A stretch of 64,000 nucleotides of DNA from an uncultured Clostridia bacterium (GTDB lineage: Bacteria > Bacillota > Clostridia > Christensenellales > Borkfalkiaceae): the NCBI GenBank assembly GCA_947624965.1, contig CANQMN010000002.1, positions 62,001 to 126,000 of the forward strand, in the 5' to 3' direction. The notes below the pieces were generated by a model. It was given only the letters and a program-made list of their open reading frames with translations, did not search any database and was not told the DNA's origin. Positions 1 to 64,000 of this stretch are shown in pieces (positions within the stretch are counted from its first letter, which is position 1; each line of letters begins with the position of its first letter). The translations under genes and the position numbers were made by a program.

Positions 1-410
1 TCCTTGTCCGAAATGAGGGAATCGATGACCGTTCTGGAATATTCCCATTCCGATTGGTTCTGCTCTGCGATCGCTCTGCCTTCGTCCGTCAGCGAGAAAT
101 ACTTTCTTCTGCCGCCGCCGACGGAACCGCCCCAATAGGACGTGATGTAGCCGTCCTTTTCCAGACGTTTGAGCGCGCTGTAAAGGGAGGGCTGTTTGAT
201 GCTGTACTGTCCGTGGCTCTTGCGCTCGATCTCGGCAATGATCTCATAGCCGTACTTGTCGCCGTCGCAGAGCGCACGGAGAATGATCGTATTGATGTGC
301 CCGCGAATGAGATCGGAACTGATGGATCTGTCGTCCCGTTCCGCCTGCTCGTCCGTCTGTTCGTCCGAGGGGAGCTCCTCTTCGGGCTCGTCGCCGTATT
401 GCTCGTCCAT
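1..410 (-). CDS. PadR-family transcriptional regulator (3' end outside window)
   Basis: This is a partial gene of at least 136 codons, reading from ATG 410-408 leftwards off the window. After an acidic N-terminal tail of about 30 residues (MDEQYGDEPEEELPSDEQ) comes a PadR-type winged helix: the HINTIILRALCDGDKYGYEI segment (about residues 38-57), then QPSLYSALKRLEKDGYI and the wing GGGRRKYFSLTDEG. PadR proteins are dimeric repressors, often of transporter or envelope-stress genes. AAGGAG lies 9 bases before the ATG, and a strong promoter precedes it. A dispersed repeat containing the palindrome TATGTC-N-GACATA lies just upstream of the -35 box and could be an autoregulatory operator (inference). 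The target genes are not in view. Confidence 0.9.
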   Translation of the reverse strand, partial: MDEQYGDEPEEELPSDEQTDEQAERDDRSISSDLIRGHINTIILRALCDGDKYGYEIIAEIERKSHGQYSIKQPSLYSALKRLEKDGYITSYWGGSVGGGRRKYFSLTDEGRAIAEQNQSEWEYSRTVIDSLISDK

Positions 411-435
411 GCCTTTTTTCTCCTTGTTTTTCTCT

Positions 436-464
436 ATTATATAATATCCGACAAAATTTGTCAA
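436..464 (-). promoter_or_regulatory. sigma-A promoter of padR
   Basis: On the minus strand, TTGACA (464-459) and TATAAT (441-436) are separated by exactly 17 bases. The -10 box lies 25 bases before the padR ATG, which leaves room for the AAGGAG ribosome binding site. Confidence 0.8.
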
Positions 465-471
465 TAGACAA

Positions 472-490
472 AGTACTATGTCAGACATAA
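472..490 (+). repeat. Dispersed repeat copy 1 (core AGTACTATGTCAGACATAA)
   Basis: This is an exact copy of the 19-base core found six times in the window. It lies between the divergent padR and ykvI-like genes, 7 bases upstream of the padR -35 box. It contains the palindrome TATGTC-A-GACATA. A small hairpin, TTTGTC-AATA-GACAAA (458-473), abuts it on the left. Confidence 0.85.
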
Positions 491-549
491 AAAGTAAAAA
501 AATTTCCGATTTTTTCATAATTATGTCAATTTTCCCGTAAATAAGGGAG

Positions 550-1698
550 ATGGGGATTTTCAAAACGGTATTCTTGATCGTCGGAACGAGCATCGGCGCG
601 GGATTTTTGTCGGGGGCGGAGCTCGTCCGCTTTTTCCGCACGGGGTCGTACTTTTTGCCCGTGCTCTGTTCCGCCGCCGAATATTTCGCGTTGAGCGCAC
701 TGCTCCTTGCCCTCGGGAGACGCCACGGGGGATATCGCGGCGCGACGGACGCGCTCTTCGGCAGGGCGGCGCCCGCCGTGCGGGGCGCGCTCCTTCTCTG
801 CGCCTTCGTGCCCTGCGCGGGGATGCTTGCGGGTTTGGATGCGCTCGCGCCGCATTTCAGCCCGCTCCTCTCCTGCGCCGGACTGCTTTTCGTCTGCCTT
901 GCGCTTTCGAGGGGCATGAAGGGGATCGCCGCGCTCAACGCCGCGCTCGTCCCCGTTTTGCTCGCGTTCGTGTTTTTTTTCACGCGGGGCGAAAAGAACT
1001 TTTTCCTGCCGACGGTCCCAAACGGGCTCGGCGGGTTCGCGGGCGGCGCGGTGTACGCGGGGATGAACGTCTTTTTCGCCGCGCCCGTGTTTTTGGAAGC
1101 GGGGAAGGACGTCTGCCATGTCGCGGCTTCTTCGCTGGGCGCCGCGCTCGTCATCGCGCTCTCCGCGCTGTGTATCCTCGGGATCGTCTTTCGGGAGGAC
1201 GCGCTCGACGCCGAGCTTCCCTTTCTGTACGCGTTGCACGGCGAAAGGAAGCTTTTCTCCCTTGCGGTCGCGCTCGCCATTCTCACGTCGCTCGCCTCGT
1301 CGCTCTATCCGCTCCTCTCCGCCTGCGACAGATTTCCGCGCGGCAAAAAGTACGCCGCAAAGGGCTTCGTGCTCTCTGCGGCGTTTGCGCTCTCCCGCTT
1401 CGGTTTGGGCGGGATCGTGCGGATCTTTTATCCGATCGTCGGCGTGTTGGGGCTGATCTTTTCAGCTCTCTGCGTTCTTGACGAGTATCTTTTCCAGAAG
1501 GACCACAAGAAAATACATTCCCGCGGCGAGCAGGCACAAAACGACGGTCGCGCTCATCACGAGGTCGAGTTTGAACACTTGCCCGCCGTACACGATGAGA
1601 TAGCCGAGCCCCGCCCGCGAAACGATATACTCTCCCATGATAGAGCCGATCCACGCCATTCCCACGTTGACTTTGAGCATGGAAATGAAGGAGGATAG
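550..1698 (+). CDS. YkvI-like multi-pass membrane protein
   Basis: The 382-residue frame begins with VGTSIGAGFLSGAELVRFF, the glycine-rich first helix typical of the YkvI family (a branch of the amino acid permease-like superfamily; B. subtilis YkvI is uncharacterised). About eight to ten hydrophobic helices follow, up to residue 310 (LGLIFSALCVLDEYLFQ). The last 70 or so residues are hydrophilic, His-rich and antisense to the convergent permease gene, so they are probably not conserved; the overlap is 237 bases. An in-frame stop at 538-540 forces the start at or after ATG 550. The only SD-like sequence, AAGGGAG, runs directly into that ATG. Substrate unknown. Confidence 0.7.
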   Translation: MGIFKTVFLIVGTSIGAGFLSGAELVRFFRTGSYFLPVLCSAAEYFALSALLLALGRRHGGYRGATDALFGRAAPAVRGALLLCAFVPCAGMLAGLDALAPHFSPLLSCAGLLFVCLALSRGMKGIAALNAALVPVLLAFVFFFTRGEKNFFLPTVPNGLGGFAGGAVYAGMNVFFAAPVFLEAGKDVCHVAASSLGAALVIALSALCILGIVFREDALDAELPFLYALHGERKLFSLAVALAILTSLASSLYPLLSACDRFPRGKKYAAKGFVLSAAFALSRFGLGGIVRIFYPIVGVLGLIFSALCVLDEYLFQKDHKKIHSRGEQAQNDGRAHHEVEFEHLPAVHDEIAEPRPRNDILSHDRADPRHSHVDFEHGNEGG

Positions 1699-2271
1699 GG
1701 AGGAAGGGAGCACGAGTTTGCGCAAGATCTGCATCTTGCTCGCGCCCATGGAGCGGAGGAGCAAGATCTTGTTGGTGTCCGTGGCGATGAACGCCGTCAG
1801 CATGTGCATGATCGCCACGATGAGCCCGACGAGTACCGTCATGAACACGATCGCCTCGCTGCCCGTTCCGAACCAGATGATGATGAGGGGACCGAGCGCG
1901 ATCTTGGGCAGCGCGTTGAGCACGACGATATAGGGTTCGAGCACCCTGCGGAGGGTGTCGCTCCACCAGAGCGCGAGCGCGACGGTACACCCGAGCACGA
2001 CGGCGATGAGAAATCCGACCAGCGTTTCGGCGAGCGTGATCCCGATGTGATAGAAGAGGGAACCGTCGTCGTAGAGACCTTTCAGCGTCGTAAAGATGCG
2101 GGAGGGGGAGCTCGTGAGGAAGGGGTCCGCCCAGCCGAGCGCGGTTACCGCCTCCCAGATGCCGAGGACGAGCGCGAGCAGTCCGATGCGCAAGATCCAC
2201 ACGACGACGAGCTTTCTCTTCCGTTTGCGGAGATATTGCGCATGCTCCGCGGTACAGTTGGGTTTTTTCAT
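1462..2271 (-). CDS. ABC importer permease, SsuC/TauC type
   Basis: This 269-residue membrane protein has about six helices and belongs to the BPD_transp_1 permeases of nitrate/sulfonate/taurine/thiamine-precursor importers. The EAA-type loop that contacts the ATPase reads LLLRSMGASKMQILRKLVLP, and the typical C-terminal EYIVSRAGLGYLI segment is present. ATG 2271 was chosen over an upstream ATG at 2289: GGAGGG lies 10 bases before it, and it overlaps the ATPase stop (ATGA), indicating translational coupling. It is the third gene of the operon (binding protein, ATPase, permease). Its 3' part overlaps the tail of the convergent YkvI-like frame. Confidence 0.9.
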   Translation of the reverse strand: MKKPNCTAEHAQYLRKRKRKLVVVWILRIGLLALVLGIWEAVTALGWADPFLTSSPSRIFTTLKGLYDDGSLFYHIGITLAETLVGFLIAVVLGCTVALALWWSDTLRRVLEPYIVVLNALPKIALGPLIIIWFGTGSEAIVFMTVLVGLIVAIMHMLTAFIATDTNKILLLRSMGASKMQILRKLVLPSSLSSFISMLKVNVGMAWIGSIMGEYIVSRAGLGYLIVYGGQVFKLDLVMSATVVLCLLAAGMYFLVVLLEKILVKNAES

Positions 2272-3005
2272 TCGTTCAATTCCCTCCAAAGTAGTTCAAA
2301 CCATCCCGAAAACTGCGGGCGTTCCCGCCGTTTGAGAGGATTTTTCACGTCGCCGAAGTCCATCTCGTGCGCGTATGCGACGTGCGCCGGGCGCTTCGTG
2401 AGCACGAGGACGCGGTCTGCGAGCGAGATCGCCTCCGAGATGTCGTGCGTGATGAGGAGCGCCGTCTTTTTTTCGCTCCGTATGATCTGCGCGACGTCCT
2501 CGGTAACGTTGAGGCGGGTCTGATAGTCGAGCGCGGAAAAGGGTTCGTCGAGGAGCAGGATATCGGGGTCGGTGGCGAGCGTGCGGATGAGCGCGGCGCG
2601 CTGCCGCATCCCGCCCGAGAGCTGGGAAGGGTAGTCGAGCAGGAAATCTTTCAATCCGTACTTCTCCGCAAGCGCCCGCGCCCGCTCCCTGTGCTCCGCC
2701 GTGTTCTGCTTTTTGATCTCCAACGGCAAAAAGATGTTTTTCTCGATCGTACGCCACGGGAACAGTTCGTCCTTTTGCAGCATGTAGCCGAAGCTGCCCT
2801 TGCTCTCCACAACGCCCTCGGAGGGTTTCAGCAGTCCCGCCGCAAGGGACAGAAGGGTGGTCTTTCCGCAGCCGGACGGACCGATGATGGCGACAAACTC
2901 TCCTTTTTGCACGGAAAAGGTGAGATGTTCCGCCGCGACCGTCTCCCCGCGCTTGGTGTGGTAAATGAGCATGACGTCCGTAAAGCGCAGTATTTCTTCG
3001 TTCAT
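2268..3005 (-). CDS. ABC importer ATPase, SsuB/TauB type
   Basis: The 245-residue ATP-binding subunit powers the adjacent permease. Visible motifs are the Walker A GPSGCGKT (about residues 42-49), a Q-loop (GYMLQKDELFPW), the signature LSGGMRQRAALIRTL, the Walker B ILLLDEPFSALD and the switch His in LLITHDISEA. The FPWRTIEKNI segment is typical of the nitrate/sulfonate/taurine branch. AAAGGAAG precedes the ATG. The stop overlaps the permease start and 30 bases separate it from the binding protein, so the three genes form one operon. The substrate cannot be fixed from sequence; alkanesulfonates or a pyrimidine thiamine precursor are the usual options. Confidence 0.92.
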   Translation of the reverse strand: MNEEILRFTDVMLIYHTKRGETVAAEHLTFSVQKGEFVAIIGPSGCGKTTLLSLAAGLLKPSEGVVESKGSFGYMLQKDELFPWRTIEKNIFLPLEIKKQNTAEHRERARALAEKYGLKDFLLDYPSQLSGGMRQRAALIRTLATDPDILLLDEPFSALDYQTRLNVTEDVAQIIRSEKKTALLITHDISEAISLADRVLVLTKRPAHVAYAHEMDFGDVKNPLKRRERPQFSGWFELLWRELNE

Positions 3006-3035
3006 GGCAGTACTTCCTTTGCGTGCGGACGCCTG

Positions 3036-4034
3036 TCAGGCGAGCGATTCGTACATCTCTCTTGCGTAGCTGTTGTCCGCGAGTTTGGAAAAGTCCGCCC
3101 GTTCGGTGAGCTCTCCCGCGCTCGCCATGATATCTTGCAAACGGTTGAAGCTCGCCTCGGTGATCTGCATATCCGTCTGCCATGCGTCGATCCTCTTATA
3201 GCTCGCGATGCTCGTGGTGATGGAGTCGAAGGAAGTATCGGGGAACTGCTTATAGAGATATTGCGCGATCTCCTCGGGTGCCTTTTCCTGCGCGAATTTC
3301 ACGGCTTTGAGCATTGCGCGGAGGAAGCCTTTTACGGTGTCCTCGTGCTTGTTCAGCCACGAACGCTTGGCGATGTAGCTCGTATAGGGGACTTCTCCGC
3401 CCGCTTCGCCCACGCTCGCCACGATATAGCCGTTGCCCGCCGCCTGAAATTCGGATGCGACGGGCTCGAACATCGTGCAATATTCCGCCGTGCCTTCGAG
3501 AAAAGCGGCGGTCATCATATTGAACGCGACGTCGAAATTGAGGCAGATCTCGCTGTCCAGAAAGTTGTGTTCGCGGAGGATATATTCAAAGGTCATTGCG
3601 GGAACGCCGCCGGGACGCCCTGCGAGGACCTGTTTGCCTTTGAGGTCGGTCCAACGGAACGTTGCCGCTTCGTCCTTGCGGGAGACGAGGAAGGAGCCGT
3701 CGCGCTTGGTGAGCTGTCCGAACACGGTGGGAAGATCCTGCGAGCCGCCGAGCTGTACGTAGATGGCGGCTTCGGGACCGCAGAAGCCGATGTCCGAATC
3801 GCCCGAAAGCAGGGAAGCCATCACGGCGTCCGCGCCGCCCCCGTTCGTGAGCTCGATTTTGATACCCTCTTCCTCGAAATATCCGAGGCTGTCCGCGAGA
3901 TACATGGGGGCGTAAAACACGGAGTGGGTAACTTCGTTTATTTTGAGCTTGGTCAGTCCGTCGTCCTCCGCGCAAGCGGAAAGCGGGAGAAGGGCGAGGA
4001 CCACAGCTCCGAGAGTTGCGATTATTTTTTTCAT
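3036..4034 (-). CDS. ABC importer substrate-binding lipoprotein, NMT1/THI5-like
   Basis: The 332-residue protein starts with a lipoprotein signal (MKKIIATLGAVVLALLPLSAC, cleavage before Cys21), so it is tethered to the outside of the membrane. The mature part has the NMT1/SsuA periplasmic-binding fold: VFYAPMYLADSLGYFEEEGI near the N-terminus, a SGDSDIGFCGPEAAIY segment and a central GVPAMTFEYIL hinge. The family binds sulfonates, nitrate or the HMP/FAMP thiamine precursors. GGAG lies about 8 bases before the ATG. This first gene of the three-gene importer operon is transcribed divergently from valS. No TPP riboswitch fits in the 120-base gap, which weakens but does not exclude a thiamine role. 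Confidence 0.9.
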   Translation of the reverse strand: MKKIIATLGAVVLALLPLSACAEDDGLTKLKINEVTHSVFYAPMYLADSLGYFEEEGIKIELTNGGGADAVMASLLSGDSDIGFCGPEAAIYVQLGGSQDLPTVFGQLTKRDGSFLVSRKDEAATFRWTDLKGKQVLAGRPGGVPAMTFEYILREHNFLDSEICLNFDVAFNMMTAAFLEGTAEYCTMFEPVASEFQAAGNGYIVASVGEAGGEVPYTSYIAKRSWLNKHEDTVKGFLRAMLKAVKFAQEKAPEEIAQYLYKQFPDTSFDSITTSIASYKRIDAWQTDMQITEASFNRLQDIMASAGELTERADFSKLADNSYAREMYESLA

Positions 4035-4070
4035 AGTTATCTCCGAAAATGAAAATTTTGAGAATAATAT

Positions 4071-4100
4071 ATCCTATGTCGCCGAAGGATTTATTGACAA
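4071..4100 (-). promoter_or_regulatory. Promoter of the ABC importer operon
   Basis: On the minus strand, TTGTCA (4100-4095) and TAGGAT (4076-4071) are 18 bases apart. The -35 hexamer overlaps the valS -35 hexamer on the opposite strand. Confidence 0.45.
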
Positions 4101-4122
4101 CGCGGAAAAAAAGGTCTATAAT
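4094..4122 (+). promoter_or_regulatory. sigma-A promoter of valS
   Basis: A consensus promoter: TTGACA (4094-4099), 17 bases, TATAAT (4117-4122). The predicted leader is only about 25 bases, which excludes a T-box for this valS. Confidence 0.85.
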
Positions 4123-4154
4123 GAGCAAAGAGTACATTGTCAGGTGAACGTTCG

Positions 4155-6782
4155 ATGAAAGAAATGAAAACAACCTACGACCCCAAGGATTTCGAGGACC
4201 GCATCTATGCGGATTGGCTCGCAAAGGGCAGTTTCCGCGCGGTCGTAGATCCCGAAAAGGTCCCTTTCACCGTGATGATGCCGCCCCCCAATATCACGGG
4301 GCAGCTTCATATGGGACATGCGATGGACGAGACGATGCAGGATATCGTCGTCCGTTTCAAGCGCATGCAGGGGTACTCCGTTCTTTGGCAACCGGGAACA
4401 GACCATGCGTCGCTCGCCACCGAGCATAAGATCGTCGAAAAACTCCGCGAGGAGGGGACGACGAAAGAATCGCTCGGGCGCGAGGCGTTTTTACGGCGCG
4501 CATGGGCGTGGAAGGAACAATACGGCGGAAAGATCGTCGAACAGCTCAAAAAGCTGGGCTGTTCCTGCGATTGGGACAGGCTTGCTTTTACGATGGACGA
4601 GCAGTGCTCCCGCGCGGTGCGGGAGGCGTTTTTCCGTCTGTACCGCAAGGGGCTTATCTACCGCGGGAACCGCATCATCAACTGGTGTCCCGATTGCAAG
4701 ACCGCGCTTTCGGACGAGGAAGTCGCCTATTCCGAGGACGCGGGACATTTCTGGTATTTCAAATATCCCGTCGAGGGCTCGGACGGATCCGTAACGATCG
4801 CGACGACCCGTCCCGAGACGATGCTCGGCGATACCGCCGTTGCCGTCAACCCGAAGGACGCGCGCTACCGCGAACTTGTCGGGAAGACGCTCGTTCTGCC
4901 CATCGTCGGCAGAAAGATCCCCGTCGTGGCGGACGAATACGTCGATATGGCGTTCGGGACGGGCGCGGTGAAGATAACGCCCGCGCACGACCCCAACGAT
5001 TTTGCGGTGGGGCTCCGCCATTCGCTTCCCGTCATCCGCATCCTGAACGACGACGGCACGGTAAACGAGTTCGGCGGAAAATATGCGGGGCTTGACCGCT
5101 ACGAGGCGAGGAAGCGCATCGTCGCCGAAATGGAGGCGTTGGGGCTCCTCGTAAAAACGGAGGCGCACACGCACAACGTGGGGCATTGCCACCGTTGTAA
5201 CGCGGTGATCGAGCCGCTCGTCTCCAAACAGTGGTTCGTCAAGATGGAGCCGCTCGCAAAACCCGCCATCGACGCGGTGATGAAGAACAAGACGAAGTTC
5301 ACCCCCGACCGCTTCGCGAAAATTTATTATAATTGGTTGGAAAACATCCGCGATTGGTGCATTTCCCGCCAGCTTTGGTGGGGACATCGCATTCCCGTCT
5401 GGTACTGTGCGGACTGCGGCGAGGTCATCTGCGAGCGGGAGGATCCCGAAGCGTGCCCCGTGTGCGGTTCCAAACGCCTCGAACAGGACGAGGACTGCCT
5501 CGACACGTGGTTTTCCTCCGCGCTCTGGCCCTTCTCGACGCTCGGCTGGCCCGATGAGACGAAGGAGTTCGGCTACTTTTATCCCACGGACGTGCTCGTA
5601 ACGGGGTACGACATCATCCCGTTCTGGGTCATGCGCATGATGTTCTCGGGCATCGAACACACCGACAAGGTGCCTTTCCGCGACGTGCTCATTCACGGGC
5701 TCGTGCGCGACGAACAGGGCAGAAAGATGTCCAAATCCCTCGGGAACGGCATCGACCCGCTCGAAGTCATCGAAAAATACGGCGCGGATTCTCTCCGTCT
5801 CTCGCTGATCACGGGCGTCGCCCCCGGGAACGACACCCGCTTCACGGAGACGAAGGCGGAGGCGTCCCGTAACTTTATCAATAAAATTTGGAACGCGTCC
5901 CGCTTCGTGCTGATGAATGCGGAGGGGGTGGAGATCCCCGACATCCGCGACGTGCGCCTGCAACCCGCCGACCGCTGGATCATCTCCCGTCTGCAAGCCG
6001 CCATCCGCGAAGTTACGCTCTCCCTGCAAAAATACGATCTGGGCATCGCGGCGGACAATCTCATCGATTTTGTGCGCAGCGATTTCTGCGACTGGTACAT
6101 CGAACTCTCCAAGCCCGCGCTCTACGGCGGCGACGCGGAGAAGAAGCGGGGGACGCTGGGCGTTCTTCTGTTCGTGCTCGACAACGCGCTTCGCCTTCTC
6201 CATCCGTTTATTCCCTTTGTTACGGCGGAGATCTACCGCTGTCTGCCGGGGGAGAGGGAGGATATCATCTCGGCGGATTATCCGCGCTACAACACGAAGC
6301 TCTCCTACCGGAAGGAAGCCAAGGCGTTCGAGGGGCTCATCGATCTCATTAAGACGGTCCGCGCGATGAAGGTCTCCGTCAACTGCCCGCCCTCCAAAAA
6401 GGTGCGCGTCTATCTCGTTACCGAAGAAAAACGGCTGGTGTGCGTCAACAAGGGCTCCGTTTTGCGGCTTGCGGGCGCGAGCGAGGTGGAATTTGCGGCG
6501 AGCGGCGCCGAAGCGGGGGAGAACACCGTTTCCCGCGTGTGCGAGATCGGGCACGTGTTCATTCCGCTCGGGGAACTTGTGAACCTCGAAGAGGAGCGCG
6601 CCCGTCTCGAAAAGGAGCTCGACCGCGTCATGAACGAGATCGCGCGGGCGGGGAGCAAACTCGCCAACAATAATTTCGTCGCGAAAGCGCCCAAAAAGCT
6701 CGTCGAGGACGAGCGCGCAAAGCTCGAAAAGTTTCTCGACATGAAAATCAAGATCGAGGAACAACTGAAATCTCTCCGATAA
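4155..6782 (+). CDS. valS: Valyl-tRNA synthetase
   Basis: The 875-residue class I synthetase charges tRNA-Val in the cytoplasm. Visible are [16 protein letters not shown] with the HIGH-type HMGH at residues 52-55, the zinc-type cysteine pairs in the connective region (CHRC near 350; CADC and CPVC near 425-445), KMSKS near residue 524 in [14 protein letters not shown], and the C-terminal coiled coil typical of ValRS (residues about 810-875). ATG 4155 was chosen because AGGTGAA lies 6 bases before it; an upstream TTG (4137) would leave almost no leader. Length is normal. A terminator follows and adhE has its own promoter, so it is monocistronic. Confidence 0.97.
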
Positions 6783-6791
6783 GGCAAATTT

Positions 6792-6820
6792 ATGCGTCCG
6801 CGCGAGCGGGCGCATTCTTT
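6792..6820 (+). terminator. Intrinsic terminator after valS
   Basis: Hairpin with 10-base arms (6792-6801 and 6806-6815, one G-U pair), a GCGA loop and a short T-rich tail (TCTTT). Confidence 0.75.
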
Positions 6821-6841
6821 CGGGAAAAATACGTTTGAAAG

Positions 6842-6870
6842 TTGACATTTAAGGGAAAATTTGGTATGAT
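6842..6870 (+). promoter_or_regulatory. sigma-A promoter of adhE
   Basis: TTGACA (6842-6847), 17 bases, TATGAT (6865-6870). The leader is short, with AGGGAGG 5 bases before the ATG. No Rex-type operator was recognised with confidence. Confidence 0.8.
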
Positions 6871-6900
6871 GAAGGCGAGGAATATTTCAGGGAGGATCGC

Positions 6901-9513
6901 ATGAGGGACTTTGTCGTTAGCGATGAAGAATCGCTGGAAAAGTTGCTTGCGAAAGTACGCGCCGCGCAGGAAAAATTCGCGACGTACACGCAGGAACAGG
7001 TGGATAAAATTTTCTTTGCCGCGGCGCTTGCGGCAAACAAAGCGCGCATTCCCCTCGCGAAACTTGCGGTGGAGGAGACGGGAATGGGCGTTGTGGAGGA
7101 CAAGGTCATCAAAAACCACTATGCCTCCGAATACATCTACAACGCGTATAAAGATACAAAGACCTGCGGCGTGATAGAGCGCGACGAGGGATTCGGCTTT
7201 ACGCGCATCGCCGAGCCCATCGGCGTGCTCGCCGCCATCATTCCCACGACGAACCCCACTTCCACCGCGATCTTCAAGTGCCTCATCTCGCTGAAAACGC
7301 GCAACGGGCTCATCATTTCCCCGCACCCGCGCGCAAAGCGGAGCACCATCGAGGCGGCGAAGATCGTTTTGGATGCCGCGGTCAAGGCAGGCGCGCCCGA
7401 GGATATCATCGGCTGGATCGACATGCCCACCGTGCCGCTCTCCGGCATGATCATGCGCGAGGCGGATATGATCCTCGCCACGGGCGGTCCCGGCATGGTG
7501 CAGGCGGCGTATTCTTCGGGCAAGCCAGCGCTCGGCGTGGGAGCGGGCAACACGCCCGCCGTCATCGACGACACTGCCGATATCCGCCTTGCCGCTTCTT
7601 CCATTCTGCACTCAAAAACGTTCGATAACGGCATGATCTGCGCGTCCGAACAGTCCGTCATCGTGCTCGACGGCGTATACCAAGCGTTCAAACAGGAGAT
7701 GACACTGCGCGGCGCGTACTTCCTTTCGCCCGAAGAGACGGAGAAAGTGAGAAAGACCATCATCATCAACGGCGCGCTCAACGCCAAGATCGTCGGGCAG
7801 ACCGCCTGCGCCATCGCGAAGCTCTCGGGATTCGAGGCGCCCGCGGGGAGCCGCGTGCTCGTGGGGGAAGTGGAGAGCGTGGACATCTCCGAAGAGTTCG
7901 CGCACGAAAAGCTCTCTCCCGTCCTCGCGATGTATCACGCGAAGGATTTCGCGGAAGCGGTCTCCAAGGCGGACAGGTTGGTTCGGGACGGCGGGCTCGG
8001 GCACACCGCTTCCCTGTATGTCAACGTCGAGACGGGGCAGGAAAAGATTGAATATTTCCGCAACGTGATGAAGGCGTGCCGCATCGTGATCAATACGCCC
8101 TCGTCGCACGGCGGCATCGGCGATCTGTATAATTTCAAATTTACTCCCTCGCTCACGCTGGGGTGCGGTTCGTGGGGCGGGAACTCCGTCTCCGAAAACG
8201 TCGGCGTCAAGCATCTTCTCAATATCAAGACCGTTGCGGAAAGGAAGGAAAATATGTTGTGGTTCAGAGCTCCCGAAAAGGTGTATTTCAAACGCGGCTG
8301 CCTCGGCGTCGCGCTCAAAGAACTCGGCGCGCAGGTCTATCACAAAAAGCGCGCGTTCATCGTAACCGATAATTTCCTCTTCGAGAGCGGTTTCACCAAG
8401 AAAATTACCGATATTCTCGACGCGGAAGGGATTGCGCATGCGACCTTCTTCAACGTTACGCCCGATCCCACGCTCGCCTGCGCGAACGAGGGGGTCAAAC
8501 AGCTCCGCGACTTCAAGCCGGACGTCATCATCGCCGTCGGCGGCGGTTCCCCGATGGACGCGGCGAAGATCATGTGGGTCTTGTACGAACATCCCGAGGT
8601 GGATTTCGAGAACATGGCGATGCGTTTTGCCGATATCCGCAAGCGCATCTACACCTTCCCGCATATGGGCGAAAAGGCGCTCTTCGTCGCCATTCCCACG
8701 ACGGCGGGCACGGGTTCCGAGGTCACGCCGTTTGCCGTCATCACCGATGAAAAGACGGGGACGAAGTATCCGCTCGCGGACTACGAGCTCATGCCCGATA
8801 TCGCCATTGTGGACGCCGACCTCATGATGAGCATTCCCAAGGGGCTCACGTCCGCCTCGGGCATCGACGCTTTGAGCCACGCGTTGGAGGCGATCGCTTC
8901 CGTCATGGCGACCGATTTCACCAACGGCATCGCCAAAGAGGCGATAAAGCTCATCTTCGAGTACTTGCCCGCCGCATACAGCGAGGGCGCGCACAACGCG
9001 CTCGCGCGCGAGAAGATGGCGAACGCGGCGACGATGGCGGGCATGGCGTTCGCGAACGCCTTCCTCGGCGTCTGCCACTCCATGGCGCACAAGCTCGGTT
9101 CCTACTTCCACATCCCGCACGGAATGGCGAACTCGCTCATGCTCGAAGAGGTCATCCGCTTCAACAGCGCGGAGGCGCCCGCGAAGATGGGGACCTTCCC
9201 GCAGTACGCCTATCCGCAGTGCCGCGCCAGATATGCGGACGTCGCCCGCTATATCGGCTTGAAGGGCAAAACGGACGAAGAGCTCGTGGAAGCGCTCATC
9301 AAGAAGATGAAGGAACTGCAAGCCGCCGTCGGTCAGCCCAAGACGATCGCGGAGGCGCTCCAAGGGAAATATACGGAGGAGGACTTCCTCTCCAAGCTCG
9401 ATCGGATGACGGAGGACGCGTTCGACGACCAGTGCACGGGCGCCAATCCCCGCTATCCGCTGATGAGCGAAATCAAGCAGATGTATCTCAACGCCTACTA
9501 CGGAAGAAAGTAA
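6901..9513 (+). CDS. adhE: Bifunctional acetaldehyde/alcohol dehydrogenase AdhE
   Basis: The 870-residue fusion enzyme reduces acetyl-CoA to acetaldehyde and then ethanol, reoxidising two NADH during fermentation. The N-terminal half (about 1-440) is a CoA-acylating aldehyde dehydrogenase; its catalytic Cys lies in NGMICASEQ near residue 246. After a linker, the C-terminal half (about 455-870) is an iron-dependent alcohol dehydrogenase. It has the NAD-binding GGGSPMDAAKIMW and the Fe-binding segments DALSHALEA, HSMAHKLGS and FHIPHG. The full length and order of both domains match the family, whose members form filaments called spirosomes. It lies between its own promoter and a strong terminator, directly before a hydrogenase. 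Confidence 0.97.
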   Translation: MRDFVVSDEESLEKLLAKVRAAQEKFATYTQEQVDKIFFAAALAANKARIPLAKLAVEETGMGVVEDKVIKNHYASEYIYNAYKDTKTCGVIERDEGFGFTRIAEPIGVLAAIIPTTNPTSTAIFKCLISLKTRNGLIISPHPRAKRSTIEAAKIVLDAAVKAGAPEDIIGWIDMPTVPLSGMIMREADMILATGGPGMVQAAYSSGKPALGVGAGNTPAVIDDTADIRLAASSILHSKTFDNGMICASEQSVIVLDGVYQAFKQEMTLRGAYFLSPEETEKVRKTIIINGALNAKIVGQTACAIAKLSGFEAPAGSRVLVGEVESVDISEEFAHEKLSPVLAMYHAKDFAEAVSKADRLVRDGGLGHTASLYVNVETGQEKIEYFRNVMKACRIVINTPSSHGGIGDLYNFKFTPSLTLGCGSWGGNSVSENVGVKHLLNIKTVAERKENMLWFRAPEKVYFKRGCLGVALKELGAQVYHKKRAFIVTDNFLFESGFTKKITDILDAEGIAHATFFNVTPDPTLACANEGVKQLRDFKPDVIIAVGGGSPMDAAKIMWVLYEHPEVDFENMAMRFADIRKRIYTFPHMGEKALFVAIPTTAGTGSEVTPFAVITDEKTGTKYPLADYELMPDIAIVDADLMMSIPKGLTSASGIDALSHALEAIASVMATDFTNGIAKEAIKLIFEYLPAAYSEGAHNALAREKMANAATMAGMAFANAFLGVCHSMAHKLGSYFHIPHGMANSLMLEEVIRFNSAEAPAKMGTFPQYAYPQCRARYADVARYIGLKGKTDEELVEALIKKMKELQAAVGQPKTIAEALQGKYTEEDFLSKLDRMTEDAFDDQCTGANPRYPLMSEIKQMYLNAYYGRK

Positions 9514-9528
9514 CGAAATACGAAAGAA

Positions 9529-9562
9529 GAGGGCAGGGAAAAATCCCTGCCCTCGTTTTTTT
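9529..9562 (+). terminator. Strong intrinsic terminator after adhE
   Basis: Perfect 11-base arms GAGGGCAGGGA (9529-9539) and TCCCTGCCCTC (9544-9554) followed by seven T. It ends only 11 bases before the hydrogenase start codon. Confidence 0.9.
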
Positions 9563-9573
9563 CGGAGAAAAGT

Positions 9574-11058
9574 ATGAGAGGATCGCAGACAAATGTCATG
9601 AAATTGCGGCGGAAAGTATTCGTGGAGATCGCTCGCGCGGCGTACGGGACGGAAAACCTGAACGACGCGATCGAAGCCATTCCCTACCGCATCACGCCCA
9701 CGGAAAAGCCCCGCTACCGCGAAAGCGTTTACCGCGAGCGGGCGATCGCGGCGGAGCGCGTTCGGCTCGCCATGGGGATGTCCCTCAACCCGCAGGACAG
9801 ACCTGCGCACATAACGAACGGACTGTCCGCAAGCAACATCTCGGAAAAATATTACGAGCCGCCGCTCATGCAGGTCATTCCCTCGGCATGCGAGAAGTGC
9901 AGGGACAACGTTTACGAGGTCGTCTCCTGCCGCCGCTGCGTCGCGCGGTATTGCGTCTCCGTCTGCCCGACGGGCGCGGTCTCGGTGGAAGAGGAGAGCG
10001 GAAAGGCGAAGATCGACGGACAAAAGTGCGTCAAATGCGGAAAATGCAGGGCGGCTTGCCCGTATAGCTCCATCGTGCGGTTGGTCCGTCCCTGCGCGGA
10101 GGCGTGCGGCGTGAACGCGATCGCGAGCGACGGGCTCGGGCGCGCCGTCATCGATATCGCGCGTTGCGTCGCCTGCGGGCAGTGCATGGTACACTGTCCG
10201 TTCGGGGCGATCGCGGATAAATCGCAGATCTTTCAGCTCATCCGCGCGCTCGGCGAAGGGGATGAGATCGTCGCCGAAATCGCGCCCGCCGCGGCGGGAC
10301 AGTTCGGGGAAAACGCGACGCTCGGTCAGCTCGCCGCCGCGCTCGCGGAATTGGGGTTTTGCGGCGTATACGAGGTGGCGCGCGGGGCGGACGAGAGCGC
10401 CGTCGCGGAGGCGCGCGAATATGCCGAAAAGGTCGCGACGGGCGCGCAGCCATACCTTCTCACTGCCTGCTGTCCCTCTTGGAGCATGCTCGCGAAGCGC
10501 CGCTCCGCGGGGCAATACGTCGGGCTCTCCGCCGCGCTCACGCCCATGGCGGCGACCGCCCGCGCGATCAAGCGGGAGAGACCGCATGCGCGCGTCGTCT
10601 TTATCGGTCCGTGCGCCGCGAAGAAGTTGGAAGCGATGCGGGAGAGCGTGCGCGGCGACGTGGATTTTGTAATTACGTTTGAAGAACTCGCGGCGATCTT
10701 CGAGGCGAAAAACGTGCGCGTCGAAGCGTGCGGCGAACTGCCGCTCGCAAACGAGGCGACCGCGGCGGGAAGGGGATACGGCGCGGCGGGCGGCGTCGCG
10801 GGCGCGGTGGAGGCGTGCGTCCGCGCGCTCTATCCCGCGGTCGAAGTATGCATCCGCCGCGCGGAAGGGCTCGCCGATTGCGGAAAGGCGCTTGCGCTCG
10901 CAAAAACGGGGAAATCGGACGGCTGTCTCATCGAAGGAATGGCGTGCCCGGGCGGGTGCGCGGGCGGCGCGGGCGTCAATCTTCCCGTCGAAAGGGGAAT
11001 TGCCGCCGTAAAAAATTTTGCCGCCCATTCGGAGAAAAAGTTGCCGAAAGCACAATAA
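9574..11058 (+). CDS. Ferredoxin-domain [FeFe] hydrogenase, group B-like
   Basis: The 494-residue protein is predicted to evolve H2 from reduced ferredoxin. Several ferredoxin-type Cys motifs occupy residues 109-215 (CEKCRDNVYEVVSC, CVKCGKCRAACP, CVACGQCMVHCP). The H-cluster motifs follow: L1 TACCPSW (about 297), L2 GPCAAKKLE (about 345) and L3 EGMACPGGCAGG (about 454). Cluster-ligand cysteines are all present, but L2 has Gly where group A enzymes have Met (MPC), and L1 has TA instead of TS; this fits the poorly characterised group B. GGAG precedes ATG 9574. No separate promoter fits between the adhE terminator and the start, so expression may need read-through or a promoter inside adhE. Confidence 0.88.
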   Translation: MRGSQTNVMKLRRKVFVEIARAAYGTENLNDAIEAIPYRITPTEKPRYRESVYRERAIAAERVRLAMGMSLNPQDRPAHITNGLSASNISEKYYEPPLMQVIPSACEKCRDNVYEVVSCRRCVARYCVSVCPTGAVSVEEESGKAKIDGQKCVKCGKCRAACPYSSIVRLVRPCAEACGVNAIASDGLGRAVIDIARCVACGQCMVHCPFGAIADKSQIFQLIRALGEGDEIVAEIAPAAAGQFGENATLGQLAAALAELGFCGVYEVARGADESAVAEAREYAEKVATGAQPYLLTACCPSWSMLAKRRSAGQYVGLSAALTPMAATARAIKRERPHARVVFIGPCAAKKLEAMRESVRGDVDFVITFEELAAIFEAKNVRVEACGELPLANEATAAGRGYGAAGGVAGAVEACVRALYPAVEVCIRRAEGLADCGKALALAKTGKSDGCLIEGMACPGGCAGGAGVNLPVERGIAAVKNFAAHSEKKLPKAQ

Positions 11059-11090
11059 AACCGCTTGAATTTTCAAATTCAAGCGGTTTG
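11058..11090. terminator. Hairpin between convergent hydrogenase and rplI genes
   Basis: A perfect inverted repeat with arms AAACCGCTTGAATTT (11058-11072) and its complement ending at 11090; it starts at the hydrogenase stop codon. On the minus strand it is followed by TTTTATT, so it probably ends rplI transcription as well. Dispersed repeat copy 2 begins 4 bases later. Confidence 0.6.
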
Positions 11091-11093
11091 CGA

Positions 11094-11112
11094 AGTACTA
11101 TGTCAGATATAA
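11094..11112 (+). repeat. Dispersed repeat copy 2
   Basis: AGTACTATGTCAGATATAA, one mismatch to the consensus core, directly after the convergent terminator hairpin and 11 bases before the rplI stop codon. Confidence 0.85.
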
Positions 11113-11123
11113 ATCATCATTTT

Positions 11124-11567
11124 TTACAGCGGAACGACGTTGACGACGATCTTTGCCGTCGCTCCCTCCATAAAGCGGACCTCCGCCTCGAAGGCGCCGA
11201 CCGTCTTGATGGTCTCCTTCGTCGTGATCTTTTTCTTGTCGACTTCATACCCCTGTTCGGCGAGCGCGGCGGCAATGTTCGCCGTCGTTACCGAGCCGAA
11301 CACCTTTCCGTTTTCGCCCGCGCGGATGCGGACGGTGATCTGTTTCCCGTTGAGTTCGGCGGCGCGCTCTTTGAGCGCCTTTTCCGTCTCCGCCTTGTGG
11401 TAGGCGTCCGCCGTGCGCTTTTGCTCGATCTCGTTGATCCCGCTGCTCGTCGCGATCTCCGCGAGCCCCCGCTTTAAGAGGTAGTTCTTCGCGTAGCCGT
11501 CCGAGACGTCGAGGATATCGCCCCGCTTGCCGCTGCCTTTCACATCCTGTTTGAGAATGACTTTCAT
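11124..11567 (-). CDS. rplI: 50S ribosomal protein L9
   Basis: This 147-residue protein binds 23S rRNA and projects from the 50S subunit. It has the L9 N-terminal domain (MKVILKQDVKGSGKRGDILDV, then GYAKNYLLKRGLA), the long connecting helix and the C-terminal domain (GKVFGSVTTANIAAAL). The length is normal. The start follows AAGGAGAAAAACC and its own sigma-A promoter. It stands alone here rather than with dnaB or the rpsF-ssb-rpsR genes that accompany it in many bacteria. Confidence 0.97.
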   Translation of the reverse strand: MKVILKQDVKGSGKRGDILDVSDGYAKNYLLKRGLAEIATSSGINEIEQKRTADAYHKAETEKALKERAAELNGKQITVRIRAGENGKVFGSVTTANIAAALAEQGYEVDKKKITTKETIKTVGAFEAEVRFMEGATAKIVVNVVPL

Positions 11568-11586
11568 GGTTTTTCTCCTTTTCTTC

Positions 11587-11615
11587 ATTTTACAGGGAGA
11601 AGGGCGTTTTGTCAA
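11587..11615 (-). promoter_or_regulatory. sigma-A promoter of rplI
   Basis: On the minus strand, TTGACA (11615-11610) and TAAAAT (11592-11587), spacer 17 bases, directly upstream of AAGGAG and the rplI ATG. Confidence 0.8.
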
Positions 11616-11673
11616 CCTTTCCCGAAATATTTTTCGCAAAAACGCGCATAATAGTCGGTAAGGAGGGATGAAA

Positions 11674-11829
11674 ATGGAGAAATCGGTGAACAGCGGCGTA
11701 TTCTGCGGCGTTACCGAATGCAAGTACAACCGCGACGGTATGATGTGCGAGCTTCGGAAGATCCACGTCGGGAACACCTGCGATTGCGAGCATTGCACAT
11801 GCTGCGACAGCTTTATGAAGCGCAGCTGA
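11674..11829 (+). CDS. DUF1540 cysteine-rich micro-protein
   Basis: A 51-residue ORF whose cysteine spacing fits the DUF1540 family: GVFCGVTECKYNRDGMMCEL, an ensuing KIHVG segment, and a C-terminal CDCEHCTCCDSF cluster. DUF1540 proteins are small, probably metal-binding proteins common in spore-forming Firmicutes; their function is unknown. AAGGAGGG (11660-11667) lies 6 bases before ATG 11674; an ATG at 11668 directly abuts the SD and is less likely. It is divergent from rplI. Several hairpins follow its stop. Confidence 0.85.
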   Translation: MEKSVNSGVFCGVTECKYNRDGMMCELRKIHVGNTCDCEHCTCCDSFMKRS

Positions 11830-11835
11830 AAAAGA

Positions 11836-11875
11836 GCGATATTCCGCGCACTCGGTATAATCCGCGGAATATCGC
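11836..11875. repeat. Inverted repeat downstream of the DUF1540 gene
   Basis: Perfect 13-base arms GCGATATTCCGCG (11836-11848) and CGCGGAATATCGC (11863-11875) around a 14-base loop. No T tract follows on either strand, so a structured RNA or operator is as likely as a terminator. A small dyad, GCGGAG-AG-CTCCGC, follows at 11891-11904. Confidence 0.6.
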
Positions 11876-11915
11876 GCAAACTCGAAGATAGCGGAGAGCT
11901 CCGCTTTCAAATATA

Positions 11916-11982
11916 GTTTTTGTTCCGCCGCACGGCGCGGCGGAACAAAAACGCGAGAGGGACGCAAATTTTGCGTCCCTCT
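11916..11982 (+). terminator. Tandem terminator-like hairpins
   Basis: First hairpin: perfect 15-base arms at 11916-11930 and 11938-11952, with five T on one flank and five A on the other, so it could act in either direction. Second hairpin: 13-base arms AGAGGGACGCAAA (11956-11968) and TTTGCGTCCCTCT (11970-11982). They separate the DUF1540 gene from the binding-protein gene. Confidence 0.6.
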
Positions 11983-12013
11983 TCTGCGCGCGGCATGCCG
12001 CGCCGCTTTCCGG

Positions 12014-12021
12014 CATATGAT
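12014..12021 (+). promoter_or_regulatory. Possible sigma-E-like -10 element before the orphan binding protein
   Basis: CATATGAT lies 7 bases before ATG 12029. The same 11-base string CATATGATAAG precedes the SpoIIM-like gene at 61484. The -35 region (11993-11999, GCATGCC) is a poor match to the sigma-E consensus. Confidence 0.3.
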
Positions 12022-12028
12022 AAGCGGT

Positions 12029-12943
12029 ATGAAGCTGCGCAAGATCTTCGGGATATGCAGGCGGGCGGCGCCGTTCTGCCTGTGCGCCGCCGTACTGCTC
12101 GCGACGGCGTTTTATCCGCACGGGCAAACTTCCGCGGCGGAGGAGCGCCGCGTCGTGCGTATTTGGAACGTGGACACCTTCGAGGGCGGAAAGGGGTCGA
12201 GGACCGCCTTCCTCGAACGGATCGCCCGCGCGGCGGAACAAAAGTCGGACGGCGTGTATTATCTCTTCTCCTCGTATACGGCGGAGGGCGCGCGCGCCGC
12301 GCTTGCCGAAGGAACGTTCCCCGACGCGCTCTCCTTCGGCGTCGGGCTCTCCGATTTTGCGGAAAAGAGCCAGTCGCTCCCGTATTCCTTTGCGGGCGGA
12401 CGCGCCGCTTCGCACACGCTCGCCTATCCGTGGTGCCGCGGCGAATACGTTCTGTTCTGCCTCGAAGAGGATTTTTCCCAAGCGGGGGAGACGATCGTCT
12501 CGCGCGGCGGGAGCAATCTCACGCCCGTCGCCGCACGCTATGCGGGCGTTTGGGGGGAGGAACGCGATTCGGTCTCCGCGTACGTCGCCTTTCTCAACGG
12601 CGAGCGGCGCTATCTGCTCGGGACCCAGCGCGACCGCTGCCGCTTTGCGGCGCGCGGCGTCTCCGTCTATGAGAGACCGCTCGCGGAGTTCTGCGATCTG
12701 TACCAGTATTTTTCCGTCCTAAACCGTGAAAAACGGGAGGATGCGCTCGCTTTTTTGCGGGAATTGCTCTCGCAGGACGCGCAAAACGCGCTCGAAAGCA
12801 TCGGAATGCTTCCCGTAAGCGGGGAAGTTCCGCGTCGCACGGTGAACGTTTTTTCCTCGGCGGAAGCGCTCGCGGAAACGGAGCGCGCGGCGCGGGAGAA
12901 CGCGGACGTAAAATTTATCGAGAAATATTTGAAAACCATTTGA
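12029..12943 (+). CDS. Secreted extracellular solute-binding-like protein
   Basis: This protein of about 304 residues has an N-terminal Arg-rich signal peptide (CRRAAPFCLCAAVLLATAF) and then a fold resembling family 1 ABC solute-binding proteins: VVRIWNVDTFEGGKGSRTAF at the N-terminus of the mature part, DALSFGVGLSDF in the middle and a C-terminal SQDAQNALESIGMLPV, where family 1 proteins carry their hinge. No permease or ATPase is nearby, so it is an orphan. Neither ATG 12017 nor ATG 12029 has an SD sequence; 12029 is preferred because a sigma-E-like -10 box lies just before it. It could be a sporulation protein rather than a transporter part. Confidence 0.6.
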   Translation: MKLRKIFGICRRAAPFCLCAAVLLATAFYPHGQTSAAEERRVVRIWNVDTFEGGKGSRTAFLERIARAAEQKSDGVYYLFSSYTAEGARAALAEGTFPDALSFGVGLSDFAEKSQSLPYSFAGGRAASHTLAYPWCRGEYVLFCLEEDFSQAGETIVSRGGSNLTPVAARYAGVWGEERDSVSAYVAFLNGERRYLLGTQRDRCRFAARGVSVYERPLAEFCDLYQYFSVLNREKREDALAFLRELLSQDAQNALESIGMLPVSGEVPRRTVNVFSSAEALAETERAARENADVKFIEKYLKTI

Positions 12944-12968
12944 ATTTGCCTTCGGAATGTGCTAAAAT
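12940..12968 (+). promoter_or_regulatory. Promoter of murB operon
   Basis: TTGAAT (12940-12945), 17 bases, TAAAAT (12963-12968). The -35 overlaps the stop codon of the preceding gene. Confidence 0.65.
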
Positions 12969-12983
12969 AGAGGAGAAATTAAA

Positions 12984-13865
12984 TTGGATATCTATGCGCT
13001 TTGCAGGGAGCGGTTCCCGCACCTTCCCGCGGAGAGGGAATTCTCCTTTTCCCGCCATACGACCATCGGCTGCGGGGGCGTTGCGGCGGTCGCGGTCTCG
13101 CCCGTGGGCACGGAGGAGACCGCCGCGCTGATCTCCCTTTTGCGGCGGGAAAAGATCGCGTATTGTTTTCTCGGCGCGGGAGCGAATACGCTCGCCTCGG
13201 ACGGGCGGTTCGAGGGCGTCGTCATCCGCTTTGCGGGCATGCGGGGGCTTGCGCTCGCGGAGAGCCTCTACGTCGGCGCGGGCGTTACGGGCGGCGAGCT
13301 TCTCGGCTTTGCCCGCGCCAACGCGCTCGCGGGATTTGCGCCGTTTGCGGGGATCCCGATGACGGCGGGCGGCGCGGCGGTGATGAACGCGGGCGTGCGC
13401 GAATGTTACTTCGGGGAACGCGTGGAGCGCGCCGTCGGCGTCGAAAACGGAAAAATACGCGTTTTTTCGCAAAAGGAGTGCGCTTTTTCCGAAAAATCCA
13501 GCATTTTTCAGGAAGGAATCGCCGTAACGGGCGTCTACTTGCGCGCGGAGCGCGGCGAGCGGGCGCGCATCGAAGCGGAGACGGAATTCTTTCGCAACAG
13601 GCGGCGCGCCCTTCCCAAGGGGCGGAGCATGGGCTGTACGTTCGTCAATCCGCCCGGCGGTTCGGCGGGAAAGCTCATCGAAGCGTGCGGGCTCAAAGGA
13701 AAAAGGGCGGGTCTCGCGCGCGTCTCGGAAGAGCACGCGAATTTCATTCTCAACGAAGGCGACTGCGCCGCGGACGTCGCGCGGCTCGTCGACGAAGTGC
13801 GGGAAGAAGTCTTCCGCAAAACGGGGGTCCTGTTGCGGGAGGAGATCAGGAGATTGCGTTTTTAA
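12984..13865 (+). CDS. murB: UDP-N-acetylenolpyruvoylglucosamine reductase MurB
   Basis: The 293-residue flavoenzyme makes UDP-N-acetylmuramic acid in peptidoglycan synthesis, using NADPH. FAD-binding segments are visible: HTTIGCGG near residue 25, LGAGANTLASD near 67 and AGIPMTAGGAAVMNAG near 125. The active-site loop reads SMGCTFVNP, with Cys where E. coli has Ser, as in type IIb MurB proteins; the C-terminal Glu lies in LLREEIRR. A TTG start is inferred, with AGGAGA 7 bases upstream. It heads the murB-PHP-whiA-dnaE run. Confidence 0.95.
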   Translation: MDIYALCRERFPHLPAEREFSFSRHTTIGCGGVAAVAVSPVGTEETAALISLLRREKIAYCFLGAGANTLASDGRFEGVVIRFAGMRGLALAESLYVGAGVTGGELLGFARANALAGFAPFAGIPMTAGGAAVMNAGVRECYFGERVERAVGVENGKIRVFSQKECAFSEKSSIFQEGIAVTGVYLRAERGERARIEAETEFFRNRRRALPKGRSMGCTFVNPPGGSAGKLIEACGLKGKRAGLARVSEEHANFILNEGDCAADVARLVDEVREEVFRKTGVLLREEIRRLRF

Positions 13866-13890
13866 CGCTCCTACATAGGAGGCGGGGGCT

Positions 13891-14682
13891 TTGGGCTCCC
13901 GTGATCGGAGCATGAAGCTGACTGCGGATTATCATACGCATACCGATTATTCGGAAGGGAAGAGCACGATAGAGGAAAACGTCGCCCGCGCGAAGGAGCT
14001 CGGGCTTCGGGAGATCGCGCTCACCGAGCACGGCTTTTCGCATGTGGTGTTCGGCTTGAAGCGCAAGGAATTCGGGGAATATCTCAAACGGCTCCGCGCG
14101 GCGGAAGCGGCGGAAAAGATCCCCGTGCTCATGGGGATGGAGAGCAATATCCGCGGCGTCTCGGGGCTGTGCGACCTCACCGAGCAGGATTACGAAAATT
14201 TCGACATCTATCTGGCGGGCATCCACGCCGTCATCCGCAGCGAGACGCGCGCGGACAGGCGGCTCATCTGGAAGAGTTGGCGCAGGACGATGATGCACCG
14301 CGCGCCCACGCCGTCGATGGTGCGGGAGACGACGAAGATGTATCTGAACGCCATCCGCAAAAATCCGCTGGATATCCTCACGCATCTCAACTTTCACTGC
14401 TTTGCGGATGCGGTGGAAGTCGCGAAATGTTGCAGGGATTACGGGACGTATCTCGAAATCAGTTCCAAAAAGCCGCACCTGACCGACGAAGAGCTCGCCG
14501 CGTGCGCCGCGACGGGCGTGCGTTTCGTCGTGGATTCGGATGCACACAGCGCGGACCGCATCGGCGATTGCGCGCTCGCGGCGGAACAGATCGCGCGCGT
14601 GGGCATTCCGCTCGGACAGATCGACAATATCGACGGGCGCGTTCCGCACTTCCGCTTTGCGGAATACAAAAAGCGCATGTAA
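13891..14682 (+). CDS. PHP-domain phosphoesterase
   Basis: This protein of about 263 residues has the PHP metal sites: KLTADYHTHTDYSEGKST at the N-terminus, ALTEHGFSHV near 45, LMGMESNI near 78, a central LTHLNFHCF and the C-terminal VVDSDAHSADRIGD. Relatives are annotated as histidinol-phosphatase-like hydrolases and occur beside murB in many Clostridia; the true substrate is unknown. TTG 13891 has AGGAGG 8 bases upstream; ATG 13912 gives the more usual N-terminus but has only a crowded CGGAG. The start is therefore open. Co-transcribed with whiA 15 bases downstream. Confidence 0.88.
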   Translation: MGSRDRSMKLTADYHTHTDYSEGKSTIEENVARAKELGLREIALTEHGFSHVVFGLKRKEFGEYLKRLRAAEAAEKIPVLMGMESNIRGVSGLCDLTEQDYENFDIYLAGIHAVIRSETRADRRLIWKSWRRTMMHRAPTPSMVRETTKMYLNAIRKNPLDILTHLNFHCFADAVEVAKCCRDYGTYLEISSKKPHLTDEELAACAATGVRFVVDSDAHSADRIGDCALAAEQIARVGIPLGQIDNIDGRVPHFRFAEYKKRM

Positions 14683-14697
14683 CTTCGGAGGGGGACG

Positions 14698-15609
14698 GTG
14701 GTCAATTTCACATGGGAAGTCAAACGGGATCTGATGGGCGCGCTTCCCGAAGGGGAAAAAGCCGCCAAGGCGACGCTCACGGCGATGCTCGCCGCGGGCG
14801 GGAGCGCGTTCGACGGTCCCGGCGTGGAATTCGTGAGCGAAAACGAGAGCGTCGCGGAGTACTTTCTCCGCCTCGCGGAGCGGGCGTTTTCCGTGCGGTT
14901 CGAAGTTACCGAGGCAACGAAGGACAAAAAGCGGGGGAAGGACAGGCTCACGCTCTCCTGCGGGGGCGCCGCGGCGGCGCGGATCATCAAGGAGACGGGC
15001 TTTTGGCGCGCGCATCCGAAATATGCGGCGGACCGCGCGCTCGCCGTCGCCTATGTCATCGGCGCGTTTTTGGGGAGCGGGAGCTGTACGCTTCCCCGCG
15101 ACGGCGCGCGGACGGGCTACCATCTCGAATTCGTTCTCCCCACGCCCGCGCTCGCCGAGGGTCTGCGCGAACTGCTCGATTCGCTGTTTCTCGTCTCCGG
15201 GATCGTCGCAAGAGGGGATCGGCGCGTCGTCTATCTCAAAAGCCGCGAGGCGATCTCCGATTTTCTCGACGCCGTCGGCGCGGCGTCCGCGCTTCGGAAG
15301 CTCTCCGAACTGTCCGCCGTGCGGGAGGAAAGCAACAACCGCAACCGCGTGAGCAACTGCTATGCGGGCAACGCGGACAGGACCGCGATCGCGAACGCGG
15401 CGCAGGTTCTGGCGCTCGAAAAACTGCGGGACGGCGGAGGATGGGAGGCGCTGGACGAGACCTTGCGGCAAACGGCGGTCTGCCGCCTCGAAAATCCCGC
15501 GCTCTCGCTCGCGGAGCTCGCGGATAAATTGAAAATTTCCAAGAGCGGGCTCAATCACAGACTGCGCAAACTCATGAAGATCTGCGCGCAAACGGAAGAA
15601 CGGATATGA
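14698..15609 (+). CDS. whiA: WhiA-family DNA-binding protein
   Basis: This 303-residue protein has a degenerate LAGLIDADG-type domain (AYVIGAFLGSGSCTLP near residue 120) and a C-terminal helix-turn-helix (LSLAELADKLKISKSGLNHRLRKL). WhiA controls sporulation septation in actinobacteria and affects division and chromosome segregation in Bacillus. A GTG start follows CGGAGGGGG. The stop overlaps the dnaE ATG (ATGA). In most Firmicutes rapZ and yvcK lie just upstream; here the PHP gene takes that place. Confidence 0.94.
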   Translation: MVNFTWEVKRDLMGALPEGEKAAKATLTAMLAAGGSAFDGPGVEFVSENESVAEYFLRLAERAFSVRFEVTEATKDKKRGKDRLTLSCGGAAAARIIKETGFWRAHPKYAADRALAVAYVIGAFLGSGSCTLPRDGARTGYHLEFVLPTPALAEGLRELLDSLFLVSGIVARGDRRVVYLKSREAISDFLDAVGAASALRKLSELSAVREESNNRNRVSNCYAGNADRTAIANAAQVLALEKLRDGGGWEALDETLRQTAVCRLENPALSLAELADKLKISKSGLNHRLRKLMKICAQTEERI

Positions 15610-18600
15610 CGGATTTTGTTCATTTACATCTGCATACGGAATACAGTCTGCTCGACGGCGCGGTGAAGATCGACGAGCTGGTGGACCATTGCGTGAAAAA
15701 CGGCATCGATACCGTCGCGCTCACCGACCACGGCAATATGTACGCTTCGCTGTACTTCGCGGAACAGTGCAAAAAGCATAAAATAAAGTCCATCATCGGG
15801 TGCGAATTTTATGTCGTGGACGATTATCGCGAACGGGTGGACCAGCACGCCGACCATCTCATCCTTCTCGCCAAAAACAAGGCGGGATATATCAATCTCG
15901 TCCAACTGGATTCCCTCGCCTTCGTAGACGGCTATTATTACCGCCCGCGCATCGATTATAATGTACTCAAAGAGCACACGGAGGGGGTCATCTGTCTCTC
16001 CGCCTGTCTCGCGGGGCGCATCCCGCGCCTGCTCCTTGCGGGCGACTATCAGGGCGCAAAGCAGTTCGCGCTCTCCATGAAGGAGACGTTCGGCGAGGAC
16101 TTCTATCTCGAAATACAGGATCACGGTCTGCCGGAGCAAAAGCAGATCTTGCCCAAGATGGCGCTCCTGTCGAAGGATACGGGCATCCCGCTCGTCGCCA
16201 CGAACGACGTCCACTACCTCAAAAAAGAGGACTGGGAGATGCAGGACGTCCTCATGTGCATCCAGATGAAAAAGACGCTGGACGATCCCTCCCGCATGAA
16301 GATGAACTCGCACGAGCTCTATCTGAAATCGGGCGACGAGATGGCGGAGCTCTTCCGCAACTTCCCCGAAGCGATCGCAAATACTCGCGCGATCGCCGAC
16401 AAAGTTTCGGATACCGATACGCCCTTCGACCTCAAAGACAACGGCGAGCCCGTCTATGACAAGACGCTCATCCCGCTGTATACGGCGGACGACGGCACGC
16501 CTTCGCCCGAATTTTTGACAAGGCTGACGTGGGAACGGCTTCCTTCCCGCTATCCCGTCATCACCGAGGAAATAAGGAAGCGGGCGGAGTACGAGCTCTC
16601 CGTCATCATTTCCATGGGGTTTGCCGACTACTTCCTCATCGTGTGGGACTATATCAACTGGTCTCGCCTGCACGATATCCCCGTGGGACCGGGGCGCGGC
16701 TCGGGCGTCGGCAGTATCGTCGCCTATGCCATCGGCATCACCAACGTGGACCCGCTCCGCTACGACCTTCTCTTCGAGCGTTTTTTGAACCCGGACCGCG
16801 TGTCGATGCCCGACTTCGACGTGGACTTCTGTACGGCGAGAAGGGAGGAGACCATCGAATATGTGCGGCAGCGCTATCATCCCGAAAACGTCGCGCAGAT
16901 CGTAACGTTCGGTACGCTCGCCTCGCGCGCCGTCATCAAGGACGTGGGGCGCGTGATGCGCGTTCCGTACGCGGAGACGGACAGGGTAACAAAGCTCATG
17001 GACGGCAAGTCCACGATCCGCGAACTTTTGGGGCTCGACATCGAAAAGTGCCGCAAAAAGGTAGCGGAGACGGAGGGGGATCCCGATAAGCACGACGAGG
17101 CGCTCAAAAAACTTTCCTCGCAGGAGAGCAAGCGCAACAGCGAATTTATCGAGATCTACGAACAAGACGAGACATTGAAGCGCGTCATCGACATGGGGCT
17201 CAAACTCGAAGGCATGCCGCGCAACACCTCGATGCACGCGGCGGGCGTCGTCATCTGTCGCAAGAAGATTGCGGACAACGTGCCGCTCTCCCGCAACGGA
17301 GAGGATATCACCACGCAGTTCGACATGAAGGAAGTGGAATCCATCGGCATGCTCAAAATGGATTTCCTTGCGCTCACAACGCTCACCGACATCAAGAAGG
17401 CGTGCGACTATATTTTGGAAGATACGGGAAGGAAGATCGAATTCGGGCAGGACTGCGACGACCCGGGCGCCTATGCGCTCATCTCCGAGGGGGATACGGA
17501 CGCCGTGTTCCAACTCGAACAGGGCGGTATGAAGCGGTTCATGAAACAGCTTCAACCCACCTGCCTCGAAGATCTCATCGCGGGCATCTCGCTCTACCGC
17601 CCGGGTCCCATGGACTTCATCCCCACCTATCTCAAAAACCGCGCGGACCCCGCGCACATCGAATATCTCACGCCGCTTCTCAAACCCATTCTCGAAAAGA
17701 CGTACGGCGTCATCATCTATCAGGAACAGGTCATGCAGATCTTCCAGTATCTCGCGGGCTATTCGCTCGGGCAGGCAGATCTCGTCCGCCGCGCCATGGC
17801 GAAAAAGCACCGTTCCGAACTGATGGCGCAGAAGGAGAAATTCATTTACGGCGACATCGAAAAGGGCGGAAACATCACGGGTTGCAAGGCGCACGGCATT
17901 CCGCCCGAGATCTCCGAAAAGCTGTTCGCGCAGATGGAGAGCTTCGCTTCCTACGCGTTCAATAAATCGCACGCGGCGGCATATGCCGTCGTAACCTACC
18001 AGACGGCATACCTCAAAAAGTATTATCCCAAGGAATTTCTCGCGGGCGTGCTCAACAACCGCATCGATAAGATCGAAGAGATCGCGAAGTACGTCGTCTA
18101 TATGAAGGAGAAGAACATCCGCGTCTATCCGCCCGACGTCAACAGATCCAAGGCGTACTTTTCGGTGGAGGGCGACGGACTGCGCATCGGGCTCTGCGCG
18201 CTCCGCGGCGTCGGGATCGGCGCGATGGAGAGCGTCATGCGCGAGCGGGAGGAAAACGGTCCCTTCGCGGATTTCTCCGATTTCGCCATGCGCTGTACGA
18301 AATTCGTCAACAAACGGATGGTGGAAGCGCTCATCTTCGGCGGCGCGTTCGACAGCATGGGCAAAAGGCGCAGCCAGTACGCCGCCGTCTACGAGGAGCT
18401 CATGCGCCGCGTACAGGGCATCGACAAGCAGAAATCGAGCAAACAGATGTCCCTGTTCGGCGATATCCTCGAAGAGGAGGCGCCGCAGGTCGTCTATCCC
18501 GATATCCCCGAATGGAGCACCGCCGATCTTCTGTCCAAGGAAAAATCGGTGCTCGGCGTGTACGTCAGCGGACATCCCTTCGAGGCGCACGCGGCGAAAT

Positions 18601-19193
18601 TCGCGGATTGCACGTTCCACTGCGGCATGCTCGCGGACTTTGAAGAGGACGAGGAGACGGGGGACAGGACGTATCACCAGATCAAGAGCGGGCAGCCCGC
18701 GACGATGGGCGGCATCGTCTCCGCCGTGCGGAAGATCAACACGAAATCAGGTTCCATTATGGCGTTCATCACGCTGGAAGACCTGTACGGCAGCGTGGAC
18801 TGCGTGGCGTTCCCGCGCATCTACGAAAAGATCAAACCTTACGTCCGGCAGGACGCCGTGGTCCGCATTTCCGGGAAGGTGGACATTTCTCCCGACAAAC
18901 TTCCCGTCATCATCCTCGATACGCTCGAAGAGGCGGGCGGCGCGCCCGAAGGGGAAACGGAAGCCGCGAAGGAGGAGCCCAAGCGCGCCGAAAGCGTCCT
19001 TTGGCTGGACGCGCGCGCCCTCTCCGAGGAGGATTTCGGCGAACTTCTCGAAACCATACAGGACTATGAAGGGGACACGGCGGCGAAAATTTTGCACGGC
19101 GGGAAACGTTACGAATTTTCCGTCCGTCTCAATAAGGCGCTCGCCGCCGAGATCAGGACGTTCCTTCCGAGCGAATGTGTGAAAGTAATATAA
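15606..19193 (+). CDS. dnaE: DNA polymerase III alpha subunit, DnaE type
   Basis: The 1195-residue replicative polymerase catalytic subunit. An N-terminal PHP domain begins FVHLHLHTEYSLLDGAVK. The C-family catalytic aspartates lie in MPDFDVDFC (about residues 400-408) and in LKMDFLALTTL (about 584), with the VGPGRGSGVGSIVAYA loop at about 360. A helix-hairpin-helix region and an OB fold (SIMAFITLEDLYGSVDC) follow. QMSLFG near 945 looks like the internal clamp-binding motif. There is no 3'-5' exonuclease insertion, so this is DnaE and not PolC. Start ATG overlaps the whiA stop. Length fits DnaE1/DnaE2-type enzymes. Confidence 0.97.
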   Translation: MTDFVHLHLHTEYSLLDGAVKIDELVDHCVKNGIDTVALTDHGNMYASLYFAEQCKKHKIKSIIGCEFYVVDDYRERVDQHADHLILLAKNKAGYINLVQLDSLAFVDGYYYRPRIDYNVLKEHTEGVICLSACLAGRIPRLLLAGDYQGAKQFALSMKETFGEDFYLEIQDHGLPEQKQILPKMALLSKDTGIPLVATNDVHYLKKEDWEMQDVLMCIQMKKTLDDPSRMKMNSHELYLKSGDEMAELFRNFPEAIANTRAIADKVSDTDTPFDLKDNGEPVYDKTLIPLYTADDGTPSPEFLTRLTWERLPSRYPVITEEIRKRAEYELSVIISMGFADYFLIVWDYINWSRLHDIPVGPGRGSGVGSIVAYAIGITNVDPLRYDLLFERFLNPDRVSMPDFDVDFCTARREETIEYVRQRYHPENVAQIVTFGTLASRAVIKDVGRVMRVPYAETDRVTKLMDGKSTIRELLGLDIEKCRKKVAETEGDPDKHDEALKKLSSQESKRNSEFIEIYEQDETLKRVIDMGLKLEGMPRNTSMHAAGVVICRKKIADNVPLSRNGEDITTQFDMKEVESIGMLKMDFLALTTLTDIKKACDYILEDTGRKIEFGQDCDDPGAYALISEGDTDAVFQLEQGGMKRFMKQLQPTCLEDLIAGISLYRPGPMDFIPTYLKNRADPAHIEYLTPLLKPILEKTYGVIIYQEQVMQIFQYLAGYSLGQADLVRRAMAKKHRSELMAQKEKFIYGDIEKGGNITGCKAHGIPPEISEKLFAQMESFASYAFNKSHAAAYAVVTYQTAYLKKYYPKEFLAGVLNNRIDKIEEIAKYVVYMKEKNIRVYPPDVNRSKAYFSVEGDGLRIGLCALRGVGIGAMESVMREREENGPFADFSDFAMRCTKFVNKRMVEALIFGGAFDSMGKRRSQYAAVYEELMRRVQGIDKQKSSKQMSLFGDILEEEAPQVVYPDIPEWSTADLLSKEKSVLGVYVSGHPFEAHAAKFADCTFHCGMLADFEEDEETGDRTYHQIKSGQPATMGGIVSAVRKINTKSGSIMAFITLEDLYGSVDCVAFPRIYEKIKPYVRQDAVVRISGKVDISPDKLPVIILDTLEEAGGAPEGETEAAKEEPKRAESVLWLDARALSEEDFGELLETIQDYEGDTAAKILHGGKRYEFSVRLNKALAAEIRTFLPSECVKVI

Positions 19194-19212
19194 AAAAATT
19201 TGTAAAAAAAGA

Positions 19213-19240
19213 AAAAACCCCCTTTTCTTTTTGGTTTTTT
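19213..19240 (+). terminator. Weak terminator-like hairpin after dnaE
   Basis: Arms AAAAAACC and GGTTTTTT around a 12-base loop, ending in a T run. It lies just before the pfkA -10 box and is mostly A-U pairs. Confidence 0.4.
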
Positions 19241-19245
19241 TCTGT

Positions 19246-19251
19246 TATAAT
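19246..19251 (+). promoter_or_regulatory. -10 element of pfkA promoter
   Basis: TATAAT preceded by a T-rich region without a clear -35 hexamer (best candidate TTTTCT at 19223). Confidence 0.5.
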
Positions 19252-19287
19252 ACGGAAAGAAGGGGAAATACGGAAAGGAGAGTAGGT

Positions 19288-20250
19288 ATGAAGCGAATCG
19301 GTTTACTTACAAGCGGCGGCGACGCGCCCGGCATGAACGCGGCGATCCGCGCCGTCGTGCGCACCGCGATCTATTACGGAATGGAAGTGTACGGCATCGA
19401 GCGCGGCTATGCGGGGCTCATCGAAGATACGATGATGCCCATGGAGATGCGCACGGTCTCGGACATCGTCCACCGCGGGGGCACCAAGCTCCGCACGGCG
19501 CGTTGCCTCGAAATGCTCACCGTCGACGGGCAGAAACAGGCGGTCGCGACGCTGGAAAAGCGGGGGATCGAGGGGCTCGTCGTCATCGGCGGGGACGGCT
19601 CCTTCCGCGGCGCGAAGTGCCTCACGGAGGACTACGGCATTCCCACCATCGGCATTCCGGGCACCATCGACAACGATTTGCAGTATACCGATTACACGCT
19701 CGGCTTCGACACCGCGGTGAACACCTGCATCGAGATCATCAACAAACTGCGCGACACGATGAACTCCCACGAGCGCATTTCCGTCGTGGAAGTCATGGGG
19801 CGTCACTGCGGGGACATCGCGCTTTATACGGGCATCACTTCGGGGGCGGAGATCATCGTCGTGCCCGAGATCCCCTACGACATGGAGGATATCGTGATGC
19901 GCATCAACCGTTCGCGCGCGAACGGCAAACATTCCAACATCATCGTCGTGGCGGAAGGCGCGACGAGCGCGGACGCGTTCGCGAAGCAACTCCAAGAGGT
20001 AACCACGTATTCCGTCCGTCCCACGACGATCGGGCACATCCAGCGCGGCGGTTCGCCTTCGATGGCGGACAGGATGCTCGCGGCGCAGTTCGGCAACAAG
20101 GCGGTCCGCCTCTTGAAGGACGGCATCGGAAACCGCGTCGTCGGCATCCACAAGAACGAGATTATCGATATGGACATCATCGAGGCAGTCTCCATGAAGA
20201 AGAAGTTCAATTACGAGCTCTACGAGACGCTTCAAATGATCTCGATGTGA
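19288..20250 (+). CDS. pfkA: 6-phosphofructokinase (ATP-dependent type)
   Basis: The 320-residue enzyme phosphorylates fructose 6-phosphate, the committed step of glycolysis. It has the N-terminal IGLLTSGGDAPGMNAAIRA, the ATP-site GGDGSFRGA (the Gly before Ser points to ATP rather than PPi as donor), the catalytic PGTIDNDLQYTD and the effector-side HIQRGGSPSMADRML. Length is normal. AAAGGAG precedes ATG 19288. In Clostridia, pfkA commonly follows dnaE and precedes pyk; here pyk is missing and a PfkB-type kinase follows. Confidence 0.97.
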   Translation: MKRIGLLTSGGDAPGMNAAIRAVVRTAIYYGMEVYGIERGYAGLIEDTMMPMEMRTVSDIVHRGGTKLRTARCLEMLTVDGQKQAVATLEKRGIEGLVVIGGDGSFRGAKCLTEDYGIPTIGIPGTIDNDLQYTDYTLGFDTAVNTCIEIINKLRDTMNSHERISVVEVMGRHCGDIALYTGITSGAEIIVVPEIPYDMEDIVMRINRSRANGKHSNIIVVAEGATSADAFAKQLQEVTTYSVRPTTIGHIQRGGSPSMADRMLAAQFGNKAVRLLKDGIGNRVVGIHKNEIIDMDIIEAVSMKKKFNYELYETLQMISM

Positions 20251-20260
20251 ATAACGGTTT

Positions 20261-20318
20261 TGCGGCGGCGCGGAAGGGGGGATCCCGTACGGAACGTTCG
20301 TCGGGCGCGCCGCCTGCA
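20261..20318. repeat. Long GC-rich inverted repeat between pfkA and the PfkB-family gene
   Basis: Left arm TGCGGCGGCGCG (20261-20272) pairs with CGCGCCGCCTGCA (20306-20318) with one bulged base. There is no T tract, so it may be a processing or stability element in a polycistronic mRNA. Confidence 0.5.
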
Positions 20319-20347
20319 AATTGTTTGGAAGGGGGAAAGATAAGAGA

Positions 20348-21271
20348 ATGATTTTAACGGTTTGCATGAGTCCGAGCGTAGATGTTACGATCGAACTCGA
20401 TTCCTTGAACATCGGAAAGGTGAACGTCGTAAAGAACAAGACGCTCTCCTTTTCGGGAAAGGCGCTCAACGTCGCCATCGGCGTCGCGCGGCTGGGCGTC
20501 GAGGCGCAGACGACGGGCTTCATGTACAATGAGAACGGCGTCATGTTCGAGCGCGCGCTCGACAAAGAGGGGGTTCGCTTCTCCTTCGTCTGGAACGGCG
20601 GCAGGGTCCGCGAGAACTACAAGTGCATCGACAAGAAGTCCATGCTCACCGAGATCAACGACGTCGGCGAACAGGTCGGCTCGGATAAGCTCGTGGAGCT
20701 CATGCAGATGGTGCGCAGTTTTTCGTCCCGCTCGGACGTTACGGTCATCTCGGGCGGGCTTCCGCGCGGCGTGGACGCCAGCTATTACCGCGAACTGTTC
20801 CGCGCGGTAGATCCGGGGTCTCTCCGCATCGCGGATACGGAGGGGGCGAAACTGTTCGCGGCGCTCGACGCGGGCATCGACCTCGTCAAGCCCAATCTCG
20901 AAGAACTGGAAGAGACGCTCGGGAAGGAGTTCCGCGACAAGGACGATATGCTTGCGGGCTGCCGCGAGCTCTTGGATCGCGGCGCAAAGACGGTGCTCCT
21001 CTCCTTCGGGAAGGACGGTGCGGTCATCACGAACGGCACGAAGAATTATTACTGTAAGAGCATCAACGTGGCGGTCAATTCCACCGTGGGCGCGGGCGAC
21101 GGCATGGTCGCGGCGGCGGCGGTGAAGATGCGCGAGGGGGCGGATCTTCCCGATATCCTGCGCGCGGGCGTCGCGGCGGGGACCGCGACCGTCACCACGT
21201 TCGGCACGATCTCCTTTACGAAGAACAAATACGAAGAGATATATAACAGTTTGTCCGTAACGGAGTTTTGA
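20348..21271 (+). CDS. PfkB-family sugar kinase, 1-phosphofructokinase-like
   Basis: This 307-residue kinase has the ribokinase fold: MILTVCMSPSVDVTIELD at the N-terminus, FSGKALNVAIGVARLG (hexose-phosphate kinase subgroup signature) near 37, VISGGLPRGV near 138, and the catalytic NSTVGAGDGMVAAAA near 241 with Asp as base. These features fit 1-phosphofructokinase or tagatose-6-phosphate kinase. No PTS genes are adjacent. ATG 20348 was chosen over an upstream TTG since GGAAGGGGG lies in the right place. One base separates the stop from the next start. Confidence 0.82.
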   Translation: MILTVCMSPSVDVTIELDSLNIGKVNVVKNKTLSFSGKALNVAIGVARLGVEAQTTGFMYNENGVMFERALDKEGVRFSFVWNGGRVRENYKCIDKKSMLTEINDVGEQVGSDKLVELMQMVRSFSSRSDVTVISGGLPRGVDASYYRELFRAVDPGSLRIADTEGAKLFAALDAGIDLVKPNLEELEETLGKEFRDKDDMLAGCRELLDRGAKTVLLSFGKDGAVITNGTKNYYCKSINVAVNSTVGAGDGMVAAAAVKMREGADLPDILRAGVAAGTATVTTFGTISFTKNKYEEIYNSLSVTEF

Positions 21272-21272
21272 G

Positions 21273-21938
21273 ATGATAGAACTCTCTGCGCTCAAAGCAG
21301 ACAAGGAAGTGGAAGCCATCATGACGATGTCGGAGCGGCAGATCGAGGTGCTCGGCTTTACCGAGCATTCCCGCCGCCATTCCGCGATCGTGAGCAAGTG
21401 GTCGGGGGACATTCTCCGCTCGCTCGGCAAGAGCGCGGAGCGCGTCCGCCTTGCGGAGATCGCAGGGTATCTGCACGACATCGGCAACGGCGTCAACCGC
21501 ATGGACCACGCGCAGAGCGGCGCCATCCTCGCCTATAAGATCCTCACGCGCATGGGGATGGAGGCGGAGCCCGCCGCGGAGATCATGATGGCGATCGGCA
21601 ATCACGACGAGCAGTACGGCATTCCCGTTTCGGATATTTCCTCCGCGCTCATCATCGCGGACAAAGCGGACGTGCACAAGAGCCGTGTGAAGAAGAACAT
21701 CGCGAACGTATATACCGCCAACATTCACGACAGGGTCAATCTCGCGGCGGAGCGCTCCTATCTCACGGTGGAAAAGGAGAAGTCGATCATCACTCTGCAC
21801 ATCGAGATCGACACGTCCATCTGCTCCGTCATGGATTATTTTGAAATTTATTTCGGCAGAATGAAGCTGTGCAGAAGGGCCGCGGAATTCCTTTCCTGCC
21901 GCTTCTCCCTCGTGATCAACGGCGTCGTGCTCGTATAG
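21273..21938 (+). CDS. HD-domain metal-dependent phosphohydrolase
   Basis: A 221-residue protein with HD-domain metal ligands: HSRRHSAIVSKWSG, then AGYLHDIGNG with the HD pair, MDHAQSGAIL, and a downstream ADKADVHKSRVK Asp. HD proteins hydrolyse phosphomonoesters or phosphodiesters (nucleotides, cyclic dinucleotides, phosphosugars); the substrate cannot be read from sequence. GGAG precedes the ATG, and the gene starts one base after the PfkB-family stop, so the two are co-translated. Its pairing with two sugar kinases may point to a phosphometabolite role (inference). Confidence 0.8.
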   Translation: MIELSALKADKEVEAIMTMSERQIEVLGFTEHSRRHSAIVSKWSGDILRSLGKSAERVRLAEIAGYLHDIGNGVNRMDHAQSGAILAYKILTRMGMEAEPAAEIMMAIGNHDEQYGIPVSDISSALIIADKADVHKSRVKKNIANVYTANIHDRVNLAAERSYLTVEKEKSIITLHIEIDTSICSVMDYFEIYFGRMKLCRRAAEFLSCRFSLVINGVVLV

Positions 21939-22011
21939 GCGTTTCCGCCTTCCGCGTTAAACATCGGAGCGCATTCTGTTTCATGCGCATAATTCGTCAA
22001 TATTCGCGCGC

Positions 22012-22029
22012 ACCACAAGATATAGTGGT
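22012..22029. promoter_or_regulatory. NrdR box 1
   Basis: ACCACAAGATATAGTGGT, close to the NrdR consensus (ACACNATATATNGTGT type), 52 bases upstream of the -10 region centre. The centre lies 33 bases (three helical turns) from box 2. Confidence 0.7.
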
Positions 22030-22045
22030 CTCACGAAAAAAAATT

Positions 22046-22061
22046 ATCAAAATATTGTGCC
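22046..22061. promoter_or_regulatory. NrdR box 2
   Basis: ATCAAAATATTGTGCC, a weaker NrdR-type half-palindrome in helical phase with box 1 and 6 bases upstream of the nrdD -35 hexamer. Confidence 0.55.
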
Positions 22062-22067
22062 AAAGGC

Positions 22068-22096
22068 TTGACAAGCCGCAAGGAAAGTAGTACAAT
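22068..22096 (+). promoter_or_regulatory. sigma-A promoter of nrdDG
   Basis: TTGACA (22068-22073), 17 bases, TACAAT (22091-22096). Confidence 0.8.
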
Positions 22097-22099
22097 GGT

Positions 22100-22129
22100 A
22101 GCGTTCCCTTTCGAGGGGGCGCTTTTTTC
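22100..22129 (+). terminator. Terminator-like hairpin at the 5' end of the nrdDG leader
   Basis: Arms at 22100-22109 and 22114-22123 (two G-U pairs) followed by TTTTTT. It begins at or right after the predicted transcription start (about 22103), so it may be a 5' stabilising hairpin or an attenuator rather than an ordinary terminator. Confidence 0.5.
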
Positions 22130-22168
22130 CGCCGCACGGGAACGGATTTCTACGATAAGGAGAGGAAC

Positions 22169-24340
22169 ATGAAAATCATCAAGAGAAACGGCGCCGAAGT
22201 TGCGTTCGACGTGGCGAAGATCCTCAACGCCATCCGCAAAGCCAACAACGAAGTGAGCGAGGACAACCGCCTCACCGAAGAGCAGATCCAAATTATCGCG
22301 AAGAAGGTGACCGCGCTCTCCGGCGATCTGAACCGCGCCGTGAACGTCGAGGAGATCCAGGACTTCGTAGAGAACCAGATCATGGACCAAAAGGCGTTCG
22401 CCGTTGCCCGCAAGTACATCACGTACCGCTATTCCCGCATGCTCGCCCGCAAGAAGAACACGACGGACGATCAGATCCTCACGCTCATCGAGTGCAACAA
22501 CGAGGAAGTGAAGCAGGAAAATTCCAACAAGAATCCCACCGTGAACTCCGTCCAGCGCGATTATATGGCGGGCGAAGTTTCCAAGGATCTCACGCGCCGC
22601 ATTCTTCTTCCCCGCGAGATCGTGGAGGCGCACGACGAAGGGCTCATCCACTTCCACGACGCCGACTATTTCGCACAGCACATGCACAACTGCGACCTTG
22701 TCAACCTCGAAGACATGCTCCAAAACGGCACGGTCATCTCGGGGACGTTCATCGAGAAGCCGCATTCCTTCTCCACGGCTTGCAACATCGCGACGCAGAT
22801 CATCGCGCAGGTCGCCTCCAACCAGTACGGCGGGCAGAGCATTTCCCTCACCCATTTGGCGCCTTTTGTGGACGTGAGCCGTGCGAAGATCCGCAAGGAA
22901 GTCGCCGCCGAGCTCGCCGAAGTCGGCGTATCCGACGAGGCGCACATCGCGAAGATCGCCGAACAGCGTCTGCGCGAAGAGATCAAGAAGGGGATCCAGA
23001 CCATTCAGTATCAAGTCGTGACCCTTCTCACCACGAACGGGCAGGCGCCATTCGTTACGGTGTTCATGTATCTCGGCGAGGCGCGCAACGAGCAGGAAAA
23101 GAACGACCTTGCCATGATCATCGAAGAGACGCTCAACCAGCGCATCCAGGGCGTGAAGAACGAATCGGGCGTGTGGGTGACGCCCGCGTTCCCCAAGCTC
23201 ATCTATGTGCTCGAAGAGGACAATATCCGCGAGGGCAGCAAATACTGGTATCTCACGGAACTCGCCGCAAAGTGCACGGCGAAGCGCATGGTGCCCGATT
23301 ATATCTCCGAAAAGAAGATGCTCGAATACAAGATCGACAAAAACGGAGAGGGGCATTGCTATACCTGCATGGGCTGCCGCAGTTTTCTCACACCCTATGT
23401 GGATGAAAACGGGAAGCCCAAATATTACGGCAGATTCAACCAAGGCGTCGTTACCATCAACCTTGTGGACGTCGCGCTCTCCTCGGGCGGCGACGTGGAA
23501 AAATTCTGGAACATCTTCGACGAGCGGCTCGAACTGTGCCACCGCGCGCTCATGTACCGGCACGAGCGTCTCAAAGGGACGCTCTCGGACGCCGCGCCCA
23601 TCCTTTGGCAGTACGGCGCGCTCGCGCGGCTCAAAAAGGGCGAGACCATCGATAAACTCCTCTACGGCGGCTATTCGACCATTTCGCTCGGCTATGCGGG
23701 GCTCTACGAATGCACGAAGTACATGACGGGCAAGTCCCACACGGACGCCGAAGCAAAGCCGTTCGCGCTCTCCGTCATGCAGCACATGAACGACAAGTGC
23801 AAGGAATGGAAGGCGAAGCACAATATCGACTTTTCGCTCTACGGCACGCCGCTCGAAAGCACGACGTACAAATTCGCGAAGTGCTTGCAGCAGCGTTTCG
23901 GCATCGTGCCCGGCGTTACGGACAAAAATTATATCACGAACAGCTATCACGTGCACGTTACCGAGCAGATCGACGCCTTCACCAAGCTCAAATTCGAGAG
24001 CGAGTTCCAGCAGCTCTCTCCCGGCGGCGCCATCTCGTATGTGGAAGTGCCCAACATGCAGGATAACATTCCCGCCGTGCTCGCCGTGATGAAGTACATC
24101 TATGAAAACATCATGTACGCCGAGCTCAACACAAAGAGCGACTACTGTCAGGTCTGCGGTTACGACGGGGAGATCGCCATCGTGGAAGAGGACGGGAAAC
24201 TTCTTTGGGAATGCCCGCACTGCCACAACCGCGACCAGAGCAAGATGAACGTCGCGCGCCGCACCTGCGGTTATATCGGAACGCAGTTCTGGAACCAAGG
24301 GCGCACGCAGGAGATCAAGGACAGGGTGCTCCATCTTTGA
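22169..24340 (+). CDS. nrdD: Anaerobic ribonucleoside-triphosphate reductase (glycyl radical)
   Basis: The 723-residue enzyme makes dNTPs without oxygen. An N-terminal ATP-cone (KIIKRNGAEVAFDVAKI, allosteric dATP/ATP site) precedes the barrel. Near the C-terminus, Cys660, Cys663, Cys682 and Cys685 (CQVC and CPHC) form the zinc site, and RRTCGYIGTQF places the glycyl radical at Gly701. AAGGAG lies 6 bases before the ATG. Paired NrdR boxes upstream indicate control by the dATP-sensing repressor NrdR. nrdG follows 39 bases later. Confidence 0.97.
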   Translation: MKIIKRNGAEVAFDVAKILNAIRKANNEVSEDNRLTEEQIQIIAKKVTALSGDLNRAVNVEEIQDFVENQIMDQKAFAVARKYITYRYSRMLARKKNTTDDQILTLIECNNEEVKQENSNKNPTVNSVQRDYMAGEVSKDLTRRILLPREIVEAHDEGLIHFHDADYFAQHMHNCDLVNLEDMLQNGTVISGTFIEKPHSFSTACNIATQIIAQVASNQYGGQSISLTHLAPFVDVSRAKIRKEVAAELAEVGVSDEAHIAKIAEQRLREEIKKGIQTIQYQVVTLLTTNGQAPFVTVFMYLGEARNEQEKNDLAMIIEETLNQRIQGVKNESGVWVTPAFPKLIYVLEEDNIREGSKYWYLTELAAKCTAKRMVPDYISEKKMLEYKIDKNGEGHCYTCMGCRSFLTPYVDENGKPKYYGRFNQGVVTINLVDVALSSGGDVEKFWNIFDERLELCHRALMYRHERLKGTLSDAAPILWQYGALARLKKGETIDKLLYGGYSTISLGYAGLYECTKYMTGKSHTDAEAKPFALSVMQHMNDKCKEWKAKHNIDFSLYGTPLESTTYKFAKCLQQRFGIVPGVTDKNYITNSYHVHVTEQIDAFTKLKFESEFQQLSPGGAISYVEVPNMQDNIPAVLAVMKYIYENIMYAELNTKSDYCQVCGYDGEIAIVEEDGKLLWECPHCHNRDQSKMNVARRTCGYIGTQFWNQGRTQEIKDRVLHL

Positions 24341-24379
24341 GCTTCCCGCAAAGAAACGAGCGGGGCGTTGGAAAGAACG

Positions 24380-24901
24380 ATGAATTATGCCGAGATCAAG
24401 TACTACGACATTGCGAACGGAGAGGGAGTAAGAGTTTCCCTCTTCGTTTCGGGTTGTAGAAGACATTGCAAAAACTGTTTCAATAAGATCGCGTGGGATT
24501 TCTCCTACGGACATCCGTTTACGGAAGAGGTGCAGGCGCATATTCTGTCCGCGTTGGAGCCCTACTATATTGCGGGGCTCTCCCTTCTCGGAGGGGATCC
24601 CTTCGAGCCGGAGAACCAAACGGCGCTGTTGCCCTTCGTGCGGGAAGTCAAGCGGCGCTTTCCCGAAAAGAAAATTTGGTGCTATACGGGGTACACCTTT
24701 GAAAACGGATCGCTCAAAGAGCGGGAAGCGGTAACGCCCGTAACGCGGGAACTCATTTCCCTCATCGACGTTTTAGTGGACGGACCGTTCGTCGAGGAGC
24801 TCAAAGATATCCGTCTCAAATTCCGCGGGTCCTCCAACCAACGCGTGCTGGACGTCCGCCGCACGCTGGAAAGCGGCGAACCCGTTTTATATCTTCGCTA
24901 A
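24380..24901 (+). CDS. nrdG: Anaerobic ribonucleotide reductase activating enzyme
   Basis: The 173-residue radical SAM enzyme installs the glycyl radical on NrdD. The [4Fe-4S] ligands are Cys26, Cys30 and Cys33 in SGCRRHCKNCFN (CX3CX2C). GLSLLGGDPF is the SAM-binding GGE-like segment, and IWCYTGYTFE is typical of NrdG. ATG 24380 follows GGAAAG; an in-frame TTG 12 bases earlier is less likely. Same operon as nrdD. Confidence 0.95.
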   Translation: MNYAEIKYYDIANGEGVRVSLFVSGCRRHCKNCFNKIAWDFSYGHPFTEEVQAHILSALEPYYIAGLSLLGGDPFEPENQTALLPFVREVKRRFPEKKIWCYTGYTFENGSLKEREAVTPVTRELISLIDVLVDGPFVEELKDIRLKFRGSSNQRVLDVRRTLESGEPVLYLR

Positions 24902-24913
24902 AAGAGGTGTTTT

Positions 24914-26140
24914 ATGAATAAATTACAGTTGAAAAGATATGCTAAACTGCTCGCGAAAGTGGGCGTCGGCGTAAAGAAGGGACAGTGGGTCGTCGTGCAG
25001 GCGGAGTTGGACCAGCCCGAATTTGTCGAAATGTGCGTGGAGGAGCTCTACCGCGCGGGGGCGGGAAAGGTTACCGTCGAATGGGCGCATCAGCCGCTCG
25101 CCCAACTGCACTACAAATATCAGAGCACGGAGTCGCTCTCGGAGACCGCAAAGTGGGAGATCGAAAAACTCGAACTCCGTAAAAAAGAGCTTCCCGCCAT
25201 GCTCTATCTCGATTCCGAGGACCCCGACGGACTCAAAGGCATCGATCAGGATAAATTTACGGCGGTGCGCATGGCGCGCACGAAGGTCTCCAAGCCGTAC
25301 CGTGACGCGATGGAAAACCGCTATCAATGGTGCATCGCGGCAGTTCCGGGGAAGGCATGGGCGAAGAAAGTGTTCCCGGGGCTCATGGTAAACGCCGCGG
25401 TGGAGAAGCTGTGGGAGGCGATCTTGAAGGCGTCCCGCGCGGACGGACCCGATCCCGTGCGCGAGTGGGCGCGCCACAACGACGAGATCGCCGCGCGGTG
25501 CGACCGCCTCAACCAGATGGGGCTCACGGCGCTCGAATACCATTCCTCCAACGGGACCGATCTGCGCGTCGGGCTCATGGAGAATTCCCTGTTTTTGGGC
25601 GGGGGCGAGGAGGACCTCTCGGGCAGATATTTCAATCCCAACATCCCCACGGAGGAGATCTTCATCACCCCGAAGGCAGGCGAGGCGGAAGGCGTCGTAT
25701 ATTCGACCAAGCCGCTCTCCTATCAAGGCGAACTCATCGAGGACTTCTCCATTCGCTTCGAGGGCGGGAAGGTCGTCGAAGTGAAAGCGAAGAAAAACGT
25801 TGCGCTGCTCGAAAAGATGATCGCGATGGACGAGGGCGCGAAGATGCTGGGCGAATGCGCGCTCATCGCGTACGATTCTCCCATCAACAATTCGGGCATC
25901 CTCTTCTATAATACGCTCTTCGACGAGAACGCGAGTTGCCACCTCGCGCTCGGCAGAGGATTTTCCAATTGCGTGCGCGGCTACGAGAACATGTCGGACG
26001 AGGCGTTGAAGGAGAAGGGCGTGAACGACAGTATGATCCACGTCGATTTCATGATCGGCGCAAAGGACACCGAGATCGTCGGGATCGCCAAGAACGGCGC
26101 GCGCGTGCAGATCTTCAAAAACGGCAATTGGGCGTTTTGA
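24914..26140 (+). CDS. M29-family metallo-aminopeptidase (AmpS/PepS type)
   Basis: This cytoplasmic aminopeptidase of 408 residues belongs to the thermophilic aminopeptidase family M29. It starts LQLKRYAKLLAKVGVGVKKG and has the family regions GTDLRVGLM, PTEEIFITPKAGEAEGVVY (first metal ligands), ENASCHLALGRGF and NDSMIHVDFMIG (last ligands). AGAGGTG lies 7 bases before the ATG. It follows nrdG by only 12 bases and may be co-transcribed. No signal peptide is visible. Confidence 0.92.
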   Translation: MNKLQLKRYAKLLAKVGVGVKKGQWVVVQAELDQPEFVEMCVEELYRAGAGKVTVEWAHQPLAQLHYKYQSTESLSETAKWEIEKLELRKKELPAMLYLDSEDPDGLKGIDQDKFTAVRMARTKVSKPYRDAMENRYQWCIAAVPGKAWAKKVFPGLMVNAAVEKLWEAILKASRADGPDPVREWARHNDEIAARCDRLNQMGLTALEYHSSNGTDLRVGLMENSLFLGGGEEDLSGRYFNPNIPTEEIFITPKAGEAEGVVYSTKPLSYQGELIEDFSIRFEGGKVVEVKAKKNVALLEKMIAMDEGAKMLGECALIAYDSPINNSGILFYNTLFDENASCHLALGRGFSNCVRGYENMSDEALKEKGVNDSMIHVDFMIGAKDTEIVGIAKNGARVQIFKNGNWAF

Positions 26141-26181
26141 CGGAAGGTTTTACGGGTATATAACAGGAAAAGAGGTTTTTT

Positions 26182-27246
26182 ATGATACAAATCGATATTT
26201 TTTCCGGATTTTTGGGCGCGGGTAAGACGACGCTCATCAAGAAACTCATCAAGGAAGCGTATGCGGGCGAAAAAGTCGTCCTCATCGAAAACGAATTCGG
26301 CGAGATCGGCGTGGACGGCGGCTTTTTGCAGGACGCGGGGATCGAGATCACGGAGATGAATTCCGGCTGTATCTGCTGTTCCCTCGTGGGGGACTTTTCC
26401 AAGGCGCTCAAAGAGGTCGCCGCAAAGTTCTCGCCGGACCGCATCGTCATCGAACCTTCCGGGGTGGGGAAGCTGTCCGACGTCATCAAGGCGGTGCGAC
26501 GCGCCGACGTTGCGGGTAGCGAACTGCACGCGTTCTGCACGGTGGTGGACGCCAAGAAGTGCAAACTCTATCTGAAAAATTTCGGCGAATTTTTCCTCGA
26601 CCAAGTGGAAAACGCGAGTTGCATCGTGCTCTCCCACACCGCGGGCGCAGAGGCAAAGACGGCGGAAGCCGTCGAACTTCTCCGCGCGCACACGGATACG
26701 ACGATCGTAACGACGGAGTGGGACAAGCTGACGGGGGCGGAACTTCTCGCCGCGATCGGGCGCAAGGACACCCTGCGGGCGGAGCTCGAACGCCTCGCCG
26801 CGGAGGAGCACGAACATCATCACGGCGATGACGACGATGACGACGACGAGGAAGAAGAAGAGTATCATCACCATCACCACCATGCGGACGGCGAGGAGTG
26901 CGACGATCCAGATTGCGAATGCCACCATCATCACGACGGCGAGCACGGTCATCATCACGAGGGACACCACCACGCCGACGAGGTGTTCGAGAGCTGGGGC
27001 GCGGAGACGGCGAAGAAGTTCACGAAAGAGGAGATCGCGCACGCGCTTGCGCGGCTCGATTCGGGCGAATACGGACAGATCTTGCGCGCGAAGGGCATCG
27101 TCGACGGCGGAGACGTATGGTATCACTTCGACTATGTTCCGGGCGAAGCGGACGTCCGCACGGGCGCGCCCTGCGTAACGGGCAGGCTGTGCGTCATCGG
27201 GTGCAAGCCGGACGAGCAAAAATTAAAGGAACTGTTTTTGGGGTAA
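26182..27246 (+). CDS. COG0523/CobW-family GTPase with His/Asp-rich metal loop
   Basis: A 354-residue G3E-family P-loop GTPase: Walker A GFLGAGKTT (about residues 9-17), ENEFGEIGVDG switch, the metal-binding GCICC (CXCC) motif near 70 and SHTAG/TTEWDKL near the NKXD position. Residues about 208-270 are an extreme low-complexity insert with runs of Asp, Glu and His interleaved with CDDPDCECHHHH. The CobW C-terminal domain follows. COG0523 proteins deliver or sense Zn, Co or Ni; the insert suggests a metal reservoir (inference). AGAGG precedes the ATG. The next gene, 3 bases away, is a second member. Confidence 0.9.
   Translation: MIQIDIFSGFLGAGKTTLIKKLIKEAYAGEKVVLIENEFGEIGVDGGFLQDAGIEITEMNSGCICCSLVGDFSKALKEVAAKFSPDRIVIEPSGVGKLSDVIKAVRRADVAGSELHAFCTVVDAKKCKLYLKNFGEFFLDQVENASCIVLSHTAGAEAKTAEAVELLRAHTDTTIVTTEWDKLTGAELLAAIGRKDTLRAELERLAAEEHEHHHGDDDDDDDEEEEEYHHHHHHADGEECDDPDCECHHHHDGEHGHHHEGHHHADEVFESWGAETAKKFTKEEIAHALARLDSGEYGQILRAKGIVDGGDVWYHFDYVPGEADVRTGAPCVTGRLCVIGCKPDEQKLKELFLG
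26809..26985 (+). repeat. Low-complexity Asp/Glu/His codon repeat inside the CobW-family gene
   Basis: GAT/GAC, GAA/GAG and CAT/CAC triplets dominate here and encode acidic runs and stretches of three to six His. Such triplet tracts can vary in length between strains. Confidence 0.8.
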
Positions 27247-27249
27247 GGC

Positions 27250-28194
27250 ATGGTAAAGGAGATCCCGGTCTACCTGTTTTTGGGCTTTCTCGACGCGGGA
27301 AAGACAAAATTCATACAAGAGACTTTCGAGGACGAGCGGTTCGATTCGGGGGAGCGGACGCTTCTCATTGTCTGTGAAGAAGGCGAGGAAGAGTATGTTC
27401 CCGCCCGCTTTGCCGTTCGGAAGTTTTCGATAGAAAAGGTAGAGGAAGAGGACTTTACGGTAGAAAATCTGACGAGGCTGTGCAGGGCGTTCCGCGCCGA
27501 GCGCGTCGTGCTCGAATACAACGGCATGCGCACGATGCAGGAACTGTTCGACGCCATGCCGGACGGTTGGGCGATCGCGCAGGTGATGACGTTCTTCGAC
27601 GCTACGACCTTCTTCTCCTACAACAAGAACATGCGCCAACTCGTATACGACAAGATGCAGTATGCCGATATGGTGGTGTTCAACCGTTTCAAGGGCGAAT
27701 ATTCCAAAGAGGAGTTCCATAAAGTGGTCCGCGCCGTCTCGCGCCGCCCGGGGATCGTTTACGAATATTTGGGCGGAAGGGCGGAATACGATGAGATCGA
27801 GGATCCGTTGCCCTTCGATCTCGATGCGAAGATCGTCGAGATACAGGACAAGGATTTTGCCTTTTTCTATCGCGATCTCACCGAGGACATGGAAAAATAC
27901 AGGGGGAAGGTCGTCCGCTTCAAAGGGCTCGTTGCAGTGGATAAAAAGATGAAGGCGGGGACGATCGTCGTCGGCAGGCATATCATGACGTGTTGTGAAG
28001 CGGATATCACGTACAGCGGTCTCGTCTGTCTGCACGCCTCCGCGTTGCCCTTAAAAACGAGGGACTGGGTCACGGTTACCGCCCGCATCGATATCGCCTA
28101 TCACGATATCTACGGGACGGAGGGTCCTGTTCTCAAAGCGTCCGCGCTCGATTACAGCGCGCCGCCCGAGCAGGAACTTGCAACATTTTTCTGA
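27250..28194 (+). CDS. CobW-like GTPase fused to a DUF1980/TIGR03943-like C-terminal domain
   Basis: The 314-residue protein keeps a Walker A loop (GFLDAGKTK, residues about 11-19) but lacks the GCICC metal motif of its neighbour. From about residue 190 it turns into a beta-rich domain with VVRFKGLVA, GRHIMTCCEADI and WVTVTARIDIAY. This resembles the DUF1980 domain (TIGR03943 family) that accompanies DUF318 permeases. It is tightly coupled (3 bases) to the first COG0523 GTPase, so the two probably act together in metal handling. The reaction is unknown. Confidence 0.75.
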   Translation: MVKEIPVYLFLGFLDAGKTKFIQETFEDERFDSGERTLLIVCEEGEEEYVPARFAVRKFSIEKVEEEDFTVENLTRLCRAFRAERVVLEYNGMRTMQELFDAMPDGWAIAQVMTFFDATTFFSYNKNMRQLVYDKMQYADMVVFNRFKGEYSKEEFHKVVRAVSRRPGIVYEYLGGRAEYDEIEDPLPFDLDAKIVEIQDKDFAFFYRDLTEDMEKYRGKVVRFKGLVAVDKKMKAGTIVVGRHIMTCCEADITYSGLVCLHASALPLKTRDWVTVTARIDIAYHDIYGTEGPVLKASALDYSAPPEQELATFF

Positions 28195-28209
28195 TGGGGA
28201 GGAACGGAT

Positions 28210-28689
28210 ATGAAAAAGTTGGTCGTCTATTATTCCGTCGGAGGAAACACGCGCGCCGTCGCGCGGCGAGTCGCGCAGAAATTGCGCGCGGACATCACCG
28301 AAATCAATACCGTGAAGGAGTACCCCGACGATTACGACGTTCTCGTCGGGCTCGGAAAGCGGGAAGTGGAGAGCGGGTACATTCCGCAGATCCAGCCGCT
28401 CGGCATCGATCTCGCGCAGTACGACGTCATCGTATTGGGCACGCCCGTCTGGTGGTATACATACGCGCCCGCGGTCAAGACCTTTCTCATGCAGAACAGC
28501 GCGGCGTTGAAGGGGAAGAGGGTCTATCCCTTTGCGACGAACGGCGGTTGGCTCGGTCATACGCCGAGCGACATGAAGCGCGCCCTGCGCGGAAGCGTCG
28601 CCGCGCCGCTCTTCTCCGTAAAGTTCGATGAAAAGGAGCAGGTAACGCCTCGGATCGCCGTGGACGAGTGGATCGCCGAAATCAAATAA
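28210..28689 (+). CDS. Flavodoxin
   Basis: This 159-residue protein has the FMN phosphate loop VVYYSVGGNTRAVA at the N-terminus, the GTPVWWYTYAPAVKTFL segment near 77 and PFATNGGW near 115, all typical of short flavodoxin-like proteins. It probably carries electrons at low potential in place of ferredoxin, or acts as an FMN-dependent reductase. GGGGAGG precedes the ATG. It follows the CobW pair by 15 bases and is closed by a small terminator. Confidence 0.9.
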   Translation: MKKLVVYYSVGGNTRAVARRVAQKLRADITEINTVKEYPDDYDVLVGLGKREVESGYIPQIQPLGIDLAQYDVIVLGTPVWWYTYAPAVKTFLMQNSAALKGKRVYPFATNGGWLGHTPSDMKRALRGSVAAPLFSVKFDEKEQVTPRIAVDEWIAEIK

Positions 28690-28694
28690 AAGAT

Positions 28695-28717
28695 GCCCGC
28701 CGAACGCGGGTTTCTTT
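28695..28717 (+). terminator. Terminator after flavodoxin
   Basis: Short hairpin CCCGC-CGAAC-GCGGG (28696-28710) followed by TTTCTTT. It is directly followed by dispersed repeat copy 3. Confidence 0.6.
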
Positions 28718-28737
28718 GTATTTTTGAAGTTTTGCAA

Positions 28738-28756
28738 AGTATTATGTCTGACATAA
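28738..28756 (+). repeat. Dispersed repeat copy 3, containing a start codon
   Basis: AGTATTATGTCTGACATAA (two mismatches to the core). It supplies the ATG and first residues (MSDI) of the following methyltransferase and lies where a ribosome binding site would be expected. The bases before it read in frame as EVLQS, like the copies inside spoIIIAE and dxs. Confidence 0.85.
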
Positions 28757-29643
28757 ACACGACAAACGAACTACCGCCGTTTCTATTTCGGCGGCTTTGC
28801 TCGCATTACGGGGAGGCGTGCGCGCGGGCGATCGCGGCGGGAAGCAGCGGGAAAAAAGCGGTTACGCTCCGCGTCAACTCCCTGAAATGCCGCCGAGAAG
28901 AGGCGCAGGAGACCCTTTCCCGCATGCGGATAGAATGGGAGGAAGTCCCGTGGTATCGCGACGCGCTCGTTTTGCCGCACGCCCGCGAGCGCGAACTCGA
29001 AGAGACCGAGCTCTACCGCGCGGGAAAGATCTATCTGCAAAGCCTATCCTCCATGCTTCCGCCGCTCTTTTTAGGCGCGGAGGCAGGGGAAGAAATCTTG
29101 GATATGACGGCCGCCCCGGGCGGAAAGACCACGCAGCTCTATTGTCTCTCGGGCGGACTTGCGCACATCACCGCGTGCGAGAAGGACGCGGCACGCTTTG
29201 CGCGGCTCAAATATAATCTCGCGCGGCAGGGGGCGACGCGCGTCAACGCGATGTGCGCGGACGCGCTGCGGTTGGACGAATTTTTGCGCTTCGACAAAAT
29301 TCTGCTCGATGCCCCGTGCAGCGGGAGCGGAACGCTGGACACCCGTTGCGAGAGCAAAATATCCGAGCGGCTCGTCGAAAACAGCGCCGTCTTGCAGAAG
29401 AAACTGCTCTCCAAGGCGCTGCGGCTCCTGAAAAAGGGCGGGACGCTCGTCTATTCCACCTGTTCCGTTCTCCCGCAGGAGAACGAAGAGGTCGTCGCGC
29501 AGGCAGAGCGGGAAGGGGGCGAGCTCGTTCCCGTGCAGGCGTTTCCCGCGTTGCCGCTTTTGCCGAGCGCGGCGGGAACGGTATGCGTATGCCCCACGCC
29601 GCGCTATGAGGGATTTTTCCTTGCAAAGATCGTAAAGCATTGA
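28744..29643 (+). CDS. RsmB/RsmF-type rRNA cytosine-C5 methyltransferase
   Basis: This protein of about 299 residues has the NOL1/NOP2/Sun fold: a short N-terminal domain, the SAM motif ILDMTAAPGGKTTQLY (about 115-130), LLDAPCSGSGTLD with the first catalytic Cys near 194 and VYSTCSVLPQENEE with the second near 237. Such enzymes make m5C in 16S or 23S rRNA using SAM. It is shorter than full RsmF and lacks a PUA-type C-terminus. The start lies inside dispersed repeat copy 3 and has no SD; an ATG at 28693 in the same frame also lacks one. A promoter-like TTGTAT-18-TATTAT overlaps the ATG. Confidence 0.85.
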   Translation: MSDINTTNELPPFLFRRLCSHYGEACARAIAAGSSGKKAVTLRVNSLKCRREEAQETLSRMRIEWEEVPWYRDALVLPHARERELEETELYRAGKIYLQSLSSMLPPLFLGAEAGEEILDMTAAPGGKTTQLYCLSGGLAHITACEKDAARFARLKYNLARQGATRVNAMCADALRLDEFLRFDKILLDAPCSGSGTLDTRCESKISERLVENSAVLQKKLLSKALRLLKKGGTLVYSTCSVLPQENEEVVAQAEREGGELVPVQAFPALPLLPSAAGTVCVCPTPRYEGFFLAKIVKH

Positions 29644-29707
29644 CCGCATGAAGATCGGCGCGCTTTCTCGTGCGGAACGATATTCGGAGAAAAGAGGAGG
29701 ACAAGGC

Positions 29708-30814
29708 ATGTATTTTGAGAACGTGAAGAAAAATTTCGGCTTCGGCTGTATGCGGCTCCCCATGAAGGGCGGGAAAGTGGACCTTGCGCAGTTTTCGGAG
29801 ATGGCGGATCTCTTCTTCGACGCGGGCTTCAACTATTTCGATACCGCGCACGGCTATCTCGGCGGGAAGAGCGAGACGGCGATCCGCGACTGCGTCGTCG
29901 CGCGCCATCCCCGCGAAAGTTTTATCCTCACGGATAAGCTCACCGAGAATTTTTTCCGCAGGGAGGAGGATATCCGCCCCTTCTTCGAGAAACAGTTGGA
30001 GGCGTGCGGCGTAGACTATTTCGATTTTTATCTCATGCACGCACAGAATGCGGGAAACTTCCCCAAATACGTCCGTTGCCGCGCCTATGAGACCGCGTTC
30101 GCGCTCAAAGAAGAGGGGAAGATCCGCCACGTCGGCATCTCTTTCCACGACAAAGCGAGCGTGCTCGACGAGATCCTCACGAAATATCCGCAGATCGAAG
30201 TCGTCCAGATCCAGTTCAACTATGCCGATTTCGAGGACAGCGGCGTGCAGTCGCGGCTGTGCTACGAGACCTGCCGCAGGCACGGGAAACCCGTTATCGT
30301 CATGGAGCCCGTCAAGGGCGGGACGCTCGTCTCTCTTCCCGCGGACGCCGATAAAATTTTCAGGGAACTGGGCGGAGGAAGCAACGCGAGCTATGCGCTC
30401 CGCTTCGCCGCGGGTTTCGAGGGCATATTCATGGTGCTTTCGGGCATGAGCGATCTCGCGCAGATGCGCGAAAATACGGGATTTATGGCGGAATTCAAGC
30501 CGCTCGACGAACGGGAGCAAGCGGCGGTCCTGCGCGTCCGCGCCGCGCTTTCACGGCGCGATTTCATTCCGTGCACGTCCTGTCGGTATTGCACGGACGG
30601 CTGTCCCCGCAAGATCTCCATTCCCGATCTCTTTTCCTGCATGAACCAAAAAAAGCTGTACGGCGATTGGAACAGCGACGTGTACTACGGGACCTATACG
30701 AAAAACGGCGGGAAGGCGTCCGATTGCATCCGCTGCGGCAAGTGCGAACAGGTCTGCCCGCAACATCTCGAAATCAGGAAACTCTTGGCAAAGGTCGCCA
30801 AACAATTTGAATGA
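29708..30814 (+). CDS. Aldo/keto reductase with C-terminal ferredoxin domain
   Basis: A 368-residue two-domain protein. The N-terminal 280 or so residues form an aldo/keto reductase barrel (FGFGCMRLPM, GFNYFDTAHGYLGGKSE with the catalytic Asp and Tyr, the DFYLMHAQN region and GKIRHVGISFHD). The C-terminus carries two Cys clusters, CTSCRYCTDGCP and CIRCGKCEQVCP, predicted to bind two [4Fe-4S] clusters. Such fusions are frequent in anaerobes; the substrate is not known. AGAGGAGG precedes ATG 29708. A double terminator follows. Confidence 0.9.
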   Translation: MYFENVKKNFGFGCMRLPMKGGKVDLAQFSEMADLFFDAGFNYFDTAHGYLGGKSETAIRDCVVARHPRESFILTDKLTENFFRREEDIRPFFEKQLEACGVDYFDFYLMHAQNAGNFPKYVRCRAYETAFALKEEGKIRHVGISFHDKASVLDEILTKYPQIEVVQIQFNYADFEDSGVQSRLCYETCRRHGKPVIVMEPVKGGTLVSLPADADKIFRELGGGSNASYALRFAAGFEGIFMVLSGMSDLAQMRENTGFMAEFKPLDEREQAAVLRVRAALSRRDFIPCTSCRYCTDGCPRKISIPDLFSCMNQKKLYGDWNSDVYYGTYTKNGGKASDCIRCGKCEQVCPQHLEIRKLLAKVAKQFE

Positions 30815-30851
30815 GAGGGGAGAAAGAAAACATCGCGGAAAAAGCCGCACG

Positions 30852-30920
30852 GCGGCGCGCTTCGGGCGCGCCGCGCGCTCGGCAGAAAAAAAGATCCCGC
30901 TTGACGGCGGGACCTTTTTT
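30852..30920. terminator. Bidirectional terminator region
   Basis: Two hairpins: GCGGCGCGC-TTCGG-GCGCGCCGC (30852-30874) and GATCCCGC/GCGGGACC (30893-30914) with six T on the + side and seven A on the left, so it can also end the minus-strand DUF1848 transcript. Confidence 0.75.
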
Positions 30921-31863
30921 ATAAGTCGAAGAGAGAAATTTGCTTTTCGTCGCTTTTCAAGTGGCTCAACTGCAAGCCCTGCATAAGTCTGTCGTCGTTT
31001 TTCAGGTGTCCGATGAAGATCGGGGACGCGGGGTCGTGTTTTTCCCTGTTGATGTCCACTTCCTCCGCGGAGATATTCGCATAACAATAGCGGCACTTGT
31101 TCGGGCAAGTGTTGTAGGCCCCGACGTCTCGGCTCTCGATACATTTGCAGTTGCGGCGGTTGCCGCGGTGCACTACGTTGCGGAAGGTACAGCCGTTCGC
31201 GCTCCCGAGCATCGGCAGCGTCGCGCATGCGCTCCGCGCGATCCCGAACGCCGAATAATCGTTCAACTCGCCGCAGGTTTGCAGACGGATCCCGTACGAA
31301 CGCGCGATTTTTCCGAGTCCTTCCGCGAGCGTGCGCTTTTGCTCCAAGGTGAGGGGAACGATCTCGGGCATGTTTTGGTACAGTTTGATGTGCATCTCCA
31401 CAAAGCTGAAAATACAGCGGTCGATCCGTCCCCGCACGCGGGCGGCGATGTCGCGGAAGGTGTCGAGATGGCGCTCTATGGGATACTGCTCCGTGAGAAG
31501 CACGGGGTCGTACCGCCATGCGAGCCGCTTGGGCTCCGTGAGCTCGGAAAGGGCGAGGAGGGTATCGATGCTCGAAGAAATATCGGGGACGTGCGGCTCG
31601 ATATCCTTCCCGTAAGCCGTGATCGTATAGTAAAAGTAGGTGCGGTAACTTTTCGTGAAAAAGGGCACATGCGGGAAAAAGGGCGCAAAATTCTTGGAGG
31701 AAAAGAGCACTGCGTCCAGTTTCTCCGGCGTAAGTTCATAGCGGGTCACGCGATTGGGAAAGAGGGGATTGCGGGTATAAACGAAGCCCTCGCGGAACCT
31801 GTTCATCAGCCATTCGCCGTAGTAATTCACGATGTCCGTTCTTGCGCTGACGTTGAGGATCAT
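30919..31863 (-). CDS. DUF1848-family protein
   Basis: The 314-residue protein begins MILNVSARTDIVNYYGEWLMNRF, characteristic of DUF1848, and has the family's internal FSSKNFAPF and WRYDPVLLTEQY segments. Near the C-terminus is NTCPNKCRYCYAN, an Fe-S-like Cys cluster resembling radical SAM motifs. Function is unknown. AAGGAGAAAGACCG precedes the ATG and its own promoter is clear. It is isolated on the minus strand, divergent from the polysaccharide locus. Confidence 0.88.
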   Translation of the reverse strand: MILNVSARTDIVNYYGEWLMNRFREGFVYTRNPLFPNRVTRYELTPEKLDAVLFSSKNFAPFFPHVPFFTKSYRTYFYYTITAYGKDIEPHVPDISSSIDTLLALSELTEPKRLAWRYDPVLLTEQYPIERHLDTFRDIAARVRGRIDRCIFSFVEMHIKLYQNMPEIVPLTLEQKRTLAEGLGKIARSYGIRLQTCGELNDYSAFGIARSACATLPMLGSANGCTFRNVVHRGNRRNCKCIESRDVGAYNTCPNKCRYCYANISAEEVDINREKHDPASPIFIGHLKNDDRLMQGLQLSHLKSDEKQISLFDL

Positions 31864-31892
31864 CGGTCTTTCTCCTTTTTTCCCTCTCTTTC

Positions 31893-31921
31893 ATTATAGC
31901 GTAATGCGCAAAAAAATTCAA
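31893..31921 (-). promoter_or_regulatory. Promoter of the DUF1848 gene
   Basis: On the minus strand, TTGAAT (31921-31916), 17 bases, TATAAT (31898-31893). Confidence 0.75.
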
Positions 31922-32074
31922 TGATTTTGCCGAAGGGTATAGCGGGGAACGGGAGGTTTTCCGCACTTTTCGCATTGTGCGGGAAACACAACCTGTTTCC
32001 CTTCGCGGGATCTTCTCCACAAGATATAGTTCGGAAAGTTTCTCTTGTCATGGGAGAATGTTACGGCGAAACGA
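31922..32074. other. Intergenic region with inverted repeats, no gene seen
   Basis: Between the divergent DUF1848 and polysaccharide promoters. Two dyads are visible: CCGCAC/GTGCGG (31961-31982) and GGGAAACA-CAACC-TGTTTCCC (31981-32001). They may be operators for the polysaccharide operon; no known RNA family was recognised. Confidence 0.4.
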
Positions 32075-32103
32075 TTGACATTTATCTTGCGGCGGTCTAT
32101 AAT
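32075..32103 (+). promoter_or_regulatory. sigma-A promoter of the exopolysaccharide operon
   Basis: TTGACA (32075-32080), 17 bases, TATAAT (32098-32103), a full consensus match, the only strong promoter before manC. Confidence 0.85.
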
Positions 32104-32159
32104 GTTCCTGTATACGGAAAGTGTTCGATGCGAGAAAAAACGAAGGAAGCACAAAAGGC

Positions 32160-32879
32160 ATGGAAGAAGAAAAAACTTCGGAAAACGCTTCGCAGGGAAC
32201 AGAGCCCACGTCGGAAAGAAAAGAGGAAGAGGCGCGCCCGAAAAAGCGGAATCGTTTCGCTTACGGTTGCTACCGCTTTTTTAAGCGCGCGTTCGATCTT
32301 TTCTCCTCGGGGCTTTTTTTGATTTTGTTTTCTTGGCTGTATCTCATCCTTGCCCTCGCGGTAAAGATCAGCGACGGGGGGAAGGTCATCTATAAACATC
32401 CGCGCGTCGGCAAGAACGGCAAGGATATCGCGCTCCCGAAGTTCCGCAGTATGCGCAAGGATGCGGACAAGCTGGAAAATATGCTCACGCCCGAACAGCT
32501 CGAACAGTATCGGCGGGAATATAAGATCGATAACGATCCCCGCATTACGAAGCTGGGGAAATTTCTGCGCAAGACGAGCCTCGACGAACTCCCCAACATC
32601 TGGTCCATTTTCAAGGGCGACATTTCCGTGATAGGGCCGCGCCCGCTGATGCGCGAAGAGCTCATGGAAAAATACGGCGAAAACGCCGAAAAGTTGGTCT
32701 CCGTCCGCCCCGGGATGATCGGTTGGTGGGCGGCGAACGGCAGAAGCAACTGCACCTACGAGAGCGGCGAACGGCAGAAACTGGAACTGTATTACGTCGA
32801 TCACTGCTCCTGCGGGCTCGATCTCAAAATCATCTTCAAAACGCTCGTCGGCGTCATCAAGCACGACGGCGCGAAATAA
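32160..32879 (+). CDS. Polyprenyl-phosphate sugar-1-phosphate transferase (initiating glycosyltransferase)
   Basis: A protein of about 239 residues that transfers the first sugar phosphate to undecaprenyl phosphate at the membrane. An unusual charged tail (EEEKTSENASQ, 40 or so residues) precedes one membrane helix (FDLFSSGLFLILFSWLYLIL). Then come the short WbaP/PglC-type catalytic segments KFRSMRKDAD, LGKFLRKTSLDELPNIWSIF and GDISVIGPRPLM. ATG 32160 is chosen; GTG 32121 in frame would start about 11 bases after the predicted transcription start. It opens the polysaccharide operon. Confidence 0.9.
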   Translation: MEEEKTSENASQGTEPTSERKEEEARPKKRNRFAYGCYRFFKRAFDLFSSGLFLILFSWLYLILALAVKISDGGKVIYKHPRVGKNGKDIALPKFRSMRKDADKLENMLTPEQLEQYRREYKIDNDPRITKLGKFLRKTSLDELPNIWSIFKGDISVIGPRPLMREELMEKYGENAEKLVSVRPGMIGWWAANGRSNCTYESGERQKLELYYVDHCSCGLDLKIIFKTLVGVIKHDGAK

Positions 32880-32909
32880 ATTTTTCACGAAAGAAAGACG
32901 GAAAGCATT

Positions 32910-34169
32910 ATGGAAAAGAAATTGCTTTTTATCACGACGCGTCTCTTTTGGCCGACGGACAGCGGAAAAAAGAACTGTCTGTATCACTATTGCCGCGGTC
33001 TGCACGAACGGTACGGGTACGAGATCTATCTGTATTCCTTCTTGGAGGACGGGCAAACGGAGGCGCTGGCGGCGCAAAAGCCCGATTTCATCCATACCGT
33101 CCGCATCGCAAAGCGCATCACCGCCGCGAACAAGTTGGCGCAACTGCTCGGGCATTCCGTGTTGTGCGGGAAGTCCTTCCAGAGCGCGCTCTTCTATACG
33201 GGGAAGAACAAGCGGGCGATAAAAAAATTTGCGAAGGAAGTGCAGCCGGACGTCGTGTTCGTCGATATGGTCCGCCTTGCCCGCTACCGAAAAGCCGTAA
33301 AACGCTTGCCTGCGAAGAAAATTTTGGCGATGGACGAGCTTCTCTCCATGCGCTACCGGCGGCAGTTGCTCTGCGAGACGGGGGGCGCGAACGTGATGGG
33401 CAAGTTCGCGCAGACGGTCCCCGGGGTATTCGGAAAATTGATGCACAGCGCGGCTGTGAAGAAGTATGTGCTCCGCCATGAGAGCAAGAAGATTGCAAAG
33501 GAGGAGATCGCCTTCGCGAAGCGGTTCGACGCCGTAACGTTCGTCTCCGAGAAGGAGACGGAGGAAATGAACAAGCGTCTCCCCGCCGCCAAGGCAAAGA
33601 CCGTCCGCCTCGGCGTCGATTTCCAAAAGCTCTCAACGGCTTCGGCGGAGGAAAAGTTGCCGCGTTCCCTCGGCTTTTTGGGCAACATGAATTACGCCCC
33701 GAACGCGGATACCGTCCGCTACATCATCTCGGAGATCCTTCCCCGTTTGAAGCAGGACTATGTTTTCTATGTCATCGGTCCCTATCCCGAAGGCTTTTCC
33801 GAGCTTTGCAACGCATCGGAGAACGTAAAGTTTTTGGGCAGGGTGGAAGATATCCCCCAAACGCTCGGGCGGTGCCGCATCCTGCTTGCGCCCATCGTAT
33901 ACGGGAGCGGGATCAAAACGAAAGTGTTGGAGAGCATGGCGATGGGGCTGCCCGTCGTTACCAATTCCGTCGGCGCAGAGGGCATCGACGGGCGCGACGG
34001 CGTTCATTTCCTTTGCTCGGACGACGCCGAAACGATCGCGCAAAACGCCGATAAATTGCTCGCCGATCCCGCCCTGTGCGAAGAGATCGGAAAAAACGCA
34101 CAGCATCTGATCGCCGAACAGTATACGTGGGACAAAATATTCGCATCCTTCGGGGAAATGGGGTTGTAA
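32910..34169 (+). CDS. Glycosyltransferase, GT4/GT1-like
   Basis: This cytoplasmic GT-B enzyme of 419 residues has FITTRLFWPTDSGKK in its N-terminal acceptor domain. The C-terminal donor domain has LGFLGNMNYAPNADTVRYI, then GRVEDIPQTLGRCRILLAPIVYGSGIKTKVLESMA, where the E(X7)E-like region binds the nucleotide sugar. Sugar and linkage are unknown. It is preceded by an AAAGAAAG-type site and lies second in the operon. Confidence 0.88.
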   Translation: MEKKLLFITTRLFWPTDSGKKNCLYHYCRGLHERYGYEIYLYSFLEDGQTEALAAQKPDFIHTVRIAKRITAANKLAQLLGHSVLCGKSFQSALFYTGKNKRAIKKFAKEVQPDVVFVDMVRLARYRKAVKRLPAKKILAMDELLSMRYRRQLLCETGGANVMGKFAQTVPGVFGKLMHSAAVKKYVLRHESKKIAKEEIAFAKRFDAVTFVSEKETEEMNKRLPAAKAKTVRLGVDFQKLSTASAEEKLPRSLGFLGNMNYAPNADTVRYIISEILPRLKQDYVFYVIGPYPEGFSELCNASENVKFLGRVEDIPQTLGRCRILLAPIVYGSGIKTKVLESMAMGLPVVTNSVGAEGIDGRDGVHFLCSDDAETIAQNADKLLADPALCEEIGKNAQHLIAEQYTWDKIFASFGEMGL

Positions 34170-34173
34170 CGGT

Positions 34174-34716
34174 ATGAACGTTGTAAAGAAATGTATCCGC
34201 GCGATGGGGCGCAAGAGTTTGGCGTTCAAGTCGGCTGTCAGCACGAAGTGGTACTGCAAGTCGATGAACAGACATCTCCGCCGTTTCGGCGTCAATTTGA
34301 CGGGGACCCCGAAGTTTATCGCGCGGGACGTCAAGTTCGATTCCACGGATCCCTCCAAGATCTCCATCGGCGAGGGGACCGTCATCACGAGCAAGGTTAC
34401 CGTCCTCGTGCACGATTATTCAATCGAATGCGGGCTCGTCGCCATCGGGAAGCAGGATCCCGTCTATGAGTCCATGTTTCTCCGCGAAGTGAAGATAGGG
34501 GACAACGTATTTATCGGTCAGAATGCGTTCATAAAGCCGGGGACCGTCATCGGCAACAACTGTATCATCGGGGCGGGCGCGGTCGTCGGCGGGGTCATTC
34601 CCGAGGACAGCGTCGTCATCGGAAATCCCGGCAAAGTCGTGTGTTCCACCAAGGAATGGGCGGAGAAGAAGTATTCGGCGCACGAATACCGCAACGGATC
34701 GCGCAGAAGGAAATAA
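34174..34716 (+). CDS. Left-handed beta-helix acyltransferase
   Basis: The 180-residue protein contains hexapeptide-repeat turns (SIGEGTVITSKVTVL, KIGDNVFIGQNAFIKPGTVIGNNCIIGAGAVV) and a catalytic-type His in VLVHDYSIE. It resembles WcaF/maltose O-acetyltransferase-type enzymes that acetylate sugars during polysaccharide assembly. It starts 4 bases after the preceding glycosyltransferase and ends one base before the next. Confidence 0.88.
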   Translation: MNVVKKCIRAMGRKSLAFKSAVSTKWYCKSMNRHLRRFGVNLTGTPKFIARDVKFDSTDPSKISIGEGTVITSKVTVLVHDYSIECGLVAIGKQDPVYESMFLREVKIGDNVFIGQNAFIKPGTVIGNNCIIGAGAVVGGVIPEDSVVIGNPGKVVCSTKEWAEKKYSAHEYRNGSRRRK

Positions 34717-34717
34717 T

Positions 34718-35836
34718 ATGGTCAGGATTTTGCAGGTCTTGCCGACGCTCAACGTCTGCGGCGGCGTAGAGCATTATTTGATGAACTATTACGATAACGT
34801 AGACGGCGAAGTGTGCCGTTTCGACTTTGCGACGCATGCCGTAGACGATCCGTTTTATCGGGAACGCATCGAGAGCCGAGGCGGGAAGGTATACCTTTTG
34901 CCGCCTTTTACTATAAAAAACATGAAGGCGGTCAAGGCGGGCATCCGTGCGATCTTTCGGGAAAACGAATACGACGCCGTCCATTGCCATCAAGCGAACG
35001 CGGCGTATTTCTATTTCAAAGAGGCAAAAAAAGCGGGGGTAGCCTGCCGCATTTTGCACAGCCATCAGGCTGCCGCCGCGGATAAATTCACGCATAAGAT
35101 AAGAAATAAACCCCTGCTGTGGCTCGGAAAGCGGTATTGCACCCATCGGTTCGCCTGCTCGGCGCTGGCGGGGAACTATCTGTTCGGCAAGCGGTATACG
35201 CTCGTCAATAACGCCATCGATACCGAGAAGTACGCGTTTTCCGAAAAGGCGCGGGCGGCGATCAGGCAGGAGATCGGCTTGCCGCAGGATGCGTTCGTCG
35301 TCGGACACGCGGGGCGGATGTGCCACCAGAAAAACCAGCGTTTTCTCCTCGAAATATTCGGCGAACTCTTGAAGGAACGGCAAGACGCCTACCTCCTCAT
35401 GCTGGGGAGCGGCGAACTGTCCGACGCGCTGAAAAGGCGCGCGGAGGAGTTGCAACTCGGCGACCGCGTAAAGTTTTTGGGGAACACATCCCGCGCGGAA
35501 GCGTTTTATTCCGCCATGGACGTGTTCGTGCTGCCTTCGCTCTACGAGGGGCTCCCCGTCGTCGGCGTGGAAGCGCAATGCAACGGACTGCCGCTCATCA
35601 CTTCGGAAAACGTAACGCGGGAGGTCGGCTTGCTGGATTCCACGAAATTCCTCTCCCTCGGCTTGTCCGCAAAGGAATGGGCGCGCGCCGTTTCGCAGGC
35701 GGAGCCCGCTGCGGATCGGCATTCCGCGGGGCGGATCGTCGCGCAAAAGGGGTACGACATTCGGGAAGAAGCGAAAAAGTTGGAGAAACTGTATTGTGCG
35801 TCCGTCGCGGAGGCGAAGGGGGAGAAAAAATCGTGA
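34718..35836 (+). CDS. Glycosyltransferase family 4
   Basis: This GT-B enzyme of 372 residues starts ILQVLPTLNVCGGVEHYLMNYY, the acceptor-side glycine loop of GT4. It has VGHAGRMCHQKNQRFLLEIF in the donor domain, KFLGNTSRAEAFYSAMDVFVLPSLYEGLPVVGVEAQ with the E(X7)E motif, and a variable tail. It adds a sugar to the lipid-linked repeat unit; the donor is unknown. AGAAGGA precedes the ATG. The stop overlaps the GTG start of the next gene. Confidence 0.93.
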   Translation: MVRILQVLPTLNVCGGVEHYLMNYYDNVDGEVCRFDFATHAVDDPFYRERIESRGGKVYLLPPFTIKNMKAVKAGIRAIFRENEYDAVHCHQANAAYFYFKEAKKAGVACRILHSHQAAAADKFTHKIRNKPLLWLGKRYCTHRFACSALAGNYLFGKRYTLVNNAIDTEKYAFSEKARAAIRQEIGLPQDAFVVGHAGRMCHQKNQRFLLEIFGELLKERQDAYLLMLGSGELSDALKRRAEELQLGDRVKFLGNTSRAEAFYSAMDVFVLPSLYEGLPVVGVEAQCNGLPLITSENVTREVGLLDSTKFLSLGLSAKEWARAVSQAEPAADRHSAGRIVAQKGYDIREEAKKLEKLYCASVAEAKGEKKS

Positions 35837-36525
35837 TACCCAAGATCATCCATGCGTGCTGGCTCGGGCAGGCGGAGATGCCGCCCCGCTATCAAGCGTT
35901 CATCGAAGGTTGGCGCCGACTGCATCCCGATTGGGAGATAAGAATTTGGACGGACGCCGACTTTACGCCCTATCTCGACGACAGTGCATTCGTAAAGGAC
36001 GCGATCGCGAAAAAGAAATACGGATTTTTGAGCGATTATTTCCGTTTGAAAGTCCTGTATCTCTTCGGCGGGATCTATGTCGATACGGACGTGGAGATCT
36101 ATAAGCCGTTCGATCCGCTTTTGGACTGCAATATGTTTCTCGGATTTTTATACGATTCGCTGTTGGGCACGGCGGTGCTCGCGAGCGAAAAGGGGAATCC
36201 TATCCTTGCGGAGTGGCTAAATATCCTCGAAAAAGACTACGAGGAAAAGCGGGAATTTACGATAAGCAACAACTGGGTCACGAAATATTTTCTCGGCACG
36301 TTTCCCGAATTTCGCCTGAATGGAAAGCGCCAAACTTTGCAGAGCGGCATCGAGATCTACCCCAAAGACTGGTTCGAGCGTTACCACGGAAAACATAAGA
36401 GCGGGGGGGGGTATATGCAGACATTTTTGCGACAATTCGTGGAACGACGAACTGCGATCCCCCGTATGGAAGCGGGTCTTGAAAAAGATTTTGCCGCAGA
36501 GTCTGATCGCATATTTGGGGCATAA
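35833..36525 (+). CDS. Family 32 glycosyltransferase, C-terminus frameshifted at a G9 tract
   Basis: As read, 230 residues. It begins IPKIIHACWLGQAEMPPRYQ and has the GT32 metal/donor DXD motif in GGIYVDTDVEIYKPF (Asp84, Asp86). From 36403-36411 (nine G) the annotated frame turns into unrelated sequence. The +1 frame continues with CRHFCDNSWNDELRSPVWKR and runs to a stop at 36583, which resembles a normal GT32 end and meets the next gene. With eight G the protein would be 249 residues. This is either a phase-off allele or a homopolymer error. GTG start after GGAG, overlapping the previous stop. Confidence 0.85.
   Translation: MIPKIIHACWLGQAEMPPRYQAFIEGWRRLHPDWEIRIWTDADFTPYLDDSAFVKDAIAKKKYGFLSDYFRLKVLYLFGGIYVDTDVEIYKPFDPLLDCNMFLGFLYDSLLGTAVLASEKGNPILAEWLNILEKDYEEKREFTISNNWVTKYFLGTFPEFRLNGKRQTLQSGIEIYPKDWFERYHGKHKSGGGYMQTFLRQFVERRTAIPRMEAGLEKDFAAESDRIFGA
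36403..36411 (+). repeat. G9 homopolymer tract in a glycosyltransferase gene
   Basis: The longest G run noticed in the window. Removing one G restores the reading frame into the conserved C-terminus of the family 32 glycosyltransferase. Confidence 0.85.
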
Positions 36526-36604
36526 GCGTTCGCTACGGAAAACGCAGTTTTACGACGTGTACAAAGTACATAGGAGAGAATGAACCGAAGGACGGAACTT
36601 CGTT

Positions 36605-37687
36605 TTGGCTGTCTACCTGATTGCATTTGCGCTGTGTTTGCTGACCTCGTATGCGTATGTGTCGAGCAAAGAATACGCGCAATATAAAAATCAAATCACC
36701 GTAAAGCGCAAGGGCTTTTGTATCACCAAGGAAGCCGTACTTCGTTGCGCTTTTTTTGCTTTGGCGATTTTTCCCATCTGGTTCATCACTGCGTTCCGGT
36801 ACGACGTCGGGACCGATTACCTCTACACCTATGTCAACTTTTTCGAGATAACGCAAAACGGCGGCGCGCCGTACGACGAGATCGGTTTTCAATTTCTGAA
36901 CAGCTTGCTCGCGCACGCAGGGCTCGGCTACGTTTGGCTGTTCGCGATCACGGGCGCCGTCAATGTGATCGCCTCCTTCCATCTCATCTTTAAGTATTCG
37001 GAAAAGCCGCTTTACAGCATTGCCATCTATTTTATCGCGGCGATCTTCTTCAATACCCTGAATAACGTGCGCCAGTATCTGGCGATCACCATCGGCGTAT
37101 TGGCGTTATTCCAAAACAGGCATTGGAAAGCCGTCTTGATCATTCTGTTTGCGTCGCTGTTCCATTTTTCGGCGCTTTTGTATCTCGCCGTCTACGTCGC
37201 GTATAAAATCACGTTCAAGCGGCTCGGATTCGTGATCCTCTCGGTCGTCGGGCTGGCGTTGGTCCCGATCCTGAATTTTGTGCTCGACCGCGTCTTGCTG
37301 GGAACGAAATACGCCTACTTCCTCAATTATTCGGACGGGTTTTCCTTCCTGACGCTGCTAATCAACGGCGTGATATATCTGCTTTCGTTCATCTTTTACA
37401 ACAACCGCGATAAGAGTTTCCGCGGCTTGGCGAATTTACAGTTGGTGACTTTGTTGTTGTGCGTATGTTCGGTGTTCATGCAGAACGAAGAGCTTTGGTC
37501 GCGCTTCATCCGCATGACGGCATATACCCAGCTCCTGCTATTGCCCAAGATCGCGAACAACGCGAAGGGGACGTTTGCAAAGACGGTCGCGATCGCAACG
37601 CCCGTCGTCTTGTATGCTATCTATACGATCTACGTGATCTATATCATCGGCGGGTTGGAAGTATTCCCGTATCAATTTATCTTTTAG
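36605..37687 (+). CDS. EpsG/Wzy-like polysaccharide polymerase
   Basis: This membrane protein of 360 residues has about ten helices. ITAFRYDVGTDYLYTYVNFF in the first large loop and NTLNNVRQYLAITIGVLAL after the fifth helix are signature segments of the EpsG family, proposed polymerases of lipid-linked repeat units outside the membrane. A TTG start at 36605 is inferred, with AAGGA about 11 bases upstream. Only 21 bases separate it from the restored GT32 stop at 36583. Confidence 0.85.
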   Translation: MAVYLIAFALCLLTSYAYVSSKEYAQYKNQITVKRKGFCITKEAVLRCAFFALAIFPIWFITAFRYDVGTDYLYTYVNFFEITQNGGAPYDEIGFQFLNSLLAHAGLGYVWLFAITGAVNVIASFHLIFKYSEKPLYSIAIYFIAAIFFNTLNNVRQYLAITIGVLALFQNRHWKAVLIILFASLFHFSALLYLAVYVAYKITFKRLGFVILSVVGLALVPILNFVLDRVLLGTKYAYFLNYSDGFSFLTLLINGVIYLLSFIFYNNRDKSFRGLANLQLVTLLLCVCSVFMQNEELWSRFIRMTAYTQLLLLPKIANNAKGTFAKTVAIATPVVLYAIYTIYVIYIIGGLEVFPYQFIF

Positions 37688-37701
37688 GGGGAGGAGACAG
37701 C

Positions 37702-38439
37702 ATGAAATTGTATGCCGTAACGCATCGGGCGGTAGCCTTTCTTCCGGAAGGGCGGACGCCGATCGGTGTCGGTCCGGATCGCGCCATCGCGGGCGTGGAG
37801 ACGTACGACGATACGGGGGACAATATCCACGAAAAGAACCCGAACTATTGCGAGCTCACCGCGCTGTATTGGATCTGGAAAAACGAAGACGAGGACGTGA
37901 TCGGGCTCGAACACTATCGCAGATTTTTCTGCAAAAAGCACACCGTTTTCCGCTGTCGGCAGCTTTCCCAAGCCGATATTGCGAAGATCCTGAAAAAGCA
38001 CGACTGCATCACGACGCGGTATTTCCGCTTTTTGCCGAGCGTATACGGCTATTACGCCGCAAAGCACGACGCGCGCGATCTCGACAGCTGCCGTGCCGCG
38101 ATCGAAAAACTTTGCCCGGAGTATCTTGCGGATTTCGACGCGGTCATGAAGCAGAAGAAGGCGGTCATGTTCAACATGCTCGTGATGCCCAAGGCTCTCA
38201 TTTCGGACTATTGCGCATGGCTGTTCCCGATCTTGGAAGAGGTGGAAAAATCGGTGGATCTGGAAGCGAAGGACGATTATCAAAAACGCGTCTACGGCTT
38301 TCTGTCCGAACGGCTCTTCAACGTTTGGCTGCACCGAAAATCGCTCAACGTATATCGCGCTCCCGTATTTTATCCCGACGAGCTCCCGATCCGGAGTTTC
38401 CTCACGGGGTTGGCAAAGAGGATTTTGAGGCGTCCATGA
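37702..38439 (+). CDS. DUF4422-domain putative glycosyltransferase
   Basis: The 245-residue protein begins KLYAVTHRAVAFLPEG and contains KNPNYCELTALYWIWKN and DVIGLEHYRRFF, signatures of DUF4422, found in capsule and exopolysaccharide loci and thought to transfer sugars. GGAGGAG precedes ATG 37702. Its stop overlaps the ATG of glf, so the two are coupled; a galactofuranosyltransferase role is possible but is inference only. Confidence 0.85.
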   Translation: MKLYAVTHRAVAFLPEGRTPIGVGPDRAIAGVETYDDTGDNIHEKNPNYCELTALYWIWKNEDEDVIGLEHYRRFFCKKHTVFRCRQLSQADIAKILKKHDCITTRYFRFLPSVYGYYAAKHDARDLDSCRAAIEKLCPEYLADFDAVMKQKKAVMFNMLVMPKALISDYCAWLFPILEEVEKSVDLEAKDDYQKRVYGFLSERLFNVWLHRKSLNVYRAPVFYPDELPIRSFLTGLAKRILRRP

Positions 38440-39539
38440 AAAAGTTCGATTATCTCATCGTAGGAAGCGGGCTCTTCGGCGCGGTGTGCGCGCACGAGCT
38501 CCATAAACGCGGAAAACGCTGTCTCGTGCTGGAAAAGCGCGCGCACATCGGCGGAAATGTGTACACCGAAGAGACGGAGGGTATCAACGTCCATAAGTAC
38601 GGCGCGCACATCTTCCATACTTCGGAGAAGCGCGTGTGGGACTATGTAAACGAATTTGCGGAGTTCAACAATTACGTCAACAGTCCCGTGGCGCGCTATC
38701 ACGGGGAGTGTTACAATCTGCCCTTCAACATGAACACCTTCACGAAGCTGTGGAGCGACGTCTTTACGCCCGCGGAGGCGGAACGCCGCATCGCGGAGGA
38801 GCGCGGCGAGAGTTATACGGCGGAGCCGAAGAACCTCGAAGAACAGGCGATCAACCTCGTCGGCAGAACGATATACGAAAAACTAATTAAGGGATACACC
38901 GAAAAGCAGTGGGGCAAGCCCTGCGACCGACTGCCCGCCTTCATCATCAGACGGCTGCCCGTTCGGTTTACTTTCGACAACAATTATTTCGACGACCGCT
39001 ATCAGGGCATTCCGATCGGCGGCTACACGAAGCTCGTCGAAAAGATGTTGGAAGGCGTGGAAGTCCGTCTCGGTTGCGACTTTACGGAGAAGAGAGAGGA
39101 ATACCTCGCCGCCGCGGACCGAATTATCTACACGGGCGCGATCGACCGCTATTACAATTACCGTTTCGGCGCGCTCGAATATCGCTCCGTCCGTTTTGAA
39201 ACGGAAGTTCTCGATCTGCCGAACTTTCAGGGCAACGCCGTCGTGAATTATACGGCGAGCGACGTCCCGTATACGCGCATCATCGAGCACAAGCACTTTG
39301 AGTTCGGAAAGCAACCCAAAACGGTCATCTCCCGCGAATATTCCTCGGCATGGAACCTCGGGGACGAGCCGTATTATCCCGTCAACGACGAGAAAAACGG
39401 CGCGCTCTACCGAAAATACCGCGCGCTCGCGGACGGCGAGAAGAACGTATTTTTCGGCGGGCGGCTGGGGCAGTACAAATATTACGACATGGACGACGTG
39501 ATTTTGAGCGCGTGGGCGCTTCTCTCGTCTCTGGACTGA
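38436..39539 (+). CDS. glf: UDP-galactopyranose mutase
   Basis: The 367-residue flavoenzyme interconverts UDP-galactopyranose and UDP-galactofuranose. Visible features are the FAD-binding DYLIVGSGLFGAVCAHEL at the N-terminus, EKRAHIGGNVYTEE, KYGAHIFHTSEKRVWDYVN, GYTEKQWGKPCDRLP, the conserved PIGGYTKLVEKML and the C-terminal GGRLGQYKYYDMDDVI. All these segments are standard for Glf. It indicates that the polymer contains galactofuranose. Confidence 0.96.
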   Translation: MKKFDYLIVGSGLFGAVCAHELHKRGKRCLVLEKRAHIGGNVYTEETEGINVHKYGAHIFHTSEKRVWDYVNEFAEFNNYVNSPVARYHGECYNLPFNMNTFTKLWSDVFTPAEAERRIAEERGESYTAEPKNLEEQAINLVGRTIYEKLIKGYTEKQWGKPCDRLPAFIIRRLPVRFTFDNNYFDDRYQGIPIGGYTKLVEKMLEGVEVRLGCDFTEKREEYLAAADRIIYTGAIDRYYNYRFGALEYRSVRFETEVLDLPNFQGNAVVNYTASDVPYTRIIEHKHFEFGKQPKTVISREYSSAWNLGDEPYYPVNDEKNGALYRKYRALADGEKNVFFGGRLGQYKYYDMDDVILSAWALLSSLD

Positions 39540-39542
39540 CGC

Positions 39543-41033
39543 ATGAAGACGGCAAGCATCAAGGTCAATTTCTTTTACAGCGCACTGCACAAGGTGTTGG
39601 CGGTCGTGATCCCGATCGTCATAACGCCTTACCTTGCGCGCGTCCTCGAAGCGGACGGAAACGGTTCGCTCAGCTTTGTCGCCTCTATTTCCTCTTACTT
39701 TATTTTATTTTCCAACCTCGGCATCGAAACGTACGGACAGCGCCTCATCGCAATTCACAGGGACGACAGCGCGTATCTGAAAAAGTGCACGTTGGAGATC
39801 TCTATCCTGCGGCTCACCGTAACCCTCCTCGCGCTGTTTGTCTACGGCGTCTGTTTCGTGAGCCCGCTCAACCCGTCGGATAATCTGTTGTACGCCGTCT
39901 ATGCGTTGCCGATCCTCGCCGTCGCCCTCGATTTCACATGGTTTTTCCAGGGCGTGGAGAACTACCGCGTGCTCGCGATCAGCAATATCATAACGCGGTT
40001 TACATATGTCGCGCTCGTTTTTCTGCTCGTCAAGGGGAAGGGCGATCTGACGACCGCGGCGCTTCTTGCGGCGGGGAACACCATCGTTCCGTTTGCGTTG
40101 AGCATGCCCTTCCTTTACAAATATTTCGGCGGGAAGATAGAGGGGGGGATAAATCCGATCCGCCACCTGAAAGATTGTTTCGTCTACCTGATCCCGACGA
40201 TCGCGATCCAAATTTATACCGTGCTCGACAAGACGATGATCGGCGTCATCACGCATTCCGATTTCGAGAACGGCTATTACGAAGAGGCGGAAAAGCTCAT
40301 CAAAATGCCGCTCACGGTCATCATGACTTTGAATACCATCATACGGGCAAGGATCGCCTACTATTACGGAAACGGGGAAGAGGACAAGATCAAATCGCTC
40401 GTGGAAAAGTCCGCCAATCTTTCGATGATGCTTATCATGCCCATTACATTCGGGTTTGCCGCGGTGATCCCCACGCTCGTGCCCGTTTACTTGGGCGCGG
40501 GATATGAAAAATGCGTTCTCCTGATGTACGCGCTCTTGCCGCTGTTGCCCATCATTACGATCAGCAATCTCTACGGTTCGCATTATTACACGCCGTGCGG
40601 CAAGCAAAAGACGAGCAATATTTTCCTGATCGCGGGCGCGCTGTTCAACGCGGCGTTGAACACGGTCCTCATCTATTTTTGGCAGTCGCTGGGCGCGGCG
40701 ATCGCCTCCGTCTGCGCCGAATTGCTGGTTACGACGCTTTACGCCGTCTTCGCCGCGAAATTCTTTTCCCTTTGGTCCATTGTAAAACTTTCGTGGAAAT
40801 ACTTTCTCGCCTCGGCGATCATGTTCGGCGCGGTGTTTACGATGGAATACTTTTTGCCCGTCGGGATCTGGTATCTTGTCGCGGAGATCGCCGCGGGGGT
40901 CGTGATCTATCCCGTTCTTCTGGCGGCGTTCCGCAGCGAATTTTTCCTTTTCTATACGCGCATGTTCTTCCGCAAGATCTTCCGCAGGAGAAATAAGGAG
41001 AAGAAAGAGGAAGGGGACGCGAAAGATGCGTGA
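39543..41033 (+). CDS. Wzx-type oligosaccharide flippase
   Basis: A 496-residue polytopic protein with about twelve to fourteen helices, of the polysaccharide biosynthesis (MVF/PST) family. It begins ASIKVNFFYSALHKVLAVVIP and has the typical PYLARVLEADGNGSLSF and TWFFQGVENYRVLAISNI segments. It moves the lipid-linked repeat unit across the membrane. The C-terminus is Lys/Glu-rich. It contains a G7 run at 40142-40148, in frame. Three bases separate it from glf. Confidence 0.93.
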   Translation: MKTASIKVNFFYSALHKVLAVVIPIVITPYLARVLEADGNGSLSFVASISSYFILFSNLGIETYGQRLIAIHRDDSAYLKKCTLEISILRLTVTLLALFVYGVCFVSPLNPSDNLLYAVYALPILAVALDFTWFFQGVENYRVLAISNIITRFTYVALVFLLVKGKGDLTTAALLAAGNTIVPFALSMPFLYKYFGGKIEGGINPIRHLKDCFVYLIPTIAIQIYTVLDKTMIGVITHSDFENGYYEEAEKLIKMPLTVIMTLNTIIRARIAYYYGNGEEDKIKSLVEKSANLSMMLIMPITFGFAAVIPTLVPVYLGAGYEKCVLLMYALLPLLPIITISNLYGSHYYTPCGKQKTSNIFLIAGALFNAALNTVLIYFWQSLGAAIASVCAELLVTTLYAVFAAKFFSLWSIVKLSWKYFLASAIMFGAVFTMEYFLPVGIWYLVAEIAAGVVIYPVLLAAFRSEFFLFYTRMFFRKIFRRRNKEKKEEGDAKDA

Positions 41034-41068
41034 GCGCGGCGCGGACGGAACGAATTTACACACGGGGG

Positions 41069-41097
41069 TTGACGAAGCAATAAAAAGTTGTTATAAT
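41069..41097 (+). promoter_or_regulatory. sigma-A promoter of manC operon
   Basis: TTGACG (41069-41074), 17 bases, TATAAT (41092-41097). The GDP-mannose genes can thus be transcribed separately from the polymer assembly genes. Confidence 0.8.
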
Positions 41098-41153
41098 GTC
41101 TTTGTCGATCTCAAAGAAAAAACGAAAATTCTTTTTCGGGAAGTGAGTCGCAT

Positions 41154-42218
41154 ATGAACGTCTATGGCGTAGTGATGGCGGGCGGAGGCGGTACGCGCTT
41201 TTGGCCCTTATCCAGGAACAAGACTCCGAAACAACTCTTGAATTTGAGCGGCAAGGACACGATGGTCAACGAGGCGATCGACCGTCTGCGTCTCGTTACC
41301 GAGCGGGAAAACATCTATGTCGTTACCAATAAAACACAGATAGAAAGTCTGCGCGCGGTGGTGGGTGACAGAGTGGCGGAGGAGAACGTCTTTTCCGAGC
41401 CTGCAATGCGGAATACTTCGGCGTGCATCGGCTACGCGGCGGTCGAACTGTTGAAGCGGCGGGGAGACGGCGTGATGGTCATCGTGCCGTCCGACGCATA
41501 TCTTCGCGACGACGCGCAGTTTGCGGAAAAATTGAATTTCGCGATACAAGCCGCGGAAACGTCGGAAAAGCTGGTAACCATCGGCATCACACCGACCTTT
41601 CCCGCGACGGGGTATGGCTATATCCGCTTTCAAAAATCTGCGGAGCCCGTGAAAAAGGCGCTCCGTTTCGTGGAGAAGCCGAAGAAAAAACTCGCCGAAA
41701 AGTACATCAAGAGCGGCGATTACGTCTGGAACAGCGGGATGTTCATCTGGAAGGTATCCACCATTCTGGAAAAGTTCCGCACGCTCCTGCCCGATATCTA
41801 TGTCGATCTGATGAAGATCTACAACGCGATCGGGACGGCGCACGAGAAGCGCACTATTTCGAGCGTCTATCCCAAAATCAGTTCCATTTCCGTCGATTAC
41901 GGCGTGATGGAGAAATGCAAGGATATTCTCGTCGTCCCGGGAGACTTCGGGTGGAGCGACGTCGGCAGTTGGGACATGCTCGGCGTCCTGCATTCGGTGG
42001 ACGAGTGCGGGAACATCGTCATGGGCGACGGGTTGGCATTGGAGACGCGCAACTCCGTTCTGTATGCCGGGAAGAAGTTCATCGCGACCGTCGGCGTAAA
42101 GGATATGATCATCGTCGATACGGAGGACGCGCTCCTGATCTGTCCGAAATCCCGCGCGCAGGACGTGAAAAAGATCGTGGACGAATTGCGTAATCAGGGA
42201 AGAGAGGACCTGCTCTGA
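41154..42218 (+). CDS. manC: Mannose-1-phosphate guanylyltransferase
   Basis: The 354-residue enzyme makes GDP-mannose from mannose 1-phosphate and GTP. N-terminal GVVMAGGGGTRFWPLSRNKTPKQLL is the nucleotide-binding signature; SEPAMRNTSACIG, VIVPSDAYL, FVEKPKKKLAEKYI and NSGMFIWK are the other family blocks; PGDFGWSDVGSWD is near the C-terminus. There is no fused isomerase domain, so this is the short form; a separate manA lies two genes downstream. The stop overlaps the next ATG. Confidence 0.95.
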   Translation: MNVYGVVMAGGGGTRFWPLSRNKTPKQLLNLSGKDTMVNEAIDRLRLVTERENIYVVTNKTQIESLRAVVGDRVAEENVFSEPAMRNTSACIGYAAVELLKRRGDGVMVIVPSDAYLRDDAQFAEKLNFAIQAAETSEKLVTIGITPTFPATGYGYIRFQKSAEPVKKALRFVEKPKKKLAEKYIKSGDYVWNSGMFIWKVSTILEKFRTLLPDIYVDLMKIYNAIGTAHEKRTISSVYPKISSISVDYGVMEKCKDILVVPGDFGWSDVGSWDMLGVLHSVDECGNIVMGDGLALETRNSVLYAGKKFIATVGVKDMIIVDTEDALLICPKSRAQDVKKIVDELRNQGREDLL

Positions 42219-43987
42219 TGAATTACCGCGAGGAATACCGCAGGTGGTGCGAGAGCGAGCTCTTTGACGAAGCGACGAGAGCGGAGTGCCGCGCCCTGCG
42301 GGACGAGAGGGAGATCGAGGACAGATTTTATAAGACGCTTACCTTCGGGACGGGCGGGCTTCGCGGCGAGCTCGGCGCGGGCACGAACCGCATGAACGAG
42401 TACACTGTGGGGAAGGCAACGCAGGGGCTTGCCGATCGCATCAACGCCTGCGGGCAGGGGGGGAGCGTCGTCATCGCCTACGACAGCAGAAGAATGTCTG
42501 CGGAGTTTGCGCTGTCCACCGCCTGCATTTTTGCGGCAAACGGCGTAAAGGCGTATCTCTTCCGCGAACTTCGTCCGACGCCGATGCTCTCTTTTGCGGT
42601 GCGTTTTTTGCATGCAACGGCGGGCGTCGTGATCACCGCGAGCCACAATCCGCCGCAATATAACGGTTATAAAGTGTATTGGTCGGACGGGGGGCAGATC
42701 GTTCCGCCGTACGACGAGGAGATCATCGCCTGCGTGAACGCCGTGGACGATTATTCCGCCGTCCGTCGGATCGGCGAGGAAGAGGCGTGCCGCCGCGGGC
42801 TCCTCGTCTATCTCGGCAATGAGGTGGACGACGCCTATCATGCGGCGCTTCGGTCGCTCTCATGCGATGCCGCGAGCCGGGGCGGGCGCGCGCGGGACTT
42901 GAAGATCGTCTATACGCCGCTCAACGGAACGGGCAATTTGCCCGTCCGCAGGGCGCTCCGCGAGGCGGGCTTTTCCGATGTGTTCGTCGTGAAGGAGCAG
43001 GAGGCGCCGGACGGGAACTTTCCCACGCTCGCGCTCCCGAACCCCGAGGACCCGCGTGCGTTCGATCTTGCGCTCCGTCTCGCCGCGGAAGTGGGGGCGG
43101 ACCTCGTGCTCGCCACCGATCCCGACGCGGACAGGCTCGGCTTGTACGCGCGCGACGGGAAGAGCGGGGAATACAAGCCGTTTACGGGCAACATGAGCGG
43201 GATCCTTCTCGCCGACTATTTGCTCTCCCGAAGGGCGGAGCAGGGGCTCCTTCCCGCCTGCCGTGCAGACGGCGCGCTCGTTACGACCGTCGTCTCCTCC
43301 AAAATGGCGCATGCGCTCGCCGCGGCGTACGGGCTGACCGTCATCGAAACGCTCACGGGGTTCAAATATATCGGCGAACAGATCAAGCGTTTCGGCGAGG
43401 CGCGCGAAAGAAACGGCGGTCGGCTCGACCATACCAAGGGCGCCTTTGCGTTCGAGTTCGGCTTCGAGGAGAGCTACGGCTGTCTTGCGGGGACGTATGC
43501 GCGCGACAAGGACGCGGTGGGCGCGGCGCTCCTGCTCTGCGAAGCCGCCGCGTATTACAGGGACAAGGGGCTCACCCTTTGGGACCGTATGTTACAGCTC
43601 TATGAGAGGTACGGGTACTATCGGGAATCGCTCGCTTCGTTCTCCTACGGCGGGGCGGACGGTGCGGCGCGCATCCGCGCGCTCATGCAGTCGCTGCGTG
43701 CGGCGGAGCCGCGCGCGCTCGGCGGGGAGACCGTCGTCGCCGTGCGCGACTATCTCTGCGGAACGCGCAAGGACTTGCGCACGGGAAAAACGCAGCCCGT
43801 CGGCTTGCCCCGAAGCAACGTCCTGTATTTCGAGTTGGAACACGGCGGCTGGTGCTGTGCGCGTCCCTCTGGCACGGAGCCGAAGATAAAATTTTATTTC
43901 GGCGCGAAGGGGAAGGATTTCTCCGAAGCGGATACCAAGGCGGAAAGCATTCGCAAGGCGCTTGTCGCCCTTGCAAATGAGGAATGA
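42218..43987 (+). CDS. Phosphoglucomutase/phosphomannomutase
   Basis: The 589-residue alpha-D-phosphohexomutase interconverts hexose 1- and 6-phosphates. The phosphoserine loop is VITASHNPPQYNGYK (Ser142), the metal loop ATDPDADRLGLYA, the sugar loop FEFGFEESYGC and the phosphate loop RPSGTEPKIKFYF. The N-terminal 45-residue extension and overall length fit the PgcA-type enzymes of Firmicutes. Its place between manC and manA suggests it supplies mannose 1-phosphate here. Start overlaps the manC stop (TGATG). Confidence 0.93.
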   Translation: MNYREEYRRWCESELFDEATRAECRALRDEREIEDRFYKTLTFGTGGLRGELGAGTNRMNEYTVGKATQGLADRINACGQGGSVVIAYDSRRMSAEFALSTACIFAANGVKAYLFRELRPTPMLSFAVRFLHATAGVVITASHNPPQYNGYKVYWSDGGQIVPPYDEEIIACVNAVDDYSAVRRIGEEEACRRGLLVYLGNEVDDAYHAALRSLSCDAASRGGRARDLKIVYTPLNGTGNLPVRRALREAGFSDVFVVKEQEAPDGNFPTLALPNPEDPRAFDLALRLAAEVGADLVLATDPDADRLGLYARDGKSGEYKPFTGNMSGILLADYLLSRRAEQGLLPACRADGALVTTVVSSKMAHALAAAYGLTVIETLTGFKYIGEQIKRFGEARERNGGRLDHTKGAFAFEFGFEESYGCLAGTYARDKDAVGAALLLCEAAAYYRDKGLTLWDRMLQLYERYGYYRESLASFSYGGADGAARIRALMQSLRAAEPRALGGETVVAVRDYLCGTRKDLRTGKTQPVGLPRSNVLYFELEHGGWCCARPSGTEPKIKFYFGAKGKDFSEADTKAESIRKALVALANEE

Positions 43988-43992
43988 GCGGT

Positions 43993-44946
43993 ATGGTAAA
44001 GTTGAGATCGGCATACAAAGATTATCTTTGGGGCGGCACGAAGATCCGCGACGTGTTGAAAAAGGACGTCGGCGGCTACGACTGCGTGGCGGAAAGTTGG
44101 GAGATCTCCACCCATCCCGCGGGGAAAAGCGTCATCGCGGAAGGGGAATATGCGGGCAAAACGCTCGACGAGTATTTCTCTGCCGTCGGCTGGTCCTGTT
44201 TGGGCGCGTACGGCGAAAGCAACCGCCGCCTGCCCGTGCTCGTCAAATATATCGATGCGAGCGCGCCGCTCTCCATTCAGGTGCATCCCGACGATCGCTA
44301 TGCGCATTCCCATACCGACGACGACGGAAAATGCGAGATCTGGTTCATTCTCGGCGCGGAGAAGGGTGCGCACATCTATCTCGGCTTCAACAGGGACGTC
44401 AGCGAAGAGGAGGTCCGCGGGCGCATCCGTGAAGGCACGCTGACGGAAATCCTCAATAAAATTCCCGTCAAAAAGGGAGAAGCGTACTATATCCCGGCGG
44501 GGACGGTCCACGCGATCGGCGCGGGCTGTCTCATCTGCGAGATCCAGCAGGCGTCCGATCTGACGTACCGGCTCTACGACTATGCGAGAAGGGGAAAGGA
44601 CGGGAAGTTGCGCGAACTGCATCTGGACGACGCGCTCGCCGTGCTCGATTATTCCATGCGCAAAGTGCCCGATGCGCAGGAGCGCGACATCGTGAGCGCG
44701 GGCGAATATCTTAACGACATGTTGCCCGAAAATGCGACCTGCGAAATTTTCCACTATCGCGCCGACGGGGAGTTTTCCGTCGTTTCGCCCCGCGATCACG
44801 CCATTTTCGCATTGATCTACGGCGGCCGCGGACGTATTTCCGACGAGGAGAGAACGCGCCCCGCCGCCGTCGGCGACACGTGGTTCCATCTCGGAAAGAC
44901 CTTGAAGATCGACGGGAAATGCAAGGCGCTCGTCATCAGAATTTAA
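43993..44946 (+). CDS. manA: Mannose-6-phosphate isomerase, class I
   Basis: The 317-residue zinc enzyme converts fructose 6-phosphate to mannose 6-phosphate, feeding GDP-mannose synthesis. It has the cupin zinc-site segment SIQVHPDDRYAHSH, the EIWFILGAEKG strand, the YYIPAGTVHAIGAGCLICEIQQ block and a C-terminal cupin half. It is of the short bacterial type. ATG 43993, with GAGGA 10 bases upstream, fits the usual N-terminus; ATG 43984 overlaps the previous stop (ATGA) and is also possible. A terminator follows directly. Confidence 0.93.
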   Translation: MVKLRSAYKDYLWGGTKIRDVLKKDVGGYDCVAESWEISTHPAGKSVIAEGEYAGKTLDEYFSAVGWSCLGAYGESNRRLPVLVKYIDASAPLSIQVHPDDRYAHSHTDDDGKCEIWFILGAEKGAHIYLGFNRDVSEEEVRGRIREGTLTEILNKIPVKKGEAYYIPAGTVHAIGAGCLICEIQQASDLTYRLYDYARRGKDGKLRELHLDDALAVLDYSMRKVPDAQERDIVSAGEYLNDMLPENATCEIFHYRADGEFSVVSPRDHAIFALIYGGRGRISDEERTRPAAVGDTWFHLGKTLKIDGKCKALVIRI

Positions 44947-44980
44947 GCGCGCGTTTCGCGGTGCGGGAGCGCGCTTTTCT
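44945..44980 (+). terminator. Terminator after manA
   Basis: Arms AAGCGCGC (44945-44952) and GCGCGCTT (44969-44976) followed by TTCTT; the hairpin starts within the manA stop codon. Confidence 0.7.
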
Positions 44981-45003
44981 TACGGAAAATTATTTTAATT
45001 TCA

Positions 45004-45019
45004 TATAAAATGTTTTATA
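45004..45019. promoter_or_regulatory. AT-rich dyad upstream of the arabinofuranosidase promoter
   Basis: TATAAAA-TG-TTTTATA, a perfect 7-base dyad 6 bases upstream of the -35 hexamer; possible activator or repressor site. Confidence 0.4.
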
Positions 45020-45025
45020 AAAATA

Positions 45026-45054
45026 TTGACGAAACAGGCATTGATTGATATAAT
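45026..45054 (+). promoter_or_regulatory. Promoter of the arabinofuranosidase gene
   Basis: TTGACG (45026-45031), 17 bases, TATAAT (45049-45054), with an extended TG one base before the -10. Confidence 0.8.
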
Positions 45055-45122
45055 AGGCATAAGGAAATCGGGCGCCGACCCGAGCGCGGAAAGCGCGTTC
45101 AAACGAGCGGAGCGAAAGGGAT

Positions 45123-47726
45123 ATGGTACGGTTTGAATTGGATGCGAAAAAGCGCGGCGTTGACATTTCGGAACACCTCTACGGGCTGTTTTTCGAGGAT
45201 ATCAACCAAGCTGCCGACGGCGGCTTGAATGCCGAAATGGTCATCAACAATTCGTTTGAATTTGAATATTTCACGTACGACAACTACAACTGCGAGAGCG
45301 CGGTCGAGGCGCGCAAGGAAAAGAGCTTCTATTGGGACATCTACGGCGCGGGTCCCCGTAAAGTTACGACGAAGGGGGGCATGAACGAGAACAATCCCTC
45401 CTATCTCCTTTTGGACGTCGGCGGGTTTTATCATCTCGAAAATCCCGGCTATTATTGCAACGGGGCGTACGATCTGTACGGGATGCCCGTCGATAACGGC
45501 GAGACATACAATTTCTCCATGTGGGTGAAGCGGCTCGGCTTCAAGGGCGTGGCGAAGATCTACATCCGCGGCGCGCACGGCAGGCACACGACCGTCGGCG
45601 AAATAAAGATCCCCGAGGGGACGGAGGGGGATTGGATCAAAGTTTCCACGTCCGTCGTCGCGGAAAAAGATACGATGGGGCGTCTCTGCATCGAACTCGA
45701 AGGAAACGGCAAACTGGGGATCGATTATGTCTCCCTTCTCCCTGCAACGACGTGGGGGGATCCCGATAAGTACAGAAACGGCAAACTCTCTCCCCGTATC
45801 GTAAAGGTTTTGCAGGATTGCCATCCTTCCTTCTTCCGCTTCCCCGGCGGCTGCGTCGTCGAGGGGGACGTTAGTTTCGATTATCAATATAAATGGCGCA
45901 ACACGGTGGGTCCGCTCGAAACGAGAAAGCAGGTCCCCAATGTTTGGCGGTATATGCAGTCCTACGGCATCGGATTTTACGAGTATTTCGCGCTCTGCGA
46001 GGACTTGAAGATGTCGCCGCTTCCCGTGCTCCATTGCGGCGTGCTCTGCCAGATCCGCATGGGGGAACAGCGGAAAACGGGCTACCAGCGCATCGTTCCC
46101 GGGACGGAGAAGTTCCAGAAGGAAGTCATCGACAACGTCGCCGACCTCATCTATTTTGCGAAGGGCGACATCGCGTCCGACGATGCGAACGAATCCTATT
46201 GGGCAAAAGTCCGCGCGGATATGGGACATCCCGCTCCGTTCGAGCTCAAATACATCGGGATCGGCAACGAGAACTGGGGATACGAGTATTTCGATAATTT
46301 CGCCTCCTGCCTCTTGGGCGTCCGCCAATATATGTACAAGGGGCGGCTCACCGATCTTCTGAAACTCTTCGATATCACCGTCGTTACGACGTGCGGCGTA
46401 GACATCCGTCCCTCCGATTCCAACGAGTCGTGGAAGATCATCAACGAAAAGTACCGCGATATGATCGTAGACGAGCACGTCTACAACTCCTATCAGTGGT
46501 TCATCGACAACACCAAGCGTTACGACTGTTACGACAGAAACGGCGCGAAGGTCTTCATGGGCGAATACGCCATGCACACGATGGCGGACGGCAGGGGGCG
46601 CCTCAACGGGGACAACAATTTGAAGTCCGCGCTTGCGGAAGCGGCGTTCCTCACGGGGTGCGAAAGAAATTCGGACGTCGTGAAGATGACTTGCTATGCG
46701 CCGCTCTTCGCCTCCACGTATAATTACAGCTGGACGCCCAACATGATCTGGTTCAACGCGCGCGATATCATGCTCACGCCCAACTATTACGTCCAGCAGA
46801 TGTTCGCCGCCAACACGGGCAAATATGCGCTCACCGACGTCGCGCCCGTGGACGACAACAACGCGGGCGGACTGCTCATCGGCGGACACAGGACGGCGAG
46901 CGCGGTCTCCTCGGTAACGGTACGGGATTTGGAGACGGGAAAAGTTCTCTACACGCACGATTTCGCCGACGGGCTCGGCGGCTGGAAGGTATATCCCAAG
47001 TGCTGCGGCGGGCACATCGAGGGAAAGGAGCTCGTCATCGAGGAGAGCGACGCGTTCAACGGCTACTATTACGACGCGCAGGATTTCGGAAATTGCGAAG
47101 TGGAAGTCTCCTTCCGCCGTCTCTCCGGCGAACAGAGCTTTATCGTGGGCGTCGGCGTCAGCGACGTGCGCGACGTCGGCAAGATGGACAACGCTGGCTT
47201 TTCCATCTGCTGCCAATACGGCAAAAACCACAAGGGGTACGACGTTTCCTTCGATAAGCGGGTCGACTTCATGCGCACCGTCTGCGAGATGATGGGAAAG
47301 GATAAGTTCCTCGGCTATTCCCCCGAAGGGAACAAGATGAAGCTGGTCTATACCAAAAAGCGCTTCACCGCCTCCATCTTTATCGACGGCGAATGGCACG
47401 TCGTGCTCGACAAGAACATCTGGAAGGTCAACGAGCGCATTTTCCAGAGCGCCACGGTCGGCGAGGACGGAAAAATATATTTGAAGGTCGTCAACGTCTC
47501 GGGAAAGGACGAGGAGTTGCACGCCTCTTTGAAGCACTTCGGAACGCGCAAGCATGCGACGGTAAAAACGCTTTGGCACGAGGACGTTACGGCGATCAAC
47601 GAGATCGGCGGAAAGTGGGGCAAGGCGCATCACATCGAGCCCACCGAAGGGGAACTCGAAATTTGCGGCAACGAGCTCGTCGCGACCCTCAAAAACAACA
47701 GCGTGAACGTGTTCGTCATCGAATAA
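45123..47726 (+). CDS. Intracellular alpha-L-arabinofuranosidase, GH51-like
   Basis: The 867-residue enzyme releases arabinofuranose from hemicellulose oligosaccharides. The GH51 N-terminus reads DISEHLYGLFFEDINQAADGG. The acid/base is Glu383 in GIGNENWGYEY and the nucleophile Glu481 in KVFMGEYAMH, both in the expected barrel strands. A carbohydrate-binding-like beta segment (about 125-200) precedes the barrel, and residues about 605-740 form another beta domain inserted before the C-terminal sandwich, making it longer than the usual 500-residue bacterial enzymes. No signal peptide is seen, so it probably works on imported oligosaccharides. Monocistronic. Confidence 0.93.
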   Translation: MVRFELDAKKRGVDISEHLYGLFFEDINQAADGGLNAEMVINNSFEFEYFTYDNYNCESAVEARKEKSFYWDIYGAGPRKVTTKGGMNENNPSYLLLDVGGFYHLENPGYYCNGAYDLYGMPVDNGETYNFSMWVKRLGFKGVAKIYIRGAHGRHTTVGEIKIPEGTEGDWIKVSTSVVAEKDTMGRLCIELEGNGKLGIDYVSLLPATTWGDPDKYRNGKLSPRIVKVLQDCHPSFFRFPGGCVVEGDVSFDYQYKWRNTVGPLETRKQVPNVWRYMQSYGIGFYEYFALCEDLKMSPLPVLHCGVLCQIRMGEQRKTGYQRIVPGTEKFQKEVIDNVADLIYFAKGDIASDDANESYWAKVRADMGHPAPFELKYIGIGNENWGYEYFDNFASCLLGVRQYMYKGRLTDLLKLFDITVVTTCGVDIRPSDSNESWKIINEKYRDMIVDEHVYNSYQWFIDNTKRYDCYDRNGAKVFMGEYAMHTMADGRGRLNGDNNLKSALAEAAFLTGCERNSDVVKMTCYAPLFASTYNYSWTPNMIWFNARDIMLTPNYYVQQMFAANTGKYALTDVAPVDDNNAGGLLIGGHRTASAVSSVTVRDLETGKVLYTHDFADGLGGWKVYPKCCGGHIEGKELVIEESDAFNGYYYDAQDFGNCEVEVSFRRLSGEQSFIVGVGVSDVRDVGKMDNAGFSICCQYGKNHKGYDVSFDKRVDFMRTVCEMMGKDKFLGYSPEGNKMKLVYTKKRFTASIFIDGEWHVVLDKNIWKVNERIFQSATVGEDGKIYLKVVNVSGKDEELHASLKHFGTRKHATVKTLWHEDVTAINEIGGKWGKAHHIEPTEGELEICGNELVATLKNNSVNVFVIE

Positions 47727-47741
47727 TCGTAAACTTTACCG

Positions 47742-47773
47742 AACTCCCGTGCGGAAACGCGCGGGAGTTTTTT
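47742..47773 (+). terminator. Terminator after the arabinofuranosidase gene
   Basis: Arms AACTCCCGTGCG (47742-47753) and CGCGCGGGAGTT (47758-47769), GAAA loop, then TTTTTT. Confidence 0.9.
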
Positions 47774-47801
47774 CATATTCTTTTCTTCCGCGCCATATAT
47801 T
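47773..47801 (+). promoter_or_regulatory. Probable sigma-E promoter of spoIIIA operon
   Basis: TCATATT (47773-47779, full match to the -35 consensus KMATATT), 14 bases, CATATATT (47794-47801, six of eight to CATACAMT). In B. subtilis the spoIIIA operon is sigma-E dependent. The -10 ends 7 bases before the spoIIIAA ATG. Confidence 0.65.
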
Positions 47802-47808
47802 GTTACAA

Positions 47809-48648
47809 ATGCTCGACTTCCTTCCGCCGCGCCTCGCCGAAGCGGTGCGCTTCGTCAATCTCAACAGGCTGTACGAACTGCGCCTGCGCGCGGACAAGCC
47901 TCTGCGCGCCAACGTGGGCGGGACGTATTGCTATCTCGGGGAACGGGGGATCGTCGAAAACGCGCGCGACGCCGTCTTTCCCACGGCGGAGGAGATCGCG
48001 GACACGCTGTTTGCGGCAAGCGACTATTCCGTCTACTCCGTGGAAAACCAAATCAGGCACGGATTCGTAACGGGCAGAGAGGGCGAACGCGTGGGGATCG
48101 CGGGGGCGTTCGTCTATGAAGGGACGGGCGTGCTCGCGATCCGTTCGGTAACCTCGCTCTGCGTGCGCGTTCCCCATGAGATCCGCGGATGCGCACAGGA
48201 GATATACGGGCGCGTCTTTGCGGAAAAGGTGTGTTCCATGCTTCTCATGTCGCCTCCGGGGGAAGGAAAGACGACCGTCTTGCGGGACCTCACCAGACTG
48301 CTTTGCGAAAACACGCGGTACAACGTTTTGGTGAGCGACGAGCGCGGGGAACTTTCGGCGGGCGACCTCGGGGAAACGGCGGACGTCATCCGCTTTGCGG
48401 ACAAGCTGACCGCGTTTACGGCGGGGATCCGCGCCATGCGCCCCGACGTGATTGTAACGGACGAGCTTCTTCCGGAGGATTATCCCGCCGTGCGGCGCGC
48501 CATAGAGAGCGGGATCTGCGTGCTCGCCTCCGCGCACCTCACGCGGTTCGAGGACGTTCCGCAAAAACTGTTCGAGCGGTACGTCCTGTTGGACGGGCTC
48601 GGGAAGGTGGGGAGAATTTTCGGGGCAGAGGGGGAAGATGTGGCTTAA
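47809..48648 (+). CDS. spoIIIAA: Stage III sporulation protein AA (secretion ATPase-like)
   Basis: The 279-residue mother-cell ATPase of the SpoIIIA-SpoIIQ channel. It has a Walker A PPGEGKTTVLRDLTRLL (about 150), VLVSDERGEL and RPDVIVTDELLPEDY as Walker B-like segments, as in type II/IV secretion ATPases. The start is taken at ATG 47809; an in-frame TTG lies at 47800. Neither has an SD sequence, and the sigma-E-like -10 box ends 7 bases before the ATG, so translation may be leaderless. The end overlaps spoIIIAB by 11 bases. Confidence 0.93.
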   Translation: MLDFLPPRLAEAVRFVNLNRLYELRLRADKPLRANVGGTYCYLGERGIVENARDAVFPTAEEIADTLFAASDYSVYSVENQIRHGFVTGREGERVGIAGAFVYEGTGVLAIRSVTSLCVRVPHEIRGCAQEIYGRVFAEKVCSMLLMSPPGEGKTTVLRDLTRLLCENTRYNVLVSDERGELSAGDLGETADVIRFADKLTAFTAGIRAMRPDVIVTDELLPEDYPAVRRAIESGICVLASAHLTRFEDVPQKLFERYVLLDGLGKVGRIFGAEGEDVA

Positions 48649-49105
48649 ATTCTTGCTCGGGGGCGCGGTCGTCGCGTTCTGCATTCTCATCGGATACCTC
48701 GCCGCGGGGAAATACCGTCTGCGTAAGAAATTCTACGCGCAATTCTCCCTCTTCAACGAGCGGTATCTCACCGAACTGTGCTATGCGCGCAAACCGTTCT
48801 CCGAATTTTTACGGGCATACACTTATGCGGGCGATTTTTCCAAGGCGCTCTCCGCGCTGCACAAGGAGGACGCCGACCGGCAAAAATTGTCCTATCTCAC
48901 CAAGGACGAAGCGGGCGAATTTGCGGACTATCTCTCCATGCTCGGCAAGGGGGATTCGCAGTCCCAAAAGAACTTTTTCACGGCAAAAAAAGGGTATCTG
49001 GAAGAAAAAAAGGCGACGAGCGAGCGCGAGGCGAAGGACCGCGGTTCGCTCTATCTCAAACTCGGGCTTTTGGCGGGGCTTGCAATCGTCATTCTCATCG
49101 TATAA
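48638..49105 (+). CDS. spoIIIAB: Stage III sporulation protein AB
   Basis: The 155-residue protein has an N-terminal membrane helix (LKFLLGGAVVAFCILIGYLAAG), a GspF-like cytoplasmic helical domain ending in SQSQKNFFTAKKGYLEEKKA and a C-terminal helix (YLKLGLLAGLAIVILIV), the layout of SpoIIIAB. GGGGGAAG precedes the ATG. The stop overlaps the spoIIIAC start. Confidence 0.9.
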   Translation: MWLKFLLGGAVVAFCILIGYLAAGKYRLRKKFYAQFSLFNERYLTELCYARKPFSEFLRAYTYAGDFSKALSALHKEDADRQKLSYLTKDEAGEFADYLSMLGKGDSQSQKNFFTAKKGYLEEKKATSEREAKDRGSLYLKLGLLAGLAIVILIV

Positions 49106-49302
49106 TGGATATCTCCATCATTTTCAAGTTGGCAGCGATCGGCATCATCATCACCGTCGTCTGCCAAGTGCTCAAAAAATCCGATCGGGACGACGTTGCG
49201 ACCGTCGTCTCCATCGTCGGGATCGTTATCGCGCTCACGCTCGCGGTAACGATGATAGGGGACCTGTTCGAGACCATCCGCACCATCTTCGGGGTTTACT
49301 GA
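49105..49302 (+). CDS. spoIIIAC: Stage III sporulation protein AC
   Basis: A 65-residue protein of two membrane helices (ISIIFKLAAIGIIITVVCQVL and VATVVSIVGIVIALTLAV) separated by the conserved KKSDRDD loop. The ATG overlaps the spoIIIAB stop (TAATG). Length equals that of the family. Confidence 0.93.
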   Translation: MDISIIFKLAAIGIIITVVCQVLKKSDRDDVATVVSIVGIVIALTLAVTMIGDLFETIRTIFGVY

Positions 49303-49303
49303 C

Positions 49304-49696
49304 GTGGAAATTTTTCAGCTCGTCGGGATCGCGCTCATCACCGCGGTCGCGGCGATCATCCTGAAAAGCACAAAGCCGGAACTCGCCTTCGCCGTCTCCG
49401 TGGCGGGCGGCATCATTTTGCTTCTCTTTGCGTTCGAGATATTCAAGGACAGTCTATCTGTATTCGGGAAGATCGCGGACGCAACGGGGATCAGCTCTTC
49501 GCTCGTAAAAATTCTACTGAAAATGATCGGCATCGGCTATCTCGTGGAGTTCAGCGCGGGGATCCTCAACGACTTCGGACAAAATTCCGTGGCGGACAAG
49601 CTCGTATTCTGCGGAAAGATCGTCGTGCTCGTGCTTGCGGTCCCCATTCTCGAAAGCGTGCTCTCCCTCGTCGTTCGCCTCTTGGAGTTGGTATGA
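49304..49696 (+). CDS. spoIIIAD: Stage III sporulation protein AD
   Basis: A 130-residue membrane protein with four helices; IFQLVGIALITAVAAIILKST at the N-terminus and LKMIGIGYLVEFSAGILNDFG in the middle match SpoIIIAD. GTG start one base after the spoIIIAC stop; the end overlaps spoIIIAE by 4 bases. Confidence 0.93.
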   Translation: MEIFQLVGIALITAVAAIILKSTKPELAFAVSVAGGIILLLFAFEIFKDSLSVFGKIADATGISSSLVKILLKMIGIGYLVEFSAGILNDFGQNSVADKLVFCGKIVVLVLAVPILESVLSLVVRLLELV

Positions 49697-50904
49697 CGTT
49701 TCCCGTTCGGACATCGCGCACAAAAAAGCGGAGAAAGTTCCTTCTGTTTTTGCTTCCGCTCGTGTTTTTGCTCGTTTTTCCCGCCGTGAAAGTTGTCGCC
49801 TATGCGGCGTCTTTCGAGGAAGAGGCGGCGTCTGCGGAATTGCACGAGAACATCAAGGAACTTTTGGACGCGCTGGATACGCAGGAACTGCAAGAATATC
49901 TCGATTCGCTCGCGGAGATGAAGGGGATCTCCGTGCGGGAGCGGCTCGAAGCGCTGATAAACGGCGATCTTTCGCTCGACTATTCCTCCCTGTGGCAAGC
50001 CGCGCTCGACGTTTTATGGCGGGAAGGGCGCACAATGCTGCCCGCTTTTGCCGTAATTCTCGCCGTCGCGCTCCTGTGCGGCATCCTTAACTCTGCAAAA
50101 AATGGATTTTTGCAGAGTACTATGACAGACATAATTCACTTTGTCGGCTACATTGCCGTGGGCGCGGTGGTGTTGGCATGTCTTATTTCGGTACTGGAAG
50201 AGGGCTTTTCCGCCGTTTCGCACATGCAAAGGCAAATGCAACTCGTGTATCCGCTCCTTCTCACGTTGATGGCGGGGAGCGGCGGCGCGGTCTCCGTCGG
50301 GATCTACCGTCCCGCCGTTGCGTTCATGAGCGGCTCCGTCTGCGAGCTGTTCACCGCGGTCGTTTTGCCGACGTGCGTCGTCGTCATCGTGCTCGCCTTC
50401 GTCGGAAATCTCTCCGCCGACGTGCGCACGGAAAAGCTCGGCGAACTCTTCAAGAGCGTCTCCAAATGGCTGGTCGGATTGACGCTCGGGCTTTTCAGCG
50501 TCTTTCTCACGGTGCAGGGGATCGCCTCGGCGCAGTACGACGGGATCTCCCTCCGCGCCGCAAAGTACGTAGTCTCCGGTTCCGTGCCCGTCGTGGGGGG
50601 ATTTCTTTCGGGCGGGCTCGAACTCGTCCTCGCGGGGAGCGCGCTCATCAAGAATGCGCTCGGCTCCTTTGCCGTGTTTCTTCTCTTCGGCACGCTCCTG
50701 CGCCCCGTTCTGCTCTTTGCCGCGTTTCAGCTCTTTCTCCGCCTTGCCGCGGCGGCGACCGAGCCGGTCGGCGGAAAAATTTCCGCCTTTTTGTCCCGTC
50801 TTGCCGCGGATACGGGATATTTTCTCGCCGCCGTTCTCTGCATCGCTTTTCTGTATTTCCTCACGCTCGTCCTTCTCGTCTGTTCTTCGGGGGTGATATT
50901 TTAA
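49693..50904 (+). CDS. spoIIIAE: Stage III sporulation protein AE, carrying an in-frame dispersed repeat
   Basis: The 403-residue polytopic channel component has a signal-like N-terminus (FLLFLLPLVFLLVFPAVKVVAYA), an acidic extracytoplasmic stretch with repeated LDAL/EYLDSL motifs, and about seven helices. From 50116 to 50134, dispersed repeat copy 4 is read in frame as STMTDI, within NGFLQSTMTDIIHF, where other SpoIIIAE proteins have a linker between helices of about the same length. The codons there (AGT, ACT, ATA, ATT) are atypical for this gene. The stop overlaps the spoIIIAF start. Confidence 0.92.
   Translation: MTFPVRTSRTKKRRKFLLFLLPLVFLLVFPAVKVVAYAASFEEEAASAELHENIKELLDALDTQELQEYLDSLAEMKGISVRERLEALINGDLSLDYSSLWQAALDVLWREGRTMLPAFAVILAVALLCGILNSAKNGFLQSTMTDIIHFVGYIAVGAVVLACLISVLEEGFSAVSHMQRQMQLVYPLLLTLMAGSGGAVSVGIYRPAVAFMSGSVCELFTAVVLPTCVVVIVLAFVGNLSADVRTEKLGELFKSVSKWLVGLTLGLFSVFLTVQGIASAQYDGISLRAAKYVVSGSVPVVGGFLSGGLELVLAGSALIKNALGSFAVFLLFGTLLRPVLLFAAFQLFLRLAAAATEPVGGKISAFLSRLAADTGYFLAAVLCIAFLYFLTLVLLVCSSGVIF
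50085..50134 (+). repeat. Dispersed repeat copy 4 inside spoIIIAE
   Basis: The core AGTACTATGACAGACATAA (50116-50134, one mismatch) is preceded by a perfect inverted repeat with arms CTCTGCAAAAA and TTTTTGCAGAG around a short loop. The element is read in the same phase as the copy in dxs. Confidence 0.9.
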
Positions 50905-51374
50905 TGAAGGCGTATATCCTCGCCGTCGCGGGGGCAGTGCTGTTTTCCGCCGTCGTCGCCATGATCGCGCCGAGCGGCAAGATGGGAAAATTCATCCGCG
51001 GGGCAAGCAAACTGCTCATTCTCGTCGCATTGCTCGCGCCCGTCGCCGCGCTCGTGCAGGAGCGGAGTTTTTCCCTTTCGGAGGGGGATCCCGTCCCGAC
51101 GGACGCGAGCTATCTCGAAGCGCAGGCGAAGATCGCTTCCCAAAGGGAAGGGGAAGAGATCTCGGCGTTTCTTGCCGAAGAATACGGCATTTCGGCGCGG
51201 GCGGAAGTAGAGTACGACGCGCAGACGTTTTCCCGCAAAAAAGTCGCGGTGAAAATCTCGGATTTCGGTATAATCGGGCAGGACGAGCATATAGATACTA
51301 TGGGTAAAATCGAGAGGGAACTGGAAGCGAAGTACGGCTGCGAAGCGGAGGTGTGCGTTGAAGGAACGGCTTGA
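50904..51374 (+). CDS. spoIIIAF: Stage III sporulation protein AF
   Basis: A 156-residue protein with two N-terminal membrane helices (YILAVAGAVLFSAVVAMIAP and ASKLLILVALLAPVAALV) and a C-terminal ring-building-like domain (EEYGISARAEVEYD, GKIERELEAKYG). The layout fits SpoIIIAF. The ATG overlaps the spoIIIAE stop, and the 3' end overlaps spoIIIAG by 17 bases. Confidence 0.9.
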   Translation: MKAYILAVAGAVLFSAVVAMIAPSGKMGKFIRGASKLLILVALLAPVAALVQERSFSLSEGDPVPTDASYLEAQAKIASQREGEEISAFLAEEYGISARAEVEYDAQTFSRKKVAVKISDFGIIGQDEHIDTMGKIERELEAKYGCEAEVCVEGTA

Positions 51375-51726
51375 AAAGCTCTTTCGGAGCAAAACGGCGA
51401 AGATCCTTCTGCTCTGCGCGCTGGCGCTCGTCCTGCTCATCGCCGTTTGGAAGGTATTTTTCCCGTCCGGCGAAGCGTCGGCGGAATACGGCGCAACGGA
51501 GCAGGAAGCGCGGCTCGCCGCCGTGCTCTCGAAGATCGAGGGCGTGAAGAGCGTCTCCGTGATGATAGGAAACACGAAGGAGGGGATCCCCGCGAGCGCG
51601 ATCGTCGTGTTCGACGGCGAAGACGGACTTCTCACGCGCATGCGGATCCTCGAAGCGGCTGCGGGCGCGCTCAACGTGGAACGCGAAAATGTTCTCGTCT
51701 ATCCCGCAAATTCATCCCGGAAATAA
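51358..51726 (+). CDS. spoIIIAG: Stage III sporulation protein AG
   Basis: A 122-residue protein with one N-terminal helix (AKILLLCALALVLLIAVWKV) and a ring-forming domain (RLAAVLSKIEGVKSVSVMIG, then RILEAAAGALNVERENVLVY). SpoIIIAG forms the large ring of the feeding-tube channel; this copy is shorter than the 229 residues of B. subtilis. TTG start 51358 with GGAGGTG 5 bases upstream. Confidence 0.9.
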   Translation: MKERLEKLFRSKTAKILLLCALALVLLIAVWKVFFPSGEASAEYGATEQEARLAAVLSKIEGVKSVSVMIGNTKEGIPASAIVVFDGEDGLLTRMRILEAAAGALNVERENVLVYPANSSRK

Positions 51727-51746
51727 ATGAAATAAGGAGATAAACC

Positions 51747-52235
51747 ATGTCCAACACGAAAAAAATCGCACTTATGTCAACGCTTGTCCTGCTTCTCGCC
51801 GTAACCGCCATCTTCAACTTCGTTCTGGCGGGAACGCAATCCGCGGACGTCAGCGCGGAGGGAAGCGCACCCGTCAACTATTTCACGACCTACCGCGCCG
51901 AGCGCAGCTCGACGCGCAGCGAAGAATTCGTTCAGCTCGACAGCATTATCTCCGCTTATGCGCCCGGGACGGCGGAACATACGCAGGCGGTGCAGGAAAA
52001 GCAGAAGATGATCGACATCATGGAACAGGAACTCCTCATGGAATCGGTGATCAAACGCCTCGGGTTTTCGGACGTCGCCGTCGCCATCGGCAGTACTTCG
52101 GACAATATCAATATTTTCGTCAACACGGACGAACTGACGGACGAAGCGATGTTTAAGATCCGCGGCGCGTTCGAGAGGGAACTCAATGTCCGCAACGGAA
52201 GTATCATATTTATGCCCGTATATGTGGAAAGTTGA
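51747..52235 (+). CDS. spoIIIAH: Stage III sporulation protein AH
   Basis: A 162-residue protein with one N-terminal helix (IALMSTLVLLLAVTAIFNFVL), a linker and a YscJ/FliF-like domain (QKMIDIMEQELLMESVIKRLGF, DNINIFVNTDELTDEAMFKI). SpoIIIAH spans the engulfing membranes and binds SpoIIQ. AAGGAG precedes the ATG. It is the last gene of the operon. Confidence 0.94.
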   Translation: MSNTKKIALMSTLVLLLAVTAIFNFVLAGTQSADVSAEGSAPVNYFTTYRAERSSTRSEEFVQLDSIISAYAPGTAEHTQAVQEKQKMIDIMEQELLMESVIKRLGFSDVAVAIGSTSDNINIFVNTDELTDEAMFKIRGAFERELNVRNGSIIFMPVYVES

Positions 52236-52268
52236 GAAAAAACAGTAGTAAATTCCGAAATTATGTGC

Positions 52269-52274
52269 TATAAT
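52269..52274 (+). promoter_or_regulatory. Extended -10 promoter before the Asp23-like gene
   Basis: TG-C-TATAAT (52266-52274) with a weak -35 (TAGTAA, 52246-52251). Confidence 0.55.
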
Positions 52275-52295
52275 AGAACTCGCAAGGAGTGAATT

Positions 52296-52682
52296 ATGGC
52301 AAGCATCAAGTACAACCCCAATAGCCAAAAGGGAAAAATCACCTATAATTCGGACATCGTGAGCGGGATCGTCGTGCTCAGTTTGCAGGAAACAGAGGGC
52401 ATCAAGCTCATTCCGTCTAAGAGCAAGGGCATCAAACTTTGCTTTGAAAAAGAGGGCGTGTTCGTTGATATCTCCGTCATCGCGTACTACGGTTACAGCG
52501 TTCCCGAGCTCGCCTACCGCATCCAGCAGTCCATCAAGCAGATGGTCGAATCGATGACGAAATACAAGATCGCAAAGGTGGACGTGCACGTCCAGAGCGT
52601 CGTATTTCCTCCCGCGGCGGAGGCGGAAAAGCCTCTCGCACCTGCGGCGGAAGAGACGGAAGCGGATCCGAAAAACAACTGA
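52296..52682 (+). CDS. Asp23/Gls24-family protein (YqhY-like)
   Basis: This 128-residue cytoplasmic protein begins NPNSQKGKITYNSDIVSGIV and has VFVDISVIAYYGYSVPELAYRIQQSIKQMVE, the Asp23 domain core; the Ala/Glu/Pro-rich C-terminus is variable. YqhY-type proteins sit between the spoIIIA or acc genes and nusB across Firmicutes and have been linked to fatty acid metabolism. AAGGAG precedes the ATG. Confidence 0.93.
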   Translation: MASIKYNPNSQKGKITYNSDIVSGIVVLSLQETEGIKLIPSKSKGIKLCFEKEGVFVDISVIAYYGYSVPELAYRIQQSIKQMVESMTKYKIAKVDVHVQSVVFPPAAEAEKPLAPAAEETEADPKNN

Positions 52683-52688
52683 AAACAG

Positions 52689-52718
52689 AATTTCCCTTTC
52701 CCGCGCGGGAAGGGAATT
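52689..52718. repeat. Inverted repeat between the Asp23-like gene and nusB
   Basis: TTCCCTTTCCCGCG and CGCGGGAAGGGAA form a hairpin with one bulged T. There is no T tract after it, so it is likely an mRNA stability or partial-termination element. Confidence 0.5.
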
Positions 52719-52739
52719 TGCCGTTAAAAGAGGAATTTT

Positions 52740-53132
52740 ATGAGAAGCGATGCGAGAGAAGCGGCGTTCAAAGTGGTGTATGCGGAACTCTTTCACGAGG
52801 ACTGCGACGAACGCTTCAAGGCCGCGACCTACAAAACCGCGAAATTGAGCGAAGACGAGCGCGCGTTTGCCGCCCGCCTCGTTTCCCTTGTGGAGGAGCA
52901 CAGGGAGGAGCTCTCGGCGCGGCTCGCCGAAAAGGTGCTGCGCTTTGCCGAGTACCGCATCTATCCCGTGGATAAGGCAATTATGCTCGTCGCCCTCGCG
53001 GAGATCTTTTATTGCGACGATATTCCGAACGTCGTGTCCGTGAGCGAAGCGGCGGCGCTCGCGCGCAAGTATTCCACGGAAAATTCGGCGGGCTTCGTGA
53101 ACGGCGTGCTCGGGGGGGTGATCAACGCATGA
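52740..53132 (+). CDS. nusB: Transcription antitermination factor NusB
   Basis: This all-helical protein of 130 residues binds boxA RNA with NusE in rRNA antitermination. It begins DAREAAFKVVYAELFHED and has AIMLVALAEIFYCDDIPNVVSVSEAAALARKYS and FVNGVLGGV, the NusB C-terminal signature. AAAGAGG precedes the ATG. The stop overlaps the folD start (ATGA). Confidence 0.94.
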   Translation: MRSDAREAAFKVVYAELFHEDCDERFKAATYKTAKLSEDERAFAARLVSLVEEHREELSARLAEKVLRFAEYRIYPVDKAIMLVALAEIFYCDDIPNVVSVSEAAALARKYSTENSAGFVNGVLGGVINA

Positions 53133-53977
53133 TCATCGACGGAAAGACGACGGCGGCGTGCATTCGGAGCGAATTGAAGCTCCGCACCGCGGAATTTGAG
53201 AAGGCGTACGGAAAAAAAGTCGGGCTTGCGGTCGTTCTGATCGGGAACGACCCCGCGTCGCAGACCTATGTCAGAAACAAAATAAAGGGGTGCGAAGAGG
53301 CGGGCATCCGCTCGTTCGCGCACTATCTTCCCGAAACGGCGACGCAGGAGCAGGCGCGCTCGCTCGTCCGCGCGCTCGCGGAGGACGGAGCCGTCCACGG
53401 CATCCTCGTCCAGTTGCCGCTTCCCGCCCATCTGAACGCGGCGGAGATCTTGGCGGAGATCCCCGCCGAAAAGGACGTGGACGGATTTTGCGCCGAGAAC
53501 GTCGGGAAACTCGCTTTGCGCGAGAGCGGCACAATCGCCTGCACGCCGCTCGGCGTGATGGAACTGCTGCGGCGGTACCGGATCCCCGTGGCGGGGAAAC
53601 GTGCGGTCGTCGTCGGGCGGAGCAACATCGTCGGGAAACCGATGGCGATGCTTCTGCTCAACGCGGACGCAACGGTTACCGTTTGCCATTCCCGCACGCG
53701 GGATTTGAAGGAAGAGTGCCTGCGGGCGGATATCCTCGTCGCCGCCGTCGGAAAGGCGAAATTCATCACCGCGGATATGGTGAAAGAGGGCGCGGTCGTC
53801 ATCGACGTCGGCATGGACCGCGACGAAAACGGAAAGCTCTGCGGCGACGTCGATTTCTGCGCCGTCGAAAAAAAGGCGTCCTATATCACGCCCGTTCCGG
53901 GCGGCGTAGGTCCCATGACGGTCGCCATGCTGCTTTCCAACACCGTTGCCGCGGCGGAGCGAGGAGAAAAGGCATGA
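53129..53977 (+). CDS. folD: Methylenetetrahydrofolate dehydrogenase/cyclohydrolase
   Basis: The 282-residue bifunctional enzyme of one-carbon metabolism. It has the catalytic Tyr and Lys in PASQTYVRNKIKGCEEAGI, the QLPLP signature, PEKDVDG-like AEKDVDGFCAEN, VVVGRSNIVGKPMA for NADP and the C-terminal ITPVPGGVGPMTVAMLL. The start was moved to ATG 53129, overlapping the nusB stop, because the upstream part is not FolD-like. The ispA start overlaps its stop. Confidence 0.96.
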   Translation: MIIDGKTTAACIRSELKLRTAEFEKAYGKKVGLAVVLIGNDPASQTYVRNKIKGCEEAGIRSFAHYLPETATQEQARSLVRALAEDGAVHGILVQLPLPAHLNAAEILAEIPAEKDVDGFCAENVGKLALRESGTIACTPLGVMELLRRYRIPVAGKRAVVVGRSNIVGKPMAMLLLNADATVTVCHSRTRDLKEECLRADILVAAVGKAKFITADMVKEGAVVIDVGMDRDENGKLCGDVDFCAVEKKASYITPVPGGVGPMTVAMLLSNTVAAAERGEKA

Positions 53978-54846
53978 ATTTTCAAGCGCGGTACGACCGC
54001 TATCTAGATGTCTTTGAAAGGGGTCTGCAAGCATTTTGCGGCGATATGCGGTACGAACCGCCTGTTTTGACCGAGAGCATGCGCTATTCCCTTCTTTCGG
54101 GCGGGAAGCGGGTGCGTCCCGTGCTCTTTTTTGCCGCGCTCGACCTCTTCGGTCTCCCTTATCCCGAGCGGTTGCCCTTGGCGATCGCGCTCGAATGTAT
54201 CCATACCTATTCGCTCATCCACGACGACCTTCCCGCGATGGACAACGACGATTTTCGCCGCGGGAGGCCCTCCAACCATAAGCGGTTCGGGGAGGGGAAC
54301 GCCATTCTCGCGGGGGACGCGCTCCTCTCGCTCGCGTTCGATCTTCTTTTGCGGGAGAGCAAAGAGGATCCGCGCGCGCTCGAAGCGGCGATCGAACTTT
54401 CCCGCGCGGCGGGCGCGGAGGGGATGATCGCGGGGCAATCCGCCGACCTTCTCTATACCGCGAACGAGACCTGCGGCGAGCGGGAACTTTCCTTCGTCTA
54501 CGTGCACAAGACGGGAAAACTCATCGCCGCGCCCCTCTGCATGGCGGCGGCGATCGCGGGGCGGGAAAAGGAGCAAATGCGCGCCTTCGGCGAAGAACTC
54601 GGCACGCTTTTCCAGCTCACGGACGACATCCTCGACATGAAGGGCGAAAGCGCAAAGATGGGGAAAACGCTCGGGAAAGACGAAAAGGAGCGCAAACTCA
54701 CCTGCGTCGGCGTATACGGGCTGCGTGCGTCCGAAGAGCTGGCGGACGCGTGCGCGGCGCGTTGCCTTTTGGCGTTGAAGGACATCTCGGGCGACGTCGG
54801 ATTTCTCTCCGATTTCGTATCGCTTGTCCGCAACCGAAATCATTGA
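53974..54846 (+). CDS. ispA: Farnesyl diphosphate synthase-type prenyltransferase
   Basis: The 290-residue head-to-tail prenyl diphosphate synthase. LLSGGKRVRPVL binds isopentenyl diphosphate. HDDLPAMDNDDFRRGRP is the first Asp-rich motif and FQLTDDILDMKG the second. It makes farnesyl diphosphate for undecaprenyl phosphate and related lipids. AGGAG precedes the ATG. xseA and xseB, which usually lie between folD and ispA, are missing here. Confidence 0.95.
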   Translation: MNFQARYDRYLDVFERGLQAFCGDMRYEPPVLTESMRYSLLSGGKRVRPVLFFAALDLFGLPYPERLPLAIALECIHTYSLIHDDLPAMDNDDFRRGRPSNHKRFGEGNAILAGDALLSLAFDLLLRESKEDPRALEAAIELSRAAGAEGMIAGQSADLLYTANETCGERELSFVYVHKTGKLIAAPLCMAAAIAGREKEQMRAFGEELGTLFQLTDDILDMKGESAKMGKTLGKDEKERKLTCVGVYGLRASEELADACAARCLLALKDISGDVGFLSDFVSLVRNRNH

Positions 54847-54879
54847 GGAGAAACAGGGCGCGATCTCGCGCGTTTTTCT

Positions 54880-56601
54880 ATGCGAAACATTACACGGGAG
54901 GAACTCAAACGTGCCTCCGTTCCACAATTAAAGACGCTGTGCGACGTACTGCGGGAGGAGATCTTGAACACGGTCGCCGTCTGCGGGGGGCATCTGTCCT
55001 CCAATCTCGGCGCGGTGGAACTCACCGTCGCTCTGCACCGCGTTTTTTCTTTTCCGCAGGATAAGATCGTTTTCGACGTCGGTCATCAGTGCTATACGCA
55101 CAAATTGCTCTCCGGGCGCGCGGAGCGCTTCTCCACGCTTCGGCGCGAGGGGGGGCTCTCCGGATTTCCCAAACGGACGGAGAGCGAATACGATTGCTAC
55201 GACACGGGGCATGCGGGAACTTCTCTCTCCGCCGCGCTCGGGATCGCCAAGGCGCGCGACTTAAAGGGCGAAAATTACGAGGTGATCGCCTTCATCGGCG
55301 ACGGTTCGTTCAACAACGGGCTCATTTACGAGGCGCTCAACAGTCTGCGCATCCTGAATACGAGGATCCTCATCGTGCTCAACGACAACGGAATGTCCAT
55401 TTCTCCCACCGTCGGCGGCACGCACGACATTCTGAACGAGATGAAGGGGGAGGCGCTCCCTTCGGAGGACGTGCGCCTCTTCGAGCGGTACGGGCTCGCC
55501 TACATGGGCGTATACAACGGCAACGACCTCGGGGAGACGATCGCGGCGCTCGAACAGGCGAAGGAAAAACTGCGCGAAACGAGCGTACTTTTGCACGTCG
55601 TAACGCGAAAGGGGCAGGGACATCCCTTCTGCGAGAGCGCGCCCTTGGAGACGCACGGCGTCAACGGCGAATCCGCGCACGACGCGGAGAGCGCGGAATA
55701 TTCCGCCGCGCTGGGCGAGGAACTGTGCTCGCTCGCCCGGACGGACAGCCGCATCGTCGCCGTGACCGCCGCGATGACGGACAGTTTGGGACTGCGCCGC
55801 TTTTTCGACGAATATCCCGCGCGCGCCTTCGACGTCGGCATCTGCGAGGAGCACGCGTCCGTGCTGTGCGCTTCGCTCGCGTCCGCGGGCATGAAGCCGT
55901 ATTACGCCATCTATTCCACCTTTTTACAGCGCGCCTTCGATGAGATCGTCCACGACGTCTGCGGGCAAAACCTGCCTGTAACGTTCTGCATCGACCGCGC
56001 GGGCATCACGGGAAGGGACGGGGAGACCCATCAGGGCGTATTCGATCTGTCCTATCTCTCGTTCATTCCAAACCTCGCCGTCGCGATCCCGAAGGACATC
56101 GGAGAACTGCGCGCAATGCTCCGCATGAGCGTGGATTATCCCGCGCCGCTCGCCATCCGCTACCCGCGGGAAGGGCATGAAGGCGTGATCCCGACGATTG
56201 AAATCGGAAAATTTGAAATTTTACATAGTACTACGTCAGACATAATTGTCCTTGCGGCGGGGGAACGTTGCATTTCGCTGGCGGAAAAAGTCCGCCTCAG
56301 GCTCTCGGCGCAGGGCAAGGATCTCACGCTCGTCAACGCACGCTTTTTGAAGCCGCTCGACGAAGAACTGCTCGCTTCCCGTCGGGAAAAGTACGTTCTC
56401 ACGATCGAGGACAACGCGCTTTGCGGCGGGCTCGGCGACGCGGTGAGCCGTTTTTACCGCAACAGCGGCAAAGAGATCTATTGCTTCGGCTACGACGACG
56501 CGTTTATTCCGCACGGGGACGTTTGTTCGCTCGCCGCCGAGCACGGCGTGAGCGAAGAAAAAATTCTTGCGGCGATCGAGGCGCTGTATGCGCGCGGATA
56601 A
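54880..56601 (+). CDS. dxs: 1-deoxy-D-xylulose-5-phosphate synthase, carrying an in-frame dispersed repeat
   Basis: The 573-residue thiamine-diphosphate enzyme is the entry to the MEP isoprenoid pathway. Visible are GGHLSSNLGAVELTVALH, FDVGHQCYTHKLLSGR, the ThDP motif GDGSFNNGLIYEALN to LNDNGMS, the EEHASV Glu and CIDRAGITGRDGETHQG. It is somewhat shorter than the usual 620 residues. At 56227-56245 dispersed repeat copy 5 encodes STTSDI inside EILHSTTSDIIVL, replacing the usual linker before the third domain without changing its length much; the codons AGT, ACT, TCA, ATA are foreign to the gene. Confidence 0.94.
   Translation: MRNITREELKRASVPQLKTLCDVLREEILNTVAVCGGHLSSNLGAVELTVALHRVFSFPQDKIVFDVGHQCYTHKLLSGRAERFSTLRREGGLSGFPKRTESEYDCYDTGHAGTSLSAALGIAKARDLKGENYEVIAFIGDGSFNNGLIYEALNSLRILNTRILIVLNDNGMSISPTVGGTHDILNEMKGEALPSEDVRLFERYGLAYMGVYNGNDLGETIAALEQAKEKLRETSVLLHVVTRKGQGHPFCESAPLETHGVNGESAHDAESAEYSAALGEELCSLARTDSRIVAVTAAMTDSLGLRRFFDEYPARAFDVGICEEHASVLCASLASAGMKPYYAIYSTFLQRAFDEIVHDVCGQNLPVTFCIDRAGITGRDGETHQGVFDLSYLSFIPNLAVAIPKDIGELRAMLRMSVDYPAPLAIRYPREGHEGVIPTIEIGKFEILHSTTSDIIVLAAGERCISLAEKVRLRLSAQGKDLTLVNARFLKPLDEELLASRREKYVLTIEDNALCGGLGDAVSRFYRNSGKEIYCFGYDDAFIPHGDVCSLAAEHGVSEEKILAAIEALYARG
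56209..56245 (+). repeat. Dispersed repeat copy 5 inside dxs
   Basis: Core AGTACTACGTCAGACATAA (56227-56245, one mismatch), preceded by the dyad AAAATTT-G-AAATTTT. Read in frame; codon 450 starts at the AGT. Confidence 0.9.
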
Positions 56602-57346
56602 GTATTTTGCCCGCCGCTTCGGTTCCCGCACGAAGGCGAGAGAGGCGCTCGAACGGGGGCTCGTGCTTCACTGCGGCAAACCGCTTTCCCCCGCGGACGA
56701 TGCGGAGGACGGAGAGGACTACGACCTGCTCGGCGAGCTCGATTTCGTCTCCAACGGCGGCTATAAACTGGAACGGGGGCTCTCCCGCTTTCAAGAGAGC
56801 GTGGAGGGGTGCGTCGTCGCCGATCTGGGCGCGAGCACGGGCGGTTTTTGCGACTGCCTGTTGCGGCGGGGCGCAAAGACCGTCTTTTGCGTGGACGTCG
56901 GGGAGAGCCAGCTTGCGCCTTCGCTCGCCTGCGACGGGCGCGTCGTTGCGATGGACCGCACGAACGCGCGCTATCTTTCCCCCGGTGATTTCCCTCTGCC
57001 GATCGACGTTATAACCTCCGATTTGAGTTTTATTTCGCTCCGCCTCGTCCTACCCGCGGTCTCTTCTCTCTTGCGGGAGGGGGGACGGGCGTTCGTGCTC
57101 TTTAAGCCGCAATTCGAGTGCGAAGGAAAGGGGCTCGGCAAGAGCGGGATCCTGCCGCAGAGCCGCCACGCTTCGCTATTGTCCGAATTTTACGATTTTT
57201 GCGTTGCGCTTCGGCTCGCCCCGCAGGAGATCGTCAATGCGCCGCTTCGCAAAAAGAAGAACGTGGAATACCTCGTTTTTCTGAAAAAGGACGCGGCGGC
57301 GATCGGGAAAGCCGAATTTCTCGCACATGCCTCACAAATTTTGTGA
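56588..57346 (+). CDS. tlyA: TlyA-family rRNA 2'-O-methyltransferase
   Basis: A 252-residue protein with an N-terminal S4-like RNA-binding domain (RADKYFARRFGSRTKAREAL) and an FtsJ-type methyltransferase (VVADLGASTGGFCDCLLRRGA SAM loop, then DVITSDLSFISL and FVLFKPQFE). TlyA methylates cytidines in 16S/23S rRNA. The start overlaps the dxs end by 14 bases with GAGG 7 bases upstream. The usual order dxs-tlyA-nadK-argR-recN is kept. Confidence 0.93.
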   Translation: MRADKYFARRFGSRTKAREALERGLVLHCGKPLSPADDAEDGEDYDLLGELDFVSNGGYKLERGLSRFQESVEGCVVADLGASTGGFCDCLLRRGAKTVFCVDVGESQLAPSLACDGRVVAMDRTNARYLSPGDFPLPIDVITSDLSFISLRLVLPAVSSLLREGGRAFVLFKPQFECEGKGLGKSGILPQSRHASLLSEFYDFCVALRLAPQEIVNAPLRKKKNVEYLVFLKKDAAAIGKAEFLAHASQIL

Positions 57347-57389
57347 AAAATTTTGTGAAGATCCGCCCTGTTTTTTTTACGGAAAAGAC

Positions 57390-57418
57390 TTGCATTTATA
57401 CAAAAAAACAGATATAAT
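57390..57418 (+). promoter_or_regulatory. Promoter of nadK, adjacent to its start codon
   Basis: TTGCAT (57390-57395), 17 bases, TATAAT (57413-57418). Only 8 bases separate the -10 from the nadK ATG. Confidence 0.75.
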
Positions 57419-57426
57419 AAAACGCG

Positions 57427-58218
57427 ATGAATCTCGGGATATACTATAACGGCGAACAGGTGGAGATCGCCGTCGCCAAACGGCTCGCCGAACGCGCCGC
57501 CGCTTCGGGCGGGAAGGCGCGCCTGTGCACCCGGACGGAAGATTTCGCGCAGTTCGACCGCATTATCGTCCTCGGCGGGGACGGGACCGTTCTCCGCGCC
57601 GCACGGGAGAGTTCCCGCCTCGGGATCCCGATCGTCGGCGTCAATTTCGGGCGGCTCGGCTTTCTCACGGAGTTTGAACGGGCGGACGCCGAAAAAGCGA
57701 TCTCGCTCGCGCTGGACGAGGGGTGCCCCGTGCTCGGACGCACGATGCTCGAAGCGACGCTCAACGGCGTCTCCTCGCATTGTCTCAACGAAATATCTCT
57801 GATGCGCGCCGTCTCCGAGCGGGACGGCAACCGTATTGCCAAGATCTCCGTAACCATCGACGGAAGCCGCGCGGGGGAGTTTGCGGCGGACGGGCTCATC
57901 GTGGCGACGCCCACGGGTTCCACCGCCTATTCGCTCTCCGCGGGCGGATGTATCCTTACGCCGGACTGCGCGAGTTTTTTGCTCACGCCCGTCTGCGCGT
58001 TTTCCATGCGGAGCAGACCGATCGCCTATTCGGACGGGAGCGTCCTCGAATTTTCGCACGGGGAAGGCTCGCCGCTCCTCCTGTACGGAGACGGGATCTT
58101 TTTGGGGAAGGTCGGAAAAAACGATAAATTCACGGTGAAAAAGTCCGCGCGCTGCGCCCTCTTTTTGACCGCGGAAAAGGGCGGTTTTTTCCGCCGTTAT
58201 ACAGAAAAAATAAATTAA
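57427..58218 (+). CDS. nadK: NAD kinase
   Basis: This 263-residue enzyme phosphorylates NAD to NADP. IIVLGGDGTVLRAAR is the GGDGT motif, GVNFGRLGFLTEFE the NAD site and ADGLIVATPTGSTAYSLSAGG the C-terminal signature. Length is normal. There is no SD and the -10 box lies 8 bases before the ATG, so the mRNA should be leaderless. Confidence 0.96.
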   Translation: MNLGIYYNGEQVEIAVAKRLAERAAASGGKARLCTRTEDFAQFDRIIVLGGDGTVLRAARESSRLGIPIVGVNFGRLGFLTEFERADAEKAISLALDEGCPVLGRTMLEATLNGVSSHCLNEISLMRAVSERDGNRIAKISVTIDGSRAGEFAADGLIVATPTGSTAYSLSAGGCILTPDCASFLLTPVCAFSMRSRPIAYSDGSVLEFSHGEGSPLLLYGDGIFLGKVGKNDKFTVKKSARCALFLTAEKGGFFRRYTEKIN

Positions 58219-58231
58219 CGAGGGATAGATT

Positions 58232-58687
58232 ATGTTAAGAAACGCACGGCACAGCAAAATTCTCGAAATCATCGAGGAGAAAGAGATCGAGACGCAGGAG
58301 GAACTCTGTTCCGAACTCGCCCTCAGCAACTACACGGTTACGCAGGCGACCGTCTCGCGCGACATCAAAGATCTGCACCTGTTCAAGGTGAAGGGCATCA
58401 ACAAGCGGTTCCGCTATGCCGCGGTCACCGAGAGCGAAACGGGCATTTCCGACAAGATGCGCGCACTCTTTCAGACCTGCGTCGTGAATATCTGCCCCGT
58501 GGGGAATCTCATCGTCGTCAAGACGCTCAACGGGAACGGAAGCAACGCGGGCGTCGTCATCGACCGTCTCGATTACCGCGAGGTCGTGGGCAGCATTGCG
58601 GGCGACGATACCGTTCTGCTCATTTGCGAGACGCCCGAAAAGGCGCAGACCGTGATCCGCAGGTTAGAGGCAATCGTCAAGGGCTGA
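58232..58687 (+). CDS. argR: Arginine repressor ArgR/AhrC
   Basis: A 151-residue regulator: N-terminal winged helix (RHSKILEIIEEKEIETQEEL, TQATVSRDIKDLHL) and C-terminal arginine-binding oligomerisation domain (EVVGSIAGDDTVLLIC). It represses arginine biosynthesis when arginine is bound. It is the usual partner of recN. It starts 14 bases after nadK. Confidence 0.96.
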   Translation: MLRNARHSKILEIIEEKEIETQEELCSELALSNYTVTQATVSRDIKDLHLFKVKGINKRFRYAAVTESETGISDKMRALFQTCVVNICPVGNLIVVKTLNGNGSNAGVVIDRLDYREVVGSIAGDDTVLLICETPEKAQTVIRRLEAIVKG

Positions 58688-58688
58688 T

Positions 58689-60386
58689 ATGCTGCAAAAG
58701 CTCACGATCGAAAACGTTGCGCTCATCGACCGCGCCGAAGCGGAGTTTTCCGAGGGGCTCAACGTTTTATCCGGGGAAACGGGCGCGGGGAAGTCTGTCA
58801 TTCTCGACTCCATCGATTTCGTCCTCGGCGCAAAGGCGGACAAGAGCATTGTCCGCTCGGGAAAGGACGCGTGCCTCGTGCGCGCGGAATTTTTCGTGGG
58901 GGAAAACGAGGGGGTCCGCCGCGCGCTCGAAGCGCTCGACATCGAGGCGGAAGATACGCTCGTCATCACCCGAAAACTCACATCGGAAGGGAAGAGCTCG
59001 CTCAAACTCAACGGCTGTACGGTGACCGCCGCCATGCTTCGCACGGTAACGGCGGAACTCGTGGACGTTCACGGTCAGAGCGAGCATTTCTTTTTGCTCA
59101 AAGAGAGCAACCAGCTCAAACTTCTCGATTCCCTTGCGGGGGAGAGCGTCTCCGTGCAGAAGGAGCGCGTCGCCGCGCTTCTTTCCGAGCGGAAAGCCAT
59201 CCTCGGCGAACTGAAACTGTTGGGTGGCGACGAGGCGGAACGCAGCCGCAGAATGGATATTCTGCGCTACCAGATCGACGAAATCGCCCGCGCCGACTTT
59301 CATGAGGGAGAAGAGGAGGAACTCGTCGCGCTCAGAACGCGCTATATGAACGCCGAAAAGATCCTCGGCGGGCTGAACAGCGCGCGCGAATATCTGCTGG
59401 CGGACGGCGGGGGCGCGGATTCCGTGCGGGGCGCGGTGCGCGCGCTCGCCGCATTGGAGAAATTCGACGACCGCTTTGCCTCCCTTTCCGAACGGTTGGA
59501 GAACGCCGCGGCGGAACTTGCCGACGTCGGCGCGACCGTGGAGGACATCGCGGAGGATTCCGCCATCGACGAGCGGGACGCCGAGCGCGCGGAAAACCGT
59601 CTCGACGAACTCAAATCGCTCAAACGGAAGTACGGCGCGTCCATTGCGGAGATCAACGGGTTCGCGGCGCGCGCGCAGGCGGAATACGATCTGCTCGCGG
59701 ACAGCGGCGAGCGGTGCGAACGCCTGAACGCGCAACTCACCGACTGCGAGGACAGGCTGTATTCGGCATGCCTTGCGCTCACCGAAGCGAGAAAAGCGGG
59801 CGCGCGCGGGTTTACGGAGCGCGTTACCGCGGAATTGAAGACGTTGAACATCTCCGCCGCGCGCTTCGAGGTGCAGTTCGACGGGTATACGCGGGCAGAC
59901 GCGGGCAAGGCGACGGCGGAGGGGATGGACAGCATCCGTTTTCTCTTTTCCGCCAATGCGGGCGAGCCGCTCAAAGAGCTCGGAAAGATCATCAGCGGCG
60001 GCGAAATGAGCCGATTTATGCTGGCGGTGAAGGCACAGCTCTCCGCGACGGGGGGGATCGGGACCTATCTCTTCGACGAGATCGACGCGGGGATCAGCGG
60101 CAAAACGGCGCGCGTCGTCGCCGAGAAATTCTGCAAGATCGCCCGCCGCACGCAGATCGTCGCAGTTTCGCATCTCGCGCAGATCGCCTCCTTCGCGGAT
60201 CGCCAGTTCCTGATCGAGAAGCGCGAGGAAGGGGAACGGACGTATACGCGCATCGAGGTGATCGACGGCGAACGCCGTCTTGCGGAGATCGCCCGCCTCG
60301 CGGGCGGCGACACGGAGAGCGAGATCGCGCTCCGCCACGCGAAAGAACTGCTCGCCTCGGCGGCTTCTTACAAAAACTCCCTGTAA
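58689..60386 (+). CDS. recN: DNA repair ATPase RecN
   Basis: The 565-residue SMC-like protein of double-strand break repair. ENVALIDRAEAEFSEGLNVL and the Walker A GETGAGKSV are at the N-terminus, a long coiled coil fills about residues 150-390, and ISGGEMSRFMLAVK (signature) with YLFDEIDAGISG (Walker B) lies in the C-terminal head, followed by VAVSHLAQIASFAD. One base separates it from argR. Confidence 0.97.
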   Translation: MLQKLTIENVALIDRAEAEFSEGLNVLSGETGAGKSVILDSIDFVLGAKADKSIVRSGKDACLVRAEFFVGENEGVRRALEALDIEAEDTLVITRKLTSEGKSSLKLNGCTVTAAMLRTVTAELVDVHGQSEHFFLLKESNQLKLLDSLAGESVSVQKERVAALLSERKAILGELKLLGGDEAERSRRMDILRYQIDEIARADFHEGEEEELVALRTRYMNAEKILGGLNSAREYLLADGGGADSVRGAVRALAALEKFDDRFASLSERLENAAAELADVGATVEDIAEDSAIDERDAERAENRLDELKSLKRKYGASIAEINGFAARAQAEYDLLADSGERCERLNAQLTDCEDRLYSACLALTEARKAGARGFTERVTAELKTLNISAARFEVQFDGYTRADAGKATAEGMDSIRFLFSANAGEPLKELGKIISGGEMSRFMLAVKAQLSATGGIGTYLFDEIDAGISGKTARVVAEKFCKIARRTQIVAVSHLAQIASFADRQFLIEKREEGERTYTRIEVIDGERRLAEIARLAGGDTESEIALRHAKELLASAASYKNSL

Positions 60387-60404
60387 CGCGGTCCGCTTGT
60401 GGAC

Positions 60405-60434
60405 GCATATAAAACGAACGGCTTACGCAAATTA
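60405..60434 (+). promoter_or_regulatory. Possible forespore promoter of spoIVB
   Basis: GCATA (60405-60409), 18 bases, CAAATTA (60428-60434), similar to sigma-G/sigma-F promoters; spoIVB is forespore-expressed in Bacillus. Confidence 0.45.
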
Positions 60435-60453
60435 ACTTCGGTTTGGAGGTTTT

Positions 60454-61464
60454 ATGCGTAAGCTGAAATTTTTTTCGGCGATCTTTATTCTCGCCGTTTG
60501 CTTCGCGCTCTGCCCGAATATCGCCGTGCAGGCGAGCGCCGCGGAGAATGAATATTACATCGGCGGGATGACGGCGGGCTTCACGCTCACCGCGGGCGGC
60601 GTGGAGATCATCGGGCTCAACGAAGTCGTCTCGGAGGACGGCATCCACCGTCCCGCGGAGGAAGCGGGCATCCGCGTCGGGGATTGCATTCTCGCAGTAG
60701 ACGGCATCTGCGTAAAAAATATTTCCGATCTGAACGACGCGCTCGCCCGCTGCGGCGGCAAGGAGATCAAACTGACGGTCGCCCGTTCGGGAGACACCGC
60801 CGAAATTTCGCTCACGCCCGCAAAGGACAAAAAGAGCGGAAGATATAAGATCGGCATTCTCATCCGCGATACGCTCAACGGGATCGGCACGGTAACTTAC
60901 ATCAAAAAGGATACGCTCCGCTTCGGCTCGCTCGGGCACGCCGTCTGCGACGACAATAAAAACGCGCTCGAAATCGCCGATCCGCGCGTCTATCTTTGCA
61001 GTGTCGTCGGCGTCAACAAGGGGACGCGGGGGAAAGCGGGGGAGCTCCGCGGGCTCTTTATCAACGACAAGCCGCTCGCTTCGGCGGACAAAGTATGCGA
61101 AACGGGGCTGTACGGCTTCTTTGAGAAAGAATACGATTTTTCCCGCCTCGAAACGGTGCAGGCGGCGCCCATTGCGGAGGCGACCGTCGGCAAGGCGGTC
61201 ATCTATTCGACCGTGAACGGCGTCTTTCCCCAGCAGTATGAGATCTCCATCGTAAAAGTTGACGCGGGCAACCGCGAAAACAAGAACTTCGTCATAAAAG
61301 TTACCGACGAAAAACTCATCGGGGAGACGGGCGGCATCGTACAGGGCATGAGCGGCAGTCCCATTCTGCAAAACGGAAAGCTCATCGGCGCGATCACCCA
61401 CGTCTTTCTCAACGATCCCACGCGCGGCTACGGCATCGGGATAGAAAATATGCTCGGGAATTGA
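60454..61464 (+). CDS. spoIVB: Stage IV sporulation serine protease SpoIVB
   Basis: The 336-residue S55-family protease triggers pro-sigma-K processing by signalling from forespore to mother cell. A signal peptide (FFSAIFILAVCFALCPNIAVQA) is followed by a PDZ domain (EEAGIRVGDCILAVDGICV) and the peptidase domain with His162 in GSLGHAVCD and the catalytic Ser in VQGMSGSPILQNGK (about residue 300). It is shorter than B. subtilis SpoIVB (425). GGAGG precedes the ATG. In most spore formers spo0A follows; here it does not. Confidence 0.95.
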   Translation: MRKLKFFSAIFILAVCFALCPNIAVQASAAENEYYIGGMTAGFTLTAGGVEIIGLNEVVSEDGIHRPAEEAGIRVGDCILAVDGICVKNISDLNDALARCGGKEIKLTVARSGDTAEISLTPAKDKKSGRYKIGILIRDTLNGIGTVTYIKKDTLRFGSLGHAVCDDNKNALEIADPRVYLCSVVGVNKGTRGKAGELRGLFINDKPLASADKVCETGLYGFFEKEYDFSRLETVQAAPIAEATVGKAVIYSTVNGVFPQQYEISIVKVDAGNRENKNFVIKVTDEKLIGETGGIVQGMSGSPILQNGKLIGAITHVFLNDPTRGYGIGIENMLGN

Positions 61465-61491
61465 ATTTTCGGGGACGCATGCTCATATGAT
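61463..61491 (+). promoter_or_regulatory. Possible sigma-E promoter of the SpoIIM-like gene
   Basis: GAATTTT (61463-61469, six of seven to KMATATT), 14 bases, CATATGAT (61484-61491). The -10 ends 5 bases before the ATG. Confidence 0.5.
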
Positions 61492-61496
61492 AAGAT

Positions 61497-62096
61497 ATGA
61501 ACATGCCGTACCCCGTGCGGGATTGCGTGTGCCGCGCCGCCGAGCGCAGAAAGACGTTGCTCGTGCTCGCCGTGGTTTTTCTGGCGATGGCGGTCCTCGG
61601 GATCTGCTTCTATCAGACGCCCGCGTTTTACGATTATCACCTCACGCTCTGCGAGCGGTTCGTCGACCGCGTCTGTTATTCGCAGCAGAGCGTTTTTCTC
61701 ATCTTTTTGGAGCGGTTTGCGGGGAATGCGCTCTTCGTTCTCGTCATACTGGCGGGCGGGGTCCACCCGGTCGCGCTCGTACTGCCGCCGCTCACGCTCT
61801 GTTACCGCGCCTATACGTTCGGGGGGAGCCTCGCCGTATTCTTTTCGGTCTACCGCCTTTCGGGCGCGCTCATCGTATTCGTGCTGTATCTGCCCGTCCA
61901 CCTGCTCGTGGACGTCGTCTTGCTCGGCGGCGCGGCGCTCTCCTTTTCCCGCGCGCCCCGTTTTAAGTTCTCAAAAGGGGATCTTCGGGAACTTTTGTGC
62001 GATTTTCTCATTTTGCTCGTCTTGATCGCCGCGATCTGTCTCTTGGAGATGATCCTGCTTCTCGTACTCTTCCATCCGCTCGGATATCTGTTGTGA
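61497..62096 (+). CDS. SpoIIM-like integral membrane protein
   Basis: A 199-residue protein with five or so helices: LLVLAVVFLAMAVLGICFYQ near the N-terminus, then after a soluble loop LERFAGNALFVLVILAGG, PPLTLCYRAYTFGGSLAVFF, LIVFVLYLPVHLLVDVVLLGG and a final C-terminal helix. Size and helix pattern resemble SpoIIM of the engulfment DMP complex, but no diagnostic motif settles this. The position between spoIVB and dacF and a sigma-E-like promoter support a sporulation role. No SD before ATG 61497 or 61503. Confidence 0.55.
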   Translation: MNMPYPVRDCVCRAAERRKTLLVLAVVFLAMAVLGICFYQTPAFYDYHLTLCERFVDRVCYSQQSVFLIFLERFAGNALFVLVILAGGVHPVALVLPPLTLCYRAYTFGGSLAVFFSVYRLSGALIVFVLYLPVHLLVDVVLLGGAALSFSRAPRFKFSKGDLRELLCDFLILLVLIAAICLLEMILLLVLFHPLGYLL

Positions 62097-62102
62097 ACTT
62101 TC

Positions 62103-62131
62103 GCGTATTTTTCCGAAAAGCGCGCAAACTA
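62103..62131 (+). promoter_or_regulatory. Possible forespore promoter of dacF
   Basis: GCGTA (62103-62107), 17 bases, CAAACTA (62125-62131). The -10 string also fits the sigma-F decamer at most positions (GCGCAAACTA), and closely matches the spoIVB -10. It ends 5 bases before the ATG. Confidence 0.4.
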
Positions 62132-62136
62132 ACGGC

Positions 62137-63291
62137 ATGAAACTCATGTCTATCGGCGCCGCGATCGCGGCGGGTTGTATCATCCTTACGGGCGTCTCGG
62201 CGCCCGTGCGCGTCCGCGCGGAGGAAGAACTCGCGCCTTCCTGCAAGGCGGCTTACCTCTGCGACGCGGAGAGCGGCGTTTGCGTCTATGAAAAAGAGGC
62301 GGAAAAGCGGTTGCCCATCGCAAGCATGTGCAAGATCATGACGCTGCTTCTCTCGCTGGAAGCCGCGGACAGCGGCGCGCTCTCCTACGACGAGCAGATC
62401 GCGGTGAGCGAAAACGCCGCGGGAATGGGCGGTTCGCAGGTCTTTTTGGGCGCGGATCTCACCTACGGCGCGGAACAACTGATGAAGAGCATCGCCGTCT
62501 GTTCCGCGAACGATTCCTGCGTCGCGATGGCGGAACGCATCGCCGGGAGCGAAGCGGCGTTCGTCGATTGCATGAACGCCCGCGCGAAGGAGCTCGGCGC
62601 GGAAAACACGCTGTTCGCAAACTGCACGGGGCTTCCGAAAGAGACGCAGTATTCCTGCGCAAAGGACGTCTCCCTGATGTTGCGGGAGCTCATCAAACAT
62701 AAAAAATATTACGAGTTTTCAAAGATCTGGCTGGAAGATTTCGTCCATCCCGACGGGCGGACGACGCAGATGACGAATACCAACAAGCTCATCCGCCATT
62801 ATAAGGGGTGCGACGGCGGCAAGACGGGATTCACGAACGAGGCGGGATTTTGCCTTGCGGCGACGGCGCAGCGCGGCGACACGCGGCTCATCTCCGTCGT
62901 CATCGGCTCGGATTCGTCCAAGGCGCGCTTCCACGACGTCTCCCAAATGCTCGACCACGCCTTTGCCAACTACGAAACAAAGACCGTGCTCGCCGCAAAT
63001 ACGCCGCTCGGGGAAAAGTATCCCGTGAAGGGGAGCCGCGTCGCGGAGATCGCCCTGTGCGCGGCGCGTCCGCTCAAATGCTTTGTCCGCCGCGGAAACG
63101 AGGGGAACTGCACGCTCACGATAAATTGCCGCGCGCTCGTTGCGCCGATCGCGGCGGGCGACGTTGTGGGGGAGGCGACGCTCTTTGTCGACGGCGTCGA
63201 AGCGGGAAAGACCGAACTCATCGCCGCGGAAGCCGCGCCCGAATATACGTGGTGGGACGCCTACCAAGAGAGCGCGCAAAATTGGAATTAA
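62137..63291 (+). CDS. dacF: D-alanyl-D-alanine carboxypeptidase, DacF type
   Basis: The 384-residue secreted S11-family penicillin-binding protein trims peptidoglycan peptides, in spore formers often the cortex. Signal peptide (SIGAAIAAGCIILTGVSAPVRVRA). The catalytic SXXK is Ser63-Met-Cys-Lys66, SXN is Ser123-Ala-Asn125 and KTG is at 229-231 (GGKTGFTNEAG). A C-terminal beta domain and an amphipathic end follow. There is no SD, and a forespore-like -10 sits 5 bases before ATG 62137. Confidence 0.93.
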   Translation: MKLMSIGAAIAAGCIILTGVSAPVRVRAEEELAPSCKAAYLCDAESGVCVYEKEAEKRLPIASMCKIMTLLLSLEAADSGALSYDEQIAVSENAAGMGGSQVFLGADLTYGAEQLMKSIAVCSANDSCVAMAERIAGSEAAFVDCMNARAKELGAENTLFANCTGLPKETQYSCAKDVSLMLRELIKHKKYYEFSKIWLEDFVHPDGRTTQMTNTNKLIRHYKGCDGGKTGFTNEAGFCLAATAQRGDTRLISVVIGSDSSKARFHDVSQMLDHAFANYETKTVLAANTPLGEKYPVKGSRVAEIALCAARPLKCFVRRGNEGNCTLTINCRALVAPIAAGDVVGEATLFVDGVEAGKTELIAAEAAPEYTWWDAYQESAQNWN

Positions 63292-63303
63292 GCAGTTTAT
63301 CAT

Positions 63304-63322
63304 AGTACTATGTATGACGTAA
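63304..63322 (+). repeat. Dispersed repeat copy 6
   Basis: AGTACTATGTATGACGTAA, three mismatches to the core, the most diverged copy. Its right half forms the left arm of the dacF terminator hairpin. Confidence 0.7.
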
Positions 63323-63353
63323 TATTCAAATTTTGAAGATTACGTCTTTTTTT
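63316..63353 (+). terminator. Terminator after dacF, built on dispersed repeat copy 6
   Basis: Arms GACGTAATATTCAAA (63316-63330) and TTTTGAAGATTACGTC (63331-63346), then seven T. Confidence 0.85.
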
Positions 63354-63354
63354 G

Positions 63355-63384
63355 TTGACCGAAACCGCCGCTTCGTGCTATAAT
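63355..63384 (+). promoter_or_regulatory. Promoter of lysA, adjacent to its start codon
   Basis: TTGACC (63355-63360), 18 bases, TGC-TATAAT (-10 at 63379-63384, extended). Nine bases separate the -10 from the ATG. Confidence 0.75.
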
Positions 63385-63393
63385 TTAGTTCCC

Positions 63394-64000
63394 ATGAACG
63401 AAAGAGAAACCTTAAAGATCAATGCCGCGGGGCATCTCGAAATCGGCGGCGCGGACTGCGTTTCGCTTGCAGAGCGCTTCCATACGCCGCTCTATGTGTT
63501 CGACGAAGCCCACATCCGTACGATGATGCGCGTCTTGCGCCGAACCTTCGAGGAGGAATACGGGGGCAGAGGGCTCGTTCTCTATGCCTCCAAGGCGTTT
63601 TCCTGCAAAGCGATCTATGCGATCGCCCAAGCGGAGGGCATCGGCGCGGACGTCGTTTCGGGCGGCGAACTGTATACCGCCATGCAAGCGGGGTTCCCGC
63701 CTGAAAAAATTTTTCTGCACGGCAACAACAAACTTCCCTCCGAAATTTCCTATGCGCTCGACTGCAAAGTCGGCTGTATCGTGCTCGACGCGCTTTCGGA
63801 AGCGGACCTCGTCGAAGCGGAAGCGGCAAGACGCGGCGTTGTGCAAAACGTCCTCATCCGCGTCAATCCGGGCGTGGAGGCGCACACGCATGCCTATATC
63901 CAGACGGCGACGACGGACAGCAAGTTCGGCTTTTCCGTGGCGGACGGCTCCGCGCGCCGCATGACGGAGACCGTTCTGCGCCTCCCGCACCTCCGTTTGC
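63394..64000 (+). CDS. lysA: Diaminopimelate decarboxylase (3' end outside window)
   Basis: At least 202 residues of the PLP enzyme that makes lysine from meso-diaminopimelate. It begins NERETLKINAAGHLEIGGAD, with FHTPLYVFDEAHIR, the PLP lysine in LYASKAFSCKAIYAI, GADVVSGGELYTAMQAGF, FLHGNNKLPSEISYAL and VLIRVNPGVEAHTH, all LysA blocks. No SD precedes ATG 63394 and the -10 box is 9 bases away, so translation is probably leaderless. Confidence 0.95.
   Translation, partial: MNERETLKINAAGHLEIGGADCVSLAERFHTPLYVFDEAHIRTMMRVLRRTFEEEYGGRGLVLYASKAFSCKAIYAIAQAEGIGADVVSGGELYTAMQAGFPPEKIFLHGNNKLPSEISYALDCKVGCIVLDALSEADLVEAEAARRGVVQNVLIRVNPGVEAHTHAYIQTATTDSKFGFSVADGSARRMTETVLRLPHLRL

Follow-up and report, generated by a model that had tools for sequence, protein, structure and literature searches.

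Phased palindromic elements around dif and a nearby PadR-type protein with predicted membrane helices point to an undescribed handling of the chromosome end zone in Clostridia

The genome of an uncultured Clostridia bacterium contains a family of long, palindrome-centred elements that are confined to the region around the dif site, and six of them lie in the window, the 64,000-nt stretch of DNA analysed here. These elements of about 185 bases, together with a putatively membrane-anchored DNA-binding protein encoded near one of them (PadR-TM), point to an undescribed handling of the chromosome end zone. Our confidence is evenly divided on the full reading, according to which the palindromic cores belong to chromosomal sites dedicated to marking the dif-containing replication-terminus domain, which are read by PadR-TM and thereby tethered to the membrane.

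A search of both strands of the window with the 19-base core pattern returned exactly six matches on the + strand and none on the - strand at up to three mismatches (none at 472, one each at 11094, 50116 and 56227, two at 28738 and three at 63304). Across 100 dinucleotide-preserving shuffles of the window the mean number of core matches was 0.00. The first-pass annotation, which had described six copies in one orientation with zero to three mismatches and had considered the set beyond chance, is thus borne out. The features concerned are:

1..410, - strand: 5' part of the PadR-TM gene, which runs left of the window to G000:C2:60623
472..490, + strand: core copy 1, without mismatch; full phased element ~390-576, dyad at 483; phasing z 1.61
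11094..11112, + strand: core copy 2, between convergent genes; full element ~11012-11198; phasing z 2.47
28738..28756, + strand: core copy 3, intergenic by our own gene caller; full element ~28656-28842; phasing z 1.31
50116..50134, + strand: core copy 4, inside spoIIIAE; full element ~50034-50220; phasing z 1.73
56227..56245, + strand: core copy 5, inside dxs; full element ~56145-56331; phasing z 1.40
63304..63322, + strand: core copy 6, with a stop codon 13 bp before it; full element ~63222-63408; phasing z 0.90

Copy 1 occupies a divergent promoter region; 62 bp separate it from the downstream start codon of PadR-TM (taken as the ATG at 410, picked by ortholog alignment), and it adjoins promoter-like TTGACA (464-459) and TATAAT (441-436) sequences read by eye on the - strand. 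Both this promoter location and the placement of two copies inside genes had been proposed from the sequence and are confirmed. The positions of copies 2, 3 and 6 relative to genes are those given by our own gene caller; the supposed overlap of copy 3 with a start codon, which depends on the ORF start chosen, is not confirmed.

The repeated unit is longer than 19 bases. Its core is the odd palindrome TATGTC-N-GACATA, on either side of which A/T tracts recur with a phase of about 10.4 bp, symmetrically about the core and reaching about ±93 bp, so that the total site measures about 185 bp, or about 17 helical turns. The T-rich similarity that had been noted to the left of the copies is real, as one part of this larger pattern. 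Phasing power amounts to 0.79, compared with a maximum of 0.025 among 300 random sets; of the six window copies, the one with the weakest phasing is copy 6, about 9 kb before dif. Because the tracts lie one helical turn apart and symmetrically about the palindrome, the DNA of the element is probably curved or wrapped over its roughly 17 turns.

Such phasing could also reflect a wrapping protein other than PadR-TM, for instance DNA gyrase, which at strong sites near the terminus would wrap the phased flanks, act at the palindrome and ease fork meeting or decatenation. The 130-bp E. coli gyrase motif does resemble the element in being symmetric and periodic: its description gives GC changes with a 10.75 bp period at 17-63 bp on both sides and likens them to nucleosomes (PMC6379681), and gyrases of other species show 10-11 bp periodicity as well (PMC12324340). 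We nevertheless regard this explanation as improbable. The phasing seen here extends about 93 bp per side as opposed to 66 bp in the gyrase motif, and in E. coli the Ter region has fewer gyrase sites than expected (both PMC6379681). Moreover, the core is far more specific than a gyrase motif. Compared by eye in both half-base registers, its letters misfit the cleavage preferences -4G/+8C, -2A/+6T and +1G/+4C (PMC12324340).

Genome-wide, the pattern has 19 matches, all of them on three of 34 contigs and around the replication terminus. There, the skew switches and the sites flip strand at a dif-like repeat, which was found from k-mers upstream of a XerS-like gene and lies next to it; a search of the three contigs with consensus sites for classical dif gave no match. 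A relative offers an 823-kb contig, on which all 14 of its matches fall within 270 kb, dif included. The sites are confined to the region around dif in both genomes, on which the placement relative to dif rests; most other genomes are fragmented, with matches on several contigs, a point against the preferred reading.

In the genome of the window, most copies point towards dif on both arms and the innermost opposed sites flank it. Over the larger set, 95 of 113 sites lie on the leading strand and 18 on the opposite one, but genes are equally strand-biased (1282 of 1511), with no difference between sites and genes in two comparisons (Fisher p 0.37 and 0.79). In gene-neutral or gene-opposed contexts, 23 of 25 sites are on the leading strand, although these 25 contexts reduce to about six orthologous positions, with five following replication. 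Only at about six loci can the strand bias thus be told apart from that of the genes. Among the four candidates offered by the first-pass annotation, a polar chromosome motif comes closest, in that the sites are terminus-confined, mostly dif-pointing and conserved by descent; its polarity, including the flip at dif, is confounded by the same bias in the genes.

The arrangement would also suit a third replication fork trap, in which polar Ter sites let forks through in the direction of dif, and PadR-TM or some other protein bound to them stops departing forks. The position of dif between opposed sites and the leading-strand preference, which persists in the neutral or opposed contexts, fit this explanation, and the copy upstream of the candidate reader's gene parallels the ter sites that lie in the promoters of the terminator genes of E. 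coli and B. subtilis (PMC10331603). We consider it unlikely, however, given the equal bias of genes, the few orthologous positions behind the 25 contexts and the 18 reversed sites; also, since the core is palindromic and the flanks are symmetric, the blocking face is not obvious. RTP was rejected as a reader, as its family (PF02334) has no match in this genome at E<=1, with the B. subtilis control above the cut-off; the absence of RTP from the fold-search matches listed carries no weight.

Of the 56 spoIIIAE orthologs found, 30 were examined, and 29 of these retain the copy inside the gene; the modal codon share is 0.90 within the site compared with 0.61 elsewhere. The single ortholog without it encodes nearly the same residues by different codons and shows no gap, which amounts to a synonymous loss. 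Judged by this codon pattern, the spoIIIAE copy is held by selection at the DNA level, which argues against a mobile element. This alignment, which covers spoIIIAE orthologs, contains no empty allele; conservation by descent without empty alleles speaks against mobility and has no bearing against polarity. Repeated palindromes, some intragenic and some clustered, would suit two further candidates of the first-pass annotation, a Rickettsia-like palindromic element and an uptake sequence. Both are hardly tenable in view of the lack of insertion in spoIIIAE, the terminus confinement, the presence of one match only on viral contigs, and the modest number of matches (10-48 in each genome of the genus, grouped in a single region wherever they could be placed).

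PadR-TM is the likely reader of the sites, a conclusion drawn from domain content and gene position. The protein contains a PadR winged-helix domain (PF03551, 70.9 bits, cut-off 27), with 1xma, LmrR and 5x11 as structural relatives, followed by a long middle part predicted to be a long helix or linker and by four predicted C-terminal membrane helices. The motif is found upstream of its gene in 23 of 25 loci examined in family f1, and elsewhere in the order the gene often adjoins xerS, lying no more than 2.5 kb from it in 52 of the 62 listed genomes with both genes on one contig. Among the matches listed in a class-wide search, long PadR-TM frames come from members of the order only. The half-sites of the core carry the PadR-type letters ATGT/ACAT, but their spacer is 3, as opposed to about 8-10 in the layout of PadR operators, which counts against PadR-TM, as does the lack of the motif upstream of its gene in all five loci of family f32. 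Other candidates were discarded: the ORF at 550-1698 has no Pfam match, is hydrophobic-rich by eye and matches membrane-like frames, and the lexA gene lies near dif, yet its promoter is without a site. XerS is an unlikely reader, given the difference between dif and the core and the occurrence of xerS in families that lack the motif.

PadR-type half-sites and a copy upstream of the PadR-TM gene are what an ordinary regulon would display, its operators lying near the terminus by coincidence. That is very unlikely, since the sites lie behind, between and inside unrelated housekeeping genes (44 of 113 inside genes, others after stop codons), the genes downstream of them being likewise unrelated, and are restricted to one chromosome region. 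Of the widespread operator that had been suggested, only one element survives: the copy that looks like the operator of the candidate reader's own gene. The clustering of sites at the terminus beside xerS could also indicate places for SMC unloading or loop anchoring, read by a Xer recombinase or PadR-TM; at the B. subtilis terminus XerD unloads SMC (PMC12322038). We give this reading little credence, as the arms of the dif beside xerS differ from the motif core and XerS, present in 352 of 396 genomes overall, also occurs in motif-free families.

All 36 other genomes of the genus that were searched contain the motif, as do several related families. In f32, the palindromic core has a different flank and lies close to dif or the skew switch (100 kb, two genomes only), and in g27 (G366) a degenerate form is enriched (21 versus 6 in a reversed control). 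Families such as f3 have PadR-TM beside xerS and lack the motif, which weakens the assignment of PadR-TM as reader; a de novo motif search of the termini in f3 and f6 produced no clear candidate, with a method that also missed the known motif in G061.

Under the preferred reading, terminus marking by PadR-TM, dimers of the membrane-anchored protein would bind the palindrome, and the phasing of the tracts would allow one face of the DNA to follow a patch of membrane-bound PadR-TM. In this way the membrane, presumably that of the division site, may retain the terminus domain until XerS and decatenation have finished; the polarity towards dif may add direction, and the motif in the PadR-TM promoter region would serve autoregulation. 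A more specific version, in which tethering is self-contained, can be put forward only tentatively: a membrane-spanning PadR would read ~185-bp nucleosome-like curved sites with one membrane contact per turn and keep about 300 kb of terminus at the envelope around dif/XerS, the specificity drifting between families as the gene stays beside xerS.

If true, this would be an independent terminus system in a large clade of gut Clostridia, and a single protein linking the terminus to the membrane in a sequence-specific manner would represent a new type of chromosome organiser. Whether and how a bacterium can hold its terminus at the membrane could then be tested directly, using a single protein domain and a single DNA site, and the site offers a terminus landmark for metagenome-assembled genomes. 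To our knowledge, few bacterial groups have a known terminus site-and-protein system (Tus/Ter, RTP/Ter, MatP/matS and XerD), and literature searches of titles and abstracts, with most subscription journals outside their scope, found no system of the kind described here.

Translocase guides such as KOPS and SRS are short motifs with many copies across the whole chromosome, a pattern unlike the 19 terminus-bound matches of this genome. A closer likeness is to matS, a palindrome of about 13 bp with some 20 copies confined to the terminus in E. coli and relatives, which is served by a dedicated binding protein, as may be the case here; MatP limits SMC action in the terminus domain. The site sequence differs from that of matS, and the present system further differs from MatP/matS in strand bias, in the 185-bp phased DNA and in a candidate PadR winged-helix reader with membrane helices of its own. 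Tus/Ter and RTP/Ter share the opposed sites across dif, although genes here are as strand-biased as the sites, and the site upstream of the (candidate) reader's gene, but the core here is palindromic with symmetric flanks and no RTP family member was matched; RTP itself is a dimer on dimer sites (PMC10331603). The XerD sites are likewise terminus-clustered in a Bacillota chromosome, as are those described here, which have a Xer gene nearby, but the dif arms here are unlike the core. Strong gyrase sites have comparable flanks, which are symmetric and show A/T or GC phasing of about 10.4-10.75 bp; the present elements are longer and have a specific core of 13-19 bp. With the PadR family (LmrR, B. 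subtilis PadR), finally, PadR-TM shares the winged-helix domain and the letters of its putative site, but most of the class members listed are short (97-234 aa for the open frames from outside the order), whereas PadR-TM combines the long middle part with four predicted membrane helices, and the half-sites of its putative site are more tightly spaced.

The six copies of the 19-base motif that the first-pass annotation described, all on the + strand of the window, were confirmed, none being expected in shuffled sequence. Across the source genome (1.79 Mb in 34 contigs) the pattern with at most 3 mismatches finds 19 matches, 11 forward and 8 reverse, a few of which represent both strands of one palindrome, while the reversed control pattern finds none. 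All 19 are confined to contigs C2, C7 and C13, which together span 317 kb; the window corresponds to C2:62001-126000. The GC skew of C2 is positive up to about 136 kb and negative thereafter, as it is on C7 and C13. Motif copies lie on the + strand ahead of this switch, and on the - strand past it and on C7 and C13; the listing behind this strand pattern also holds weaker matches on both strands, and the matrix scan retains the better strand of each palindrome. C2 also encodes a XerS-like recombinase at 133194-134249 (NCBIfam XerS, 204 bits, under the cut-off of 267), and about 130 bp upstream of its gene, at 134381, lies the inverted repeat TTCG(C/T)AAAA-N6-TTTT(A/G)CGAA. The same repeat, with at most 3 mismatches, is present at 26 of the 30 xerS loci examined, and we take it to be the putative dif site. 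In the source genome the motif flips strand at dif, since the last + copy is at C2:125304 and the first - copy at C2:134606.

Confinement to the terminus holds wherever matches could be placed, all of the genomes compared being metagenome-assembled. In the relative G357 the genes of C7 continue from those at the right end of C2; the placement of C13 is less secure. In G216 all 14 matches fall within 548-818 kb of an 823-kb contig that carries dif at 592 kb, the first 548 kb and all other contigs being free of matches. Most matches in G061 and G348 are on the dif-bearing contig, 3 of 11 and 5 of 15, respectively, being on contigs without placement, and other fragmented genomes likewise have some such matches. 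Genes that by eye resemble scpA, scpB and lexA lie less than 8 kb from dif (C2:126845-128342 and 131052-131657), and C13 carries a second Xer-like tyrosine recombinase (54443-55402).

Each of the 36 further genomes searched within the genus contains 10-48 matches (reversed control 0-2). Across the 396 genomes of the order, in a table read by eye, at least 5 matches occur only in families f1, f18, f19, f20, f30 and f32, the others having 0-4; the genera g27 and g31 inside f1 have 0-2. The exact palindrome TATGTC-N-GACATA is similarly spread, with at most 18 in any f32 genome and a few single matches in f6 and scattered others. Named carriers among the matches listed are Clostridia metagenome assemblies, including Ca. 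Gallimonas merdigallinarum and Ca. Borkfalkia faecavium, and the NCBI taxonomy places Ca. Borkfalkia within Christensenellales. One 47-kb viral contig has a single core copy (L286:2221-2239).

Selection acts on the coding site in spoIIIAE. A search of 61 genomes of the genus found 56 orthologs. Of the best 30, which were examined, 29 keep the site with at most 3 mismatches, and the modal codon share at conserved amino acids is 0.90 in the site (6 codons) versus 0.61 elsewhere (202 codons). Of 285 windows of 7 codons, the eight that score best begin at codons 135-142, where the site lies together with the A/T tracts on its left. The sole ortholog lacking the site (L269) encodes nearly the same residues with different codons and no gap, in an alignment showing 22 of the 30.

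Scanning 15 regions in 13 genomes with a weight matrix derived from 142 sites yielded 113 sites (reversed control 2). Their symmetrised A/T profile peaks at about 17, 26.5, 37, 48, 58, 68.5, 79 and 88 bp from the palindrome centre, with a spectral power of 0.79 at 10.4 bp; none of 300 random sets exceeds 0.025. The signal is strongest with the dyad as centre, is alike in power and phase for 44 genic and 69 non-genic sites, and is seen in the shells at 21-43, 43-64 and 64-93 bp, but not in the one at 93-124 bp. As the matrix covers only 19 bp to the left and 10 bp to the right of the dyad, the outer A/T pattern is not an effect of site selection. Individually, 106 of the 113 sites exceed the null mean and 69 exceed z 1.64. 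The copy at C2:134606, 225 bp from dif and outside the window, lacks phased flanks (z -0.61) and may therefore be an operator instead of a terminus site. Many genomes of the genus have a double-palindrome core here, close to dif, in the interval that separates xerS from an amylase-like gene (L209-L218). Intergenic clusters of 2-5 core palindromes in mixed orientation occur at L049:7391-7517, L088:5600-5730 and L143:5508-5573, the first two apparently at the same place in two species and differently arranged. The roughly 13 kb of glycosyltransferase- and polysaccharide-like genes at window 32325-44946 may form a variable island, as none of five further terminus regions showed a counterpart.

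Leading-strand sites number 95 of 113, with 18 opposed. This bulk bias proves nothing, because genes, called with our own codon-usage script, are equally biased (1282 of 1511). Where gene direction is neutral or opposed, 23 of 25 sites follow replication, these contexts representing about six orthologous positions by our grouping, five of which follow replication; sites of related genomes are non-independent. An earlier set of 64 sites from fewer genomes gave the same picture.

The candidate reader of the motif is encoded at the window's left edge:

Window 1-410, - strand: 5' end of the PadR-TM gene, reading away from the site at 472; PF03551, with structural relatives

PadR-TM combines a winged helix of the PadR type (PF03551, 70.9 bits; PadR and LmrR structures as relatives) with a long helix and with membrane helices at its C terminus. 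Most loci encode four of these membrane helices and truncated loci fewer, and the f3, f6 and g27 proteins likewise have four. Only the layout of the full model is usable, given its low mean pLDDT of 61 and pTM of 0.24. Among the best 30 loci the motif lies upstream of the gene in 23 of 25 from f1, invariably with its best match on the strand opposite to the gene, and in none of 5 from f32. Autoregulation is not proven by this alone, because other sites are also often kept at orthologous positions. The gene is linked to the terminus: among the matches listed, 62 genomes have PadR-TM and xerS on one contig, at most 0.5 kb apart in 37, 2.5 kb in 52 and 10 kb in 59. Matches at E<=1e-6 occur in 347 of the 396 genomes of the order, a count that includes ordinary PadR proteins. 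Among the matches listed from 216 genomes of the class, frames above 400 aa all come from the order (the source genome, G061 and G127), those of other orders being 97-234 aa. Window 550-1698, divergent from PadR-TM, encodes a conserved, membrane-like product without a Pfam match that by eye resembles YkvI; its last 80 residues find matches in many other genomes, probably as the opposite strand of another gene.

A conserved, phased palindrome that flips strand at dif in the source genome is accompanied by a terminus-linked gene for a membrane PadR protein with a site upstream. We infer that PadR-TM would bind the palindrome, regulate its own gene and hold the chromosome terminus at the membrane. 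In f3 and other families PadR-TM stands beside xerS without this motif; either the motif has changed there, or the link between PadR and motif is wrong. A fork trap, with the sites serving as replication terminators, would also fit, agreeing with their arrangement and with a site upstream of the candidate reader gene (PMC10331603). Our comparison with known systems draws on passages from that source and from PMC12322038, PMC3506622, PMC6379681 and PMC12324340, with the MatP/matS sequence, KOPS and the XerD site as general background. The ATGT/ACAT letters of PadR operators fit the core, whereas their half-site spacing does not. The gyrase motif, in the passages of PMC6379681 and PMC12324340, has similar phased flanks; those described here are longer, and the core is different.
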